DNA of 64,000 nucleotides from Moraxella sp. FZFQ2102. GTDB lineage: Bacteria > Pseudomonadota > Gammaproteobacteria > Pseudomonadales > Moraxellaceae. The stretch spans positions 1,116,001 to 1,180,000 of the forward strand of contig NZ_CP099960.1 of the NCBI RefSeq assembly GCF_024137865.1, given 5' to 3'. Shown piece by piece: positions 1-64,000 of this stretch. Under the pieces are notes generated by a model, which saw only the letters and a list, made by a program, of their open reading frames with translations, had not been told where the DNA came from and made no database searches. Positions within the stretch are counted from its first letter, which is position 1. The number at the start of each line of letters is the position of its first letter. The translations under genes and the position numbers were made by a program.

Positions 1-846
1 GGTAGTTTTGCCATCATGAATGGCTTGGTATCAGCGGATAAAATTCCTGAAAATGGCATTTGTGAAGTCAAAATTTGGCAACAAAATATTGGCAAAACCA
101 TTATCGCTCATGTACCGATAGCGGGTGGTCAAGTACAAGAAACAGGCGATTTTGAGCTTGATGGCGTCACCTTCCCTGCAGCCGAGGTCAAGATTGAATT
201 TATTGACCCTGTGGATAGTGATGGCGATATGTTCCCAACAGGTAATTTGGTGGATGCTTTAGACGTGCCTGATGTGGGTACATTTGATGTCACCTTGATT
301 AACGCAGGTATTCCAACGGTCTTTTTGCGTGCCAAAGACTTAGGCTTTACAGGTACGGAATTACAAAAAGACATCAACTCAAATAGCGAAATTTTAGCAA
401 AATTGGAAAAAATCCGTGCCTACGGTGCGGTCAAAATGGGCTTAATTTCGGACATCGTCGAGGCTGAAACTCGCCAACATACGCCAAAAATTGCTTGGGT
501 TGCGTCTCCTACCGATTATGTGGCATCAAGTGGTAAGACCGTCAAGGCAAGTGACATCAATTTGCTCGCTCGTGCCATGAGTATGGGGCAGCTGCATCAT
601 GCGATGATGGGGACAGCTTCGGTTGCGATTGGTACAGCAGCCACGATTGTGGGGACACTCGTCAATGAAGTAGCAGGCGGACAGGCTCTTACGGAAGTGC
701 GGTTTGGGCACCCATCAGGGACGCTACTGGTTGGTGGTCAATCTGAACTCACTGATGGTAAATGGCTTGCAAAAAAGGTCTCTATGAGCCGTTCTGCTCG
801 CCGTCTGATGACTGGTGAAGTGTGGGTGCCTGCTGATTGTTTTTAA
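1..846 (+). CDS. prpF: PrpF, 2-methylaconitate isomerase (5'-truncated)
   Basis: This is the C-terminal part of a PrpF/AcnD-accessory protein, which isomerises 2-methylaconitate in the 2-methylcitrate cycle of propionate breakdown. The reading frame is open from base 1, so the gene starts upstream of the window; the ATG at 16 is internal. About 281 residues are present, against roughly 390 for the family. The visible part includes a GGQVQETGDF stretch, a FLRAKDLG segment and a C-terminal glycine-rich region ending in GEVWVPADCF, as in PrpF. The usual partners acnD, prpC and prpB would lie to the left. The call is confident; the missing N-terminus is purely a window effect. Confidence 0.9.
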   Translation, partial: GSFAIMNGLVSADKIPENGICEVKIWQQNIGKTIIAHVPIAGGQVQETGDFELDGVTFPAAEVKIEFIDPVDSDGDMFPTGNLVDALDVPDVGTFDVTLINAGIPTVFLRAKDLGFTGTELQKDINSNSEILAKLEKIRAYGAVKMGLISDIVEAETRQHTPKIAWVASPTDYVASSGKTVKASDINLLARAMSMGQLHHAMMGTASVAIGTAATIVGTLVNEVAGGQALTEVRFGHPSGTLLVGGQSELTDGKWLAKKVSMSRSARRLMTGEVWVPADCF

Positions 847-880
847 TCCAAAGTATCAATACAGGCGCCAAAACACAAGT

Positions 881-909
881 ATCAGCCCGTCAAATATTGA
901 TGGGCTGAT
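881..909 (+). terminator. Hairpin after prpF
   Basis: The inverted repeat ATCAGCCC / GGGCTGAT has inner pairing of TCAA with TTGA. It begins 34 bases after the prpF stop. It has only a short T run (GTTTC), because a parS-like site starts immediately, so termination strength is uncertain. Confidence 0.5.
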
Positions 910-923
910 GTTTCATGTGAAAC
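910..923. other. parS-like site 1 (TG centre), intergenic
   Basis: GTTTCATGTGAAAC, an exact copy of the repeated 14-mer. It lies between the prpF hairpin and the lipoprotein gene, and is the site farthest left of oriC (about 36 kb). Confidence 0.6.
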
Positions 924-942
924 CTGCTCAATGACAGATCGC

Positions 943-1524
943 TCACTGAGTATCTTGAGCATTCGTTGTTGGTACTGTCTGCACTTCAAAGCGGATGGGC
1001 TTATTAAGTAGTTTTTGTACTTGTTTTTTGATGGCTTCATGATCATCAGCAGGCATAATATCAATGACAATCTCGCCTGTGCGCTCATCGACACCGATGC
1101 CCTGCATGGTGGGCAGCAGCGCTTTAAGCTGCGCAAAATTATCAGGATTATCATAGCTTGCGATCAGCTCATCAATCGTATGCGCTACACCCAATTCAAA
1201 GCGCACAGGATGGTGTTTTGTAAGCGTCTCGGCGCGCTTAGGCAGCGGCTCATTACCAACCACGCGCACCACTAGTTGGTAGCTTGGCTGCCAATCGATA
1301 TATACGCCTGCCAAGCGGTCTTTTAGCAGTGTACGAATTTCATCTCTGACACCGCTCATGTCAGCAGGCTCTACGCGTTGTGTGATGTCATCCGTGCTTT
1401 GTACTACCAATACATCGTTTGATACTTGGGTACTGTGTGATTGCACAGCATGATTCGCTTGATCACAGCCTGTGATACACATTACCATCAGTATGGGCAT
1501 CATGATTGATGTGTGTAATTTCAT
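943..1524 (-). CDS. Hypothetical lipoprotein, unknown function
   Basis: A 193-residue protein that I do not recognise. The start chosen is the second in-frame Met (MKLHTS), because it gives a proper lipoprotein signal: a short basic N-terminus, a hydrophobic core MMPILMVM and a lipobox CITGC with the cysteine near residue 20. An upstream in-frame ATG at 1575 would add 17 residues in front of the signal and lies inside a terminator hairpin. The mature part is hydrophilic and predicted periplasmic, with two segments of alternating hydrophobic residues, YQLVVRVVG and GIGVDERTGEIVIDI, that look like beta strands. It sits downstream of, and in the same direction as, the aminotransferase gene but behind that gene's terminator, so it probably has its own promoter. 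Confidence 0.65.
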   Translation of the reverse strand: MKLHTSIMMPILMVMCITGCDQANHAVQSHSTQVSNDVLVVQSTDDITQRVEPADMSGVRDEIRTLLKDRLAGVYIDWQPSYQLVVRVVGNEPLPKRAETLTKHHPVRFELGVAHTIDELIASYDNPDNFAQLKALLPTMQGIGVDERTGEIVIDIMPADDHEAIKKQVQKLLNKPIRFEVQTVPTTNAQDTQ

Positions 1525-1560
1525 CAATTTTCCATCCAATTTGGTATGACAATCCACCAA

Positions 1561-1592
1561 AAAACCCATTTTCACACTCGAAAATGGGTTTT
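1561..1592 (-). terminator. Terminator of the aromatic aminotransferase gene
   Basis: A 13-bp stem, AAAACCCATTTTC paired with GAAAATGGGTTTT, with a six-base loop. On the minus strand it ends in a T run. It lies 20 bases past the aminotransferase stop. Confidence 0.8.
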
Positions 1593-1612
1593 TGCTTGGG
1601 TGTGATGACTGA

Positions 1613-2809
1613 TTATTTCAACACTTCTGCCATCGCATTAGCGACATATTCGACATTGGCATTATTCAAGCCTGCGATACACATACGGCCATTTTCGACC
1701 ATATACACCGCAAATTCATCACGCAGACGCACCACTTGCTCAGCAGTCAGACCTGTGAAGCTAAACATACCTTGTTGCTTGGTGAAGTAGCTGAAGTCGC
1801 GCTCAGGCAGCTTGGCCGATAGCACATCTTGTAGCTTTTGACGCATTTCGCGGATACGATCACGCATCTCATAGACTTCGCCCACCCATTGAGCGAATAG
1901 TTTTTCGTCATTCATCACAGTGTCAACGACTGCGTTACCGTGTGATGGTGGGCTTGAGTAGATGCGACGCACGGTGAATTTGAGTTGACCGTGGACTTTG
2001 TCCGACTCTTCTTTGGTTGGGCTGACGACTGACAGACCGCCGACACGCTCGCCATATAGCGATAGATTTTTTGAAAATGAGTTGCTGATAAACACAGGCA
2101 AGCCCATCTCAACCGCACGGCGGATGGCATAAGCATCACCGTCCATATCGTCGCCAAAGCCTTGATAAGCGATGTCCATAAATGGAATCAGTTTTTGGTC
2201 TTTGACGATTTGTAGTAGCACATCCCACTGCTCACGGGTCAAATCCACACCAGTTGGGTTGTGGCAGCATGGGTGCAGTAGTACGACATCATTTTCGTTG
2301 AGTGTTTTGAAAAATGCGCACAGCTCATCAAACTTCACGCCGATGGTCGCAGGGTCATAATATGGATATTTACCCACTTCCATGCCTGCACCTTCAAAGA
2401 TACTGATGTGGTTGCCCCAAGTTGGGTCTGAGACATAGCATTTGGCAGTTGGGAACCATTGATGGATAAAGTCTGCACCGACTTTGAGCGCGCCAGAGCC
2501 GCCCAATGTTGCGATGGTGGCGACACGGCCTTCAGCGACGGCTGGATGGTTTTCGCCAAATAGCAAGTTTTGACACGCCTTACGATAACCTGGCAGACCA
2601 TCCATCGGCAGATAGCCGCGTGGGCGTGGTGGATTGGCGATGGTCGCTTCAGCGGCCTTGACGCACTCAAGTACTGGCAATTTGCCATCTTCGGTGTAGT
2701 ACACACCAACACCCAAATTCACCTTAATATCGGTGCGTGGGTCATTGGCAAATTTATCCATCAAACCCAAAATCGGGTCGCCTGCATAGGGGGTGACATG
2801 TTCGAACAT
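1613..2809 (-). CDS. tyrB: Aromatic-amino-acid / aspartate aminotransferase
   Basis: A 398-residue class I PLP aminotransferase of the AspC/TyrB subgroup, full length for the family. It transfers amino groups from aromatic amino acids or aspartate to 2-oxoglutarate in the cytoplasm. Visible marks are the substrate-strand NLGVGVYY near residue 31, the CCHNPTGVD segment around residue 181, and the PLP-lysine motif SNSFSKNLSLYGERVGG with lysine 247. A good ribosome site (AAGGA) lies 6 bases before the ATG. The gene is monocistronic, with a terminator behind it. TyrB and AspC cannot be separated with certainty by eye, so the substrate range is inferred. Confidence 0.9.
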   Translation of the reverse strand: MFEHVTPYAGDPILGLMDKFANDPRTDIKVNLGVGVYYTEDGKLPVLECVKAAEATIANPPRPRGYLPMDGLPGYRKACQNLLFGENHPAVAEGRVATIATLGGSGALKVGADFIHQWFPTAKCYVSDPTWGNHISIFEGAGMEVGKYPYYDPATIGVKFDELCAFFKTLNENDVVLLHPCCHNPTGVDLTREQWDVLLQIVKDQKLIPFMDIAYQGFGDDMDGDAYAIRRAVEMGLPVFISNSFSKNLSLYGERVGGLSVVSPTKEESDKVHGQLKFTVRRIYSSPPSHGNAVVDTVMNDEKLFAQWVGEVYEMRDRIREMRQKLQDVLSAKLPERDFSYFTKQQGMFSFTGLTAEQVVRLRDEFAVYMVENGRMCIAGLNNANVEYVANAMAEVLK

Positions 2810-2948
2810 GGTGTTATCCTTATAAAATTAAAAAGTTAATCAAGTAATGCCTACTCAATAACAGTGGTTAATGCTGATTAGTATAACGCAATTTGGCACA
2901 TGATGGGCATAAAATTTCGCCCTTTTGCCGATTTGATTACAATAAAAA

Positions 2949-2974
2949 CCGCCAAAGCAGGATCGCTTCGGCGG
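2949..2974 (-). terminator. Terminator of the LysR gene
   Basis: CCGCCAAAGC pairs with GCTTCGGCGG (9 of 10 pairs) around the loop AGGATC. On the minus strand it is followed by GGTTTTTATT, a T-rich tail. Confidence 0.65.
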
Positions 2975-2981
2975 CAAGGTG

Positions 2982-3905
2982 TTAAAACCGCGCAGTTTTT
3001 GAATGACTGACCAAAAACTCATGCGCGTTTTGTAATAAAAACTCTTTGAACGCCAATGCCGCAGGTGACAGTGAACGGTTCTTGTGGGTGTATAATAAAA
3101 ACTTGCGCTCCACCACAGGATCGGCGATCGGACGCATCACGAGCCCATACTGCTCCACCCATTCAGCGGCGTATAATAAGCACAAAGTCATGCCAAGCCC
3201 CATGCGCGTCATGCCAAGCGCGGTCGAGAGAAAATTAATCTCAAAATCAGGATTAAAAATCCTGCCTGAAATGTGGTTCGGCAACTCATTGCGAAGACTC
3301 TTGATAAATGGACCGTTCAAGGTGATCAACCGCTCATTCATCAGATCCGCCCAGCGCACGACATCTTTTTTGGCGAAAGGATGCGTCGCTGGCAGCACCA
3401 AATAAAACGGTGAGCTAAACAGCACATCAGCATTCAGATCATCAGAGTGGAATCGCTCAGGCGCAACTCCCAAATCCGCTTCTAAGTTCTCAATATGATT
3501 GACCACTTCATCGACCGAGCAGTCGGTGAGCGTGACTTGGATATTGGGGTGGATTTCGCTGAATTTGGCGATGAATCGCGGCATGGTACTGGCTGACAGC
3601 TGCTGCGATACCGCAAGGCGTACATGACCTTGGTGCAAGGATTTTAGGTTGCTCACCTTTTCGTTCAGCACGCTCATCTCGTTGAGCACGCGTTTGGCTT
3701 GGGGCAACAGACGCATCCCTGCATCCGATAGGTGTAGCTTGCGCGTGGTGCGATCGAACAGCTTGACTTCTAAGTTCTGTTCCAACTCCTTGATCAAGCC
3801 GCTCAATGCCGACTGTGTCAGGCACAATGTCTCTGCCGCCTTGGTAAAGCTGTTCTGTTCAGCGACCAACACGAAGGCGCGTAATTGTCGTAGAGTAGTG
3901 CTCAC
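2982..3905 (-). CDS. LysR-family transcriptional regulator
   Basis: A 307-residue LysR-type regulator. The N-terminal winged helix-turn-helix is clear: LRQLRAFVLVAEQNSFTKAA followed by LTQSALSGLIKELE, about residues 5-45, with the family's LFDRTTRKLHLSDAG wing. The rest is a periplasmic-binding-protein-like effector domain. The length is typical. It is transcribed in the same direction as the antiporter gene upstream and the aminotransferase gene downstream. LysR regulators often control a divergent neighbour, but there is none here, so its target and effector are unknown. Confidence 0.88.
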   Translation of the reverse strand: MSTTLRQLRAFVLVAEQNSFTKAAETLCLTQSALSGLIKELEQNLEVKLFDRTTRKLHLSDAGMRLLPQAKRVLNEMSVLNEKVSNLKSLHQGHVRLAVSQQLSASTMPRFIAKFSEIHPNIQVTLTDCSVDEVVNHIENLEADLGVAPERFHSDDLNADVLFSSPFYLVLPATHPFAKKDVVRWADLMNERLITLNGPFIKSLRNELPNHISGRIFNPDFEINFLSTALGMTRMGLGMTLCLLYAAEWVEQYGLVMRPIADPVVERKFLLYTHKNRSLSPAALAFKEFLLQNAHEFLVSHSKTARF

Positions 3906-4021
3906 AAATATCCTTAAAAACTAATAAACCTATCAGATAATATTATAAATTAACCCTGATAAGAATACAAGCACCCTTCAAGCCAAAAAAAAACGGTCGG
4001 CATAATTTGCATCAGCACACA

Positions 4022-5101
4022 TCATGGCACGATGATGGTGAACACATACGCCGCCAAGTTCACCAGTAGCACGATACCGTATAGGATATTGGTGCGCCCT
4101 TGGTTCAGTGACAGCATGACGATGAATGTCGATAAGCCAAGCAGAACCATCGATTTGCCATCAAGCCCCAAGACCAGCGGGATATCGTATAATAAGCAGA
4201 CGATCGTCACCGCAGGAATGGTCAGACCGATACTTGCTAAGGCTGAGCCTAGGGCAAGGTTTAGACTGGTCTGAAAGCGGTTACGCGTGGCAGCGTTCAG
4301 TGCCGCTAAACCTTCGGGCAGTAGCACGACCGCTGCGATGATCACACCGACCAATGCCGCTGGCGCACCCATCGCTGCCACCATCGCTTCGATGCTTGGT
4401 GATAGGCTCTTGGCAAGTAGCACGACGATGCCCAAGCACACGAGCAAAAAGCCAAAGCTTGCTGCCGTGACCTTCGTCGATGGTGGCTCAGCATGGTGAT
4501 CCAAGTCATCATCCGCCGCCAAAAAATAATCACGATGGCGCACCGTCTGCACCATGATGAACGCACCATACAGCACCAGTGACGCCACCGCCACGAACAT
4601 CAGCTGCGTCGGCGAATAAGTACCTTCGGTGGTCGTGGTGGTGAAATTTGGCAAAATCAAAGTCATCACAAGAATCGACACTAGGGTAATCAGCGCAGTA
4701 CTTGCCGACTTTTGACCAAAAAACTGCTCACGGTGCTTAAGCCCACCGATCATCAAAGATAAGCCCAAAATCCCGTTCAAAATCAACATGATGGCTGCAA
4801 AGACCGTATCGCGCGCAAGGTAAGCAGCATTATCCCCGCCTGCGACCATGAGCGAGATGATCAGCGCCACTTCGATGATGGTGATGGCAAGCGCAAGAAT
4901 GATTGTGCCAAACGGTTCACCGACCTTGTGCGCGACCACTTCGGCATGATAAACTGCCGACAGCACGCTGCCGATGAGCATCACACCGCCTAACACCTGC
5001 AGCCAGATGCTGTCTTTGATACCAATAAAATATAACACCCACGCCACCAACGGCAATGCCATTGACCACACAGGCAAACCAAAACGCGCGTTTGCCGCCA
5101 T
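4022..5101 (-). CDS. chaA: Calcium/sodium:proton antiporter, ChaA type
   Basis: An integral membrane protein of about 359 residues with roughly eleven hydrophobic helices, of the CaCA superfamily. It exchanges Ca2+ or Na+/K+ for protons at the inner membrane. The two family alpha-repeats can be seen. The first is HKVGEPFGTIILALAITIIE in the N-terminal third. The second is VVLLPEGLAALNAATRNRFQ in the C-terminal half, each with the conserved acidic residue. Between the repeats is a hydrophilic segment with an acidic patch (AADDDLDHHAE). AAGGAG lies 5 bases before the second of two adjacent ATG codons, which is why that start is used. No partner genes are nearby. Confidence 0.85.
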   Translation of the reverse strand: MAANARFGLPVWSMALPLVAWVLYFIGIKDSIWLQVLGGVMLIGSVLSAVYHAEVVAHKVGEPFGTIILALAITIIEVALIISLMVAGGDNAAYLARDTVFAAIMLILNGILGLSLMIGGLKHREQFFGQKSASTALITLVSILVMTLILPNFTTTTTEGTYSPTQLMFVAVASLVLYGAFIMVQTVRHRDYFLAADDDLDHHAEPPSTKVTAASFGFLLVCLGIVVLLAKSLSPSIEAMVAAMGAPAALVGVIIAAVVLLPEGLAALNAATRNRFQTSLNLALGSALASIGLTIPAVTIVCLLYDIPLVLGLDGKSMVLLGLSTFIVMLSLNQGRTNILYGIVLLVNLAAYVFTIIVP

Positions 5102-5495
5102 CATTACTCCTTGGGTAATTGATTGATAATTATACTGGTTTTGATTATAACAGACTTATTTTTACATTGACAGTATTGCCGCTGGATTGTTGTGTTTTTT
5201 TATCCAAAAACCTACCAACTGGTACTTTGGCGAAATTTTTATTTTATTGATATAAACTCATTAAAATTACTTATCATAAAAGTGATTTTTGGGGCGATTT
5301 ATCAGATTTTTGATAGTTAAGATAAGTTTTTATGTTAAGTGAAAAATTTTGTATAACCGTATTGACAAAGCATTTTGTAATGTAATAGTATAAAAGATAA
5401 CACATGTAAACACTGATGTTAGACGCTGTGGCAATGATAAGGGATTTAAGAGTTGCCAACTTATTTTTTGCCGCTTTTTTACAAAAGGAACCTGT
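5102..5495. other. Divergent intergenic region, chaA / acyl-CoA synthetase
   Basis: About 390 bases, very AT-rich, without a convincing gene. It carries the leftward start signals of the antiporter gene and a well-formed rightward sigma-70 promoter at 5362-5391. No recognisable regulator site was found by eye. Confidence 0.6.
5362..5391 (+). promoter_or_regulatory. Sigma-70 promoter of the liu operon
   Basis: A perfect -35 (TTGACA at 5362-5367) is separated by 18 bases from a -10 (TAGTAT at 5386-5391). The predicted start is near 5398, giving a leader of about 100 bases before the acyl-CoA synthetase ATG at 5496, which has AAAGGAA as ribosome site. Confidence 0.65.
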
Positions 5496-7235
5496 ATGAG
5501 CGACATCATCCATGCCCTACCGCGCATCCAAATGGGTGCAAAATCCGCCAATGCACCGCTGACCATGAGCTATGATAAAGGCCCGAGCGCGCCTTTGATC
5601 GAAAGCACCATCGGTGAGTTCTTTGATGCGATGACTGCCAAAAATCCTGAGCAGACCGCCATCGTCTCCGTGCACCAAAACATCCGCATGAGCTACCGCG
5701 AGCTACAATCCAAAGCCAATCAGCTTGCCAGTGCGATGATCAATATGGGATTGCAAAAAGGTGATCGCGTCGGCATTTGGTCGCACAACAATGTCGAGTG
5801 GGTCATCATGCTGCTTGCCGCCGCCAAAGCAGGGCTTGTACTGGTCAATATTAATCCTGCCTATCGTATCTTTGAGCTTGAATACGCCTTGAACAAGGTG
5901 GACTGTCAAGTCTTGGTGCTGATGCGTCATTTCAAATCCAGCGACTATGCGCGCATGATCCAAGAGATGGCGCCAGAATCCTTGCACCAAAATTATAAAA
6001 ATCTGGAACTGGTACGCTTACCGAACCTAAAACGCGTGGTGTGGATCGACAGCCCAGATTCGACTGAGAATTTCGGCTTTATGCAGCGTTTTAGCGACTG
6101 GATCACTGAAGGGGATGAGCATGACCCACGCATCGCTGAGCGCGCCAAAAAACTAAAAGCCGACAACCCTGTCAATATCCAATTCACCAGTGGCACGACA
6201 GGCACACCAAAAGGCGCGACGCTCACCCACCGCAACATTCTAAATAACGGCTATTTCATCGGCGAGATGATGAACCTGACCGATGCCGACCGCTTGTGTA
6301 TTCCTGTGCCGATGTATCACTGCTTTGGCATGGTGCTTGGCGTGCTTGCCATCTTGACTCATGGCGGCACGGTGGTGTATCCAAACGATGGCTTTGATCC
6401 GATTACCGTGCTTGAGACGGTCGAAAAAGAAAAATGCACAGGGCTGCATGGTGTGCCGACGATGTTCATCGCTGAGCTTGATCATCCTGATTTTGATAAA
6501 TACGACCTATCAAGCCTACGCACAGGCATCATGGCAGGCTCAAGCTGCCCAATCGAAGTGATGCGCCGCGTGATTGATAAGATGCACATGAACGAAGTCA
6601 CCATCGCTTATGGCATGACTGAGACATCACCTGTGTCTTGTCAAACCAATAAATTTTCGCCACTAGAAAAACAAGTCTCTACCGTGGGTCTTGTGCAGCC
6701 GAACCTAGAAGTCAAAATCGTCGATCCTGATACTGGCGAGATTGTGCCGATTGGTGAGACGGGCGAGCTACTCACCAAGGGCTATTCAGTGATGCTTGGC
6801 TACTGGAATGACACCAGCAAGACCGCCGAAGCGATCGTCGATGGCTGGATGCACACAGGCGATCTTGCGACGATGGACGAAGATGGCTATGTCAAAATCG
6901 TCGGTCGTAGTAAAGACATGGTCATCCGCGGCGGCGAAAACATCTACCCTGTCGAGATTGAGAACTATCTGTACCGCCATCCAAAAATCCGCGATGTCCA
7001 AATCGTCGGCGTGCCTGACGAAAAATACGGCGAAGTTTTGGCGGCGTGGATCATTCCGAAAAAAGGCAAGGACATCACGGTTGATGAGATCAAAGAATTT
7101 TGCCGCGATCACATCGCCCATTATAAGATTCCGACTTACTACCGCTTTGTCGAAGAGTTTCCGATGACGGTCACGGGCAAAATCCAAAAATTCAAAATTG
7201 TTGAAGCGATGAAAGAAGAATTGGGTTTAAGCTAA
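5496..7235 (+). CDS. Acyl-CoA synthetase (AMP-forming), liu-associated
   Basis: A 579-residue adenylate-forming enzyme that activates a fatty or branched short-chain acid to its CoA ester using ATP. The AMP-binding P-loop motif [16 protein letters not shown] is near residue 230. [10 protein letters not shown] follows near residue 370, and the hinge/ligase segments GWMHTGDLA and [20 protein letters not shown] are in the last third. The C-terminal lysine motif [10 protein letters not shown] is intact. Its place as first gene of the leucine-degradation cluster suggests it feeds isovalerate or related acids into the pathway; this is inference, since the substrate cannot be read from the sequence. 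A MITE-like element separates it from liuB. Confidence 0.88.
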
Positions 7236-7272
7236 GTTACTCTTAAGGATTTATCTAAAACTGATTGATCTA

Positions 7273-7479
7273 AGAACCTGTATTCATAACATCTTTGTCA
7301 TGAAAAATAGGGCGAATCGCCAGATTTTTTAGGAAAAGTCCGCAGATGATATTAAACATATCATCAAGGGCTTTGACGACAAAAATCAAGATTTGGCTAT
7401 TTTTCATACAAAAGCAAAGGGTTTATTCATAAAATTAAACACATTTTTTTGGATGCGTGATGTTGTGAATACAGGTTCT
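7273..7479. mobile_element. MITE-like element with 21-bp terminal inverted repeats
   Basis: The ends 7273-7293 and 7459-7479 are inverted repeats of 21 bases with one mismatch; the shared core reads AGAACCTGTATTCA. The interior is non-coding and AT-rich and contains a perfect small hairpin (GATGATAT TAAAC ATATCATC, 7345-7365). No transposase is encoded and no clear target duplication was found. It fills most of the gap between the acyl-CoA synthetase gene and liuB. It could be a miniature element or the two ends of a decayed IS; I cannot assign an IS family. Confidence 0.6.
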
Positions 7480-7521
7480 AAGACTTGCCAAATTAGGACA
7501 AAAAACATTTTAAGGATGACC

Positions 7522-9132
7522 ATGAGTTTTGTGATTGAAAGTAAATTATCACCCAATGCTGCTGATTTTCAGCAAAACGCCGCTTTGATGCAGGGCTTGG
7601 TTGATGATTTGAAAGAAAAATTGGCAAAAATCACCCAAGGCGGCTCAGAGTCTGCACGCGCCAAGCACTTAGCACGCGGTAAACTGCTGCCGCGTGAGCG
7701 TGTCGAGCAGCTATTGGACGCAGGCTCGCCGTTTTTGGAGATCGCGCCGCTTGCTGCCTATGGCATGTACGATGCCGACATTCCTGCTGCAGGCGTGATC
7801 GCTGGCATCGGGCGTATCAATGGCACTGAGTGCATGATCGTGTGTAATGATGCCACAGTCAAGGGCGGTACTTATTATCCAATGACGGTCAAAAAGCATC
7901 TGCGCGCCCAAGAAATCGCCAAAGAAAACCGCTTGCCCTGCGTGTATTTGGTCGATTCAGGCGGTGCAAACTTGCCAAACCAAGATGAAGTATTCCCTGA
8001 TAAAGAGCATTTTGGGCGGATTTTTTTTAACCAAGCCAACATGAGTGCTGACGGCATCGCCCAAATCGCTGTGGTAATGGGCAGCTGTACGGCAGGTGGC
8101 GCTTATGTGCCTGCGATGAGTGATGAGTCGATCATCGTCAAAGAGCAAGGCACGATTTTCTTGGGCGGCCCGCCACTGGTCAAAGCTGCCACAGGCGAAG
8201 AAGTCAGCAGCGAAGACTTAGGCGGTGGCGATGTACATACGCGTCTGTCAGGTGTGGCGGATCACCTTGCCCAAAACGACCTACACGCACTGGCTTTGGC
8301 GCGCCAAGTGGTTGGCAATCTCAACCAAAGCAAACCTGCCATTCCCAATCAAACCGCACCGCGTCCACCCAAATACGACGCCAAAGAACTGTACGGCATC
8401 ATTCCAACCGACACGCGCAAGCCCTTTGACATCCGCGAAATCATCGCGCGTATCGTCGATGGCAGTGAGTTTGATGAATTTAAAGCGCGCTTTGGCAATA
8501 CGCTGGTTTGTGGCTTTGCACGCATCGAAGGGATGCAGGTGGGTATTGTCGCCAACAACGGCATCTTGTTCAGCGAATCTGCTCAAAAAGGCACGCACTT
8601 TATTGAGCTGTGCTGTAAGCGTAAGATTCCATTGGTGTTTTTGCAAAATATCACAGGCTTTATGGTGGGTCGCAAATACGAAAATGAAGGCATCGCGCGC
8701 CACGGTGCGAAGATGGTGATGGCGGTTGCTAATGCCAAAGTGCCAAAATTCACCGTCATCGTCGGCGGCTCGTTTGGCGCAGGTAACTACGGTATGTGCG
8801 GCCGTGCCTACAGCCCAAGATTTCTGTGGATGTGGCCAAATGCGCGTATCTCAGTGATGGGTGGCGAGCAAGCAGCATCGGTACTAGCGACGGTCAAGCG
8901 CGACAACATCGAGCGCATGGGCGCGACTTGGTCAAAAGACGATGAAGAAGCGTTCAAAGATCCGATTCGCAAGCAATACGACGAGCAAGGGCATCCGTAC
9001 TATGCATCCGCGCGCCTATGGGACGATGGCGTGATTGACCCTGCTGATACACGCACCGTGCTTGCGCTTGCGCTGAGCGCCGCTTATAACGCACCGATTG
9101 GTGAGACCAATTTTGGCATCTTTAGAATGTGA
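7522..9132 (+). CDS. liuB: Methylcrotonyl-CoA carboxylase, carboxyltransferase (beta) subunit
   Basis: A 536-residue carboxyltransferase that moves CO2 from carboxybiotin to 3-methylcrotonyl-CoA in leucine catabolism, working with LiuD. The start at 7522 (MSFVIESK) is chosen because AAGGA lies 5 bases upstream; the frame stays open leftwards to 7393 only through the inverted-repeat element. Family marks are [16 protein letters not shown] near residue 50, [20 protein letters not shown] near residue 140, [16 protein letters not shown] near residue 190 and [16 protein letters not shown] around residue 415. The stop is 19 bases before liuC. Confidence 0.93.
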
Positions 9133-9151
9133 TTTGACAAAAAGGATTTGT

Positions 9152-9949
9152 ATGACCCACTTGGCCGAAACTTTTCATAGCCTACTGCTTGACATTGACC
9201 ATCATGTCGCGACCATCACGCTAAATCGCCCTGATAAGCGCAATGCCTTTAATGATGAAGTCATCAGCGAGCTTAGTACCGCGTTTGAATTTGTCGGACA
9301 GGCGCCTGATGTGCGTGCGGTTGTCTTGGCTGCCAATGGCAAGGCGTTTTGTGCTGGGGCAGATCTTAACTGGATGCGCGCCATGGCGGATTATAGCCAT
9401 GATGAGAACCTTGCCGATGCAGGCAATCTTGCCAAGATGCTATCTACCATTTATCACTGCCCAAAGCCTGTGGTGGCGATGGTGCAAGGCGATGTCTATG
9501 CTGGCGGCATGGGGCTTGTGGCGGCGTGCGACATCGCAGTGAGTGTCGATACGGCGAATTTTTGTCTGAGCGAAGTCAAGCTGGGCCTTGTGCCTGCGAC
9601 CATCAGTCCTTATGTGATTCGCGCCATGGGTGCGCGCGCAGCACATCGCTATTTTTTGACCGCAGAAGTGTTTGACGCTACCAAAGCCTACGAGATCGGC
9701 TTTGTGCATCAAGTGGTCAGTCAAGACAAGCTAACAGACAGCGTGCAAAGTATCGTCAAAGCCTTGTGCAATGCTAGCCCCAATGCCGTCAAAGTGTGCA
9801 AGCAGCTCGTGCAAAAAGTCGCTTATGCCGACATCGATGAGACACTGATTGCCAATACCGTCGCTGACATCGCCAATATCCGCGCGTCAAGTGAAGGCAA
9901 AGAAGGCGTGCAGTCGTTTTTACAAAAGCGCAAACCATCTTGGTTGTAA
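9152..9949 (+). CDS. liuC: Methylglutaconyl-CoA hydratase (enoyl-CoA hydratase family)
   Basis: A 265-residue crotonase-fold enzyme. In the leucine pathway it hydrates 3-methylglutaconyl-CoA to HMG-CoA. The start MTHLAETF at 9152 follows AAGGA. An upstream in-frame start at 9098 would overlap liuB and has no ribosome site. Crotonase motifs seen are TLNRPDKRNAFND near residue 24, KAFCAGADLNWMR near residue 65 (oxyanion hole) and GDVYAGGMGLVAACDIAVS near residue 111. The specific activity is assigned from its position between the two methylcrotonyl-CoA carboxylase subunits; the fold alone would only give enoyl-CoA hydratase. Confidence 0.9.
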   Translation: MTHLAETFHSLLLDIDHHVATITLNRPDKRNAFNDEVISELSTAFEFVGQAPDVRAVVLAANGKAFCAGADLNWMRAMADYSHDENLADAGNLAKMLSTIYHCPKPVVAMVQGDVYAGGMGLVAACDIAVSVDTANFCLSEVKLGLVPATISPYVIRAMGARAAHRYFLTAEVFDATKAYEIGFVHQVVSQDKLTDSVQSIVKALCNASPNAVKVCKQLVQKVAYADIDETLIANTVADIANIRASSEGKEGVQSFLQKRKPSWL

Positions 9950-9982
9950 ATTTTGGATGAATTGAAAAATTAAGGGAATGCT

Positions 9983-12019
9983 ATGTTTCACAAAATTCTA
10001 ATCGCCAACCGTGGTGAAATCGCCTGCCGTGTCGCCGCCACCGCCAAGCGGCTTGGCATCAGCACAGTGGCTGTGTACTCGGATGCCGACCGCGACGCCA
10101 AGCACGCATCCGTCTGCGATGAAGCGGTGCACATCGGCGGCTCTGCGCCCAAGGACAGCTATCTAAAATGGGATGTCATCATCGATGTCGCCAAGCGCAC
10201 AGGTGCACAGGCGATTCACCCTGGTTATGGGTTCTTAAGCGAAAATGATGAATTTGCCAAAGCGTGCCAAGACGCAGGGCTTGTCTTTATCGGGCCGCCA
10301 GCGTCTGCCATCACCGCAATGGGTCTAAAAGCCGAATCCAAACGCCTAATGGAATCTGCCAATGTGCCGCTGATCCCAGGTTATCATGGCGAAAACCAAG
10401 ACCCTGCTTTTTTGCACGCCGAAGCTGACCGTATCGGCTATCCTGTCTTGATTAAGGCAAGCTCAGGCGGCGGCGGTAAAGGGATGCGATTGGTTGAGCA
10501 GTCGGCAGATTTTCTGGATGCTTTGGCATCATGTCAGCGTGAAGCAAGTAAAAGCTTCGGCAGTGATAAGGTCTTGATCGAAAAATACGCACTTAAGCCG
10601 CGCCATATCGAGATTCAAGTCTTTGGCGATACGCATGGCAATTATGTGTATCTGTTTGAGCGTGATTGCTCAGTGCAACGCCGCCACCAAAAAGTACTCG
10701 AAGAAGCCCCAGCACCTGATGTCAGTGAAACGATGCGCGAAGCGATGGGACAAGCGGCGATCAATGCGGCGCGTGCGGTCGGCTATGTCGGTGCTGGCAC
10801 GGTGGAGTTCATCGTCGAGCAGCGCGACGGGCAGATGAATTTTTATTTCATGGAAATGAATACTCGCCTGCAGGTCGAGCACCCTGTCACCGAAGCCATC
10901 ACAGGCACTGACCTTGTCGAGTGGCAGCTGCGTGTAGCGGCAGGCGAGCCTTTGCCACTGCGCCAAGATGAGCTTAGCATCAACGGACACGCCATCGAAG
11001 CGCGTATCTGTGCTGAGAATCCTGATAATAATTTTCTGCCCGCCACAGGTACGCTGATGACTTATGACAAGCCAGAGCACACCGCCTTTAGCATCTCATC
11101 GGTGCGTATCGATGATGGTGTGCGTACAGGCGATGTCATCAGTCCTTATTATGATTCGATGATTGCCAAGCTTATCGTGCATGGTAAGGACAGACAGCAC
11201 GCGCTGGCACTGCTTGATCAGGCGCTTGCCGAGACGCGTATCGTCGGTTTGCCAAATAATGTCGCGTTTTTGCGCCATGTGCTTGCTACTGATTCTTTTA
11301 AATTTGCCAATCTGGATACCGCACTGATTGAGCGCGAAAAAGATGTATTGTTCCATCAGCAGCGTCTGCCGCTCAATCTTTTGGTCGCGACCGCCTTGGT
11401 ACAAAATCTGCACGCTACCACAAGCACTGACCCTTTTGCCACACAGACAGGCTTTCGTGCTTACTCACGCTATCAGCCAAGCTTTGAGCTGTCGTTTGAT
11501 GATACTGCCTTGCACGCGGTGATGAGTGATGTGACAGATAATAGCTTTACCCTAAGCATCGCCAAAATCATCGAAAAAGACAAAAAACAGCAAAACATTC
11601 TATCAAGCGAGACCATCTATCAAGGGCAAGTTGCTTATTTGGCAAATGCCGATAGCGAATACACGCTGTGGCTTGATGGCACACGCCTGCAGGTACACGG
11701 CACACAAGTCGGCGAAGTGGTGCATATCTTCACCCAAGCGGGCAGCGGACAGATCACACTCATCGACTGCTTGGCGCACACAGGCGAAGAGTCGGACGCT
11801 GGCGGCAGCCTAAAATCACCGATGCCAGGGCAAGTGGTGGCGTTTCGTGTTGCCGTCGGTGATACGGTCAAAAAAGGTCAGCCGCTTGCGGTGATCGAAG
11901 CGATGAAAATCGAGCACACCATCCACGCGCCGAGCGATGGCGTGGTGGCAGAGCTGCTGTTCTCTGCAGGTGATTTGGTCGCTGATGGTGATGAATTGCT
12001 CAAATTACAGACAGACTAA
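9983..12019 (+). CDS. liuD: Methylcrotonyl-CoA carboxylase, biotin-containing (alpha) subunit
   Basis: A 678-residue biotin-dependent carboxylase subunit. The N-terminal biotin carboxylase half begins with ILIANRGEIACRVAATAKRL, has an ATP-grasp glycine loop SSGGGGKGMRLV near residue 160, and has MNTRLQVEHPVTE near residue 293. A linker follows, and then a C-terminal biotinyl domain with VIEAMKIEHTIHAP, where the lysine carries biotin. It carboxylates biotin with ATP and bicarbonate and hands the group to LiuB. The length matches the family. AAGGGAATGCT precedes the ATG, and the stop is followed within 9 bases by the liuE start, so the two are translationally close. Confidence 0.94.
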   Translation: MFHKILIANRGEIACRVAATAKRLGISTVAVYSDADRDAKHASVCDEAVHIGGSAPKDSYLKWDVIIDVAKRTGAQAIHPGYGFLSENDEFAKACQDAGLVFIGPPASAITAMGLKAESKRLMESANVPLIPGYHGENQDPAFLHAEADRIGYPVLIKASSGGGGKGMRLVEQSADFLDALASCQREASKSFGSDKVLIEKYALKPRHIEIQVFGDTHGNYVYLFERDCSVQRRHQKVLEEAPAPDVSETMREAMGQAAINAARAVGYVGAGTVEFIVEQRDGQMNFYFMEMNTRLQVEHPVTEAITGTDLVEWQLRVAAGEPLPLRQDELSINGHAIEARICAENPDNNFLPATGTLMTYDKPEHTAFSISSVRIDDGVRTGDVISPYYDSMIAKLIVHGKDRQHALALLDQALAETRIVGLPNNVAFLRHVLATDSFKFANLDTALIEREKDVLFHQQRLPLNLLVATALVQNLHATTSTDPFATQTGFRAYSRYQPSFELSFDDTALHAVMSDVTDNSFTLSIAKIIEKDKKQQNILSSETIYQGQVAYLANADSEYTLWLDGTRLQVHGTQVGEVVHIFTQAGSGQITLIDCLAHTGEESDAGGSLKSPMPGQVVAFRVAVGDTVKKGQPLAVIEAMKIEHTIHAPSDGVVAELLFSAGDLVADGDELLKLQTD

Positions 12020-12028
12020 GGAGCGGTG

Positions 12029-12949
12029 ATGAATTATCCAGACAAAGTGCTGATCGTCGATGTCGCTGCGCGCGATGGTCTGCAAAACGAAAAACAAACC
12101 GTACCAACCGACATCAAAGTCAAGCTTATCAATGACTTACAAGCTGCAGGCGTAAAAAAACTTGAAGCCACAAGCTTTGTATCGCCCAAATGGGTGCCGC
12201 AGATGGCGGATAATGATGCGGTGCTTGACGGTCTGTCGGTGCGTGATGATGTCGTCTATTCGGTCTTGACGCCGAACATGAAAGGCTTTGAATCGGCGCT
12301 TGCTCATCGTGCGCAATTTACCAATTATGAAGTGGTGATTTTTGGCTCAGCCAGCGAAGCTTTTAGCCAAAAAAACATCAACTGCAGCATCGATGAGAGC
12401 ATCGAACGCTTTGCGCCTGTTGCCGCTGCTGCCAAGGCGCATGGCATCCGTGTGCGTGGCGTGATTTCTTGCACCGTCGGCTGTCCTTATGAAGGCGAGA
12501 TCAGCCCTGATAAGGTCGCTTATGTCACCAAAAAACTAATCGACATCGGCGCAGAACACATCGGTATCGCAGACACCATCGGCGTCGGCACACCGCTTAA
12601 GGTGCAGCGTGCGATCGGTGCAGCGCTTGAATATATTGACATTGACAATGTCTCTGGGCATTTTCATGACACTTATGGGCAAGCGCTTGCCAATACTTTG
12701 GCGGCACTACAAATGGGTGTGCATCAGTTTGACACATCAGTAGCAGGACTTGGTGGCTGCCCATATGCCAAGGGCGCCACAGGCAATGTCGCCACCGAAG
12801 ATGTGGTGTATATGCTGCATGGCATGGGCATCGAAACTGGCATTGATTTGGATAAGCTCATCGATGCAGGTCAAGCGATCAGCGAATTTTTGGGTCGTGC
12901 CAATGGCTCAAAAGTGGCACGAGCGATTTTGAACAAACGACAAGCTTAG
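12029..12949 (+). CDS. liuE: Hydroxymethylglutaryl-CoA lyase
   Basis: A 306-residue TIM-barrel lyase that splits HMG-CoA into acetyl-CoA and acetoacetate, the last step of the leucine pathway. Seen are VDVAARDGLQNEKQ near residue 9 (metal-binding aspartate, substrate arginine) and the HMG-CoA lyase signature SVAGLGGCPYAKGATGNVAT near residue 235, which carries the catalytic cysteine. The ATG at 12029 is preferred over the GTG at 12026 because AGGAG lies 6 bases from it. The ribosome site overlaps the liuD stop region. Confidence 0.94.
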   Translation: MNYPDKVLIVDVAARDGLQNEKQTVPTDIKVKLINDLQAAGVKKLEATSFVSPKWVPQMADNDAVLDGLSVRDDVVYSVLTPNMKGFESALAHRAQFTNYEVVIFGSASEAFSQKNINCSIDESIERFAPVAAAAKAHGIRVRGVISCTVGCPYEGEISPDKVAYVTKKLIDIGAEHIGIADTIGVGTPLKVQRAIGAALEYIDIDNVSGHFHDTYGQALANTLAALQMGVHQFDTSVAGLGGCPYAKGATGNVATEDVVYMLHGMGIETGIDLDKLIDAGQAISEFLGRANGSKVARAILNKRQA

Positions 12950-13013
12950 CTGGTTTTGGCTAAATTTTTATCCGTTAAATGATTTTCTATAATTTTCAAT
13001 AAGGAGCGTTATC

Positions 13014-14189
13014 ATGAACCTAGGACTCGATTATCAATTGGGCGACGACATCAATGCCTTGCGCGAAGCGGTGCAAGCTTTTGCGGCAGCTGAGATCGCC
13101 CCACGCGCCGCCGAGATTGACCACACCGACCAATTCCCGATGGATCTGTGGCAAAAGATGGGGGATTTGGGCTTGCATGGCATTACAGTGCCTGAAAGCT
13201 ACGGCGGTGTCGATATGGGCTATGTCGCACACATGGTGGCGATGGAAGAGATCAGCCGTGCGTCAGCGTCGGTGGCATTAAGCTATGGCGCACACTCAAA
13301 CCTATGCATCAACCAAATCAAGCGCAACGGCAACGAAGCACAAAAACAAAAATACCTACCAAAACTCATCACAGGCGAGTACATCGGTGCACTGGCGATG
13401 AGTGAACCGGGCGCAGGCTCAGATGTCACGAGCATGAAGCTGCGCGCCGAAGAAAAAGACGGCGTCTATATCCTAAACGGCACTAAAATGTGGATCACCA
13501 ACGGCCCTGATGCTGATGTGATGGCGGTCTATGCCAAGACCAATCCTGAGCTTGGCGCCAAGGGCATCACCGCATTTTTGGTCGAAAAAGGCATGAAAGG
13601 CTTTTATACCGCCCAAAAGCTTGATAAGTTGGGTATGCGCGGCAGTCACACAGGCGAGATGGTCTTTGAAAATGTCGAAGTCCCTGCCGAGAACATCCTA
13701 GGCGGCTTAAATAACGGCGTCAAGGTGCTGATGAGCGGTCTTGACTATGAGCGCGCGGTACTAGCAGCAGGCCCGATTGGTATCATGCAAGCGGTGATGG
13801 ATAATGTCGTGCCCTACATCCACGACCGCAAACAGTTCGGTCAGCCGATTGGTGAGTTTCAACTGATCCAAGCCAAGGTCGCTGATATGTACACCACCTT
13901 GCAAGCAGGTCGCAGCTTCCTATATACCGTGGGCAAAAACCTAGATATGCTAGGCGCTGAGCATGTCCGCCAAGTGCGCAAAGACTGTGCAAGCGTGATT
14001 CTATGGACAGCAGAGAAAGCCACTTGGATGGCGGGCGAAGGCATCCAAATCTTCGGCGGTAATGGCTTTACCAACGAGTTTCCACTAGGTCGCCTATGGC
14101 GTGATGCCAAGCTGTACGAAATCGGCGCAGGCACGAGCGAGATTCGCCGTATGCTGATTGGTCGTGAGTTGTTTAACGAAACAGCGTGA
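13014..14189 (+). CDS. liuA: Isovaleryl-CoA dehydrogenase
   Basis: A 391-residue acyl-CoA dehydrogenase that oxidises isovaleryl-CoA to 3-methylcrotonyl-CoA with FAD, passing electrons to ETF. Motifs include [15 protein letters not shown] near residue 127, KMWITNGP near residue 158 and [20 protein letters not shown] near residue 344. Glutamate 246 in [14 protein letters not shown] is at the position of the catalytic base typical of isovaleryl-CoA dehydrogenases. It follows liuE by 64 bases with AAGGAG before its ATG and ends the operon at a strong terminator. Having liuA last rather than first differs from the Pseudomonas liuRABCDE order. Confidence 0.93.
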
Positions 14190-14206
14190 TGGCGTGATGG
14201 CTTGAT

Positions 14207-14245
14207 AAAAATAAATCCTTGGGCTGGCTCAAGGATTTATTTTTT
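14207..14245. terminator. Bidirectional terminator between liuA and the DMT transporter gene
   Basis: AAAAATAAATCCTTG pairs with CAAGGATTTATTTTT around a short GC loop, with A and T runs on either side. It serves the convergent genes; the transporter stop codon lies inside it. Confidence 0.85.
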
Positions 14246-15127
14246 GGGTTCAGATATTGGTCTCAGCGTCGTTTTTTGGCATAGCCACACCCCTGCCAAG
14301 GCAAGCACAAAGCCAAGCATTTGGATGAATGATAAAGTTTCGCCGAACAACAGCTTAGCTTGGATAGCAGCCAAAGGTGGCGCAAGCAATAAAAACGATG
14401 TGGTCTTGACCGCGCCGATGTTTTTGATGAGCTTAATAAACAAAAACACGCCTACGCCTGACAGCACCACCACTGCCCAAAACAGCCCAAAGATCGATTG
14501 GCTGTTGATCACCAACAAATCTTCTTGCATCACCAGCATTAGTACAGCAGCGGTGAGCATGGCAGCGAAATTTTGTAGGGCAAGTGATGGGATGATGTCT
14601 GATGTACCAATGTACTGCTTTTGTAGCACCATGCCGATGGTGATGCTCAGCACCGATAAGACAGCGATGGCAAACACCACCAAAGAAAACTCTGCACCCA
14701 AGCCAAGTGACGGCGACACCACACAATAAATCCCAAGTATGCCCAAAATCATGCCAAACAGCGCGCCCATCGCAAGTTTTTCTTTAAAAAATATCAGCAT
14801 AATAATCAAGGTAAAAATCGGCTGCAAACCACCAAGCAGCGCCATCAAAGATGCGCTCACTCCTTGACTGATCGCCCAATAACCACCGCCCAGATACAAA
14901 CCACTGCTGAGCATGCCGACCAAAAAATGCTTGCCCCAATCACGCACCGCAGGATAGGCACGCTTTAGCACCCAAGCCACAAGCACAAACATCAAGCACG
15001 ACAGCGCAAATCGCAACCCTAAGAAAATATTGGGTGACACAACACCGACAATCATCCGACCGACGATAAAGCCCGACGACCAAATGATGATAAAGACACT
15101 GGCAAGAATCAGATTGGCTGGCTGCAT
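14237..15127 (-). CDS. EamA/DMT-family transporter
   Basis: A 296-residue inner-membrane protein with about ten hydrophobic helices arranged as two EamA repeats. It opens with LILASVFIIIWSSGFIVGRM, the usual first helix of the drug/metabolite transporter superfamily. Members export amino acids, nucleosides or drugs; the substrate cannot be told from the sequence. It is a single gene, convergent with liuA, and its last codons form part of the shared terminator. Confidence 0.82.
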   Translation of the reverse strand: MQPANLILASVFIIIWSSGFIVGRMIVGVVSPNIFLGLRFALSCLMFVLVAWVLKRAYPAVRDWGKHFLVGMLSSGLYLGGGYWAISQGVSASLMALLGGLQPIFTLIIMLIFFKEKLAMGALFGMILGILGIYCVVSPSLGLGAEFSLVVFAIAVLSVLSITIGMVLQKQYIGTSDIIPSLALQNFAAMLTAAVLMLVMQEDLLVINSQSIFGLFWAVVVLSGVGVFLFIKLIKNIGAVKTTSFLLLAPPLAAIQAKLLFGETLSFIQMLGFVLALAGVWLCQKTTLRPISEPKK

Positions 15128-15219
15128 GGGATGTGGGTGGTAGGTTTGATGGATTGTTGGTATATTATTACAAAAAATGGGGGGGTGGCAAGGGTTGGTG
15201 GTATTGGTGTAAAAATGAA

Positions 15220-15251
15220 AACCCTTAATCTTACAGAGAAAACTAAGGGTT
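15220..15251 (-). terminator. Terminator of the ABC exporter gene
   Basis: AACCCTTA / TAAGGGTT, an 8-bp stem with a 16-base loop, followed on the minus strand by a T-rich tail. It lies 23 bases past the exporter stop. Confidence 0.6.
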
Positions 15252-15273
15252 CACCCACCGAGCAGAAGTTTTT

Positions 15274-17112
15274 TTATTCTTCTGCCAAAAATCCCCCACT
15301 TTGGCGCGCCCACAGTGATGCATAGATGCCATCTTTGGCGATCAGCTCATCATGCGTACCCATCTCGACGATACGCCCTGCCTGCATCACCACCAGTCTG
15401 TCCATCGACGCGATGGTTGATAGGCGATGCGCGATGGCGATCACTGTCTTGCCTGCCATCATCTGATCCAGGCTTTGGGTGATGGCGAATTCCACTTCAG
15501 AATCCAGCGCACTGGTCGCTTCATCCAGCAGCAGAATCGGTGCGTTTTTGAGCATCACGCGTGCGATGGCGATACGCTGACGCTGGCCGCCAGACAGCTT
15601 GACGCCGCGTTCGCCGACTTGGGTGTCCAGCCCTGTATTGCCATATTTATCCTTGAGCGTCTGGATAAACTCCCATGCGTGCGCCGCCTTTGCCGCAGCG
15701 ATGATCTCATCATCAGTCGCATCAGGCTTGCCATAGGCGATGTTCTCACGCACCGTGCGATGCAGCAAGCTTGTGTCTTGGGTAACCATGCCGATATTTT
15801 GGCGTAAGGTCTCTTGGGTGATGGTACTAATGTCCTGATCATCGATACGGATCGTACCGCCATCGACATCATAAAATCGCAGCAGTAGATTGACCAGTGT
15901 CGATTTGCCTGCGCCTGATCGCCCGACCAGACCGATTTTCTCGCCTGCTTGGATATTTAGGGTGAACTGATCCAGTAGCGGCGGATTTGTCGATTTACCA
16001 TAATTAAAAGTCACCGCATCGAACGCGATCTTACCCTGTTTCACATGAAACGCCTTAGCATTAGGCGCATCGATGACAGCGTGTGGCGTAGTCAAGGTTT
16101 TCATGCCGTCTTGTACCGTGCCCAAATGCTCAAACAAACTCGCCGTCTCCCACAGCACCCAATGCGTCAAGCCCTGCAAGCGGATTGCCAACGCACCAGC
16201 GACCGCCACCGCGCCTGCACCGACCTGTCCTTGCATCCACAGATACAGACCGATCGCCACAGAGCCCGTCACCGTAATGAGCGCGATACTCGACACGCAG
16301 ATCTCAAGCACACTCACCAAGCGCATTTGTTCATTGACTTTGGATAAGAAGCTTGTCATCGCTTCTTTGGCGTACACCGATTCGCGGCGCGCATGGCTAA
16401 ATAGCTTGACCGTGCTGATATTGGCATAAGCATCGGTGATCCGCCCTGTCATTAGGGCGCGCGCATCGGCTTGTTCTTTTGAACTGCGCTGCAGCTTGGG
16501 TAATAAGAACGCAAGCAAGCCAATCACCATCAGCACCCATCCCACAAAAGGCACAGCCAACAGCGGATGTAGATTAACCAGTACCGCACCTGAGCCAACC
16601 AAAAAGGTGATGATAAACACGAACACGCCGATCACCGTCATCACCACATCGCGTGCCGACAGCGCCGTCTGCATTACTTTTGCCGACACACGCCCAGAGA
16701 ACTCTTCTTGATAAAACTGCATCGACTGTCCCAGCATATGCTGATGAAAAATCCACCGCAGTCGCATCGGCGCAACGCCTTGTAGCACCTGATGATGCAC
16801 GGTTGTCTCAAACACCATCACCACAGGCACACAGACACTGATGGCAAGCATCACCATCAGCTCATCGCGCTTATCCGCCCACAGCTGACCAGGGCTCAGC
16901 ACACTCATCCAGTCGATGATCTGCCCGACCCACGCATACACGAGCGCCCAATACAGCCCTGATAACGCCGTCAGAAGCGTAAATGCCACAAGCCAACCGC
17001 GAAACCCTGTCGTGCACGCATAGATGAACGAGATGAGCGAGCCGTCGGTCTTGGGCAAGCTGACATCAGGAAAAGGATCAAGGCGTTTTTCAAAATAACC
17101 AAATAAAGACAT
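15274..17112 (-). CDS. ABC exporter, fused permease-ATPase (MsbA-like)
   Basis: A 612-residue half-transporter. About six transmembrane helices occupy residues 30-320, followed by an ATPase domain. Walker A GLVGRSGAGKSTLVN is near residue 395, the signature KLSGGQRQRIAIARVML near residue 500, and Walker B ILLLDEATSALDSE follows it directly; the H-loop is IAIAHRLSTI. It would work as a homodimer in the inner membrane, exporting lipid or drug. It lacks a partner gene. The linker between the domains carries a parS-like site, read as FHVKQG, which sits in a region where these proteins vary. Confidence 0.9.
   Translation of the reverse strand: MSLFGYFEKRLDPFPDVSLPKTDGSLISFIYACTTGFRGWLVAFTLLTALSGLYWALVYAWVGQIIDWMSVLSPGQLWADKRDELMVMLAISVCVPVVMVFETTVHHQVLQGVAPMRLRWIFHQHMLGQSMQFYQEEFSGRVSAKVMQTALSARDVVMTVIGVFVFIITFLVGSGAVLVNLHPLLAVPFVGWVLMVIGLLAFLLPKLQRSSKEQADARALMTGRITDAYANISTVKLFSHARRESVYAKEAMTSFLSKVNEQMRLVSVLEICVSSIALITVTGSVAIGLYLWMQGQVGAGAVAVAGALAIRLQGLTHWVLWETASLFEHLGTVQDGMKTLTTPHAVIDAPNAKAFHVKQGKIAFDAVTFNYGKSTNPPLLDQFTLNIQAGEKIGLVGRSGAGKSTLVNLLLRFYDVDGGTIRIDDQDISTITQETLRQNIGMVTQDTSLLHRTVRENIAYGKPDATDDEIIAAAKAAHAWEFIQTLKDKYGNTGLDTQVGERGVKLSGGQRQRIAIARVMLKNAPILLLDEATSALDSEVEFAITQSLDQMMAGKTVIAIAHRLSTIASMDRLVVMQAGRIVEMGTHDELIAKDGIYASLWARQSGGFLAEE
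16038..16051. other. parS-like site 2 (CA centre), in the ABC exporter gene
   Basis: GTTTCACATGAAAC, exact copy of the 14-mer. On the gene strand it encodes FHVK in the linker between the permease and ATPase domains. Confidence 0.6.
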
Positions 17113-17222
17113 AAGCGTTCAATGTTAAAATCAACCGAGTATTATAACAAACTTAAGCCTGTAGATGATGTTATAATTGTTTTATCAAATCTCACAGAAA
17201 AACACACCGAACCGAGCGTACC

Positions 17223-17645
17223 ATGTCCTATCTTGGGCTATTTGTGGCGGCATTTTTGGCGGCGACTTTATTACCTGCACAGTCTGAAATGCTGCTGATT
17301 TATCTTCTGGATCAAAACCTTGTGCCGTGGCTGCTGCTACTGTGCGCAAGTCTTGGCAATGTCTTGGGTTCGTGCGTGAATTTTGTGTTGGGCAAGTTTT
17401 TACAATCATGGATCACGCATCACCGCTTTATTTTCACACCTGATGAGATCGCCAAAGCACGCCTGCGCTATCATCGCTACGGTGCATATTCGCTGCTACT
17501 AAGCTGGGTGCCGATCATCGGCGATCCATTGACTTTGATCGCAGGGATCATGAATGAGCGATTTTGGCGGTTTTTATTATTGGTCAGCATCGCCAAAGTG
17601 GGTCGATACATGGTTGTTTATGCGATTTATTTGGGCATGTTTTAA
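17223..17645 (+). CDS. yqaA: YqaA-family (DedA/SNARE-associated) membrane protein
   Basis: A 140-residue inner-membrane protein with about four hydrophobic segments. It resembles YqaA, the short branch of the DedA/VTT superfamily: FVAAFLAATLLPAQSEMLLI at the N-terminus, then SLGNVLGSCVNFVLGKF, and SLLLSWVPIIGDPLTLIAG in the second half, where the WVPIIGDP proline/aspartate segment is the family mark. DedA relatives take part in lipid recycling and membrane homeostasis; the role of YqaA itself is unknown. The gene starts 110 bases from the divergent exporter gene and converges with thiC. Confidence 0.8.
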   Translation: MSYLGLFVAAFLAATLLPAQSEMLLIYLLDQNLVPWLLLLCASLGNVLGSCVNFVLGKFLQSWITHHRFIFTPDEIAKARLRYHRYGAYSLLLSWVPIIGDPLTLIAGIMNERFWRFLLLVSIAKVGRYMVVYAIYLGMF

Positions 17646-17652
17646 AATAAAA

Positions 17653-17678
17653 AATCAGGGCGAAATTTCACCCTGATT
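17653..17678 (-). terminator. Terminator of thiC
   Basis: AATCAGGG / CCCTGATT stem of 8 bp with further A/T pairing. On the minus strand it is followed by a run of T. It could also stop the convergent yqaA transcript. Confidence 0.7.
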
Positions 17679-17704
17679 GCGTTGATTTTTCAAATAAGAC
17701 TTAA

Positions 17705-20137
<2,433 letters not shown>

Positions 20138-21391
20138 ATGAAAGTACTCGTCTTAGGCGGTGGTGTGATCGGTGTGACTTCTGCCTATTTTCTTGCCAAA
20201 CACGGTGTCGATGTCACCATCATCGACCGTCAAGCGGATGTCGCCGAAGAGACCAGTTTTGGCAATGCAGGACAAATCTCACCGGGTTATTCGACGCCGT
20301 GGGCAGCACCGGGCATTCCGACCAAGGCATTTAAATGGTTTTTCCAAAAGCACGCACCGTTTAATTTTCGCCCTGATGGCACGGCATTTCAGCTGCAGTG
20401 GATGAGCCAAATGCTTGCCAATTGCAATGACAAATCCTACGCCGTCAATAAAGCACGCATGGTGCGTGTCGCTGAGTACAGCCGTGACTGCCTGCGTAAC
20501 TTGCGTGCCGATACAGGCATCGAGTACGAACAGCGCACCCAAGGCACGCTGCAGCTGTTTCGTAAGCCTGAACAGCTTGATGCGGTACATCAAGACATTA
20601 AAGTACTACAAGAGATGGGTGTGGATTATGAGCTGTACGACAACGCTGCAGGCTTAGCAAGCGTCGAACCTGCCCTAGCCAATGCCAAGGCGAACTTGCT
20701 TGGCGGTCTGCGCCTGCCTAATGACGAGACAGGCGACTGCAATCTGTTCACCAAGCGATTGGCAGCGCTTGCCAGGGATTTGGGCGTGAAATTTTTATTC
20801 AATAAAACCATCGATCGCTTGGTCGTCGATGGTGGCAGCATGACAGGCGTCATCGTTGATGGCGAGCTTGTGAGCGCGGACAATTATATCTTGGCACTGG
20901 GCAGCTACACCCCTGCGATGGTCAAATCACTGGGGCTAAAACTGCCTGTCTATCCTGTCAAAGGCTACTCACTGACCGTGCCAATCGTTGATGCCAATAA
21001 CGCGCCCGTCTCAACCGTGATCGATGAAACTTATAAAATCGCCATCACACGCTTTGACAACCGTATCCGTGTCGGCGGCATGGCAGAATTATCTGGCTTT
21101 GACTTAGGACTGAACCCTGCGCGCCGTCAGACGCTTGAGATGGTGTGCGGTGAGCTGTTCAGCGGTGGCGATCTGCCGAGTGCGACCTTTTGGACAGGCT
21201 TGCGTCCGATGACACCAGATGGCACACCTGTGATCGGCGCAACCAAAATCAAAGGCTTGTACCTAAACAACGGTCATGGCACGCTGGGCTGGACGATGTC
21301 GTGTGGTTCTGGTAAATTGATCAGTGACATCGTCACAGGACAAACGCCAGAGATCAGCCTTGAAGGTTTGTCATTAGAGCGTTATAGTTAA
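20138..21391 (+). CDS. dadA: D-amino acid dehydrogenase small subunit
   Basis: A 417-residue FAD-dependent dehydrogenase that deaminates D-alanine and other D-amino acids to the 2-oxo acid, feeding electrons to the respiratory chain at the inner membrane. The N-terminal dinucleotide motif [19 protein letters not shown] is at residues 5-23. [20 protein letters not shown] follows near residue 42, as in DadA, and [18 protein letters not shown] is near the C-terminus. The ATG at 20138 has AAGAAGG about 8 bases upstream. ridA follows after 34 bases, forming a two-gene D-amino-acid unit; no racemase gene is adjacent. Confidence 0.94.
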
Positions 21392-21425
21392 TTTTATCTT
21401 AATAATACTTGACAAGGAGTAATTT

Positions 21426-21776
21426 ATGAGTATCCAAAAATTCGACAGCAACGAAACCCTAAGCGAAGTCGCTGTGCATAATGGCGTGGTCTATCTGGCA
21501 GGTCAAGTGCCTGATGATGACAGCCTGGACATTGCAGGTCAAGCGCGCCAAGTGTTCGCCAATATCGATAAAGCCCTTGCCCAAGCAGGCAGCGATAAAG
21601 CACATCTGCTATCAGCGCAAGTCTTCATCAAAAACCTAAGCGACTTTGAAAGCTTCAACGCCGAATGGAAAGCGTGGGTCGCAGGCACAACGCCACCTGT
21701 GCGTGCGACCATCCAAGCCAACTTGGTCAATCCAAACTGGCTGGTAGAAGTGATGGTCATCGCCGCGGTGAAATAA
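21426..21776 (+). CDS. ridA: RidA/YjgF-family enamine/imine deaminase
   Basis: A 116-residue RidA-family protein, normal length. RidA proteins hydrolyse the reactive enamine/imine intermediates released by PLP and FAD amino-acid enzymes. Here the gene is paired with dadA, whose iminoalanine-type product it would clear. Seen are VYLAGQVPDD near residue 22 and the family-type TTPPVRATIQANLVNPNWLV near residue 86 with the key arginine. The ribosome site AAGGAG is at good spacing. A terminator follows. Confidence 0.9.
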   Translation: MSIQKFDSNETLSEVAVHNGVVYLAGQVPDDDSLDIAGQARQVFANIDKALAQAGSDKAHLLSAQVFIKNLSDFESFNAEWKAWVAGTTPPVRATIQANLVNPNWLVEVMVIAAVK

Positions 21777-21796
21777 GTCCAAGCAAGCTAAATACC

Positions 21797-21833
21797 AAAA
21801 CCGTCTGGGAAGCGATTCTCAGATGGTTTTTTG
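21797..21833 (+). terminator. Terminator of dadA-ridA
   Basis: AAAACCGTCTG pairs with CAGATGGTTTT (one G-U pair), followed by TTTTTTG. It starts 21 bases after the ridA stop. Confidence 0.85.
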
Positions 21834-22019
21834 TTGTCAAACTACATCACAATCAACATTTTACCCCACAAAGTGTGCTATGCTACCGCTTAGCACTATG
21901 GTCGTATAAAAACAAAATAAGACTGGGCAGCGAGTTGCAGATAGTACAGCAAGACAAGCGGGCGCAGTATTATTTTGAATTTTATAGACCATAAAACACA
22001 AACCACACAAGGGAAAACT

Positions 22020-23039
22020 ATGACCACCAACACCATCCGCGCCTATGCCGTACACGCACCACACAGCCCTGCTGAGCGTTATGACTATGACGCAGGCGCC
22101 CTAAAAGCCGATGAAGTCGAGATCAAGGTATATTACTGCGGCATCTGCCATTCTGATCTATCGATGATGGATAATGAATGGGGCACGAGCGTCTATCCAC
22201 TGGTTGCAGGACATGAGATCATCGGTGAGATCATTGCACTCGGCAGTGATACCAAGGGTCTGTCCATCGGGCAGATGGTCGGTGTCGGCTGGACGGCTGA
22301 GTCGTGCCAGCACTGCGATCCATGCATCGGCGGCAAGCACCATGTCTGCAAAAGCGCCGTGCCAACTGTCCTGCACAAAGGCGGCTTTGCTGATAAAGTA
22401 CGCGCGCAGTGGCAATGGGTCATCCCGATGCCTGATGGGATTGATTATGCCAAAGCAGGTCCGCTGTTGTGCGGCGGCATCACGGTATTTCAGCCACTAC
22501 TACAGCACCACATCCAAGCGCATCACAAGGTCGGCGTGATCGGCGTCGGTGGTCTTGGACACATGGCGCTTGAGTTTTTTAATGCGTGGGGCTGTGAAGT
22601 GACTGCCTTTAGCTCAAATCCTAATAAATACGACGAAATCTATGCCTTAGGCGCGCATCACATCTTAGACTCGACCAATCCTGACAGCTTTGCGGACGCA
22701 AAAAACAGCCTAGATCTCATCGTCTCAACAGTCAATGTACCACTGGACTGGAAAGCGTATATGAAACTGCTTAAACCTGAAGGCAAGCTGCACATGGTCG
22801 GCGCGGTACTCGAGCCGATGTCAATCAGTGCGTTTTCGCTGATCGGTGGTGCCAAGTCGGTCACAGGCTCGCCAACAGGCTCGCCGATTCATCTGCGCAC
22901 GATGATGGACTTTGCTGCACGCAAGCAGATTCATCCTGTGGTCGAAGAATTTCCGATGTCAGAGATTAATGACGCCATCCGTCATCTACAATCAGGCAAG
23001 GCACGCTATCGCGTGGTATTGAAGAACGACTTTGATTGA
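22020..23039 (+). CDS. Zinc-dependent alcohol dehydrogenase / aldehyde reductase (CAD/YahK type)
   Basis: A 339-residue medium-chain dehydrogenase. The catalytic zinc site is CGICHSD near residue 40 and GHE near residue 63; the structural zinc cysteines are in SCQHCDPCIGGKHHVC near residue 95. The nucleotide-binding loop is GVIGVGGLGHMALEF near residue 170. The pattern, with YYCGICHSD and VYPLVAGHEIIGE, is that of cinnamyl-alcohol-dehydrogenase-like NADPH aldehyde reductases such as YahK/Ahr. The start MTTNTIRAY at 22020 has AAGGGA upstream. It is a single gene between two terminators. The substrate is inferred from the family only. Confidence 0.87.
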   Translation: MTTNTIRAYAVHAPHSPAERYDYDAGALKADEVEIKVYYCGICHSDLSMMDNEWGTSVYPLVAGHEIIGEIIALGSDTKGLSIGQMVGVGWTAESCQHCDPCIGGKHHVCKSAVPTVLHKGGFADKVRAQWQWVIPMPDGIDYAKAGPLLCGGITVFQPLLQHHIQAHHKVGVIGVGGLGHMALEFFNAWGCEVTAFSSNPNKYDEIYALGAHHILDSTNPDSFADAKNSLDLIVSTVNVPLDWKAYMKLLKPEGKLHMVGAVLEPMSISAFSLIGGAKSVTGSPTGSPIHLRTMMDFAARKQIHPVVEEFPMSEINDAIRHLQSGKARYRVVLKNDFD

Positions 23040-23055
23040 TTAATTATACTTAACA

Positions 23056-23093
23056 AAAAAACCGTTTGTGCTTCATAACACAAACGGTTTTTT
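23056..23093. terminator. Bidirectional terminator, alcohol dehydrogenase / avtA
   Basis: AAAAAACCGTTTGTG pairs perfectly with CACAAACGGTTTTTT, a 15-bp stem with an 8-base loop, between convergent genes. Confidence 0.93.
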
Positions 23094-23109
23094 GGATAAA
23101 TCTACACCA

Positions 23110-24393
23110 TCACGCACCATCATACAGCTTACGCACCACTTCACCGATGGTGGTGATGCCTTTGGTGATGGTCTCATCATCTTGAGCGATTGATAAGCGG
23201 ATACATTCGCGCGCGTGCGGATAATTGGCAGTCTCAACACCGACGAAAAAATGCTCCGATGGGATGATCAGCGTGCCTTGCTGTTTTAAAATCTGATACA
23301 GTTCGGTCGTTGAAATGGGCAGATTTTCAAACCACACCCATAGGAAAATCGCGCCTTCAGGCTTATGGATTTTCACAGGATAATTGGCAAAATTTTCTTG
23401 TAATAGCTTCACCGCCAAGCGCGCTTGCGTCTGATAAAACGGCTGAATCACCGTGTCCGACAGTGTCTTGATCTCATCATTGGCAAATAGTGGTGTCGCC
23501 ACCGTCGCCCCAAAACGCACAGGCGACAGATTAACGATGGCATTCATATTGCTGATGGTTTTGACCACATTTTTATTGGCAACGATGATGCCCGTGCGCG
23601 TACCGGGTAGTCCGACTTTTGATAAGCTAAAGCACAGCACGGTATCATCATCCCAGCTTAAGGTAGTGTCGGTGTAGATGATGTTCGGAAATGGCATCCC
23701 ATAGGCGTTATCGACGATCAATGGCACGCTGTATTTTTTGGAGATGGCGGTCAAACGCGCCATCTCATCATCAGTCAGCACATTGCCTGTGGGGTTGGTT
23801 GGGCGCGAGCAGCAGATCGCACCGATCTTGCCATTTTTTAGCTCTTCTAAATTTTCTAACACATCAAAATCAACACGATATTTGAAAAACCCTTCTTGTC
23901 CTTCGTGCGAAACCAGCTCAATGCTTGGCGGCACAGCGACAAAATGCACACCATCGATATGCACATCAGCATAGCCAACATATTCAGGCGCAAGCGGCAG
24001 CAGGATCGATTTGTCCGTGCCATCGTCGAATTTACCTGCAAATAAGTTGAACAAATAGAAAAAGGCATTTTGTGAGCCATTGGTCAAGACAATATTCTCA
24101 CTGGTCAGCTGCCAATCATAATGGCGGTTAAAAAACTCCACCAAAGTCGCGATGAATTTAGCATCACCTTGCGGGTTGGAATAATTGCCCACACTGTCCA
24201 AAGCCAGCGCATTCGCTACCACAGATTTAAGCGTCTGCTGATAAACTGCGTTCAATTCAGGGATGCTAGCAGGGTTGCCACCGCCAAGCATATTGACAGG
24301 TTTGTCGCTATTGAGCGCATCACCCAGATCATCCATCAGCTGCAATATGGCGCTGTCTTTGGTGAATTTTTGACCGAATTTTGAGAATTTCAT
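23110..24393 (-). CDS. avtA: Valine-pyruvate aminotransferase
   Basis: A 427-residue PLP aminotransferase of the AvtA type, which exchanges amino groups between alanine and 2-oxoisovalerate (transaminase C). Visible are the N-terminal MKFSKFGQKFTKDSAILQLM and LGGGNPASIPE segments of AvtA, VLTNGSQNAFFYLFNLFAGK near residue 103, CCSRPTNPTGNVLTDDEM near residue 195, and the PLP-lysine motif CFSLSKVGLPGTRTGI near residue 250. The length is typical. A parS-like site lies 58 bases upstream of the start, within its promoter region. Confidence 0.9.
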   Translation of the reverse strand: MKFSKFGQKFTKDSAILQLMDDLGDALNSDKPVNMLGGGNPASIPELNAVYQQTLKSVVANALALDSVGNYSNPQGDAKFIATLVEFFNRHYDWQLTSENIVLTNGSQNAFFYLFNLFAGKFDDGTDKSILLPLAPEYVGYADVHIDGVHFVAVPPSIELVSHEGQEGFFKYRVDFDVLENLEELKNGKIGAICCSRPTNPTGNVLTDDEMARLTAISKKYSVPLIVDNAYGMPFPNIIYTDTTLSWDDDTVLCFSLSKVGLPGTRTGIIVANKNVVKTISNMNAIVNLSPVRFGATVATPLFANDEIKTLSDTVIQPFYQTQARLAVKLLQENFANYPVKIHKPEGAIFLWVWFENLPISTTELYQILKQQGTLIIPSEHFFVGVETANYPHARECIRLSIAQDDETITKGITTIGEVVRKLYDGA

Positions 24394-24451
24394 GGCAGAA
24401 CTCTGACTGTATGGCGGTGGTTGTACTGATTAAAAACAGCAGCGTAAAATG

Positions 24452-24465
24452 GTTTCACATGAAAC
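24452..24465. other. parS-like site 3 (CA centre), intergenic avtA / decarboxylase
   Basis: GTTTCACATGAAAC, exact 14-mer, followed by ATC as in most copies. It lies between avtA and the decarboxylase gene. Confidence 0.6.
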
Positions 24466-24489
24466 ATCTTGTTATACTGCTTGATACCA

Positions 24490-25665
24490 TCACTCGATGT
24501 ATTTGACTTTCAGTGGTGGGAAACCGTTAAATTCTACTGAAGAATAAGAATTGGTATAAGCCCCTGTGGTCAGCCAATACAGCTTATCGCCAATCTCAAG
24601 ATCTTGTGGCAGTTTATAAGCGGCGTGCTCATACATGATGTCGGTGCTGTCACAGGTTGGACCCGCCAAAATCACCGTGCCTTTTTCGGTGGCGGTTTCC
24701 ATTTTTGGCGTATAAACAGGGTATTTGATCGCTTCACCCAAAGTCTCAATCAAGCCTTGGAACAAGCCAACATCGGTATAAACCCAGCGCGTCAAATCGG
24801 TGCGTGATTTGCGGCTGATCAGCACGACTTCCGACACCAACACACCGCTATCACCGACCATCGAGCGGCCCGGCTCTAGGATAATTTCAGGCATTTCATC
24901 GTCATCATAGTCTTCTGACAGATAGCGATGAATCTCTTCGGCATAGACTTTGACAGGGTTCACTTCACTGATGTAGTTGGTCGGGAAGCCGCCACCCAAG
25001 TTGATCATTTTTAACTGAATATTTTCTTCATATTTCATCCAGTCAAACATATATTTGACCTTGGCAAGCGCATCATCCCACGCCGCGACATCTTTTTGCT
25101 GACTGCCGACATGGAACGAGATACCATAAGGCACAAGCCCTAAGTTCTTGGCTTGTACAAGCAGATCCACCGCCATATCAGGGTGGCAGCCAAATTTACG
25201 CGACAATGGCCACTCGGCAGTGTCCGCGCCGTGTACAAGAATGCGCACAAAGACTTTTGAACCAGGGGCATTATTAGCAATATTGATTAGATCCGCTTTA
25301 GAATCAGTGGCGTACAAGGTGATGCCTTTTTCAAAAGCATATTTGACATGCGCGGCTTTTTTGATGGTATTGCCATAAGAAATGCGATCAGGCGAGACGC
25401 CACAGTCTAGCACACGATCAAGCTCATAAATCGATGCGCAGTCAAAATTTGAACCCAAATCCGCCAAATATTTCACCACTTCCACCGCAGGACTGGCTTT
25501 CATCGCATAATGAATTTTGGCTTTTGGGAATAAGCTGACCATCTCTTCATATTTGGTCTTGATGCGGCTGAGATCCACGACAAGCAGCGGCGTGTCTTCA
25601 CCTTCGGCAGCTTGGGTGAATTTTTGCCATTGCAATTGGTCAAAATATTGATCAATCTTAATCAT
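24490..25665 (-). CDS. Ornithine/lysine decarboxylase, fold-III PLP type
   Basis: A 391-residue decarboxylase of the alanine-racemase-fold (type III) class, like eukaryotic ornithine decarboxylase. It makes putrescine from ornithine, and often cadaverine from lysine. The PLP lysine is K56 in IHYAMKASP. The glycine loop NLGGGFPTNY is near residue 224, EPGRSMVGD near residue 272, and the active-site cysteine of the partner subunit is C338 in GPTCDSTD. Ornithine-only versus dual specificity cannot be decided by eye. It is transcribed towards avtA, separated from it by 97 bases with a parS-like site. Confidence 0.88.
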   Translation of the reverse strand: MIKIDQYFDQLQWQKFTQAAEGEDTPLLVVDLSRIKTKYEEMVSLFPKAKIHYAMKASPAVEVVKYLADLGSNFDCASIYELDRVLDCGVSPDRISYGNTIKKAAHVKYAFEKGITLYATDSKADLINIANNAPGSKVFVRILVHGADTAEWPLSRKFGCHPDMAVDLLVQAKNLGLVPYGISFHVGSQQKDVAAWDDALAKVKYMFDWMKYEENIQLKMINLGGGFPTNYISEVNPVKVYAEEIHRYLSEDYDDDEMPEIILEPGRSMVGDSGVLVSEVVLISRKSRTDLTRWVYTDVGLFQGLIETLGEAIKYPVYTPKMETATEKGTVILAGPTCDSTDIMYEHAAYKLPQDLEIGDKLYWLTTGAYTNSYSSVEFNGFPPLKVKYIE

Positions 25666-25837
25666 CTTGTTTTTTTCCTATGCGATTATTTGGATGTGTG
25701 CAACACGACAAATCAGCGTAATGCACGCATTTTTACCCAGTTATTATAACAAGCTTTTAGGGAATCAAGCTAGGATTTTGCACATTTTGATCAAACAAAA
25801 TAAGCTTGTCACAATAACAAACTTACTGTTATCATCA

Positions 25838-26299
25838 TTAAATCCCTTGACGATTTTCGGCATAAATCATCACCAAACCCCCAATGGCGATAAGTGTCAA
25901 TCCCACAAGCTTAATCACATCAACCCTGCGCACTTCAAGACCTAGCCAACCAAAATGCGCAAACAAGGTGGCGAATAGCATCTGCCCCAAAAACACCCAA
26001 AGCAGTGTATTCGCTGAGCCGATTTTTGGTGCAGCAATAAACATAAATAAAATGTAAAAACTGCCGAGCAGACCAAATAACCACATCCACCAACTTGCTT
26101 GCGTCGGCATCGGTGGTCTTAGCGTTCCACTCATCAAAAATGCAAGTAAAGCAGATGCAACCATACCACCCAAATACAAATAAAAAGTCGCCTGTATTTG
26201 GCTTGCGTGTGTACTTTGGCGAAAGGCATTAACCATCGCAAGCTGTAGCGGAATGATCGCACCACCGATTAGACTAATCATGATGTAGGGTAGTTTCAT
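25838..26299 (-). CDS. DMT-family transporter, YdcZ/DUF606 type
   Basis: A 153-residue inner-membrane protein with five hydrophobic helices, the size of the short five-helix drug/metabolite transporters (YdcZ/DUF606). It opens with ISLIGGAIIPLQLAMVNAFR, a family-typical first helix, and has WVFLGQMLFATLFAHFGWLG near residue 100. Such proteins act as homo- or heterodimers; the substrate is unknown. It stands alone. Confidence 0.78.
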   Translation of the reverse strand: MKLPYIMISLIGGAIIPLQLAMVNAFRQSTHASQIQATFYLYLGGMVASALLAFLMSGTLRPPMPTQASWWMWLFGLLGSFYILFMFIAAPKIGSANTLLWVFLGQMLFATLFAHFGWLGLEVRRVDVIKLVGLTLIAIGGLVMIYAENRQGI

Positions 26300-26405
26300 A
26301 AAGCATCCCAGCGTTATTATATAGCCACATGATAATTGATGATCTGCACGACTGTCAATGTTGGTAAGTCTCGCACTTTACAAGCTTAAACACACTTTTA
26401 GGGTA

Positions 26406-26433
26406 ACAAAAAAGCTCACCCCAAGGTAAGCTT
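26406..26433 (-). terminator. Terminator of the FKBP gene
   Basis: AAGCTCACC / GGTAAGCTT with a CCAA loop, followed on the minus strand by a TTTTTTG tail. Confidence 0.75.
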
Positions 26434-26451
26434 CATCATTGGTTATTGGTA

Positions 26452-26811
26452 TCAGTCATCGCGCGTACGCACTTCTAAGAGCTCAATCTCAAAATACAGC
26501 GTTGAGCTTGGCGGGATTTTACCCACAGCGCGCTCACCATAGGCAAGCTCGGCAGGCACGATAAGCGCACGCTTACCACCCACTTGCATTGGTGCGATGA
26601 CTTGACCATCAGATTCAAAGCCAAGCACACCCAAATCCCAGCCCTTGATCACGCGCCCTGTGCCGATTACACATTCAAACGCGCGACCACGACTGATTGA
26701 TGAATCAAATTCGGTACCATCGGCAAGCTTGCCCACATATTGCGTGCTAATCAGCGCGCCTTTGACAGCGGCTCTGCCTGTGCCGACGGTGATGTCAGTG
26801 ACTTCGATCAT
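26452..26811 (-). CDS. FKBP-type peptidyl-prolyl isomerase
   Basis: A 119-residue single-domain FKBP without signal peptide, so cytoplasmic. It catalyses cis-trans isomerisation of prolyl bonds. The FKBP core is clear: STQYVGKLADGTEFDSSISR near residue 22, VIKGWDLGVLG near residue 54 and IPPSSTLYFEIELLEV at the C-terminus. Its ATG lies one base past the stop codon of the RlpA-like gene and has no clear ribosome site of its own, so its translation is probably coupled to that gene. Confidence 0.9.
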   Translation of the reverse strand: MIEVTDITVGTGRAAVKGALISTQYVGKLADGTEFDSSISRGRAFECVIGTGRVIKGWDLGVLGFESDGQVIAPMQVGGKRALIVPAELAYGERAVGKIPPSSTLYFEIELLEVRTRDD

Positions 26812-26812
26812 A

Positions 26813-27298
26813 TCATTCGGTCGCCGAGATATTCGCCGCTAGGCTGATGGTGGAAGTTTGGTTGATGGTGACAGGGGTAATCTCTGCCAATGCTGCGGCG
26901 ATTTTTTCTTCTTTCAGCTTTTTTTGTGCCAAAGTTTCTTGCGATACTTCTGCTTGCTGATTGCCATCGACACGCTTGATGGTCACTTGGGCGCGACCTT
27001 GGCTCAGTGGTGCGATTTTGGCAAATGCACCTTTTGACAAATCTAGCGACACGCCATATTTGCTAAAGCCGCCAGTATCATTGACACGACAGACCACAGA
27101 CTTGCCATTTTTGACATTGGTCACTTCAAGCAAAGTACCCATCTTGTGACTATTGCTCGCACAGGTCATGGCATTTTGGTTAAAACGCTCGCCACTGGCA
27201 GTCTTACGACCGTGGAATTTATCACCATAATAAGTGACGGTGGCAGCTTGCGCGCTTAGGCTTAATAATACGGTTGCAGCTAGTAGAAGTTTTTTCAT
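26813..27298 (-). CDS. Secreted RlpA-like double-psi beta-barrel protein
   Basis: A 161-residue protein with a type I signal peptide (MKKLLLAATVLLSLSAQA, cut after about residue 18) followed by one RlpA-like barrel. Family marks are TYYGDKFHGRKTASGERFN near residue 22, the AMTCAS-HKMGTLLEVTN segment and VCRVNDTGGFSKYGVSLDLS near residue 68 with the catalytic-type aspartate. Full RlpA is longer and ends in a SPOR domain; here a lysine/alanine-rich tail follows instead. It may be a minimal peptidoglycan-acting protein. It forms an operon with the FKBP gene. Confidence 0.8.
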   Translation of the reverse strand: MKKLLLAATVLLSLSAQAATVTYYGDKFHGRKTASGERFNQNAMTCASNSHKMGTLLEVTNVKNGKSVVCRVNDTGGFSKYGVSLDLSKGAFAKIAPLSQGRAQVTIKRVDGNQQAEVSQETLAQKKLKEEKIAAALAEITPVTINQTSTISLAANISATE

Positions 27299-27370
27299 AA
27301 CGGATTTCCTTGGGGTGTTGCCCCTTGGTTGATGGTTTATTTTCTTTTACAGCAAATTTTCGTACCGCGT

Positions 27371-27399
27371 ATCATAGCCAAAACCCTTGATGATTACAA
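27371..27399 (-). promoter_or_regulatory. Sigma-70 promoter of the RlpA-like gene
   Basis: On the minus strand, TTGTAA (27394-27399) and TATGAT (27371-27376) are 17 bases apart, with GC following the -10. It lies about 70 bases before the RlpA-like start codon. Confidence 0.6.
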
Positions 27400-27540
27400 G
27401 GATTTACAAATATTTTGACATTTTTATAACAATTGCTATTTAATGTTACTGAATTATTGCTTTTAGGGATGGTAAATGGATAAACAAAAGCCACCATTCT
27501 TTAATGATTGGCAGCTTGATATTTATTTGCTTTTATAAAA

Positions 27541-28746
27541 TTAATACATAGGCTGATTTAACTTCAGCTGAATCACTTCATTATCATCTGCTAGGTTTGC
27601 ATTACGCCCTGATGAGCTAGGGAAGTTATTATCATTTAGCACGGTGAGCGTAGTAGCATCTTCAATAATGACATCTTCAATGGTGAAAAACGGAAAGGCG
27701 AATTGCTTACCTGCGCCTATATCACCTGCACGCACAGGTTTATAAAGACGGTGCGGATTATGAATATCCATCAAATTAACCAATTCAGTGCGCGCAACTG
27801 TCTGACCTGACGATCCTAGCGTAATACGAATCAATTTTTTGTAGCCATCTAATTTATTTTCGCTATCATCTCGCTCAATTAAAATCCCCGAACGATTATC
27901 AATCATCTGAAAATCGCCAATTGCTGTTGCTTTTTCGTCCAAGTTAAACAAATAATAATTGCCAGTATAAGCTTTTTTATCCAAATCAAATTGGAATATC
28001 AACAGCTGTTTGCCTGTGGCATTGGTTAAGGGTTTTTCTAATACGGGGTACAAAAACTTACCATCAGCGGATTTTGCCATACCTTCAAAGCCACCACTAC
28101 GCTGTACCAATGCAGAAGAGCTTTGAGTATTCAATGGATTTTGCGGCGAGCGCAGATATTCTCCTGTCTGATAAGGACTGGGCAAAGCAATTGGTGCATT
28201 AATTAACACACCATCTTTATCAAAATGCAATAAAAAAGGACCGAACTCTTCTCCAATCCAATAACCACCATCAGCATCACGCTGAATAGATTCAGGATCA
28301 AAATCCGCTCCTGTTAAAAGTCTATCAGGTGAATTTTGATTAACAATCTCAAAAGGAATCAGGCGATTAGGATCTTTAAGCTGAACATAATTAAGCACCT
28401 TAACTTCACCTGTACCACCTGCTTGGGTGCGAAAATCCACTGCGACCTGATAAAGTCGCAACAAAAAATCTGCCGAATTATCCTTAGCTCCAAAGCCGTT
28501 ATCCGCAAGCACCGTATAACTACCATCATTGTTTTTCAGCGCACCAGAAAAGCCTTGTACTGGCTGTGCTTTAAACGGCGGTGTAATACCATTCGCCGCC
28601 TTAACTGCACTACCTGACATTGGACCATCAGCATAAGTCTCAACACCCAATTTCGCAAAGCCCGTCAATGTTGCTTTTGGAGTGGTTGCCATTGCTGGTA
28701 TTGCCAAACAGCCCGCCATCAAACCAACTGCCATGTGCTTTTTCAT
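27541..28746 (-). CDS. Secreted esterase-like-phytase family protein
   Basis: A 401-residue secreted protein. The start at 28746 (MKKHMAVGLMAG) has AGGAG upstream and gives a clean signal peptide ending AMA near residue 21. The mature part matches the esterase-like phytase family (beta-propeller type): GFSGALKNNDGSYTVLADNG near residue 65, DFDPESIQRDADGGYWIGEE near residue 148 and GGFEGMAKSADGKFLYPVLE near residue 218. Members have phosphatase or esterase activity on organic phosphate; activity here is inference. The gene is more AT-rich than its neighbours, with few GCGC strings. Confidence 0.8.
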   Translation of the reverse strand: MKKHMAVGLMAGCLAIPAMATTPKATLTGFAKLGVETYADGPMSGSAVKAANGITPPFKAQPVQGFSGALKNNDGSYTVLADNGFGAKDNSADFLLRLYQVAVDFRTQAGGTGEVKVLNYVQLKDPNRLIPFEIVNQNSPDRLLTGADFDPESIQRDADGGYWIGEEFGPFLLHFDKDGVLINAPIALPSPYQTGEYLRSPQNPLNTQSSSALVQRSGGFEGMAKSADGKFLYPVLEKPLTNATGKQLLIFQFDLDKKAYTGNYYLFNLDEKATAIGDFQMIDNRSGILIERDDSENKLDGYKKLIRITLGSSGQTVARTELVNLMDIHNPHRLYKPVRAGDIGAGKQFAFPFFTIEDVIIEDATTLTVLNDNNFPSSSGRNANLADDNEVIQLKLNQPMY

Positions 28747-28860
28747 AAAATCTCCTGTGTTATTTATGGATTGCATTCTAATGATGCAAACATTTTAACA
28801 GGCATTTATGACAAAACCATGTCGTTCATATGGCAATTTTAAGTCATTGACTTAACAATA

Positions 28861-28893
28861 AAAATTGCCCAGTCAATAAGACTGGGCAATTTT
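28861..28893 (-). terminator. Terminator of guaA
   Basis: AAAATTGCCCAGT pairs perfectly with ACTGGGCAATTTT around TCAATAAG-type loop sequence, with a T-rich tail on the minus strand, 8 bases past the guaA stop. Confidence 0.92.
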
Positions 28894-28900
28894 ACAAACC

Positions 28901-30460
28901 TTATTCCCACTCAATCGTCGCAGGCGGTTTACTACTCACATCATAGACCACACGAGAAACATCTTTGATTTCATTCATAATACGCGTTGAGATTTTATCC
29001 ACCAATTCATATGGCAAATGAGCAAAACGAGCGGTCATAAAATCCACCGTTTCCACTGCTCTGAGGGCAATCACCCACGCATAACGGCGACCATCTCCGA
29101 CCACGCCGACTGATTTTACAGGTTGGAACACCGCAAAGGCTTGAGCGGTCTTATCATACCAGCCAGACGCACGCAACTCTTGCATAAAAATATCGTCTGC
29201 CAAACGCAAAATATCGGCATATTCTTTTTTGACTTCGCCCAAAATACGCACACCTAAGCCTGGGCCTGGGAATGGATGACGATAAATCATATGATGAGGA
29301 ATGCCAAGTGCCACGCCAAGTTTACGCACTTCATCTTTAAACAAATCACGAAGTGGTTCAACCAATTCAAACGCCAAATCATCAGGCAAACCGCCAACAT
29401 TGTGGTGCGATTTAATCACATGAGCTTTGCCTTGTTTGCTTGCCGCCGACTCAATCACATCAGGGTAAATCGTGCCTTGTGCCAAGAATTTTACACCATC
29501 TAATTTACGAGCTTCTTCGGCAAAAACTTCAATAAATTCACGCCCGATAATTTTGCGTTTGACTTCAGGGTCAGTAACACCTGCCAAAGCGGTCAAAAAG
29601 CGATTTTCCGCATCTGCACGAATTACACGAATGCCCATATTTTCGGCAAACATTTGCATGACTTGGTCGCCTTCATTAAGACGAAGTAAGCCATTATCCA
29701 CAAATACGCAGGTAAGTTGGTCGCCAATGGCACGGTGTAACAAGGCCGCTACTACCGATGAATCTACACCGCCTGATAAACCTAGCAATACTTTTTGATC
29801 GCCAATTTGCTCTTGGAGTTGTTTAATGCGCAATTCAATAATATTTTCTGAATTCCACGCATTACCGCAACCACAAATAATATGTACAAAGTTTGAAATC
29901 AATTCTGTACCTTTAGCGGTATGCGTTACTTCTGGGTGAAATTGTACGCCATAAAATTTGCGATTCTCATCACTAGCAGATGCATAAGGACAGCTTGGCG
30001 TGGAAGATGTTACGCTAAACCCTTCAGGTAAACGCACCACTTTATCGCCATGACTCATCCATACTTGTGATTGATTTTTGTCATCGCCCACTTTGCTAAG
30101 TAAGCTGTCTTGATGGCTGATATTAATCTCGGCATAACCAAATTCATGTACGACACCCGCTTCAACCTTACCGCCTAATTGTTCAGACATGGTTTGGAAA
30201 CCATAGCAAATGCCAAGCACAGGTACACCTAAATTAAACACAATCTCTGGTGCTCGTGGGCTTCCTTCTTCATGTACGCTTTCAGGCCCCCCTGATAAGA
30301 TAATGCCTTTTGGATTAAAGGCTTTGATGTCCTCGATTGACATATCATACGCATACATTTCAGAATATACGCCTGCTTCACGTACTCGGCGGGCAATCAG
30401 TTGGCTGTATTGAGAGCCAAAGTCTAAAATTAAAATACGGTCTTGGGTGATGTTGGTCAT
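28901..30460 (-). CDS. guaA: GMP synthase (glutamine-hydrolysing)
   Basis: A 519-residue two-domain enzyme that aminates XMP to GMP. The glutaminase domain has the nucleophile C85 in [11 protein letters not shown] and QFHPEVTHT further on. The ATP pyrophosphatase domain begins with [16 protein letters not shown] near residue 224. The C-terminal dimer domain ends KPPATIEWE, as in the family. AGGAAA precedes the ATG. It is a single gene behind gyrB, with guaB not seen. Its DNA is noticeably poorer in G and C than adjacent gyrB, though the protein is an ordinary Moraxellaceae-like GuaA. Confidence 0.96.
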
Positions 30461-30528
30461 GAGTCTTTCCTGCGATAGTAAAAGAATGATGGCAAATTAT
30501 TTAAGGATAAATCATAAATGTAAAGCAA

Positions 30529-30549
30529 TGCCCAACATCTCGTTGGGCA
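30529..30549 (-). terminator. Possible terminator of gyrB
   Basis: TGCCCAAC / GTTGGGCA, an 8-bp stem with a 5-base loop, 13 bases past the gyrB stop. The T tail on the minus strand is weak. Confidence 0.5.
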
Positions 30550-30561
30550 ACACTGGGTAAA

Positions 30562-33024
<2,463 letters not shown>

Positions 33025-33225
33025 TCAATCCTTCCAAGGGTATTTTTGGGGTGATTTCTACCCAAATTCTTTTGATAAAATTAGTGTTTATTATAGCATT
33101 TTTTTTATCAAAAGTCATCTTTGACGCAGGGTATTTGACACGAGCAATCGCAAGAATATGCAGCATCACCTTGGCGGGTTTTTGATAAATAAGATGAGTA
33201 GTGGCATGGGTGGAAATATGACGGT

Positions 33226-34452
33226 TTATACAGCGACAAACTCACCCTGTTTCACATGAAACATCTGATAGCTATTCATCGCTACAGCAGGGAGGTCAGT
33301 GGTGGTATCGAGCAGTGATTGCTGAAGTTGATTTTTAAGTTTTTGTTGAATAACAGCATGAAGATCATCATGTAAGCTTGTGATGATGATCTGACAAGGC
33401 AGGGATAATACCGCATCTAATAGCACATCGATCGCCTGCGCATCAAGCTCAGCATCGATGTCATCGATCAGTACAGTCGGTGGGTTAATTAGGTGCGTTA
33501 CCGCGGCGGATTGATCGCTTTGCTGTGTGATCATTTCACAGACCAAAGTCAATTGCGATAACCGCAGTGCAGTGATGAGTAGCTTTTTTTCACCGCGTGA
33601 TAAGATGTGGGTTGCCGCTTCGGTTTGTGCCGCTTCATCCGCTGCTGACATTGTCATCAGCACCAAGACATCAGCACGATGCGCACCTACGCGCGTATAG
33701 CCAAGCTCAATGTCCGCCATCGTACGCGCAGATAAAATCGCTTGCAAAGACTGACTGCTGTCAAATCCTGCATGATAGCTTAAGTGTAGCTTATCTTGAT
33801 AATCTGGCAATAATTTACCCAGCATATTGGCAAAGTGTAACTGCCACTGATCAAACACCTGTCTGCGACAAACATCAATCTGCTCGGCATACAAGGACAA
33901 TTGCCCATCCCACGCGGTCAGCTCTGCCAATCTTTGGCGAATGCCGCGCTGCTTAAGCAGACTGTTTCGCTGCTTGAGTAGTCGCTGATAATTGAGCCAT
34001 GCTTGATAAAAATCAGGTTTCACATGAAACGCCAACCAATCGATCAGCTGACGGCGATTACTACTACCTTCATCCAATAGACTCATGCTTGACGGATCGA
34101 TCAATAGCATCGGCAGATGAAAACTGAGTGCACTTTGTGATGGCAAGGGCAGCTGATTCATGCGAATCTGTGTATCGCTTTTACCTTGGGTGTCCAGCTG
34201 TTTTTTGATGGCGATGCTGGCAGTTTCACCGAAGTTTGTACTTGCCCACACCACACAGTTATCCTTGTGATGACTGATGTAACGACGCGGCTCATGATGG
34301 CGAAAACTGCGCCCGCGTGACAGCAAAAACACCGATTCTAATAAAGAAGTCTTGCCACTGCCATTTTCACCGACCACCAAATTACAACGGGCAAGTGAAA
34401 GATTCACCTGCCCCAGATTGCGAAAATGATGGATGCTCAGACGCTCAATCAT
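33226..34452 (-). CDS. recF: DNA recombination/repair protein RecF
   Basis: A 408-residue SMC-like ATPase that loads RecA at gaps in single-stranded DNA. Walker A is LVVGENGSGKTSLLES (residues 25-40). The signature LSRGEKKLLITALRLSQL is near residue 287, and Walker B VLIDDIDAELDAQ near residue 335. It is somewhat longer than the 360-residue norm. It contains two parS-like sites: one in FHVKPD near residue 142, where the family itself conserves FHV, and one close to the C-terminus (MFHVKQGEFVAV), in a tail extension. It lies between dnaN (24 bases upstream) and gyrB. Confidence 0.95.
   Translation of the reverse strand: MIERLSIHHFRNLGQVNLSLARCNLVVGENGSGKTSLLESVFLLSRGRSFRHHEPRRYISHHKDNCVVWASTNFGETASIAIKKQLDTQGKSDTQIRMNQLPLPSQSALSFHLPMLLIDPSSMSLLDEGSSNRRQLIDWLAFHVKPDFYQAWLNYQRLLKQRNSLLKQRGIRQRLAELTAWDGQLSLYAEQIDVCRRQVFDQWQLHFANMLGKLLPDYQDKLHLSYHAGFDSSQSLQAILSARTMADIELGYTRVGAHRADVLVLMTMSAADEAAQTEAATHILSRGEKKLLITALRLSQLTLVCEMITQQSDQSAAVTHLINPPTVLIDDIDAELDAQAIDVLLDAVLSLPCQIIITSLHDDLHAVIQQKLKNQLQQSLLDTTTDLPAVAMNSYQMFHVKQGEFVAV
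33249..33262. other. parS-like site 4 (CA centre), 3' end of recF
   Basis: GTTTCACATGAAAC within a perfect 16-base TGTTTC..GAAACA context (33248-33263). On the gene strand it encodes FHVK in the RecF C-terminal tail. Confidence 0.65.
34017..34030. other. parS-like site 5 (CA centre), within recF
   Basis: GTTTCACATGAAAC, exact 14-mer, encoding FHVK at a position where RecF proteins commonly have FHV. Confidence 0.6.
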
Positions 34453-34476
34453 GCCCTAAACCCACACAGGCACACA

Positions 34477-35634
34477 TCAGACGCGCATCGGCATGATGAC
34501 ATATTGATGCAGCTCATCACCGATTTGATGGATCAAAGCAGGTGTGCTTGGCTGATTCATCTCAAGTTGAATACGCCCATCAAGCACGCCTAAGACCGCA
34601 CGCAGATAGGATTCATTAAATGACAATTCAATCGGCGCGCCTTGATAGGACACAGCCAGTAATTCTTCAGCTTCGCCTTGGTCGCGATTATTTACGCCAA
34701 CTTTACAAACTTCAGCTTGATCGAACTCAAGCAGCACCCCTGGTGCTTCTTTGCTATTTAACACCGAAATGCGGCGCAGTACATCGACCGCTGCTTCTTT
34801 GTCAAATTGTGCGATCTTATCATTATTAGTCGGCAAGACGCGGCGATAATCAGGGAATTTACCTTCGATCAAGCGCGCCGATAGACTAACCACCAGCTGA
34901 CTGTGCGTTTCGGTATCGCTCAGCACCAAGCCCACTTGCAAAAACTCGCCATCAAAGCCCAATTCCACCACTTCAGTATCGTCATTGGTCTTAGCAAGCT
35001 CAAGCAATAGACGCTCAAGCTCAAGCACCGCCTTACCTGGAATAATCATCTGACTGGTTTCATAATTTTCTGAAAGCACGCGATGTGCCACCGCCAAGCG
35101 ATGACCATCGGTTGCCACCGCAGTCAATTTATTATCTTGGATCTCAAACAGCATACCTGTCAGATAATGGCGCACATCTTGGGTCGCCATCGCAAAACGC
35201 GTATGATGAATCAGGCTTGTCAAATCACCTTGGGTGATCTTGATGATATTAGATGCGCTTGCTGTGCCGATGCTTGGGAAATCCTGCGCAGGTAGGCTGC
35301 TTAGCGTGTATTTGCCTTTGCCACTGGTGATCAAACAGCGCGTCGTCCCTTCTGGCGCATCGATGGTGACCATCTCTTCAGACAGTGATTTACAGATATT
35401 AAAAAACATCTCGGCAGGCAGCGTCGTTGAGCCTGCTTGCAAGCACGCACCTTCAGGAATCTCAAAGCGCGTGGTCAGCTCAAGCTCCAAATCCGACGCA
35501 GTCAAAGTCAGACTTTGCTGATCCAAAACCAGCTTGATATTACCCAAAATAACAAAGCGATGGCGCTTATCAGCCGCCTTCACCACCAAATTGATCGCCT
35601 TGATCAATAGCTCACGATTGATGGATAATTTCAT
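34477..35634 (-). CDS. dnaN: DNA polymerase III sliding clamp (beta subunit)
   Basis: A 385-residue beta clamp that encircles DNA and tethers polymerase III. Three clamp folds of about 125 residues each can be followed. Typical segments are the start MKLSINRELLIKAINLVVKA, the second-fold segment TRFAMATQDVRHYLTGMLFE and the C-terminal HQYVIMPMRV, close to the universal clamp ending. The start at 35634 is chosen over the GTG two codons upstream. It follows dnaA by 30 bases and precedes recF by 24, so the three genes are probably cotranscribed. Confidence 0.97.
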   Translation of the reverse strand: MKLSINRELLIKAINLVVKAADKRHRFVILGNIKLVLDQQSLTLTASDLELELTTRFEIPEGACLQAGSTTLPAEMFFNICKSLSEEMVTIDAPEGTTRCLITSGKGKYTLSSLPAQDFPSIGTASASNIIKITQGDLTSLIHHTRFAMATQDVRHYLTGMLFEIQDNKLTAVATDGHRLAVAHRVLSENYETSQMIIPGKAVLELERLLLELAKTNDDTEVVELGFDGEFLQVGLVLSDTETHSQLVVSLSARLIEGKFPDYRRVLPTNNDKIAQFDKEAAVDVLRRISVLNSKEAPGVLLEFDQAEVCKVGVNNRDQGEAEELLAVSYQGAPIELSFNESYLRAVLGVLDGRIQLEMNQPSTPALIHQIGDELHQYVIMPMRV

Positions 35635-35664
35635 ACACACTCACTGTTTTTCTAAGGTTAATTC

Positions 35665-37047
35665 TTACGCGTATTCTAACATCATCTTTAGCTTATGATA
35701 ATCCGTTTCGATGCTAGGATCGGTCATTTTCAGTTCTTCAATCTTCTCGCACGCGTGCATTACGGTCGTATGATCGCGTCCACCGAACACCTGCCCGATC
35801 TCAGGAAAGCTGTCGCGCGTCACTTCACGGATCAGCGCCATCGCCATTTGGCGTGGACGGGCAATATTGCGCGCGCGCTTTTTACCCATCAGATCTTTGG
35901 GCGAAATCTCATAAAATTCCGCCACCAAATCACGAATACTCTCAGCATTCAAAGCACGGGCGCGAGATTGCACTTGATCGCGAATGGCATCACGCACCAG
36001 TGCCATGGTGACAGGCACGCCTTTTAAGTCAGCAGACATACGCACATTTTTAAGCGCACCTTCAAGACCACGCACATCAGGCGGTAAGTTTTGCGCCATA
36101 AAAATCGCACAATCTCTGGGCAGATCAATCTGTAATAGGCTTGCCTTTTTCTCCAAAATCTGTACACGCATCTCCATATCAGGCGGTAAAATAGCCAAGG
36201 ATAAACCACCTGATAAGCGTGAAATGCTACGATCATCAAAATTGGTCATCTGCGACGGCGGACGATTCGACGCCATCACCACCTGCTTACCAGGCTGAGA
36301 AAAATGCTCGAACAAAGTCATTAAAATCTCAGTGACTTTTGGTGCTTTTTTGCCATCGTACATGTGCATGTCATCGATGATCAACAAATCTGCGGCGCAA
36401 ATCTCTTTTTTAAATTTATCAATCTTATCATTGACCACCGCTTTGAGCGTCGTGCTATAAAAATGCTCTTTGGTGAAATAAAAAAACGATTTGCCGTATT
36501 TTTGGTAGCGATGTGCCATGGCATGCATCAGGTGTGTCTTACCAAGCCCTGATGAACCATAAATAAAAATCGGACCATAGTTGTACTTGCTGTCTTTTTT
36601 GGACAGCTCATTACACGCATTGTACGCATCTTGATTAGCGCGCCCCTTGACAAAGCCATCAAAGGTAAAGGTCGGATCAATTGACAAGCTTTCAACGACT
36701 GCTGTCGATGTCTTAGTGCGCGCGGCAGCTTTTGGTTTTGCCTTAGTACTTGGTGTGGTGCTGACCACCATCTCCACACGCACATCACTGATCGCACCCT
36801 GACCATAAGTAGTTACCAATGCCTTGATGCGTGCCAAATAGCTATTGACATGATTGACAAAAATCGCATTTGGCGCAAGCAAAATCAGCACGCCATCATC
36901 CAACTGCGGACGCAGTGGTGTGATCCATTGGCGGTAGTCTTTTTCTTGCAGCTCCATCTGCAAGTCAGCCAAGCACTGTTGCCACACCTGGCTGCCATCA
37001 GCATGCTCTGACACGCTTTGACTAAATTCATCGGCAAACAAACTCAT
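35665..37047 (-). CDS. dnaA: Chromosomal replication initiator DnaA
   Basis: A 460-residue AAA+ initiator that binds TTATCCACA boxes and opens oriC. Domain I (residues 18-90) has VWQQCLADLQMELQEKDYRQ; a lysine/alanine/threonine-rich linker follows (about 95-120). The AAA+ domain has Walker A FIYGSSGLGKTHLMHA near residue 161 and Walker B DLLIIDDMHMYDG. The DNA-binding domain ends with the DnaA signature FGGRDHTTVMHACEKI. The start MSLFADE at 37047 is preferred; the frame extends upstream to 37071 with non-conserved residues. It is divergent from rpmH across oriC. Confidence 0.97.
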   Translation of the reverse strand: MSLFADEFSQSVSEHADGSQVWQQCLADLQMELQEKDYRQWITPLRPQLDDGVLILLAPNAIFVNHVNSYLARIKALVTTYGQGAISDVRVEMVVSTTPSTKAKPKAAARTKTSTAVVESLSIDPTFTFDGFVKGRANQDAYNACNELSKKDSKYNYGPIFIYGSSGLGKTHLMHAMAHRYQKYGKSFFYFTKEHFYSTTLKAVVNDKIDKFKKEICAADLLIIDDMHMYDGKKAPKVTEILMTLFEHFSQPGKQVVMASNRPPSQMTNFDDRSISRLSGGLSLAILPPDMEMRVQILEKKASLLQIDLPRDCAIFMAQNLPPDVRGLEGALKNVRMSADLKGVPVTMALVRDAIRDQVQSRARALNAESIRDLVAEFYEISPKDLMGKKRARNIARPRQMAMALIREVTRDSFPEIGQVFGGRDHTTVMHACEKIEELKMTDPSIETDYHKLKMMLEYA

Positions 37048-37071
37048 GACCCAACCTACCCAGCAATCCAA

Positions 37072-37938
<867 letters not shown>

Positions 37939-37958
37939 TGTAAATTACAGCCAAATCC

Positions 37959-37986
37959 AAAAGCACCGCACTGTCGGTGCTTTTTT
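37959..37986 (+). terminator. Terminator/attenuator after rpmH
   Basis: AAAAGCACCG pairs with CGGTGCTTTT around CACTGT and is followed by TT runs. It lies between rpmH and rnpA. Confidence 0.9.
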
Positions 37987-38117
37987 GTGTCCAGATTTTT
38001 TTAATCATTGTTTGGTGCGCTGTAAGATTGCCATCAAAAGTCAAATGACTGCAAAAATTTTAACAACAATTCATTCGTTTAGTGCTACAATCCTTATTAT
38101 TTCTCTTGTAATTTACC

Positions 38118-38522
38118 ATGACTGATACCAATTTTTCTACATCTGATACTTCAGTGTCTATAACCAAACCTGTGAATTTTGGCTTTGATAAATCCCAGCG
38201 TCTTTTGCGCCCAGATGAGTTCAAAACGGTGTTTGATGCACCGATCAAAAAAATTCACACACCACATTTATTGGCATTTATTGGAAAATCCGATAAGTCA
38301 TCAGCGCGCTTAGGGCTTGCCATCACCAAAAAGAAACTCAAAAAGGCGGTCGATCGCAACCGTATTAAGCGCATCACGCGTGAAGCATTTCGCCATCATT
38401 GTCCCGCTCTTATACCGATCGATGTGGTGCTGATCGTCAAAGTCAGCTACGATCGTGAGTTTGACATCTCTGATGAAGTCACCCAATTGTTTAATAAAAT
38501 TAACAAACAATTCTCAAAGTAA
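38118..38522 (+). CDS. rnpA: Ribonuclease P protein component
   Basis: A 134-residue basic protein that assists the RNase P RNA in maturing tRNA 5' ends. The family RNR motif is present as KKAVDRNRIKRITREAFR, about residues 76-93, and the core start FDKSQRLLRPDEFKTVFDA is near residue 23. The first 20 or so residues (serine/threonine-rich) extend beyond the usual protein, so a later start is possible, but no better ATG was seen. It follows the rpmH terminator and precedes yidD by 29 bases. Confidence 0.93.
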   Translation: MTDTNFSTSDTSVSITKPVNFGFDKSQRLLRPDEFKTVFDAPIKKIHTPHLLAFIGKSDKSSARLGLAITKKKLKKAVDRNRIKRITREAFRHHCPALIPIDVVLIVKVSYDREFDISDEVTQLFNKINKQFSK

Positions 38523-38551
38523 AAATCCATAATTTTTCTTATTGATAAGAA

Positions 38552-38878
38552 ATGTTAAAAAAACTACTGCTTAGGTTTATTTACCTATATCAGCGTTATA
38601 TCAGCCCAATGATGGCGCCGCGCTGTCGTTATTACCCTACTTGTTCGGCTTATGGTAGGCAAGCGCTACTGTGGCATGGGGTGCGCCGTGGTCTGCCGAT
38701 GCTGATTCGGCGTGTGGCAAGTTGCCATCCTTGGGGTGGGTCAGGCATTGATTTTGTGCCCGTTCCTTTGTATCACTTGTATTTTGTGCCAAGTAACATC
38801 AAGCCACAAATGGTCTATGATGAGCCAATATTTTATGCTGATTTGCTCAATCATTATTTGTGTCATCACAGTGCGTGA
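38552..38878 (+). CDS. yidD: Membrane protein insertion efficiency factor YidD
   Basis: A 108-residue YidD protein that helps YidC insert inner-membrane proteins. The family core [19 protein letters not shown] opening, [18 protein letters not shown] near residue 22 and [14 protein letters not shown] near residue 58 are intact. It has a longer C-terminal tail than the E. coli form (about 85 residues). It lies between rnpA and yidC as usual. Confidence 0.93.
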
Positions 38879-39040
38879 GCGATTTTTGACAATTTTCCCC
38901 AAAAAATCAAACTTTTAGCAATATTTTCTAGGATTTTTAGCATAAGTCTAGTAAAATAAAGGGTTTGTTCACAAGATTTTTGGATTTTGACCTATGAACC
39001 TTGGGTTTGTGGCGTCTAGGTAGAGTTAGGATTGATAACT

Positions 39041-40669
39041 ATGCAAAAAATTCTTCGGATTTTGATCATCATTGCGATGCTGATCACCGCCTATTTGCTG
39101 GTGCTTGCGTGGCGTGATGATTATGCGGGCAAGCCTGCAACCACGCAGCCTGTGGCGACACAGTCAGCCAGTGATGTGCCATCGGCAACCAGTGGCGATG
39201 TGCCAGCGGTGGCGGGTACGCCTGTTGCCACTGCCGCCACAAGTCAGCTTGTCAGCGTCTCAACCGACCGCCACGACATCAAGATTGACCTAAATGGTGG
39301 TGATATTGTCTATACGGCATTAAAGCAGTATCCAGCCACCAAAGATGGCAGTGATCCGTTTGTATTGCTAGAAAGCGACACAGCGCGCACTTATGTGGCT
39401 CAGACCATGGTGGTCGGCGATGGTGTGGACAGCACCGCAGGCCGTGCCAAGTACCAAGCGGATGCGACAAGCTATGAGATGACGGGTGATACCCTAACCG
39501 TGCCATTGACTTATGAAAATAATGGCGTGAAAGTCACCAAAATCTACACCTTTACCAAGGGTCAATACCCGATCGGCGTCAAGCAAATCATCAGCAATAC
39601 TTCAGGCAGGGATTGGCAAGGTGAAGCTTATACGCAGCTAAAACGCGATAACAGCAGCGATCCAGGTGTTGAAAATAAAGGCATGATGAGCATGGCGACT
39701 TATCTGGGTGGTGCTTGGGGCACGCCAGATGAGCCGTATAATAAGCTTAAATTTGGCAATTTTAATGATGGCGAGCTGAATGTCTCAAGTGACAAAGGCT
39801 GGGTTGGTGTGGTGCAGCATTATTTTGTCTCTGCGTGGACGCCAAAAAATTACACCGCAACTTTCTTTAGCCGCAGCACCGCCACCGAAAACTACATCGG
39901 TTATAAGACTGCTGTCGCCGTGGCAAATGGTAAGCAAATTGAGCTTGACAGCACCTTGTACGCAGGTCCAAAAGTGCAAAAAGAGCTTGCGCCAGTGGCT
40001 GAAGGCTTGAACCAAACGGTGGATTATGGTCTATTATGGCCGATCTCAAAAGTACTGTTTGCCATCCTTGAAAATATCCATAAATTCATCGGCAACTGGG
40101 GTTGGTCAATCATCGTGCTGACTTTGATTGTTAAAGTTGCGCTGTTTTGGCTGTCAAACAAAAGCTATATGTCGATGGCAAAAATGCGCGCCATCGCACC
40201 AAAGCTACAAGCCTTAAAAGACAAGCATGGCGATGATCGTATGGCAATGAGCCAAGAGATGATGCAGCTGTATCGCGACGAGAAAGTCAATCCGATGGCA
40301 GGCTGCTTGCCGATTCTGATTCAGATGCCAATTTTCCTAGCCTTGTACTGGGTATTGGTAGAGTCGGTGGAGCTGCGTCACGCGCCGTGGATGGGCTGGA
40401 TTACCGACCTATCAGCGATGGATCCGTGGTTTATTTTGCCGATTTTCATGGGTGTGACCATGTTTGTACAGCAGCTGCTAAACCCACAACCGACCGATCC
40501 AATGCAGGCGAAAATGATGAAAATCTTGCCTGTGGTCTTTGCGGTATTCATGCTGTGGTTCCCGGCAGGTCTTGTGCTGTACTGGACGGTGAATAACCTA
40601 TTTAGTATGACGCATCAGCATATCGTCAATAAGCGTGTAGAAAAGCAAATGCAAGCGCGCGAAAGCTGA
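39041..40669 (+). CDS. yidC: Membrane protein insertase YidC
   Basis: A 542-residue insertase. An N-terminal helix (ILIIIAMLITAYLLVLAW, residues 5-22) is followed by a threonine/alanine-rich linker, a periplasmic beta domain (about 60-330) and five C-terminal membrane helices. The helices contain the hydrophilic-groove region NPMAGCLPILIQMPIFLALY and end with FPAGLVLYWTVNNLFS. The start at 39041 is used because GTTAGGA lies about 10 bases before it. It works with YidD and the Sec translocon. A strong terminator follows. Confidence 0.96.
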   Translation: MQKILRILIIIAMLITAYLLVLAWRDDYAGKPATTQPVATQSASDVPSATSGDVPAVAGTPVATAATSQLVSVSTDRHDIKIDLNGGDIVYTALKQYPATKDGSDPFVLLESDTARTYVAQTMVVGDGVDSTAGRAKYQADATSYEMTGDTLTVPLTYENNGVKVTKIYTFTKGQYPIGVKQIISNTSGRDWQGEAYTQLKRDNSSDPGVENKGMMSMATYLGGAWGTPDEPYNKLKFGNFNDGELNVSSDKGWVGVVQHYFVSAWTPKNYTATFFSRSTATENYIGYKTAVAVANGKQIELDSTLYAGPKVQKELAPVAEGLNQTVDYGLLWPISKVLFAILENIHKFIGNWGWSIIVLTLIVKVALFWLSNKSYMSMAKMRAIAPKLQALKDKHGDDRMAMSQEMMQLYRDEKVNPMAGCLPILIQMPIFLALYWVLVESVELRHAPWMGWITDLSAMDPWFILPIFMGVTMFVQQLLNPQPTDPMQAKMMKILPVVFAVFMLWFPAGLVLYWTVNNLFSMTHQHIVNKRVEKQMQARES

Positions 40670-40684
40670 TTAAACTAAGCATCC

Positions 40685-40716
40685 AATCCCATCAAGTCTG
40701 ACTTGGTGGGATTTTT
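40685..40716 (+). terminator. Terminator of yidC
   Basis: AATCCCATCAAGT pairs with ACTTGGTGGGATT (one G-U pair) around CTG, followed by TTTTTC. Confidence 0.92.
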
Positions 40717-40813
40717 CTTGGCTTGATGGTGGGGAAATTTTGCCATTTTTAATACGAAAGTGATACAATAAAAGGTTAAACTAAATTTATCTTAAAATAG
40801 CAATATTCATACC

Positions 40814-42211
40814 ATGAACACATCGACCCAACTGCCCACCATTGCCGCCATCGCCACACCCATTGGACAAGGGGGTGTGGGCGTCATTCGCCTGTCGGGT
40901 AAGGCAGCTTATGAGATTGGTTGCGCCATCACGCGCCGCGATCATCTAACGCCGCGCATGGCACATTTTGGCGGCTTTTATGGGATAGACGGCATCATTG
41001 ATGAAGGGGTGGTGATTTATTTTAAAGCACCACATTCATTCACTGGTGAAGATGTGGTGGAGCTGCAGGGACATGGCGGCATGGTGTTACAAAATATGCT
41101 GCTGGCGCGCGTGTTTGAGCTTGGTGCGCGCCAAGCGACGGCGGGTGAGTTTTCTTATCGCGCCTTTGAAAATGACAAGATGGATTTGGTGCAAGCTGAA
41201 GCCATCAGCGATGCCATCGCTGCCACTTCCACCGCTCAAGCCAGCAGTGCCATTCGCTCACTGACTGGGGAATTTTCCCACAAAATCAATCACTTGGTGG
41301 ATGAGCTGACGCATTTGCGTCTATATGTCGAAGCGGCGATTGACTTTCCTGATGAAGAAGATGTGGATTTTTTGGGTGATGGTGTGATCGAGTCCAAGAT
41401 CAATTCGGTGCTTGGTGGCATTGATGCGATTTTGGATACTGCCAAGCAAGGACAGCTGCTTCGCGATGGTGTGCATGTGGTGCTGGCAGGTAAGCCCAAT
41501 GCAGGCAAATCAAGCCTACTAAACCGCTTATCCGGCACGGAGCGCGCCATCGTCACGGACATCGCAGGGACGACACGCGATACGCTCGAAGAGACTTTGG
41601 TATTGGGTGGCTTGACCGTGCATTTGACGGACACTGCAGGGCTTCGTGATACGGTAGATAAGGTTGAGCAAATCGGTATTGCGCGCGCGTTTGATGCTAT
41701 TAAAAAAGCCGATGTACTGCTGATGGTCTATGATGTCAATACCGAGCATGATCCGCTTGCCTTGGCGCATGAGCTGTTCGCTGCTGAATTGGATACCGAG
41801 ATGGGTGAGATTATCCGCCAAAAGCTGATCATGGTTGCTAATAAATGCGATTTGCTGGACGCTTTGCCTGAAGCAGGTGTTTCACATGAAACAAATGATA
41901 CACCAAAAATTGTCCATGTTTCATGTGAAACATCTTATGGTATTGATACACTGGTACAAGTGCTGAGTGATAAAGTGGGCTTTCATCCACCAGAAAATAG
42001 TCTGATCGCACGCACGCGTCACATTGATGCCCTAAAGCGCGCTAAAGCATTTACCTTAGAAGCGCATGAGCAGCTGACAGTGTATCATGCTGGGGAGTTG
42101 GTGGCGGACAGCCTAAGATTGTCCCAACAAGCTTTAGGTGAGATCACAGGGCAGATGAGCGCCGATGAATTATTGGGTAAAATTTTCTCAAGCTTTTGTA
42201 TTGGCAAATAA
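40814..42211 (+). CDS. mnmE: tRNA modification GTPase MnmE
   Basis: A 465-residue GTPase that, with MnmG, modifies the wobble uridine of several tRNAs. An N-terminal formyl-THF-binding domain starts TIAAIATPIGQGGVGVIRLS. The G domain carries G1 LAGKPNAGKSSLLN near residue 224, the switch region IAGTTRDTLEE, G3 DTAGLRD and G4 NKCD. The protein ends in the family CIGK. Two parS-like sites lie in the G domain, read as VSHET (about residue 356) and VSCET (about residue 369). The second falls where MnmE proteins have the G5 loop, usually SAxTG. The usual neighbour mnmG is not adjacent. Confidence 0.95.
   Translation: MNTSTQLPTIAAIATPIGQGGVGVIRLSGKAAYEIGCAITRRDHLTPRMAHFGGFYGIDGIIDEGVVIYFKAPHSFTGEDVVELQGHGGMVLQNMLLARVFELGARQATAGEFSYRAFENDKMDLVQAEAISDAIAATSTAQASSAIRSLTGEFSHKINHLVDELTHLRLYVEAAIDFPDEEDVDFLGDGVIESKINSVLGGIDAILDTAKQGQLLRDGVHVVLAGKPNAGKSSLLNRLSGTERAIVTDIAGTTRDTLEETLVLGGLTVHLTDTAGLRDTVDKVEQIGIARAFDAIKKADVLLMVYDVNTEHDPLALAHELFAAELDTEMGEIIRQKLIMVANKCDLLDALPEAGVSHETNDTPKIVHVSCETSYGIDTLVQVLSDKVGFHPPENSLIARTRHIDALKRAKAFTLEAHEQLTVYHAGELVADSLRLSQQALGEITGQMSADELLGKIFSSFCIGK
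41879..41892. other. parS-like site 6 (CA centre), within mnmE
   Basis: GTTTCACATGAAAC within a perfect TGTTTC..GAAACA 16-mer (41878-41893). It encodes VSHET. Confidence 0.65.
41918..41931. other. parS-like site 7 (TG centre), within mnmE G5 region
   Basis: GTTTCATGTGAAAC within a perfect 16-mer (41917-41932), 39 bases from site 6 and in the opposite orientation. It encodes VSCET. Confidence 0.65.
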
Positions 42212-42375
42212 GGTGAGTATGATAGAAAAATTTGTCGGTTGATAAAAGTAATATCCAATCCAAATTTATCAGCAATTACCACAAATTTTCTAATAGATCA
42301 AAATTAATCAAATCACGATAAATTTTGCCATTTGATAAAAATTTTTAAAAAATTAAAAAAATAAATGAGGTTGAT

Positions 42376-42852
42376 ATGCACTGCCCATTTTGTAATGATG
42401 AAGATACCAAAGTGATCGATTCGCGTCTGGCGGCAGAAGGGGCGCAAGTTCGTCGTCGTCGTCAGTGTGTGTCCTGCGGCGAGCGATTTGTGACTTTTGA
42501 GATTTATGAAGTGGTGATGCCGCGTATCGTCAAATCCAGTGGACGCGTTGAGCCTTATGATCAGGCCAAATTACGCCGTTCGATCGCCCTACCGCTACAA
42601 AAGCGCCCCATCAGCGCCGATGAGATCGAAGCGACCATCAGCCGTATCGAGCAAGCGGTGCGCAAGACTGGCGAGCGCGAAGTAACCAGCAAGAAGCTTG
42701 GTGAGATCGTGATGAGTGAACTTAAGGCGCTGGACGATGTGGCGTATGTTCGCTTTGCCAGCGTGTATCGCGACTTTCAGGACATCAGCGAGTTTCGCGC
42801 TGAGCTTGATAAAATCACTCCAGCTAATGCTGCGCAGATGGATGAATCATGA
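42376..42852 (+). CDS. nrdR: Transcriptional repressor NrdR
   Basis: A 158-residue repressor of ribonucleotide reductase genes. The N-terminal zinc ribbon is [18 protein letters not shown] with the second cysteine pair in CVSCGERF, followed by the ATP-cone domain (about residues 48-138). It senses ATP/dATP and binds NrdR boxes. GAGG precedes the ATG. Its stop overlaps the ribD start (ATGA), a common nrdR-ribD arrangement. Confidence 0.95.
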
Positions 42853-43889
42853 TGCAGTCGACTGATGTGTATTATATGACGCTTGCCATCGCCGAAGCGA
42901 AAAAAGGCGAGTTCACCACGCGTCCGAATCCTGCAGTCGGCTGTGTGTTGGTCAAAGACGGCAAGGTGATTGGTGCGGGTCATCACCCCAGGGCGGGACT
43001 TCGCCATGCTGAGATTTACGCCATGCAGAATGCGACTGCGTGCGGCCATGACATTGCAGGTGCGACCGCCTATGTCACGCTTGAGCCGTGCAGTCATACG
43101 GGGCGCACGCCGCCATGTGCTGATGCACTAATCGCTGCACGCGTCGCCAAAGTGGTGATCGCCTGTCTTGACAGCAATCCAAAGGTCGCGGGCAATGGCG
43201 TAGCAAAGCTGACAGCCGCAGGTATCGAAGTTGTTGTCGGAGTTTGTGAAGCACAAGCGCGCGCCTTGAATGCAGGATTTTTAAAGGCGATGGCGACAGG
43301 TATGCCTTATGTGCGGCTGAAAGTTGGCGCAAGCCTTGATGGTCGCACGGCGATGGGATCGGGCGAGTCGAAGTGGATCACAAGCGATGCAGCGCGCGAA
43401 GATGTGCAGCGACTGCGTGCCAAAAGCGCAGCGATCATCACAGGCAGCGGCACAGTGATGGCTGATGATCCAAGTCTAAATGTGCGCAGTCCATCACTTG
43501 GCGTGCCGATAGATACCATTCCACAGCCAAAAATCATCGCCGTCGATCGCGCAGGACAGCTACAGAAGCCCAATGATTATCAAGTCTGTAAGCGAGCTGA
43601 TACGCTGATTTGGCAAGGGGATTTGACGGAGCTTCTGACGACTTTGGTCAAAGAGCATCAGTGCTATGATGTGCTAGTTGAAGCAGGTGCACGACTATCT
43701 GGCGCGTTCATTGCTGCTGATTTGGTCGATGAGCTGATTGTCTATCAAGCGCCTTGTATTTTGGGTGCAGATGCCAGACCGATGTTTGATTTTACGCTTG
43801 AAACTTTGGCAGAACAAAAGCGATTTGAGCTTGTGTCTGTTGATAAAATTGGTACGGACATTCGCCAAATTTACCATAAATTAGCTTAA
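42849..43889 (+). CDS. ribD: Riboflavin biosynthesis deaminase/reductase
   Basis: A 346-residue bifunctional enzyme catalysing the second and third steps of the riboflavin pathway. The N-terminal deaminase zinc site is [11 protein letters not shown] near residue 54 and [19 protein letters not shown] near residue 77. The C-terminal reductase domain has [20 protein letters not shown] near residue 158. The start overlaps the nrdR stop; the second ATG at 42852 is an equal possibility. The 3' side opens into an intergenic region rich in DnaA boxes before ribE. Confidence 0.93.
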
Positions 43890-44196
43890 TTGACTGTATA
43901 GTAGATTTGGCAATAAAACAAGTTATCCACAGCTTGATTTGTATGAAAATTAGACAAATGAAAGGCTTAAAATGTTTCATGTGAAACTGTGGATAACTGC
44001 TAAAACCATATGATTTTCTGAGTTAATTTTTATCATAAAATATTGATTTTTAATGATTTTATATAAAAATTAGCTCGTAGAAGTATTTTATAAATCCCTT
44101 GTGGATAACTTTGATTTTGCCAAATTGCTTGAAAAAGATACACAATAACCAAATAAAGTTATCCACAACCCAATCAATAACAATAAGAGAAAAACC
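43890..44196. other. DnaA-box cluster with AT-rich core, ribD-ribE intergenic
   Basis: A 307-base region without a gene. It carries four perfect DnaA boxes: forward TTATCCACA at 43923-43931 and 44159-44167, and reverse TGTGGATAA at 43988-43996 and 44100-44108. A parS-like site (43974-43987) abuts the second box. An AT-rich stretch (about 44010-44097) lies between the middle boxes. Box number and perfection equal those of oriC, 6.6 kb away. The layout suggests a DnaA-titrating or auxiliary-origin locus. It may also contain the ribE promoter, so DnaA could affect ribE. Confidence 0.75.
43974..43987. other. parS-like site 8 (TG centre), abutting a DnaA box
   Basis: GTTTCATGTGAAAC; the next base starts the perfect DnaA box TGTGGATAA (43988-43996). 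It is one of three intergenic copies. Confidence 0.65.
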
Positions 44197-44862
44197 ATGT
44201 TTACAGGAATTATTGAAACCACAGGTACAATCAAGGCGGTCAATCAAGTTGGTGGTGATGTTGAACTTGTCATCTCTGCGCCTGATTTGGATTTTGGTGA
44301 TGTGCAATTGGGCGATTCGATCGCGTCAAACGGCATCTGTCTGACGGTGGTATCCATCGGTGATAAGAGCTACGCGGTGGATGTTTCCCGTGAAACCTTG
44401 AGCAAATCGGCACTGAAAAACTGGCGTGTCGGCGATACCATCAATCTAGAAAAAGCGATGTTGCCAACCACGCGATTTGGCGGTCATATCGTCGCAGGTC
44501 ATGTCGATGGTGTCGGCGTGGTGCGCCACATCGCCAAAGACGCACGCTCGATTTATATCGAGATCGAGATTCCTAGCGAGCTGATGCGCTATACAGCCGA
44601 TAAAGGCTCGATCACTGTCGATGGCATCAGCCTTACCAGCAATGCCATCAAGCCTGCACAAAACTTGGTGTGTTTAAACATCATCCCACACACTGCTGAG
44701 CGCACCAACATTGCGCGTCACTGGTCGGTGGGTGCATTGGTGAATATCGAAGTGGATTTGGTCGCGCGCTACCTTGAGCGACTGCTGCTGTCGAATAAAA
44801 CTGACAGCAAACCAATCAGTAATATCACCGAAGAGACATTAGCGAAAGCTGGATTTATCTGA
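44197..44862 (+). CDS. ribE: Riboflavin synthase alpha chain
   Basis: A 221-residue enzyme that dismutates two lumazine molecules into riboflavin. Two lumazine-binding repeats are visible: MFTGIIETTGTIKAVNQVGG at the start, and GGHIVAGHVDGVGVVRHIAK near residue 99 opening the second. The first repeat contains GDSIASNGICLTVV and the conserved VSRETLSKS, whose DNA is a degenerate parS-like string. AGAGAAA precedes the ATG. It is separated from ribD by the DnaA-box cluster; ribH is not seen. Confidence 0.94.
   Translation: MFTGIIETTGTIKAVNQVGGDVELVISAPDLDFGDVQLGDSIASNGICLTVVSIGDKSYAVDVSRETLSKSALKNWRVGDTINLEKAMLPTTRFGGHIVAGHVDGVGVVRHIAKDARSIYIEIEIPSELMRYTADKGSITVDGISLTSNAIKPAQNLVCLNIIPHTAERTNIARHWSVGALVNIEVDLVARYLERLLLSNKTDSKPISNITEETLAKAGFI
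44383..44396. other. Degenerate parS-like string in ribE
   Basis: GTTTCCCGTGAAAC, one base from the canonical CG-centred core. It encodes VSRET, which riboflavin synthases conserve, so it may be coincidence of codon choice. Confidence 0.3.
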
Positions 44863-45008
44863 TGATTTTAAGTAAATATTTATAATAAACGCATGATTAA
44901 TTATTGAAATGTTTCTAATATTATTTTAGTTAAAATTAATAATTAATCAATATTGTAATTTTAATAAATATTTTAAAATATAGAAATTCTTATCAAAAGT
45001 AGTGGATT

Positions 45009-46022
45009 ATGAGTCTAATCAACACCCAATCAGGCAAGCTGCGCGTGGTATTTGCGGGGACACCTGAATTTGCAGCGGTCAGTCTTAAGCATCTGATTTC
45101 GCATCAAGATGATCTAAATATCGAGATCGTCGCTGTCTATACACAGCCAGATCGCAAATCAGGGCGTGGGCAAAAAGTCACCCCATCGCCTGTCAAGCAA
45201 GTGGCATTGGCACATGATATTGCTGTTGAGCAGCCTGTGAGCTTTAGCTTAAAGCATGAGTTTGGGCAAGTTTCACGTGAAACTTTAGCAGCGTATCACC
45301 CCGATGTCATGGTGGTGGCTGCCTATGGTTTGATCTTGCCGCTGGGTGTGCTTAATACGCCAAGCCTAGGTTGTATCAATATTCATGGTTCGCTGCTGCC
45401 AAAATGGCGCGGCGCTGCACCGATTCAGCGTGCGATCTTGGCAGGTGATGAGAAGACGGGCATCACCATCATGCAGATGGCACAAGGACTGGACACAGGC
45501 GATATGCTGTATAAGATGGAATGCGACATCAGTGATACCGATACCACGCAAAGTTTGCATGATAAGCTTGCGGAATTGGGCGCGCAGGCTGTTGCGACTG
45601 TCTTGGCTGATTTGCCAAAATATCAGGCAGCAGCAGTGGTGCAAGATGATGCACTTGCCAATTATGCTGAAAAAATCCATACCGCCGATGGGCAGATCAA
45701 TTGGCAAAATTCTGCTTATTATATCCAGCGACAAATCCGCGCATTGAACTGCTTTACCCATCTGAATGGTGAGCGTATCAAGGTAATCTCAGCCATGCCA
45801 ATTAAAGCGGATCAAGTGACAACAGTCGCCGCTGGTACGGTGATTAGTGTCGGCAAAAATGCTATCTTGGTTTCATGTGGAACAGATGATACAGGTGTAC
45901 AGCATTTGATCAATATCACAAGCCTACAATGGGCAGGCGGCAAGCTGCTAACTTCAGAACAAATTGCCAATTCAGATAAAATTAATGATGGCGATGTATT
46001 CGAGATGATTGTCAATGAGTGA
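45009..46022 (+). CDS. fmt: Methionyl-tRNA formyltransferase
   Basis: A 337-residue enzyme that formylates initiator Met-tRNA. Family marks are VVFAGTPEFAAVSLKHLI at residue 13 onward, VYTQPDRKSGRGQK near residue 45, the catalytic INIHGSLLPKWRGAAPIQRA near residue 122 and the QMAQGLDTGDML segment. Its N-terminus has about ten extra residues. A canonical parS core is embedded, read as VSRET near residue 88, and a degenerate copy, read as VSCGT, is further on. The stop overlaps the rsmB start, so the two are coupled. A very AT-rich 146-base gap lies upstream. Confidence 0.95.
   Translation: MSLINTQSGKLRVVFAGTPEFAAVSLKHLISHQDDLNIEIVAVYTQPDRKSGRGQKVTPSPVKQVALAHDIAVEQPVSFSLKHEFGQVSRETLAAYHPDVMVVAAYGLILPLGVLNTPSLGCINIHGSLLPKWRGAAPIQRAILAGDEKTGITIMQMAQGLDTGDMLYKMECDISDTDTTQSLHDKLAELGAQAVATVLADLPKYQAAAVVQDDALANYAEKIHTADGQINWQNSAYYIQRQIRALNCFTHLNGERIKVISAMPIKADQVTTVAAGTVISVGKNAILVSCGTDDTGVQHLINITSLQWAGGKLLTSEQIANSDKINDGDVFEMIVNE
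45270..45283. other. Canonical parS core (CG centre), within fmt
   Basis: GTTTCACGTGAAAC in a fully palindromic 16-base context (AGTTTC..GAAACT, 45269-45284). It is the only copy with the classical CG centre, and encodes VSRET. Confidence 0.75.
45870..45883. other. Degenerate parS-like string in fmt
   Basis: GTTTCATGTGGAAC, one mismatch in the right arm relative to the TG-centred 14-mer. It encodes VSCGT. Confidence 0.35.
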
Positions 46023-47376
46023 TATTATCAAAAAACTGAACAATAAAAAGCTATCTAGCCGCGCTAAAGTTATCTTAGTTATTGAAGAAATTTTACACGG
46101 GAAGTCATTATCAACCCTGCTTGATGAATTATTGGTAGGGGTGGATGAGCAGGACCGCGGCTTTGTGCATGAGCTGACACTTGGCACGCTGCGCCATTGG
46201 TGGGCATTATCACGCATTCATGAAAGTCTGATCGAAAAAGCACCGACAGATCACGGCGTGGTCGCTGCACTAAATATTGGACTGTATCAGCTTTTGTACA
46301 TGAATACCGCACATTATGCCGCGATCAATGATACGGTAGAATCGCTAAAATCTTTGGATAAAGGTTATAGCGCAGGTCTTGTTAATGCGGTATTGCGCAA
46401 GATACAAAAATCTGCTGCCAAATACCAAAAAAAGGTGCAAAAAAACCACAGCCTACCCAATTGGCTTGCCAAGCAGCTTAAGCAAGATTGGGTGGAATAC
46501 TATGATGAATTGGGTGTACAGTTAAGATGCCCTGCGCCGATTTTCCTGCGCGTCAATACACGCAAAATTAGCACCACTGATTATTCACAATTACTAACAA
46601 ATAATAATATCGCTCATACGCTGATGCCGTTGGGTTTGGCAGATGCTACAACCATTCGTTTGGATGAGCAGATGCGCATCACTGCCCTGCCGCATTTTGC
46701 TGATGGTTATGTCAGTGTGCAGGATATGTACGCGCAGCTGACAGCGTATTTATTGGCGGATTATCTGCCCAAATCTACCGATGACACACCTGACCACCAT
46801 CCAAAACGCGTGCTGGATATGTGCTGCGCCCCTGGTGGCAAGACAGCACAGCTGCTCGAAATGTTTCACATGAAACATCTGACTGCCATCGATAATGACG
46901 CGCATCGCCTAAAGCGCGTGCATGAAAACTTATCGCGATTGGGCTTGGATGATGCGCGCGCAAGCATTGTGACGGCTGATGGTACGACTTGGCAGGCTGA
47001 TGAGCCATTCGATGTTGTTGTGCTTGATGCGCCTTGCACCGCCACGGGCGTGATTCGTCGCCACCCTGACATTGCACTGCTACGAAGTGCTGATGATGTC
47101 ATTAATACGGTTGAATTGCAGCGGCAAATCCTTGAAAATACTTGGCGGCAGCTGAAAACTGGTGGCGTGCTTTTGTATGTTACTTGCTCGATTTTAAAGG
47201 CGGAAAATGAGCAGCAACTAAGCAGTTTTCTAGCCAATCACAGCGATGCCAAAGCTGTGCCATTTACACTGAATCTGCCAAACCAAATCGCCCAAAGTGT
47301 CGGCTATCAATGCTTGCCAATCGATGCACAAGGCGGTGATGGCTTTTATTATGCACTGCTAGAAAAAGTGGCGTAA
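46015..47376 (+). CDS. rsmB: 16S rRNA m5C967 methyltransferase RsmB
   Basis: A 453-residue SAM-dependent methyltransferase. An N-terminal NusB-like domain (about residues 1-140) is followed by the catalytic domain with MCCAPGGKTAQLLE near residue 263, DAPCTATGVIRRHPDI and the catalytic-cysteine motif VTCSILKAEN. The start MSDIIKKL at 46015 overlaps the fmt stop. A parS-like site, read as FHMKH, lies between the SAM-binding loop and the next strand, a variable position. fmt-rsmB is a conserved pair. Confidence 0.94.
   Translation: MSDIIKKLNNKKLSSRAKVILVIEEILHGKSLSTLLDELLVGVDEQDRGFVHELTLGTLRHWWALSRIHESLIEKAPTDHGVVAALNIGLYQLLYMNTAHYAAINDTVESLKSLDKGYSAGLVNAVLRKIQKSAAKYQKKVQKNHSLPNWLAKQLKQDWVEYYDELGVQLRCPAPIFLRVNTRKISTTDYSQLLTNNNIAHTLMPLGLADATTIRLDEQMRITALPHFADGYVSVQDMYAQLTAYLLADYLPKSTDDTPDHHPKRVLDMCCAPGGKTAQLLEMFHMKHLTAIDNDAHRLKRVHENLSRLGLDDARASIVTADGTTWQADEPFDVVVLDAPCTATGVIRRHPDIALLRSADDVINTVELQRQILENTWRQLKTGGVLLYVTCSILKAENEQQLSSFLANHSDAKAVPFTLNLPNQIAQSVGYQCLPIDAQGGDGFYYALLEKVA
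46863..46876. other. parS-like site (CA centre), within rsmB
   Basis: GTTTCACATGAAAC within a perfect 16-mer TGTTTC..GAAACA (46862-46877), with further ATG/CAT symmetry outside. It encodes FHMK. Confidence 0.65.
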
Positions 47377-47479
47377 ATCGGCAATTTTCGCTATCTTGTG
47401 ATTGGCAAAATGTGCTAGAATTAATAAATTTTATTAGGCAGACGCCCAGAGCGCGCCGAAACTATAGCTTGGAGAGATT

Positions 47480-48895
47480 ATGCAATATATCAGCACTCGT
47501 GGTCAGACCGCACCGATGCAATTTAGCGATGTGCTTTTGATGGGTCTAGCCCCAGATGGCGGCTTGATGTTACCTGAAGTGTATCCACAGATTGATGCTG
47601 CAACTTTGGATAAATGGCGTACACTTGGTTATACCGATCTTGCTTTTGAGATTATGTCACTGTTCGCAACCGATATTCCAAGCGAAGATTTGCGTAAGAT
47701 TATTAATAATACCTACACAATTGAAGCGTTTGGCAGCGATGAAATTATCCCTGTGACTAAGCTTACTGACAACATCAGCTTGCTTGAATTATCAAACGGC
47801 CCGACGCTTGCTTTTAAAGATGTGGCGATGCAGTTTTTGGGCAATGCCTTTGAATATGCACTTAAGCAAAAAGGCGAGCGTCTGACCATTATCGGCGCGA
47901 CATCGGGCGATACGGGCAGTGCGGCAGAATACGCTTTGCGCGGTAAAGAAAATGTCGAAGTGTTCATGATGTCGCCGCATGGCAAGATGAGTGCGTTTCA
48001 GCGTGCGCAAATGTACAGCCTAGACGATGCCAATATCCATAATATCGCCATCGAAGGGATGTTTGATGACTGTCAAGACATCGTCAAAGCTTTGCAAGAA
48101 GATGCGGCATTTAAGGCAAAATACAGCCTTGGCACGGTAAACTCAATCAACTGGGGTCGTATTCTTGCGCAGATCGTGTATTATTTTAAAGGCTATTTTG
48201 CTGCGACACAAAGCAATAATCAAAAGGTGAGCTTCTGTGTGCCATCGGGCAACTTCGGCAACATCTGCGCAGGTCATATCGCGCGCGAGATGGGCCTGCC
48301 AATCGATCGCTTGATCGTCGCGACCAATGAGAACGATGTATTGAATGAGTTTTTCAATACGGGCAAATACATTCCGCGCACATCGGATAAAACTTTTGTG
48401 ACTTCAAGCCCGTCGATGGATATTTCTAAGGCGTCAAACTTTGAGCGTTTTGTGTTCTTGTTGCTTGATAAAGATGCTGATAAAGTAAATAGTCTGTTTA
48501 ATGATGTGAAACAAGGTAAGGGCTTTGATTTGTCAGATAAATTATCGCAAGTCCAAGCGCAGTTTGGCTTTGTCGCTGGTAAATCAGTGCATCAAGACCG
48601 CCTAAACACCATCAAAGCAATTTATGAACAAACCCATCGCCTGATCGATCCGCACACCGCTGATGGCGTCAAAGTGGCACTGGAAGTGGCAAAAGATGGC
48701 GAAGTGATTTTGGTGGCGGAGACGGCGTTGCCTGCGAAGTTTGAAGAAACTATGCATGAAGCGGTTGGCGCAGTTGAGTTGCCACGCCCTGCGCACACGG
48801 TAGGTCTTGAAGATAAGCCACAGTATGTCACCGTGCTTGCTAATGATGCGCAAGCGGTCGCGGCATTGATCGCTGACAAGGTTGCGCCGCGCTAA
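47480..48895 (+). CDS. thrC: Threonine synthase
   Basis: A 471-residue PLP lyase that converts phosphohomoserine to threonine. The N-terminal MQYISTRGQTAPMQFSDVLL is typical. The PLP lysine is K113 in NGPTLAFKDVAMQFLG, and the phosphate-binding GATSGDTGSAAEYALRGKEN is near residue 137. It belongs to the longer, E. coli-like subgroup. GGAGAG precedes the ATG. Its TAA is directly followed by the dprA ATG with no base between, so the two are tightly coupled. hom and thrB are not adjacent. Confidence 0.95.
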   Translation: MQYISTRGQTAPMQFSDVLLMGLAPDGGLMLPEVYPQIDAATLDKWRTLGYTDLAFEIMSLFATDIPSEDLRKIINNTYTIEAFGSDEIIPVTKLTDNISLLELSNGPTLAFKDVAMQFLGNAFEYALKQKGERLTIIGATSGDTGSAAEYALRGKENVEVFMMSPHGKMSAFQRAQMYSLDDANIHNIAIEGMFDDCQDIVKALQEDAAFKAKYSLGTVNSINWGRILAQIVYYFKGYFAATQSNNQKVSFCVPSGNFGNICAGHIAREMGLPIDRLIVATNENDVLNEFFNTGKYIPRTSDKTFVTSSPSMDISKASNFERFVFLLLDKDADKVNSLFNDVKQGKGFDLSDKLSQVQAQFGFVAGKSVHQDRLNTIKAIYEQTHRLIDPHTADGVKVALEVAKDGEVILVAETALPAKFEETMHEAVGAVELPRPAHTVGLEDKPQYVTVLANDAQAVAALIADKVAPR

Positions 48896-50107
48896 ATGAG
48901 CTACCAAGCCTTTGATGACAAGCAGGCGGTATTAGCGCTGTGGTATATTGTCAATACTTCGCTTGCGGCGTTTTATAAGCTTGTCGCGCACTGTGGTGAT
49001 GCCAAAGCTGTTTTACTCAGTGACCCTGCTGTTTGGCAGGGTCTTGGCATTCATGCGGCACACCAAAAGCGTTGGCAGGATGCGGTCGATGTCACTGCTT
49101 TCATTGATAAAGTAGCGTATGATGTCGGCTGTGGCAGTTATGGGCTGCTAATCGTCGGTGATGCAGCTTATCCATCGGTATTGGCTGAGCTGTATGATCC
49201 GCCGCCTGTGCTGTTTTATCGTGGTAATGTCGCGCGTTTAAATGATAAACAAATCGCCATCGTCGGCAGTCGTAATCCAACTGAATCGGCGCAAAAAATC
49301 ACTTTTGATTTGGCACAGTATTTGGCGCAAGCAGGCTTTGTGGTGACTAGTGGTCTTGCGCAAGGAGTGGATCGGCAGGCGCATTTGGGCGCACTGGCGC
49401 AGCTGCCAAGCCTGTCAGGGCGTACGGTGGGTGTGATGGGCACGGGCATTGATGTGATTTATCCGCGCAATCATAACGCGCTGTTTGCCCAGATTATCAA
49501 AGATGGCGGCTGCTTAATCAGTGAACTTCTGCCATCGACGCCAGCAAGCAAGCATACTTTTCCGCGGCGCAATCGCTTGGTGGCAGGCTTATCAAAAGCT
49601 GTCATCGTCACCGAAGCTGCTCTACAAAGCGGCTCGTTGATCACCGCGCGCCTGTGTGCTGAGCAAGGCAAGCAAGTGTTCGCTGTGCCAAGCAGTATCG
49701 ATAATGCTAATGCTGAAGGTTGCCACCATCTGATTCGCGAAGGGGCGACGCTGATTTATCATCCTGATCAGATTTTAGAAGATGTCAATTTGCAAGATGA
49801 TGAATTTTTTAGCGCGCTGCCCAAGACCTTTAGCCAAGGCAATACGCTGTATGGCGAGACGCCAAAAGCCGCTGAGACTGAAAATTCTGCTAAATCTGCA
49901 CCCGCTTCAACTGCGCAAACAGCCACTCAGCCTGTTGCTATTCCTGAAAATCTGCAAGGCTTATATGCACTGATGGATACGCCCAAGGATTTGGACGCTT
50001 TGGTGATGGCAAGTGGTCAAGATGTCGGCAGTTTACTTGCAAATTTAATGGAGCTTGAGATTTTGGGTGTGATTACACAGGTGGGTGGTCGCTATGGTAG
50101 ATGCTAA
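48896..50107 (+). CDS. dprA: DNA processing protein DprA (natural transformation)
   Basis: A 403-residue protein that protects incoming single-stranded DNA and loads RecA during natural transformation. The Rossmann-like core has IVGSRNPTESAQ near residue 121, SGLAQGVDRQAHLGAL near residue 154, VMGTGIDVIYPRNH near residue 180 and FPRRNRLVAGLS near residue 222. The C-terminal winged-helix domain follows a serine/threonine/alanine-rich linker (about residues 315-340). Its last bases overlap tsaC. Competence is well known in Moraxella, in keeping with the mosaic base composition seen here. Confidence 0.94.
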   Translation: MSYQAFDDKQAVLALWYIVNTSLAAFYKLVAHCGDAKAVLLSDPAVWQGLGIHAAHQKRWQDAVDVTAFIDKVAYDVGCGSYGLLIVGDAAYPSVLAELYDPPPVLFYRGNVARLNDKQIAIVGSRNPTESAQKITFDLAQYLAQAGFVVTSGLAQGVDRQAHLGALAQLPSLSGRTVGVMGTGIDVIYPRNHNALFAQIIKDGGCLISELLPSTPASKHTFPRRNRLVAGLSKAVIVTEAALQSGSLITARLCAEQGKQVFAVPSSIDNANAEGCHHLIREGATLIYHPDQILEDVNLQDDEFFSALPKTFSQGNTLYGETPKAAETENSAKSAPASTAQTATQPVAIPENLQGLYALMDTPKDLDALVMASGQDVGSLLANLMELEILGVITQVGGRYGRC

Positions 50108-50708
50108 GATTTTTCGCCAAGAGATGCTGACTGAAGCGGCAGCATATTTGCACGCAGGTGGTGTGCTTGCCTATCCGAGCGAGAGCGTGTGGGGATTGGG
50201 CTGTGATGCCTTTGATGCTGCTGCACTTGAGCGGGTGATTGCACTGAAATCTCGTGATGTTGGCAAGGGCTTGATTGTCTTGACTGACAGCGCCGATCGG
50301 CTTGGGTCGCTGCTGAATGTTTCACATGAAACATTCCTTGATATTGACCAATTGCAGCAGTATTCGCTGAATTTTACTCAAGAACACGCGCGTGCTTTGA
50401 CTTGGCTTGTACCTGTCAAATCAGGCGTTCTGCCCAAAGTCTTGACAGGTGCGCATACATCGCTTGCGGTGCGTATCACCACACATCCGCTGCTTGCCAA
50501 GCTGTGCGCCGAGATGGTAAGCGCGCACAATCCTTATGGCTTGTTGGTCTCGACCAGTTGCAATCTATCAGGACAAGCACCTGCCACGACACTTGATACT
50601 GCGATGGCAGCATTTGGCGATCGTGTGGCTTATCTGGATGCTGAAGGGCTAGGCTTTGATCAGCCAAGCTGTATCATGGATTTGGTGACGGGTAAGGTGC
50701 TGCGTTGA
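50094..50708 (+). CDS. tsaC: L-threonylcarbamoyladenylate synthase TsaC
   Basis: A 204-residue YrdC/Sua5-family enzyme that makes threonylcarbamoyl-AMP for the t6A37 modification of tRNAs. Seen are LAYPSESVWGLGCDAFD near residue 24, ALTWLVPVKSGVLP near residue 100, VRITTHPLLAKL and LVSTSCNLSGQAPATT. The ATG at 50094 overlaps the end of dprA. A parS-like site lies in it (VSHET near residue 77). It follows dprA, the common dprA-tsaC order. Confidence 0.93.
   Translation: MVDAKIFRQEMLTEAAAYLHAGGVLAYPSESVWGLGCDAFDAAALERVIALKSRDVGKGLIVLTDSADRLGSLLNVSHETFLDIDQLQQYSLNFTQEHARALTWLVPVKSGVLPKVLTGAHTSLAVRITTHPLLAKLCAEMVSAHNPYGLLVSTSCNLSGQAPATTLDTAMAAFGDRVAYLDAEGLGFDQPSCIMDLVTGKVLR
50319..50332. other. 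parS-like site (CA centre), within tsaC
   Basis: GTTTCACATGAAAC in a perfect 16-mer (50318-50333), encoding VSHET. Confidence 0.65.
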
Positions 50709-50839
50709 ATTTTTTATCGTCTGCCAACTTTGAAATATACTTAAGTCAAAATCACTTGTAGTAATAACCGTACAACTTCGCTTATTCCTGATCTTTTTTC
50801 AAATTTTTTATGCTTTTAAAATGGCTGATTTTTCAGCAA

Positions 50840-50871
50840 AAAACACCGCCTATTCAATTAAGCGGTGTTTT
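50840..50871. terminator. Bidirectional terminator, tsaC / norZ
   Basis: AAAACACCGC pairs with GCGGTGTTTT, with A and T runs outside, between convergent genes. Confidence 0.88.
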
Positions 50872-50898
50872 GTTTTTATGTGCTAAACAAGGGGGTGG

Positions 50899-53136
50899 TT
50901 AGGATGGTTTTTTGGCAAAGACTAATTTGACAATCTGCCAAGCTACTGCCACCGCACCGATGATGAATACCACATCACCAAAGGTGCGCACCCAACGCAA
51001 GGTCTCAAGAAACCCTTGCTGCATAAAGCCTTCGCTACGCGCATACCACAAGCCTTCGGTGATGGCGGCGTGCGCTTGGAAGATACCGATTGGCAACAGA
51101 CTGGTGGCGATCATCAGTACCAGACCAATATTCAGTGCCCAAAAACCAAGCTTCATCAGCTTATCATCAAAGCGATGCTCAGGGCGCAGATAGCGCACGA
51201 TCAGCAGCACAAAGCCTAGTGCCAAGAAGCCATACACCCCGAACAAGGCAGCGTGTGCGTGCACTGCGGTGGTGTTCAAGCCTTGTAGATAGAACAGTGA
51301 GATCGGCGGATTGATCATAAAGCCGAACACGCCCGCACCAAGCATATTCCAAAACGCCACAGCGGTGAAGAATAGGATTGGCCATTTCAGTTTTTGCATC
51401 CAAGGCGCTTGATGCTGCTTAGAATAATGCTCATAGCCTTCATAGCCAAGCACCACCAATGGCACAACTTCTAAGGCTGAGAAAGACGCACCCATCGCCA
51501 TAATCGGCGTGGTCGTACCTGTAAAGTACAAGTGATGGAAAGTGCCTGGAATGCCGCCGACCAAGAACAGTGCCGCTGATGCGATGGCAGAACCTGTGGC
51601 AGTGCGATAGCTGACCAAGCCCAAATTATAAAAGATAAAGGCAAATGATGCAGTGGCAAAGACTTCAAAAAAGCCTTCTACCCACAGATGCACCACCCAC
51701 CAGCGCCAGTATTCCATGATGGCGATGTTGGTGCGCTCACCGTAGAACAGCCCTGAGCCATAGAACAGACCCACGCACAGCACCGATGCGACGAAGATGG
51801 CAAGTAGGTTTTTGTCGCCGTATTGTTTAAAGCCATTGACCCAGCCACGCATCATCAGTACAAGCCAAATCAGCACACCGACCCATTTTAGGATTTGCCA
51901 AAAACGACCCAAATCGACATATTCATAGCCCTGATGACCGAACCAGAAATTCAGATCGGCAGGCAAAATATGCGCGATGGCGAAGTACTGCGACGCAAAC
52001 GAGCCGACACAGACAATGATGAGAGCTACCCACAGAATATCCACGCCAAGCTTTTGGAACTTAGGATCTTTACCACCATTAATAATCGGTGTCAAAAATA
52101 GACCCGCTGCCAAAAATGCTGTCGCAATCCAAAACAGCGCAAGCTGAATGTGCCATGTGCGTAGCAGTGAATAAGGCAGATAATCAGACAGCTGAATGCC
52201 GTAGAAGGCTTGACCTTCGACCGTGTAGTGTGCGACGACGCCAGCGACGAAGACTTGGGCGACGAATAATGCCGCGACCAAAAAGCCATATTTGCCCAGT
52301 GCTTTTTGTGATGGGGTTAGCGCAAGCTTGGTCAAAGGATCGGCACTTGGCGCGTGAATGACTTCTTCTTCGGGTTTTTTAAACGCCCAAATCCAAATCA
52401 TAAAGCCCACACCTGCGATCAAAAATACCACCGATGCGATCGACCAAATAATATTCTCGGCGGTCGGTACATTGTCAATCAATGGCTCATGCGGCCAGTT
52501 ATTGGTAAAAGTCGCATCCGTGCCAGGGCGTTCAGCTGATGCAATCCAACTGGTCCAAAAGAAAAAATCCGCCAAGCGTTCACGCGCAGTGACATCAGGT
52601 AAGGTGTTGTTTTTCATCGCGAAACTTTCGCGCGTACCGACAAGCTCAGGTGTATCACCATACAGATCGATGTAATACGGCGCAACCGCTTCGATCGCTT
52701 GGATGCGCGCATCAGACAGCACAACCGTCTCAGTGCCATTGGCAGCGCTGCTGCGATATTCTTGCTTCATCTGCTCATTGATGCCTGCTTGTTCAGCGGC
52801 ACTTAGTTCATCGAATGCCTTATTGTACAGTGCTTTGGCTTGGATATTTTGATAAGCGACAAGCTCGCGATGCAGCCAGTCGGCTGTCCAGTCAGGCGCT
52901 TGATACGCACCGTGACCAAGCACAGAGCCCAGCTGCATACCGCCTGTGGTCTGCCATGCCGATTGACCATCCAAAATGTCTTTTTCGGTCATGATGACAT
53001 CGCCCTGACTGCTGACGAACTGCGTAGGAATTGGTGGTGCTTGGCGATAGACCTCGACACCGCCCCAGCCCAATAGGGTAAAGGCGATGAGCAAGGTGCC
53101 GATCAGCCAATACCAATGCTTTTTATAATTACCCAT
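50899..53136 (-). CDS. norZ: Quinol-dependent nitric oxide reductase (qNOR)
   Basis: A 745-residue single-subunit NO reductase that reduces NO to N2O with electrons from quinol, at the inner membrane. One N-terminal helix (YWLIGTLLIAFTLLGWGGVE) is followed by a periplasmic domain of about 200 residues that replaces the NorC subunit. A haem-copper-oxidase-like set of twelve or more helices follows, with RTWHIQLALFWIATAFLAAG near residue 328, WVVHLWVEGFFEVFA near residue 490 and PGTFHHLYFTGTTTPIMAMG near residue 530. The periplasmic fusion shows it is the quinol type (NorZ, often annotated norB) and not cNOR. An NsrR operator and nsrR lie upstream. Confidence 0.94.
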   Translation of the reverse strand: MGNYKKHWYWLIGTLLIAFTLLGWGGVEVYRQAPPIPTQFVSSQGDVIMTEKDILDGQSAWQTTGGMQLGSVLGHGAYQAPDWTADWLHRELVAYQNIQAKALYNKAFDELSAAEQAGINEQMKQEYRSSAANGTETVVLSDARIQAIEAVAPYYIDLYGDTPELVGTRESFAMKNNTLPDVTARERLADFFFWTSWIASAERPGTDATFTNNWPHEPLIDNVPTAENIIWSIASVVFLIAGVGFMIWIWAFKKPEEEVIHAPSADPLTKLALTPSQKALGKYGFLVAALFVAQVFVAGVVAHYTVEGQAFYGIQLSDYLPYSLLRTWHIQLALFWIATAFLAAGLFLTPIINGGKDPKFQKLGVDILWVALIIVCVGSFASQYFAIAHILPADLNFWFGHQGYEYVDLGRFWQILKWVGVLIWLVLMMRGWVNGFKQYGDKNLLAIFVASVLCVGLFYGSGLFYGERTNIAIMEYWRWWVVHLWVEGFFEVFATASFAFIFYNLGLVSYRTATGSAIASAALFLVGGIPGTFHHLYFTGTTTPIMAMGASFSALEVVPLVVLGYEGYEHYSKQHQAPWMQKLKWPILFFTAVAFWNMLGAGVFGFMINPPISLFYLQGLNTTAVHAHAALFGVYGFLALGFVLLIVRYLRPEHRFDDKLMKLGFWALNIGLVLMIATSLLPIGIFQAHAAITEGLWYARSEGFMQQGFLETLRWVRTFGDVVFIIGAVAVAWQIVKLVFAKKPS

Positions 53137-53206
53137 CTCTTGCTCCTTGTGGCTTGATAGGGAAAAAATGATCAGAAAAAAGTGTGGATCAACTTGGAAA
53201 AATTAA

Positions 53207-53229
53207 AAGATATATATAAAATACATCTT
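53207..53229. promoter_or_regulatory. NsrR operator upstream of norZ
   Basis: A 23-base near-palindrome with arms AAGAT and ATCTT: AAGATATATAT followed by AAAATACATCTT. It closely matches the known NsrR consensus (AAGATGyATTT, then AAATrCATCTT). It lies 71 bases before the norZ start, between nsrR and norZ. NO-responsive repression of norZ is inferred. Confidence 0.8.
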
Positions 53230-53298
53230 TACAAGCGTAATTTTACGAGCATTGGTAGAAAAAATCAAGTAAGCGTGTTTAAAAATCTTAAAAATCGC

Positions 53299-53805
53299 TC
53301 AGTCAAGCAGCGCAAGCAGCTCGTCTTTATTTTTGATAAAATCATCCAGTGTATAGCGATCCAACACCGCCATAAAAGCTTCGGTGGCTTCGGCGATGGC
53401 GGATTTGAGCGTGCAGGCAGGGGCAATGACACAAAATTCATTGCTCGTGGTGCTAAAATCAACCGTCGGAATGCGCGCAGGGTTATTGCTACTGTGATCA
53501 TCACGATCTTGGTACAGTTCATCAAAGCACTGTACCAGTGCAAAATCATGCTCCGTATAGCGAAACAGCTGACCGATATTGATATCACGCGGATGCATCG
53601 CCAGACGGATGCCGCCATTTTTGCCGCGCACGGTGTCGATGTAGCCAAGTTTGCTTAGCTGATGGATGATTTTGGTGAGATGGTTTTTGGAAATGTTGTA
53701 CGCTTGGGCGATGTCGCTGATATTCACAATCTCATCGCTGCGTGGTTTGACCGCCAAATAAATCAACGAACGCAAAGCAAAATCACTATACTGGGTCAGT
53801 CTCAT
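53299..53805 (-). CDS. nsrR: Nitric-oxide-sensing repressor NsrR (Rrf2 family)
   Basis: A 168-residue Rrf2-family Fe-S repressor. The N-terminal MRLTQYSDFALRSLIYLAVK and the recognition region ISDIAQAYNISKNHLTKIIH (about 29-48) match NsrR closely, as does the wing VRGKNGGIRLAM. The cluster cysteines are C93, C125 and C131. The first two are 31 residues apart, whereas in well-studied NsrR they are only a few apart. The start MRLTQ is used; the frame extends four codons upstream. It is codirectional with norZ, whose promoter carries an NsrR operator. Confidence 0.9.
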   Translation of the reverse strand: MRLTQYSDFALRSLIYLAVKPRSDEIVNISDIAQAYNISKNHLTKIIHQLSKLGYIDTVRGKNGGIRLAMHPRDINIGQLFRYTEHDFALVQCFDELYQDRDDHSSNNPARIPTVDFSTTSNEFCVIAPACTLKSAIAEATEAFMAVLDRYTLDDFIKNKDELLALLD

Positions 53806-53885
53806 GAATATCACCAAAACAAATCAATGCACCATGATGACAAACAATGCACCAATAATCAAATGAAAATTTGTCATACCCAACA

Positions 53886-53913
53886 AAAAAAGCACCAATT
53901 ACGGTGCTTTTTT
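53886..53913 (-). terminator. Terminator of the GlsB-like gene
   Basis: AAAAAAGCACC pairs with GGTGCTTTTTT around AATTAC, 18 bases past the stop. Confidence 0.88.
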
Positions 53914-53930
53914 TGTGCAAGGTGTGCGAT

Positions 53931-54176
53931 TTATTTGCGCTTACCGGTCAATAGCTCATAGATGAACAGGATGATGATCGCGCCGATCACTGAGAAGATC
54001 AGATAGCTAAAGCCTTGTGTTGCGTCCATCCCAAAAAATCCTGAAATAAATGCACCAACATAAGCGCCCGCGATACCCAAAATGATGGTCAAAATCCAGC
54101 CCATGCTGTCTGCACCTGGTTTTAGTGCGCGTGCCAACAAACCAACAACCAAACCTACAATCAATGCCCAAATCAT
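53931..54176 (-). CDS. GlsB/YeaQ/YmgE-family small membrane protein
   Basis: An 81-residue protein with three hydrophobic helices and glycine motifs GLVVGLLARALKPG near residue 8 and ILGIAGAYVGAFISG near residue 32, typical of the transglycosylase-associated/GlsB family. Members are stress-linked inner-membrane proteins without proven enzymatic activity. It stands alone between nsrR and ribB. Confidence 0.85.
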   Translation of the reverse strand: MIWALIVGLVVGLLARALKPGADSMGWILTIILGIAGAYVGAFISGFFGMDATQGFSYLIFSVIGAIIILFIYELLTGKRK

Positions 54177-54493
54177 ATACTTATCTCCAAAAAATTCAAT
54201 GAGTTATCTATTTACGCTTAAGCTTATGCTTAAGATTGAGTTTTATTGTAACGAAAGATTATCTTACTGTGGGTAGTTGCTGTGTAAGTAGGGTATGCTT
54301 TCGGTAGTAGGGTCTTAATATTCTTACACAACTGTAAGTATGGTCTATGAAATTCAAAAGAATACAGCGACTGCTTGCCTTGCTGTAGGATCGAGCAAAA
54401 ATTTACACCAGTAGCATCATTATGTAAAGTTAATCAATCACCCATAAAAAACAGCCATCATCTGACGGCTGTTTTTCTTTATAAATCATTCAC
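54177..54493. other. Intergenic region, ribB / GlsB-like gene
   Basis: About 317 bases without a gene. The left part should hold the promoter of the GlsB-like gene. A short inverted repeat CTTACACAACTGTAAG lies near 54333, and the ribB terminator (54447-54476) is at the right end. Nothing else is recognisable. Confidence 0.5.
54447..54476 (-). terminator. Terminator of ribB
   Basis: AAAAACAGCC pairs with GGCTGTTTTT; the minus-strand reading ends in a T run. It starts 18 bases past the stop. Confidence 0.85.
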
Positions 54494-55597
54494 TTAGCAA
54501 GTTTTTTCCACTGTCTCAACGACATTTAGATCAAAGCCTGAGAGTGCATTGAATTTGACTGGGCTTGATAATAGGCGCATATCTTTAACGCCAAGATGTT
54601 TTAAGATTTGTGCGCCGACACCGATAGTTTGATAAGGGGCGCGGCGGTTTTTGCTGCTGGTTTGGCTTGGGTTTTTCAAGGTATCAAACGCATCTGCCAA
54701 ACCCAGTTCATCACCATGACCGATCCATACCAGTACGCCATGCTCAGCATCGCTGATTTCGGCTAGGGCGTTGTGAATCGTCCAGTGGCTGCCTGTGGTG
54801 TGGATGCCGAACAAATCTTTCATTGGGCTAAAGCTGTGCACACGCACAGTGCTGACGCCGCCTGCTGTTGGCGTGCCTTTAACGAATGCCAAATGCACAT
54901 CCTCTGAGCCAAACTCACTAAAGCGATAGGCAGTGAATGCGCCGTGCGCGGTCTCGACTTCAAAATGCTCAACTTCGCTCACCGTCTGCTCGGTCGCCAT
55001 GCGGTATTGGATCAGATCAGCGATCGTGCCGATTTTTAGCCCATGTTCTTTGGCGAAAATCTCCAAATCATCACGGCGCGCCATCTCGCCATCTGGCTTG
55101 ATGATCTCGACGATCACAGACGCAGGCTCAAGTCCTGCTAGGCGTGCCAAATCACAGCCTGCTTCGGTGTGTCCAGCGCGGTGCAGCACGCCGCCTTTAC
55201 GCGCCATGATCGGGAAGATGTGTCCTGGTTGGACGATGTCGGCAGGTTTGGCATTGGCAGCGACAGCCGCACGCACGGTAGTGGCACGATCTGATGCTGA
55301 GATGCCAGTGGTGACGCCTTCAGCCGCTTCGATGGATAGGGTGAAATTGGTGCTGAATTTCGCGCCGTTTTTGTCGCTCATCAATGGCAGATCCAGCTGT
55401 TTGCAGCGCTCTTCGGTCAAGGTTAAGCACACCAAGCCGCGCGCGTGGGTAATCATAAAGTTGATGGCTTCAGGGGTGATGTGGCTTGCCGCCATGATCA
55501 AATCGCCTTCATTTTCGCGGTCTTCATCGTCCATTAAGATGACCATTTTGCCTTGTTTGATGTCTTCGATGATCTCAGAAATGCTGTTCATAGCCAT
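54494..55597 (-). CDS. ribB: DHBP synthase RibB with degenerate GTP cyclohydrolase II domain (RibBX type)
   Basis: A 367-residue protein. The N-terminal 205 residues are a complete 3,4-dihydroxy-2-butanone-4-phosphate synthase: VILMDDEDRENEGDLIMAAS near residue 18 (metal and acidic loop) and HTEAGCDLARLAGL near residue 143. The C-terminal part has the GTP cyclohydrolase II fold but lacks its zinc cysteines: where functional enzymes have VRVHSECLTGD and a CDCG pair, this reads VRVHSFSPMKDLFGIH. It should therefore make DHBP only, and a separate ribA is expected elsewhere. AAAGG lies 8 bases before the ATG. No FMN riboswitch was recognised upstream. Confidence 0.9.
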   Translation of the reverse strand: MAMNSISEIIEDIKQGKMVILMDDEDRENEGDLIMAASHITPEAINFMITHARGLVCLTLTEERCKQLDLPLMSDKNGAKFSTNFTLSIEAAEGVTTGISASDRATTVRAAVAANAKPADIVQPGHIFPIMARKGGVLHRAGHTEAGCDLARLAGLEPASVIVEIIKPDGEMARRDDLEIFAKEHGLKIGTIADLIQYRMATEQTVSEVEHFEVETAHGAFTAYRFSEFGSEDVHLAFVKGTPTAGGVSTVRVHSFSPMKDLFGIHTTGSHWTIHNALAEISDAEHGVLVWIGHGDELGLADAFDTLKNPSQTSSKNRRAPYQTIGVGAQILKHLGVKDMRLLSSPVKFNALSGFDLNVVETVEKTC

Positions 55598-55708
55598 GAT
55601 TTTTACCTTTTTTATTGTTGTTTATGAAAAATTTTGAAAATCAATCCAAAAAATATGCCACTACTATGGGGGCGTTTGGCTCATTATAAAGGGTTTTGGA
55701 AAAATTTG

Positions 55709-56950
55709 TTAGCCATTTTTTAGCCAATTAATAAAGGCATAACTCGTCTGTTCTTTTTGATTATCGCCAAATTCATAAAAGCGCGCATCCAGTAAATTAT
55801 CAGGCAAATACTGCTGTGGGTAATAGTGATTGGGATAATCATGCGGATAAATATAGCCGACGCCATAGCCGTCTGATTTCATAAGCCTGGTAACACCATT
55901 TCGTAGGTGCAGCGGCACGGGCGATTGGTCGGTTTCGGCAAGTTTCATCGCGGCATTGATGGCGTTGTAGCTGGTGTTTGACTTAGGGCTATTGGCAAGA
56001 TACACCACCGCTTGCCCCAGAATAATGCGCGCTTCGGGCATACCGATGGACTGCACTGAGCGCAGGGCAGTGTCGGCGATCAGTAGCGCATTGGGATTGG
56101 CAAGTCCGATGTCTTCACTGGCAGCGATTACCAGTCTGCGCGCGATAAAGGCAGGATCTTCGCCCGCGCTCAGCATTCGCGCCATCCAGTACAGCGCCGC
56201 ATCCGCATCCGTGCCGCGGATGGATTTGATCATCGCTGATACCAGATCGTAGTGATTGTCCCCTGATTTGTCATAGCGCACCAGTGACTGCCCTGCCACG
56301 GCGGTGACGCTTTGATTATCGATGATCACAGGCTCAGCCCCAGCTGCCACAAGCTCCAACAAATTCAGCGCGCGCCTTCCATCGCCTTGGGATAGGTCGA
56401 TGAGCGCGGTTAAGTCATTGATGATGATTTGTTTGGTTTTTAGTACGCTATCTTTATAAATAGCGCGGTCGATGAGCGCGGTGATTTCATCGGCGCTTAG
56501 GGGGTTTAATTTATACACTTGGCAGCGCGACAGCAGGGCATTATTGACGCTGAACGATGGATTTTCGGTGGTTGCACCAATAAAGGTAATCTCGCCTGTT
56601 TCGACCGCTTGTAGTAGTGCATCTTGTTGGGCTTTATTAAAGCGATGAATCTCATCGACGAAGACCACAGGCGGCTCGTGGAATAAGCCATCATCTGCCG
56701 TCAGCACTTCGCGCAGCTCTTTGACGCCGCTACTGATGGCGGATAAGGGGCGAAACGGTCGGTTTACCGCATGGGCAAGCAGCATGGCGATCGTCGTCTT
56801 GCCAATGCCTGCTGAGCCGTGTAGGATGATCGATGGCAAAAAACCTTGGCGGATGATGTTCGATAAAGGCGCGCCTTGTCCTAATAGATGGCTTTGTCCG
56901 ATGACATCATCAAGGCGTGTCGGTCGCATTCGTTCGGCGAGTGGTTTCAT
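55709..56950 (-). CDS. rarA: Replication-associated recombination protein A (RarA/MgsA)
   Basis: A 413-residue AAA+ ATPase of the clamp-loader family that acts at stalled forks. The start MKPLAERMRPTRLDDVIGQ at 56950 is the family start; the frame extends 31 codons upstream without similarity and would overlap the divergent gene. Walker A is ILHGSAGIGKTTIAMLLA near residue 45, Walker B VVFVDEIHRFNKAQQ near residue 98, and sensor 1 is GATTENPSFSVN. C-terminal tetramer-domain motifs are present (EDIGLANPNAL, PKSNTSYNAINAA). It is divergent from the HELTH protein gene. Confidence 0.94.
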   Translation of the reverse strand: MKPLAERMRPTRLDDVIGQSHLLGQGAPLSNIIRQGFLPSIILHGSAGIGKTTIAMLLAHAVNRPFRPLSAISSGVKELREVLTADDGLFHEPPVVFVDEIHRFNKAQQDALLQAVETGEITFIGATTENPSFSVNNALLSRCQVYKLNPLSADEITALIDRAIYKDSVLKTKQIIINDLTALIDLSQGDGRRALNLLELVAAGAEPVIIDNQSVTAVAGQSLVRYDKSGDNHYDLVSAMIKSIRGTDADAALYWMARMLSAGEDPAFIARRLVIAASEDIGLANPNALLIADTALRSVQSIGMPEARIILGQAVVYLANSPKSNTSYNAINAAMKLAETDQSPVPLHLRNGVTRLMKSDGYGVGYIYPHDYPNHYYPQQYLPDNLLDARFYEFGDNQKEQTSYAFINWLKNG

Positions 56951-57066
56951 GGTAAATTGCCCAATAGCAAAAGTTATGCTATTGTAGCATGGATTATTTT
57001 TGTGTACCAAACGCAGATATTGCCCAGTCATACTCAGCCACACCCTGTTATCATTTAACCATACCT

Positions 57067-57540
57067 ATGTTCTCCAATCCTTTGACTTATCCTAAGCTTA
57101 GCCGTGCCTTGAGTGATGGCGAAAAAGCGATCGCCAAAAGTGTGTTTGGTGATGCCATTGATCTTGAGAGTATTCGGCTAAAGACAGCGTGGTGGGTGCT
57201 AAAGGGCTTTGCAGTGTCGCCTAATGGCAATATCTATTTTCACCCTGATGACTGGATGGAAGATGTTTCATGTGAAACATTGATGCGCCGTGCGTGGCTG
57301 ATCCATGAGCTGACCCATGTGTGGCAGGTGCAGCAAGGGCGTGCGGTGTTTTGGCGAGCATTATTTAACCGCAAATACCGCTATCAATTCGATGGCAAGG
57401 ATTTTGGTCGCTATGGCGTCGAGCAGCAGGCGCGCATGGTTGAAGAGTATTATATCCGCCGCGAGATGGGATTGGACTGTAGTGCGTGGCAGGCGTGTGT
57501 GCCATTTTTGCCTAATTTGCCTGATAAAGAACTTGTCTGA
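57067..57540 (+). CDS. Small HELTH-motif protein, vgr-related (putative metallopeptidase-like)
   Basis: A 157-residue protein of a family often annotated as vgr-related or DUF4157-like. It has ALSDGEKAIAKSVFGDAIDL near residue 13, FAVSPNGNIYFHPDDW near residue 48 and a zinc-peptidase-like LIHELTHVWQVQQGR near residue 77 (HExxH). No signal peptide or membrane segment is seen. The start MFSNPLTYP is chosen because upstream residues look non-conserved, but the ribosome site is poor. Function is unproven. A parS-like site sits just before the HELTH motif, read as VSCET. Confidence 0.7.
   Translation: MFSNPLTYPKLSRALSDGEKAIAKSVFGDAIDLESIRLKTAWWVLKGFAVSPNGNIYFHPDDWMEDVSCETLMRRAWLIHELTHVWQVQQGRAVFWRALFNRKYRYQFDGKDFGRYGVEQQARMVEEYYIRREMGLDCSAWQACVPFLPNLPDKELV
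57265..57278. other. parS-like site (TG centre), within the HELTH protein gene
   Basis: GTTTCATGTGAAAC in a perfect 16-mer (57264-57279). It encodes VSCET and is the rightmost copy, about 20 kb from oriC. Confidence 0.65.
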
Positions 57541-57650
57541 TTCTCTAAAGGTTTTTGGCTTTGATAAGTATTTGGTTTGATTTTCTAATTAAAATAATAA
57601 CAAACTACATTAATACGCTTGCCTAATACCCCAAGTGTTAATTTTTATTA

Positions 57651-57671
57651 TTGATAATGATTTTTATTTTG
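57651..57671. promoter_or_regulatory. Candidate Fur box upstream of efeO
   Basis: TTGATAATGATTTTTATTTTG shares the left half GATAATGAT of the 19-base Fur consensus, with a weaker A/T-rich right half. It lies about 85 bases before the efeO start. Iron repression of the operon is inferred. Confidence 0.5.
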
Positions 57672-57753
57672 AATATAATAATAACGATGGCGTGACCAGT
57701 TTTGTACCATATCTGATCACTGAATAATAACAAAAGAAAAAAGAGAGCATATT

Positions 57754-58617
57754 ATGTCAAAACGCCTAGCACTATTATCTACAGCTGCCGCACTTGTATT
57801 GGCTGCTTGCCAACCTGCCAACCAAACCGATGCCGCCGATGCCAAAAAAAGCGAAAGTGAGCTTGCTCCTGCCATCGCTGCAGCGAGCGCTGATCTGAGC
57901 CGTGAAACTGACGCGTACAAAGCATGGGTGAGCGATGAGATCGATCAGTTGGTGACAGGCACGCAAGCTTTCGCCGATGCGCTCAAATCAGGCAATCTTG
58001 ATGAAGCCAAACGCCTATATCCTTTGGTGCGTATGCACTATGAGCGCAGCGAGCCGATTGCAGAGAGCTTCGGCGATCTTGATCCGCGCATCGATAATCG
58101 CGAAGCTGATCTAGAAGCAGGAGAGACATGGACAGGCTTTCATACCATCGAAAAAATTCTTTGGACACAAAACACCACCCAAGGCACTGAAGCCTTGGCG
58201 GATCAACTGGTCAATGATGTCAAAGAGCTGCGCGCCAAAATTCCAACGGCTGAAGTCACAGGCGATCTGATGGTACAAGGTTCTGTTGATCTACTAAACG
58301 AAGTATCGACCAGTAAGATCACAGGCGAAGAAGAGATTTTCTCAAAAACGGATCTGTATGATTTTAAGGCTAACATCGAAGGTGCTGAGAAGATTTTTGA
58401 AATTTTAAAAGATAAAATCAATGCCAAAGATCCTACCTTGGTGAAGGCCTTACAAGAGCGATTCGCCGCGGTCAATGAACTGCTTGCTAAGCACCAAGTC
58501 GGCGATCAACATTATAAATCTTATACCGATCTGACCGAAGAAGACACCAAGGCGCTTGCCGAAGCGGTCAATAAATTGGGCGAACCATTGGCACAAATGG
58601 GCATTGTCCTAGAATAA
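57754..58617 (+). CDS. efeO: EfeO-type iron-binding lipoprotein (M75 domain)
   Basis: A 287-residue periplasmic protein of the EfeO/imelysin (M75) family. The signal peptide ends in a lipobox LAAC with cysteine 19, so it should be lipid-anchored. The mature part is alpha-helical and carries the family metal motif HxxE as HTIEKILW (histidine about 130). It lacks the N-terminal cupredoxin domain of E. coli EfeO, like EfeM-type proteins. It would deliver iron to the FTR1 permease encoded two genes downstream. It starts the efeO-efeB-efeU operon behind a candidate Fur box. Confidence 0.9.
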   Translation: MSKRLALLSTAAALVLAACQPANQTDAADAKKSESELAPAIAAASADLSRETDAYKAWVSDEIDQLVTGTQAFADALKSGNLDEAKRLYPLVRMHYERSEPIAESFGDLDPRIDNREADLEAGETWTGFHTIEKILWTQNTTQGTEALADQLVNDVKELRAKIPTAEVTGDLMVQGSVDLLNEVSTSKITGEEEIFSKTDLYDFKANIEGAEKIFEILKDKINAKDPTLVKALQERFAAVNELLAKHQVGDQHYKSYTDLTEEDTKALAEAVNKLGEPLAQMGIVLE

Positions 58618-58624
58618 ACCACAC

Positions 58625-58651
58625 AAAAGCTGGGCATGATGCTCAGCTTTT
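58625..58651 (+). other. Intercistronic hairpin between efeO and efeB
   Basis: AAAAGCTGGGC pairs with GCTCAGCTTTT (one G-U pair) around ATGAT. It lacks a proper T tail. It may act as a partial terminator or a stability element that sets efeO above efeB. Confidence 0.55.
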
Positions 58652-58722
58652 GACATTTTGGTACTTATGATAAAAAGTCTTTAAATCATCAAGCAAGAAT
58701 AACAATAACAACAGGGGGTCTT

Positions 58723-59958
58723 ATGACACAAGCACATACACCATCGCGGCGGCGGTTTTTGCAAGGGCTTGGCGCGGCTTCGTTGGCATTGGGTTCGGCA
58801 TCTTTGGTGGCGTGTCACAGGCAAGATGGCAAGGCGTTAGATGCCACAAGCGATGCATCTGTGCCTGATTTTGCTCGGCTGCGTTATGACTTTTTTGGCG
58901 AGCATCAAGCAGGAATCACGACGACTGCGCAGCGGCATATTTATTTTTTGGTCGCGGATCTACATACCGATGACATCGATGCCGTGCGCCAAATGTTCAA
59001 AGACTGGACGGCTGCCGCTGCTCGACTGACCCAAGGTGAGAACATCGCTGACTACGGCAAAAATGGCTATGTGCCGCCGACTGATACCGGTGAAGCGGAC
59101 AGTTTGGGTGCGTATGGCTTGACTTTGACCTTCGGTGTTAGCCGCAGTTTTTTGGATAAATTGGGTTTATCGGATAAAGCACCAGCAGAGTTTCGTGATT
59201 TGCCAAATTTTGCGCGTGATCAGATCCGACCTGAGCTATCTGGGGGTGATCTGTGTATCCAAGCCTGCGCCGATGATCCGCAAGTGGCATTCCATGCGGT
59301 ACGCCAACTGGTACGCCAAGCGCGCTCAACCATCACCATGAAATGGTCGCAAGATGGCTTCACATCGTATGACGACACCGCCCAAACCTCACGCAATCTG
59401 TTCGGCTTTAAGGATGGTACCGCCAATGTACTTACGCTCAAAGACGCGGACAAATACATCTGGGCGGACTCTGCACCTTGGCTGACAGGCGGTAGTTATT
59501 TGGTGGTACGGGTGATTCAGATGCACCTTGAGACTTGGGATCGCACATCGCTAAAGGGTCAAGAAGAGACCTTCGCGCGGCATCGTGATACAGGCGCGCC
59601 ACTGGGGCAGGGTGATGAATTTGCTGCCTTTGATCCTGATGCCAAAGATACCAATGGCAAACCTGTGATGCCTGCGGTGGGGCATACCACGCTTGCCAAT
59701 AAAACAGGCACGCAGATCCTGCGCCGTTCGTATTCGTACGCCAGTGGCATCGATACCAAGACAGGGCAGTTCAATGCAGGATTGCTGTTTATTTCTTTTC
59801 AAAAATCCCCTGAGCAATTCATCACCATCCAAAATGCGCTAGGACGCATGGATAAGATGAATGAGTACACCACGCACATCGGCAGCGGGCTGTTTGCGTG
59901 CTTTGGTGGGGTGAAATCGGGCGAATATTTGGGTCAAGCACTGCTTGAGATGGCATAA
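58723..59958 (+). CDS. efeB: DyP-type haem peroxidase EfeB
   Basis: A 411-residue dye-decolorising peroxidase exported through Tat: the twin-arginine motif SRRRFLQ is at residues 8-14 and is followed by a hydrophobic stretch ending LVAC. The DyP motif GxxDG is G228-F-K-D231-G232, and the proximal haem histidine is probably H321 in VGHTTLANK. It ends with FACFGGVKSGEYLGQ, typical of EfeB. It is thought to oxidise ferrous iron, or act on haem, for the EfeU permease. A GGGGG ribosome-site region precedes the ATG. The stop is 2 bases before the next gene. Confidence 0.93.
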   Translation: MTQAHTPSRRRFLQGLGAASLALGSASLVACHRQDGKALDATSDASVPDFARLRYDFFGEHQAGITTTAQRHIYFLVADLHTDDIDAVRQMFKDWTAAAARLTQGENIADYGKNGYVPPTDTGEADSLGAYGLTLTFGVSRSFLDKLGLSDKAPAEFRDLPNFARDQIRPELSGGDLCIQACADDPQVAFHAVRQLVRQARSTITMKWSQDGFTSYDDTAQTSRNLFGFKDGTANVLTLKDADKYIWADSAPWLTGGSYLVVRVIQMHLETWDRTSLKGQEETFARHRDTGAPLGQGDEFAAFDPDAKDTNGKPVMPAVGHTTLANKTGTQILRRSYSYASGIDTKTGQFNAGLLFISFQKSPEQFITIQNALGRMDKMNEYTTHIGSGLFACFGGVKSGEYLGQALLEMA

Positions 59959-59960
59959 TT

Positions 59961-61751
59961 ATGAAAAAATTTCTACACAGCGCCATCATCAGCGCAGCGA
60001 TTACAGTTGGCATGACAAATACAGTGACAGGCACTGCGATGGCAAGCACACCAAGCACTGATCATACCAATACTGCCACACAAGTACAAATAAGCACCGC
60101 ACAGCCGCTGAACTTCAGCCCTTTATTCATCGAATTATCCGATGCGATGAGTGCGCTAAAAAATGGCGATGATAAGAGTGCTATCGCGCATTTACAAGTG
60201 ATCAAAATCGCCGTGTCCGCCATGCCGATGGATACAGCGCACGCACACAATATCAATACCGCGCTCGATGCCGCGATCAGTACACCAACGGATGCACAGC
60301 TATCGGTGGTATCGACAGCGCTGTATGCGGCTGAACAAGCCCAAAATCCTGTGGATCATGACAAGCAGCGTCACAAGTTTGCTGAGCAAATCTTGCCTGC
60401 CTATGACAAGATGCTGCCTGTACTGCACGCGATGACGCCACAAGATCCTGCCAGTGTCGATGCAGCGCGCCGTGCTTATGCAGCGTTTAACAGTGTGTGG
60501 CTTAGCAATGAGCGCATGGTGCGAAAGGCAAGTATGGCGCATTATGGCGGTATCGAGACGGCGATGGCACTGATGCGTGTCGCCATCGAAAGCACTCCTG
60601 CCAACACCGAACTGCTCAGCGCCCAAACCGATGCGCTCAAGGCGCAGCTAGACAGTTTTATTTCAGGTCAAGCGGTGCAGACACAGGCGCAGACGATGAG
60701 TTTGGCAGATGCCACACAGCTACTTAAGCAGGGCTTGAGCGCATTCCAAAATCACGATCAGAAGGTAGGCTCGGAGAAAATCGCTGAGTTTATCCGTGTC
60801 TGGAGCGGTGTCGAAGGGCAAGTCAGCACGCGTAATCCATCACTGTATGGGCGCATCGAATCACAGCTGCCGATCGTGATGGCACATGGCGATGATCCCA
60901 AGCAGCAAGCGGTACTGTCAGACTTGATCGCTGAGCTTGACGCCATCAATCCGACCACCGAATACACCGCGATCGATGCAATGCTGATTTTATTACGCGA
61001 AGGATTAGAAGCGCTGCTGATCGTCGTCGCGCTGTTATCCGCCTTGAGTGTCGCTAAGCAAAGCCGTGGCAAGGCGTGGGTCTATGCAGGCGTGGCATCG
61101 GGCTTGATCGCAAGCGTGCTTGCTGCCATCGCTCTGCAGTCGCTATTGCCTGCGACATCATCGGGTGCGGGTCGTGAAGTGTTCGAAGGAGTGATCGGTA
61201 TCATCGCGGTGGTGATGATGATCGGTATCGGTGCGTGGCTGCACAGCAAATCATCAGTGCAGTCGTGGAACGCCTTTATCAAGCGGCACATGGGACAGGC
61301 ACTGACCACAGGCAGTTTTGTTGGGTTATTTGGCTTGAGTTTCTTATCGGTGTTTCGCGAAGGGGCGGAGACTTTGCTGTTTTATGTGGGGATTTTGCCG
61401 AATATCAGCATGACCAATTTTCTGTTTGGTATCATGCTTGCACTTGTGGTGCTTATGGTCGTTGCCTTTGTGATGCTCAAGACTTCTGCCAAATTGCCCA
61501 TCCCTAAGCTGTTTGCGATTTTGACTTGGGTTATTTACTTTTTGGGCTTTAAAATTTTGGGCGTCAGCATCTTAGCACTACAGCTGACCAATCACTTGCC
61601 GCGCCATGTCTTATCTGGTGTGCCTGCGATCGAGTGGGCGGGATTTTATCCGACGCTTGAGAGTATTGGCGCGCAGCTTTTGTATGTGATTTTGATCATT
61701 GCGCTGCAGTATTATTTGAAATACAAAACCCATGCCGCCGCCCACGCATGA
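59961..61751 (+). CDS. efeU: FTR1-family iron permease with large N-terminal periplasmic domain
   Basis: A 596-residue protein. A signal peptide (about residues 1-28, ending AMA) is followed by some 310 residues of helical periplasmic sequence, and then by about seven membrane helices of an FTR1 permease. The iron-binding REGLE motifs are LLREGLEALLIVVALLSALS near residue 344 and VFREGAETLLFYVGILPN near residue 463. E. coli EfeU is only about 276 residues and lacks the N-terminal domain; this longer architecture occurs in several proteobacteria. It starts 2 bases after efeB, so translation is coupled. Confidence 0.92.
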   Translation: MKKFLHSAIISAAITVGMTNTVTGTAMASTPSTDHTNTATQVQISTAQPLNFSPLFIELSDAMSALKNGDDKSAIAHLQVIKIAVSAMPMDTAHAHNINTALDAAISTPTDAQLSVVSTALYAAEQAQNPVDHDKQRHKFAEQILPAYDKMLPVLHAMTPQDPASVDAARRAYAAFNSVWLSNERMVRKASMAHYGGIETAMALMRVAIESTPANTELLSAQTDALKAQLDSFISGQAVQTQAQTMSLADATQLLKQGLSAFQNHDQKVGSEKIAEFIRVWSGVEGQVSTRNPSLYGRIESQLPIVMAHGDDPKQQAVLSDLIAELDAINPTTEYTAIDAMLILLREGLEALLIVVALLSALSVAKQSRGKAWVYAGVASGLIASVLAAIALQSLLPATSSGAGREVFEGVIGIIAVVMMIGIGAWLHSKSSVQSWNAFIKRHMGQALTTGSFVGLFGLSFLSVFREGAETLLFYVGILPNISMTNFLFGIMLALVVLMVVAFVMLKTSAKLPIPKLFAILTWVIYFLGFKILGVSILALQLTNHLPRHVLSGVPAIEWAGFYPTLESIGAQLLYVILIIALQYYLKYKTHAAAHA

Positions 61752-61759
61752 TCGATGAT

Positions 61760-61783
61760 AAAAGCCGTCTTGGACGGCTTTTT
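61760..61783. terminator. Bidirectional terminator, efeU / cytochrome b561 gene
   Basis: AAAAGCCGTC pairs with GACGGCTTTT around TTG, between convergent genes. Confidence 0.93.
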
Positions 61784-61801
61784 GGTATGGATAAGTTGAG
61801 A

Positions 61802-62347
61802 TTAAATTGAGAGATCTACTTTATTGCCTGTGATCATTGCCTTGATAAGGTTTTGTTTTTCAACAAAACTCATACCGATGGCGGATAGCACATGGAGCGG
61901 GATTAATAGATACAAGCTATTTGCCAAAATCTCATGCAACTCTTGTAGCCACTCTTCACCCCAATAGGCATCAAGCCCCATCAGATATCCTGTGACACCA
62001 AGAGCGATAATCACGCCCCACAGTGCAAACATCATCAGCGCGCCAAAAGGGTTATGTCCAAGGTGCGTGCCTTGTTTGCCAAAGCCTGTCAAGTGATTCT
62101 TGATACGGCGCGGCGTCGGGAAAAAATCGCTAAAGCGTGCATATTTAGTACCAATAAAGCCCCAAATTAGCCGCGACACCACCAAGGCTGCCACCGCATA
62201 GCCGACATATTCATGCCATGTGCTGCCTTCTTCGATCAGCTCGGTCAAATTGACAAAAATACCGATGGCGACAAGCCAATGCGTCAGACGCACCCAGATG
62301 TCCCAGACTTTGACAGTTTTAGCGGTTGTGGTGGCAGTGGTGTTCAT
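61802..62347 (-). CDS. Cytochrome b561-family membrane protein
   Basis: A 181-residue four-helix cytochrome b of the b561/hydrogenase-b type. Haem-ligand histidines are likely in VRLTHWLVAIGIF near residue 20, TWHEYVGYAVAALVVSRLIW near residue 43 and LIPLHVLSAIGMSFVEK near the end. It would move electrons within the inner membrane. It follows the PepSY gene by 26 bases; b561 and small secreted PepSY proteins are often paired, and are thought to handle electrons or haem at the periplasmic side. Confidence 0.88.
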   Translation of the reverse strand: MNTTATTTAKTVKVWDIWVRLTHWLVAIGIFVNLTELIEEGSTWHEYVGYAVAALVVSRLIWGFIGTKYARFSDFFPTPRRIKNHLTGFGKQGTHLGHNPFGALMMFALWGVIIALGVTGYLMGLDAYWGEEWLQELHEILANSLYLLIPLHVLSAIGMSFVEKQNLIKAMITGNKVDLSI

Positions 62348-62373
62348 GGGTTTTACTCTCTTAGATGGCCAGA

Positions 62374-62646
62374 TTATTCGATTTCACTTTTGATGATTTT
62401 GCCAGTTTTCATGTCGAAGTACATTTCTACTTTTTTACCTTTTGGGCTTTTGCCGTACAGCTCATAGCAGTTGCCGCTGACTTTGAAATTTTTTACTGTA
62501 AAGCCTTTGTTAATCAGTGCTTGCTCAAGGGCTTTTTGGGGAATATGCTCTTTGGCAGGATAGCTTGGGCAAGTGGCAGATGCCAGTGCGCTGGTGCTGG
62601 CAATGAGTGTAGCGCAAGCGATGGCAAGGGTTTTGATGTGTTTCAT
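62374..62646 (-). CDS. Small secreted PepSY-domain protein
   Basis: A 90-residue protein with a signal peptide ending SALA (about residue 22) and one PepSY domain: QALINKGFTVKNFKVSGNCY, followed by KKVEMYFDMKTGKIIKSEIE at the end. Two cysteines remain in the mature form and could form a disulphide. PepSY domains bind peptides or inhibit proteases; here the partner is probably the downstream cytochrome b561. It has GGGAGCAT-type sequence before the ATG. Confidence 0.85.
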   Translation of the reverse strand: MKHIKTLAIACATLIASTSALASATCPSYPAKEHIPQKALEQALINKGFTVKNFKVSGNCYELYGKSPKGKKVEMYFDMKTGKIIKSEIE

Positions 62647-62725
62647 GATATGCTCCCAAATGGAAAAATAAACTTAAGGGTTAAAATATCCACCATGTTT
62701 TGGTGTGAGCATAGTATAGGTGAGA

Positions 62726-62754
62726 AAGCTGAAGATAAGCTGAAGAAATTGAAG
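62726..62754. promoter_or_regulatory. Direct repeats upstream of the PepSY gene
   Basis: AAGCTGAAG occurs at 62726-62734 and again at 62737-62745, exactly 11 bases apart, followed by a weaker AATTGAAG. Helical-turn spacing of direct repeats is typical of OmpR-family response-regulator sites. They lie 80 bases before the PepSY start and about 145 before the divergent esterase gene. Confidence 0.4.
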
Positions 62755-62895
62755 AATTTTAAAAAATTTATTTTCTATATACTAAATGATAACGGTTCTA
62801 AGAGTGAGAAATATTTGCATCAAAGCCACTTGTATTTTGGTAAAATTTTGCCTAGAATACATCGAATATGGAAACCCAACGATCAAGGAGAGATG

Positions 62896-64000
62896 ATGAA
62901 AACTGCCCCATCCACACTTGCCATTGCTCTAGCCTTAGCGGTCAGTGGCACAGCGCACGCCCAGACTTATAGCCAGACAGTGTTTTTCGGTGATAGCCTG
63001 ACCGATACAGGGCGACTGAAATCGATCGTAACAGGCGTAAATCCTGCTGTCGGCGAGCAGCTACAAAACTCTTTTACCACCAATCCTGATCCTGTATGGG
63101 CGACTCATTTGGCAAATAGCTTAGGCACAAGTGCAGATGCTAATACCGCTGCCAATGCAGGTGGCACTAACTATGCCGTCGGCGGCGCGCGCTCATCTGA
63201 GACGGTGAGTTGGAACGGTGTGTTCGACATCCCAACGACCAATCAACAAATCCTAACCCACCTTGCCCAAAATCAAGGCAAAGCAGATCCAAATGCACTC
63301 TATACCGTGTGGATCGGCTCAAATGACTTAATCGCCGCGGCTAATCCAGCCATCGGTCAGCTTGAAGCTTTAGAAAAAATCACCGCTGCGGTAAAAGCTA
63401 CCGCCACTGATGTCGCAACACTAAAAGCCACTGGCGCGCAGCATATCTTAGTACCAAATGTGCCTGCTTTGGGTTTGACGCCGCGTGCGATTTATGCCGA
63501 AAAAGTTTTGGGCGTAGAAGGGGCGATGGATAAGGCAAATTTGGCAGCAAGCTTGTATAATGAGAATTTGTACAAGGCATTAAATGGTTTGGATGCCAAT
63601 ATCATCCCTGCTAATACCTTTGGGTTATTGCAAGAAGTGACGAGCGATCCGCAGGCGTTCGGCTTTAGCAATACAATGGGCGTGGCGTGTAATATGCCAG
63701 CGCGCACAGATAATGAAAACGATCCAGCATCGACATCGCTTGCCTGTACGCCAAATAACTTGGTCGCACCTGATGCCAACCAAACCCATCTGTTCGCCGA
63801 TGACATTCACCCATCTGGACGCACGCATCAGATCTTGGCAGAATATTATCAATCCCTACTGACTGCGCCTACTGCGATCGGTCAGCTGCCCAATGCCATT
63901 TTACAAAGTAGCACCAATGATGCGCAGTCGCTGAACCGCCGTATGAATCAGCTGCCTGTGAGCAAAAACAGCGTCTGGGCAGATGTCAGCGCAAGTGATG
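62896..64000 (+). CDS. GDSL-esterase autotransporter, McaP/EstA-like (3'-truncated)
   Basis: An open reading frame that runs off the window end; 368 residues are present. AAGGAG lies 5 bases before the second of two adjacent ATGs (62896), which is taken as the start. The signal peptide ends AHA at residue 22. The GDSL block FFGDSLTDTGR has the nucleophile S34, WIGSNDL is the block III motif, and the DxxH dyad is D302/H305 in FADDIHPSG. It fits secreted GDSL lipase/esterase passenger domains, whose beta-barrel would follow beyond the window. The nearest well-known relative is the Moraxella adhesin-esterase McaP; identity beyond the passenger cannot be verified. Confidence 0.88.
   Translation, partial: MKTAPSTLAIALALAVSGTAHAQTYSQTVFFGDSLTDTGRLKSIVTGVNPAVGEQLQNSFTTNPDPVWATHLANSLGTSADANTAANAGGTNYAVGGARSSETVSWNGVFDIPTTNQQILTHLAQNQGKADPNALYTVWIGSNDLIAAANPAIGQLEALEKITAAVKATATDVATLKATGAQHILVPNVPALGLTPRAIYAEKVLGVEGAMDKANLAASLYNENLYKALNGLDANIIPANTFGLLQEVTSDPQAFGFSNTMGVACNMPARTDNENDPASTSLACTPNNLVAPDANQTHLFADDIHPSGRTHQILAEYYQSLLTAPTAIGQLPNAILQSSTNDAQSLNRRMNQLPVSKNSVWADVSASD

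What the first reader, a model, noticed from the sequence alone, without database searches (positions are those of the whole stretch)
910..57278. Dense field of CA/TG-centred parS-like sites spread around oriC
The exact 14-mer GTTTCACATGAAAC or its reverse complement occurs 11 times in 64 kb (starts 910, 16038, 24452, 33249, 34017, 41879, 41918, 43974, 46863, 50319, 57265). With equal base frequencies, about 0.0005 copies would be expected. One classical parS core with CG centre (45270) and two degenerate copies (44383, 45870) add to it. Density is highest within about 13 kb of oriC and thins on both sides. The classical ParB site is TGTTTCACGTGAAACA, so this looks like a lineage with a changed central pair. 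Most genomes have only a few parS sites; a dozen in 57 kb is unusual. No parA or parB gene is in the window.
Basis: partly seen in the sequence, partly recalled or inferred. Interest (0 to 1): 0.78.

Follow-up and report, generated by a model that had tools for sequence, protein, structure and literature searches.

The report
Centromere sites dodging an avoided word
The repeated sequences look like the bacterium's centromere-like parS sites around its replication origin; almost all have swapped the two bases at their centre, most likely because the standard centre contains ACGT, a four-letter word this genome almost never uses.

Summary
Confirmed: 11 exact CA/TG-centred 14-mers, one CG copy and two degenerate copies lie where stated. 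The 2.34-Mb chromosome has 14 GTTTCAYRTGAAAC sites (13 CA/TG, 1 CG), all within 137 kb of oriC, 12 within 37 kb. One ParB gene was found, about 753 kb from oriC. These are parS sites in all but direct binding proof; the number is ordinary.

New: ACGT, the core of classical parS, is the most avoided tetramer in the window (5 seen, 109 expected). Of 21 readable genomes of the genus, 8 avoid ACGT and all 8 have mostly CA/TG sites; of the other 13, 10 have mostly CG, 2 tie, 1 has mostly CA/TG. Orthologous positions swap centres while ParB's recognition helix stays the same.

Against: only two independent clades carry the link. A second, Psychrobacter-like genus mixes both centres without such a link, and three of its genomes are nearly all CA/TG. 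Tolerance of CA/TG is probably older; ACGT avoidance is the likeliest driver here, not a universal one.

The parts
910..923 (-). parS-type site, CA/TG centre, intergenic
16038..16051 (+). parS-type site, CA/TG centre, inside an ABC-transporter gene (15274-17112 -)
   Evidence: same position with a TG-centred site in G020
24452..24465 (+). parS-type site, CA/TG centre, intergenic next to a PLP-dependent decarboxylase gene (24490-25665 -)
33249..33262 (+). parS-type site, CA/TG centre, recF codons near 397
   Evidence: at this position 5 of 5 sites of ACGT-avoiding genomes are CA/TG and 7 of 7 of the others are CG
34017..34030 (+). parS-type site, CA/TG centre, recF codons near 141
   Evidence: 4 of 4 sites of avoiding genomes CA/TG; of the others 7 CG, 2 CA
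37072..37805. oriC region between dnaA (35665-37071 -) and rpmH (read by eye), with six DnaA-box-like 9-mers at 37242-37449
   Evidence: (turn of cumulative GC skew)
41879..41892 (+). parS-type site, CA/TG centre, mnmE codons near 356 (loop of variable length; Val-Ser-His-Glu)
41918..41931 (-). parS-type site, CA/TG centre, mnmE codons near 369 (Val-Ser-Cys-Glu)
   Evidence: CA/TG in 13 of 13 sites mapped to codon 369, CG-type genomes included, so probably set by the protein's Cys; two sites mapped to codons 366 and 367 (G016, G008) are CG
43974..43987 (-). parS-type site, CA/TG centre, intergenic before ribE
44383..44396 (+). remnant of a parS in ribE (codons near 63): TCC in place of TCA, ACGT absent, protein VSRETL kept
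   Evidence: full CG site in 9 of 12 non-avoiding genomes, absent in 8 of 8 avoiding ones
45270..45283 (+). the one classical CG-centred parS, in fmt (codons near 88)
   Evidence: CG in 17 of 20 genomes, including 6 of 8 ACGT-avoiding ones
45870..45883 (-). parS-type site GTTCCACATGAAAC, in fmt (codons near 288)
   Evidence: also in G003 and G020
46863..46876 (+). parS-type site, CA/TG centre, rsmB codons near 285
   Evidence: CA/TG in 8 of 8 avoiding genomes; CG in 7 of 10 others shown, no site in 3, none CA/TG
50319..50332 (+). parS-type site, CA/TG centre, in a Sua5/YrdC-domain gene (codons near 79)
57265..57278 (-). parS-type site, CA/TG centre, in an ORF without a Pfam match (56989-57540 +)

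Best explanation
This is the chromosome's array of parS sites, where the CTP-dependent ParB clamp loads before spreading and being moved by ParA (loading and spreading inferred from the family). The ParB of this lineage accepts CA/TG as well as CG at the centre; each CA/TG site keeps one perfect arm (GTTTCAC) and one arm with a single transition (GTTTCAT). That tolerance left the centre free to change. In this genome and in a second clade of the genus ACGT is almost banned genome-wide, probably by past or present restriction-modification, and the ban pushed the sites from CACGTG to CACATG/CATGTG. Where the centre encodes an arginine kept in most relatives (ribE), the site was recoded away instead. 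At fmt one classical site was kept in most avoiding genomes. Shown here: the sites, their clustering, their orthology, the ACGT deficit, the difference in centres and the unchanged recognition helix. Inferred: ParB binding, the direction of change, and restriction as the cause. Confidence by step: parS identity about 0.93; tolerance rather than a ParB switch about 0.75; ACGT avoidance as driver in this genome about 0.58.
For: Clustering: 14 of 14 sites within 137 kb of oriC, 12 within 37 kb. One ParB with ParB_N, HTH_ParB and ParB_C domains. ACGT is the lowest of 256 tetramers in the window relative to its sub-words, 5 against 109. Whole-genome AACGTT/TTGCAA is 0.007-0.12 in 8 genomes of the genus and at least 0.19 in the other 13 readable ones. 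All 8 have CA/TG majorities (85 of 97 sites); the 13 have 126 of 157 CG (GTTYCACATGRAAC and GTTYCACGTGRAAC counted over whole genomes, sums mine); Fisher p 4e-5. Orthologous positions differ in centre: rsmB285 8 of 8 sites CA/TG against 7 of 7 CG; recF397 5 of 5 against 7 of 7. ribE63: 0 of 8 avoiding genomes keep the CG site, 9 of 12 others do; the 8 keep VSRETL and lack ACGT, with five different codon pairs. The recognition helix of this genome equals that of CG-type G002, G005 and G012. Three g2 genomes poor in AACGTT but not in CACGTG keep CG sites 7:0 (G106, G122, G175).
Against: The link rests on two independent clades; the paired test gives p 0.5 and cannot reach significance. In genus g15, 105 genomes, the median CA/TG share is 0.53 with no correlation with CACGTG depletion (rho 0.08, p 0.43), and G260, G261 and G296 are 15:1, 13:1 and 13:1 for CA/TG with ACGT o/e of 0.90, 0.86 and 0.86 in fetched stretches. 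G017 is 4:1 for CA/TG with ACGT o/e 0.74. All 3 ribE63 losses in non-avoiding genomes of the genus (G008, G017, G019) also lack ACGT, so the way of loss discriminates little. G125 and G142 have low CACGTG ratios yet CG sites 4:0, though their fetched stretches show no ACGT deficit. No enzyme of ACGT specificity was identified; C5-methyltransferases were found in only 4 of the 8 avoiding genomes. In Burkholderia chromosome 1 all symmetric changes of parS except at positions 1/16 and 5/12 abolished ParB binding (PMC5450999, passages and section 18). The cut between 0.12 and 0.19 was set after seeing the values.
Confidence: 0.53

Rival explanations
1. ParB itself changed its preference: in some lineages it now reads CA/TG better than CG, and the sites followed.
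For: G260, G261 and G296 are nearly all CA/TG without an ACGT deficit in fetched stretches. In G260, G261 and G331 the ribE position has GTG in place of GTT while CACGTG remains, as if CG sites had lost their use there.
Against: Within the window's genus the recognition helix and the GHAR stretch do not separate the two types. From residue 75 on one column separates the compared classes, refpos 239, with several residues on both sides. ParB of two of the eight avoiding genomes (G015, G020) was not found, so six were compared. fmt keeps the CG site in 6 of 8 avoiding genomes. ParB of G260, G261 and G296 was not fetched.
Confidence: 0.2
2. Neutral turnover: ParB tolerates CA/TG, coding needs and drift decide each site, and the match with ACGT avoidance is a coincidence of two clades.
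For: Only two independent pairs. The mixture in genus g15 shows no correlation with CACGTG depletion. The mnmE369 site is CA/TG in 13 of 13 genomes, probably because the protein keeps Cys. Losses of the ribE site lack ACGT in non-avoiding genomes too (3 of 3).
Against: CA/TG majorities in all 8 avoiding genomes against 1 of 13 others. At rsmB285 and recF397 the split by ACGT habit is complete. The ribE site is kept in 0 of 8 against 9 of 12.
Confidence: 0.24
3. The repeats are not ParB sites but targets of another factor or a mobile repeat.
For: ParB binding was not tested.
Against: One arm is the perfect parS heptamer and the other differs by one base. The flanks of the window copies are unalike apart from a preference for T before and A after. 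Classical CG sites occupy the same codons in relatives.
Confidence: 0.03

Closest known systems
Chromosomal parS (TGTTTCACGTGAAACA type) of ParABS systems
   Same: Arms GTTTCAC/GTGAAAC, clustering at oriC, a chromosomal ParB with standard domains.
   Different: 13 of 14 sites have a non-palindromic CA/TG centre. parAB lies about 753 kb (32% of the chromosome) from oriC, whereas a review places par operons in the ori domain (PMC7022226, passages).
Pseudomonas parS (TGTTCCACGTGGAACA)
   Same: A lineage-wide variant of parS, changed at positions 5/12 (PMC5450999, section 18). P. aeruginosa parS5, TGTTCTACATGGAACA, also has CATG at its centre and is bound most weakly of ten (PMC4368675, passages).
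   Different: The Pseudomonas change is symmetric and leaves the CG centre; here the centre itself differs, asymmetrically.
Noc binding site (NBS) of the ParB/Noc family
   Same: A specificity variant within the same protein family (PMC7383237, passages and section 9).
   Different: NBS differs from parS at positions 1 and 6, not at the centre, and goes with changed residues 173 and 201; Arg and Gly are kept here (residue mapping is mine).
Restriction-site avoidance in genomes (recalled as a general phenomenon)
   Same: Strong deficit of short words (ACGT, GAGG/CCTC, CCGG, GGCC).
   Different: Here it appears to reshape a whole set of functional DNA-binding sites. I found no report of this for parS, in searches (20 of 646 listed) and 77.

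Membership tests
chromosomal parS | Two inverted heptamer arms GTTTCAC/GTGAAAC | tested here: inconclusive
   All 14 sites keep one perfect arm; in 13 the other arm has one transition at the centre.
chromosomal parS | Clustering near oriC | tested here: met
   14 of 14 within 137 kb, 12 within 37 kb, of 2.34 Mb.
chromosomal parS | Chromosomal ParB with HTH_ParB domain in the same genome | tested here: met
chromosomal parS | Conserved positions in relatives, including classical sites | tested here: met
chromosomal parS | Palindromic CACGTG core (consensus) | tested here: not met
   13 of 14 sites have CACATG/CATGTG. This is the consensus, not the functional definition.
chromosomal parS | Bound by ParB and supports ParB loading | not testable with these tools
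   needs a binding assay or ChIP-seq
Noc binding site | A at position 1 and C at position 6 of the half-site; Noc-type residues Gln173 and Arg201 in the protein | tested here: not met
   Sites have G at position 1 and A at position 6; ParB keeps Arg and Gly (mapping mine).
restriction-driven avoidance of ACGT | ACGT strongly under-represented beyond its sub-words | tested here: met
   5 against 109 in the window; 64 against 280 in eight further 20-kb stretches of the genome.
restriction-driven avoidance of ACGT | A restriction-modification system of ACGT specificity | tested here: inconclusive
   Two C5-methyltransferase loci in this genome; one lies beside a protein that matches the BbrUII/HgiDII nuclease model over 477 residues at 465 bits, below its cut-off of 550; the other is of unknown specificity. 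N4/N6 methyltransferases were not searched genome-wide.

The most novel reading that the evidence does not exclude
Restriction-type avoidance of one tetranucleotide has rebuilt a bacterial centromere. Nearly every copy of a segregation site set changed its two central bases in concert, in at least two clades, without a change in the protein's recognition helix, because the protein tolerated the new centre.
Probability: 0.48. Interest if true: 0.75.

Novelty: new variant of a known kind. Interest (0 to 1): 0.6.

Why it matters
It would show how a set of functional sites can change together under a genome-wide compositional ban rather than by co-evolution with its protein, and it makes the role of the parS centre in ParB loading testable with natural variants. 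It also warns that scans for the exact CACGTG consensus miss most parS sites in such genomes (here 13 of 14).

Tried and rejected
ParB specificity switch: rejected for this genus on unchanged helices, kept as a rival for G260, G261 and G296. CpG depletion: rejected, CG is at 1.04 of expectation in the window. An orientation code in the asymmetric centre: left of oriC 4 plus and 1 minus, right of it 3 and 3, so no clear pattern. Finding the ACGT enzyme: C5-methyltransferases do not follow the avoidance; 177 relatives of the nuclease candidate were found and none of the 120 listed bears a telling name. Naming relatives through RecF failed; ParB worked. AACGTT alone as a stand-in for ACGT would have misled for G106, G122 and G175, so CACGTG was counted too. 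Rows dropped: G007 was fetched (four stretches), stopped the script by a count of no C or no G, and was left out from then on. G014 was counted but looks like a mixture: its two ParB-bearing contigs have 0 of 25.5 and 32 of 62.6 expected ACGT. G015 and G020 gave no ParB match and are missing from the ParB comparison. Rfam at E up to 0.01 found nothing in 30000-52000.
Full report
What is there. The window contains the listed sites at the listed places. The origin lies between dnaA (35665-37071 -) and the rnpA/yidD/yidC/mnmE genes, with six DnaA-box-like 9-mers at 37242-37449 and the turn of the cumulative GC skew. In the whole chromosome GTTTCAYRTGAAAC occurs 14 times (13 CA/TG, 1 CG) against 1 for the reversed control. 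Distances to oriC run from -123 kb to +136 kb, and 12 of 14 are within 37 kb. One ParB was found, with ParB_N, HTH_ParB and ParB_C domains, at about 400 kb on the chromosome, some 753 kb from oriC; a ParA-type protein (AAA_31) lies upstream.

Are they parS? The arms, the clustering and the presence of ParB fit. The strongest argument is orthology. In the genus the sites recur at the same codons of recF (near 141 and 397), mnmE (near 356 and 369), ribE (63), fmt (88) and rsmB (285), and in many relatives those positions carry the classical CG-centred parS (only the stretches fetched were examined, so several genomes lack some genes). ParB binding itself was not testable.

Why CA/TG? Classical parS has CACGTG at its centre, which contains ACGT. 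In the window ACGT is the lowest of all 256 tetramers relative to its sub-words: 5 seen, 109 expected. GAGG (0.07), CCTC (0.08), CCGG (0.11) and GGCC (0.13) follow; CG itself is not depleted. One of the five ACGTs is the fmt parS. Eight other 20-kb stretches of the genome give 64 of 280, six of them 0.00-0.15 and two 0.48 and 0.65.

Comparison within the genus. All 22 genomes held were searched; G007 was dropped as unreadable. Whole-genome AACGTT/TTGCAA splits the 21 into 8 with 0.007-0.12 and 13 with 0.19 or more. ACGT o/e in the fetched stretches of the 8 runs from 0.02 to 0.39 and in the 13 from 0.54 to 0.84, except G014 (0.32 on 5 kb). In the 8, CA/TG-centred sites are the majority in every one (85 of 97 sites together). 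In the 13, CG is the majority in 10, G014 (2:2) and G019 (6:6) tie, and G017 is 4:1 for CA/TG (126 of 157 sites CG, sums mine; these counts cover whole genomes and were not all checked for distance to oriC). Fisher p is 4e-5; Spearman between CA/TG share and CACGTG/GTGCAC is -0.79, with AACGTT/TTGCAA -0.63. On an 11-gene tree (quick method) the 8 form two clades, and the sister group of one of them (G001, G010, G013) is CG-type. That gives two independent pairs; over 200 pairings the centre went the same way in 1.9 of 2 on average and never the other way, which cannot be significant.

Site by site. At rsmB285, 8 of 8 avoiding genomes have CA/TG; of 10 others shown 7 have CG, 3 no site, none CA/TG. 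At recF397, 5 of 5 sites of avoiding genomes are CA/TG and 7 of 7 of the others CG. At recF141, 4 of 4 are CA/TG against 7 CG and 2 CA. At ribE63 the 8 avoiding genomes all keep VSRETL, have no site and no ACGT there (TCC-CGT, TCA-CGG in four genomes, TCA-AGA, TCT-CGA, TCG-CGC); 9 of 12 others have the full CG site, and the 3 that lost it (G008, G017, G019) lack ACGT as well, two of them with a changed residue. So the loss is tied to avoidance, but its form proves little. At fmt88 the classical site survives in 17 of 20 genomes, including 6 of 8 avoiding ones; the other two avoiding genomes carry ACGT-free codons and no site. In P. aeruginosa one high-affinity site near oriC suffices (PMC4368675, abstract and passages), so fmt may be the principal site here; this is inference. 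In mnmE near 356 the difference changes the protein (Arg against His or Cys) in a loop of variable length, which speaks for a cause at the DNA level. The mnmE369 site is different: CA/TG in 13 of 13 genomes, CG-type ones included, probably because the protein keeps Cys there.

ParB. The recognition helix GKARTTVSNLLRLN of this genome is identical to that of CG-type G002, G005 and G012, and GKARATVSNLLRLN is shared by CA/TG-type G004, G006 and G009 and CG-type G001, G010 and G013. One column from residue 75 on separates the compared classes (refpos 239), with several residues on both sides. G015 and G020 could not be compared. So no ParB switch is visible within the genus. The CA/TG sites keep one GTTTCAC heptamer, a unit that P. 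aeruginosa ParB binds as a half-site (PMC10419367, passages).

Outside the genus. All 348 genomes of the family held were counted. Genus g15 (105 genomes; Psychrobacter is my inference from the named ParB hits) has a median CA/TG share of 0.53 and no correlation with CACGTG depletion (rho 0.08, p 0.43). The seven genomes with ratios under 1 have a somewhat higher median share (0.68 against 0.53, p 0.04, uncorrected, cut set afterwards), but two of the seven are below 0.5. G260, G261 and G296 are 15:1, 13:1 and 13:1 for CA/TG without ACGT depletion in fetched stretches. In genus g2 CG is usually the commoner centre; by eye G068, G103, G104 and G169 go the other way, and G169 has ACGT o/e 0.82 on 20 kb. 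G106, G122 and G175 are poor in AACGTT but not in CACGTG and keep CG sites 7:0, as expected if the whole word ACGT matters; G106 stretches give ACGT o/e 1.11. So tolerance of CA/TG is wider and probably older than the ACGT ban, and other causes of a swap must exist.

The cause of the ban. Restriction avoidance is a usual cause of such deficits (recalled knowledge). This genome has a C5-methyltransferase beside a protein close to the BbrUII/HgiDII nuclease model (465 bits, cut-off 550) and a second C5-methyltransferase locus of unknown specificity. I recall, from no call, that HgiDII cuts GTCGAC, MnlI (a Moraxella enzyme) CCTC and MspI (a Moraxella enzyme) CCGG. GTCGAC is at 1 against 11.3 in the window, which would fit. 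No ACGT enzyme was identified.

Literature. Papers were searched for the CA/TG 14-mers (none), parS with restriction-modification and avoidance (one paper, on Lactobacillus ruminis, listing only), parS with Moraxella (11 listed, none on this by title), parS and ParB with Acinetobacter and Psychrobacter (7, listing only), restriction site avoidance with binding sites (20 of 646 listed, listing only) and Moraxella with ACGT and methyltransferase (none). Livny et al. 2007, the parS survey, is cited in reviews but I did not read it; it may list such sites.

Noticed in passing
L015:2353-2880 (-), own genome, between parA and parB: A 175-aa ORF begins like ParB's own N-terminus (MSKKRGLGSNRGLDSLL), then has (PVK/PVE) repeats, and ends QREIKRFWQFGLMDAE. 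Three relatives of 93, 159 and 202 aa and the M. cuniculi copy share the two ends; one search lists records named M. cuniculi, M. canis and M. catarrhalis. Perhaps a separate ParA-stimulating tail without a DNA-binding domain.
   Followed up: partly
G000:C1 near 400 kb: parAB lies about 753 kb from oriC, outside the ori domain where par operons usually sit. In G004, G006, G010 and G012, where both genes are on one contig of over 2 Mb, parB is also about 0.7-0.9 Mb from mnmE (distances mine).
   Followed up: partly
window, whole: Strong deficits of GAGG/CCTC, CCGG and GGCC besides ACGT.
   Followed up: no
L122:936-3913, own genome: C5-methyltransferase, HTH regulator and a protein close to the BbrUII/HgiDII nuclease model; GTCGAC is rare in the window (1 against 11.3).
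   Followed up: partly
window 40814-42211, codons 340-380: MnmE carries a loop of variable length that hosts one to three in-frame parS-type sites in 21 of 21 genomes examined.
   Followed up: partly
window 19781-19882 (-): TPP riboswitch.
   Followed up: no
L143 and L145: One metagenome-assembled Moraxella genome holds two ParB genes on contigs with opposite ACGT habits, so it is probably a mixture of two species.
   Followed up: no
L095 and L097, own genome: Two sampled 20-kb stretches have much more ACGT (o/e 0.48 and 0.65) than the other six; in L097 CCGG and GGCC rise too. Possibly recent imports.
   Followed up: no
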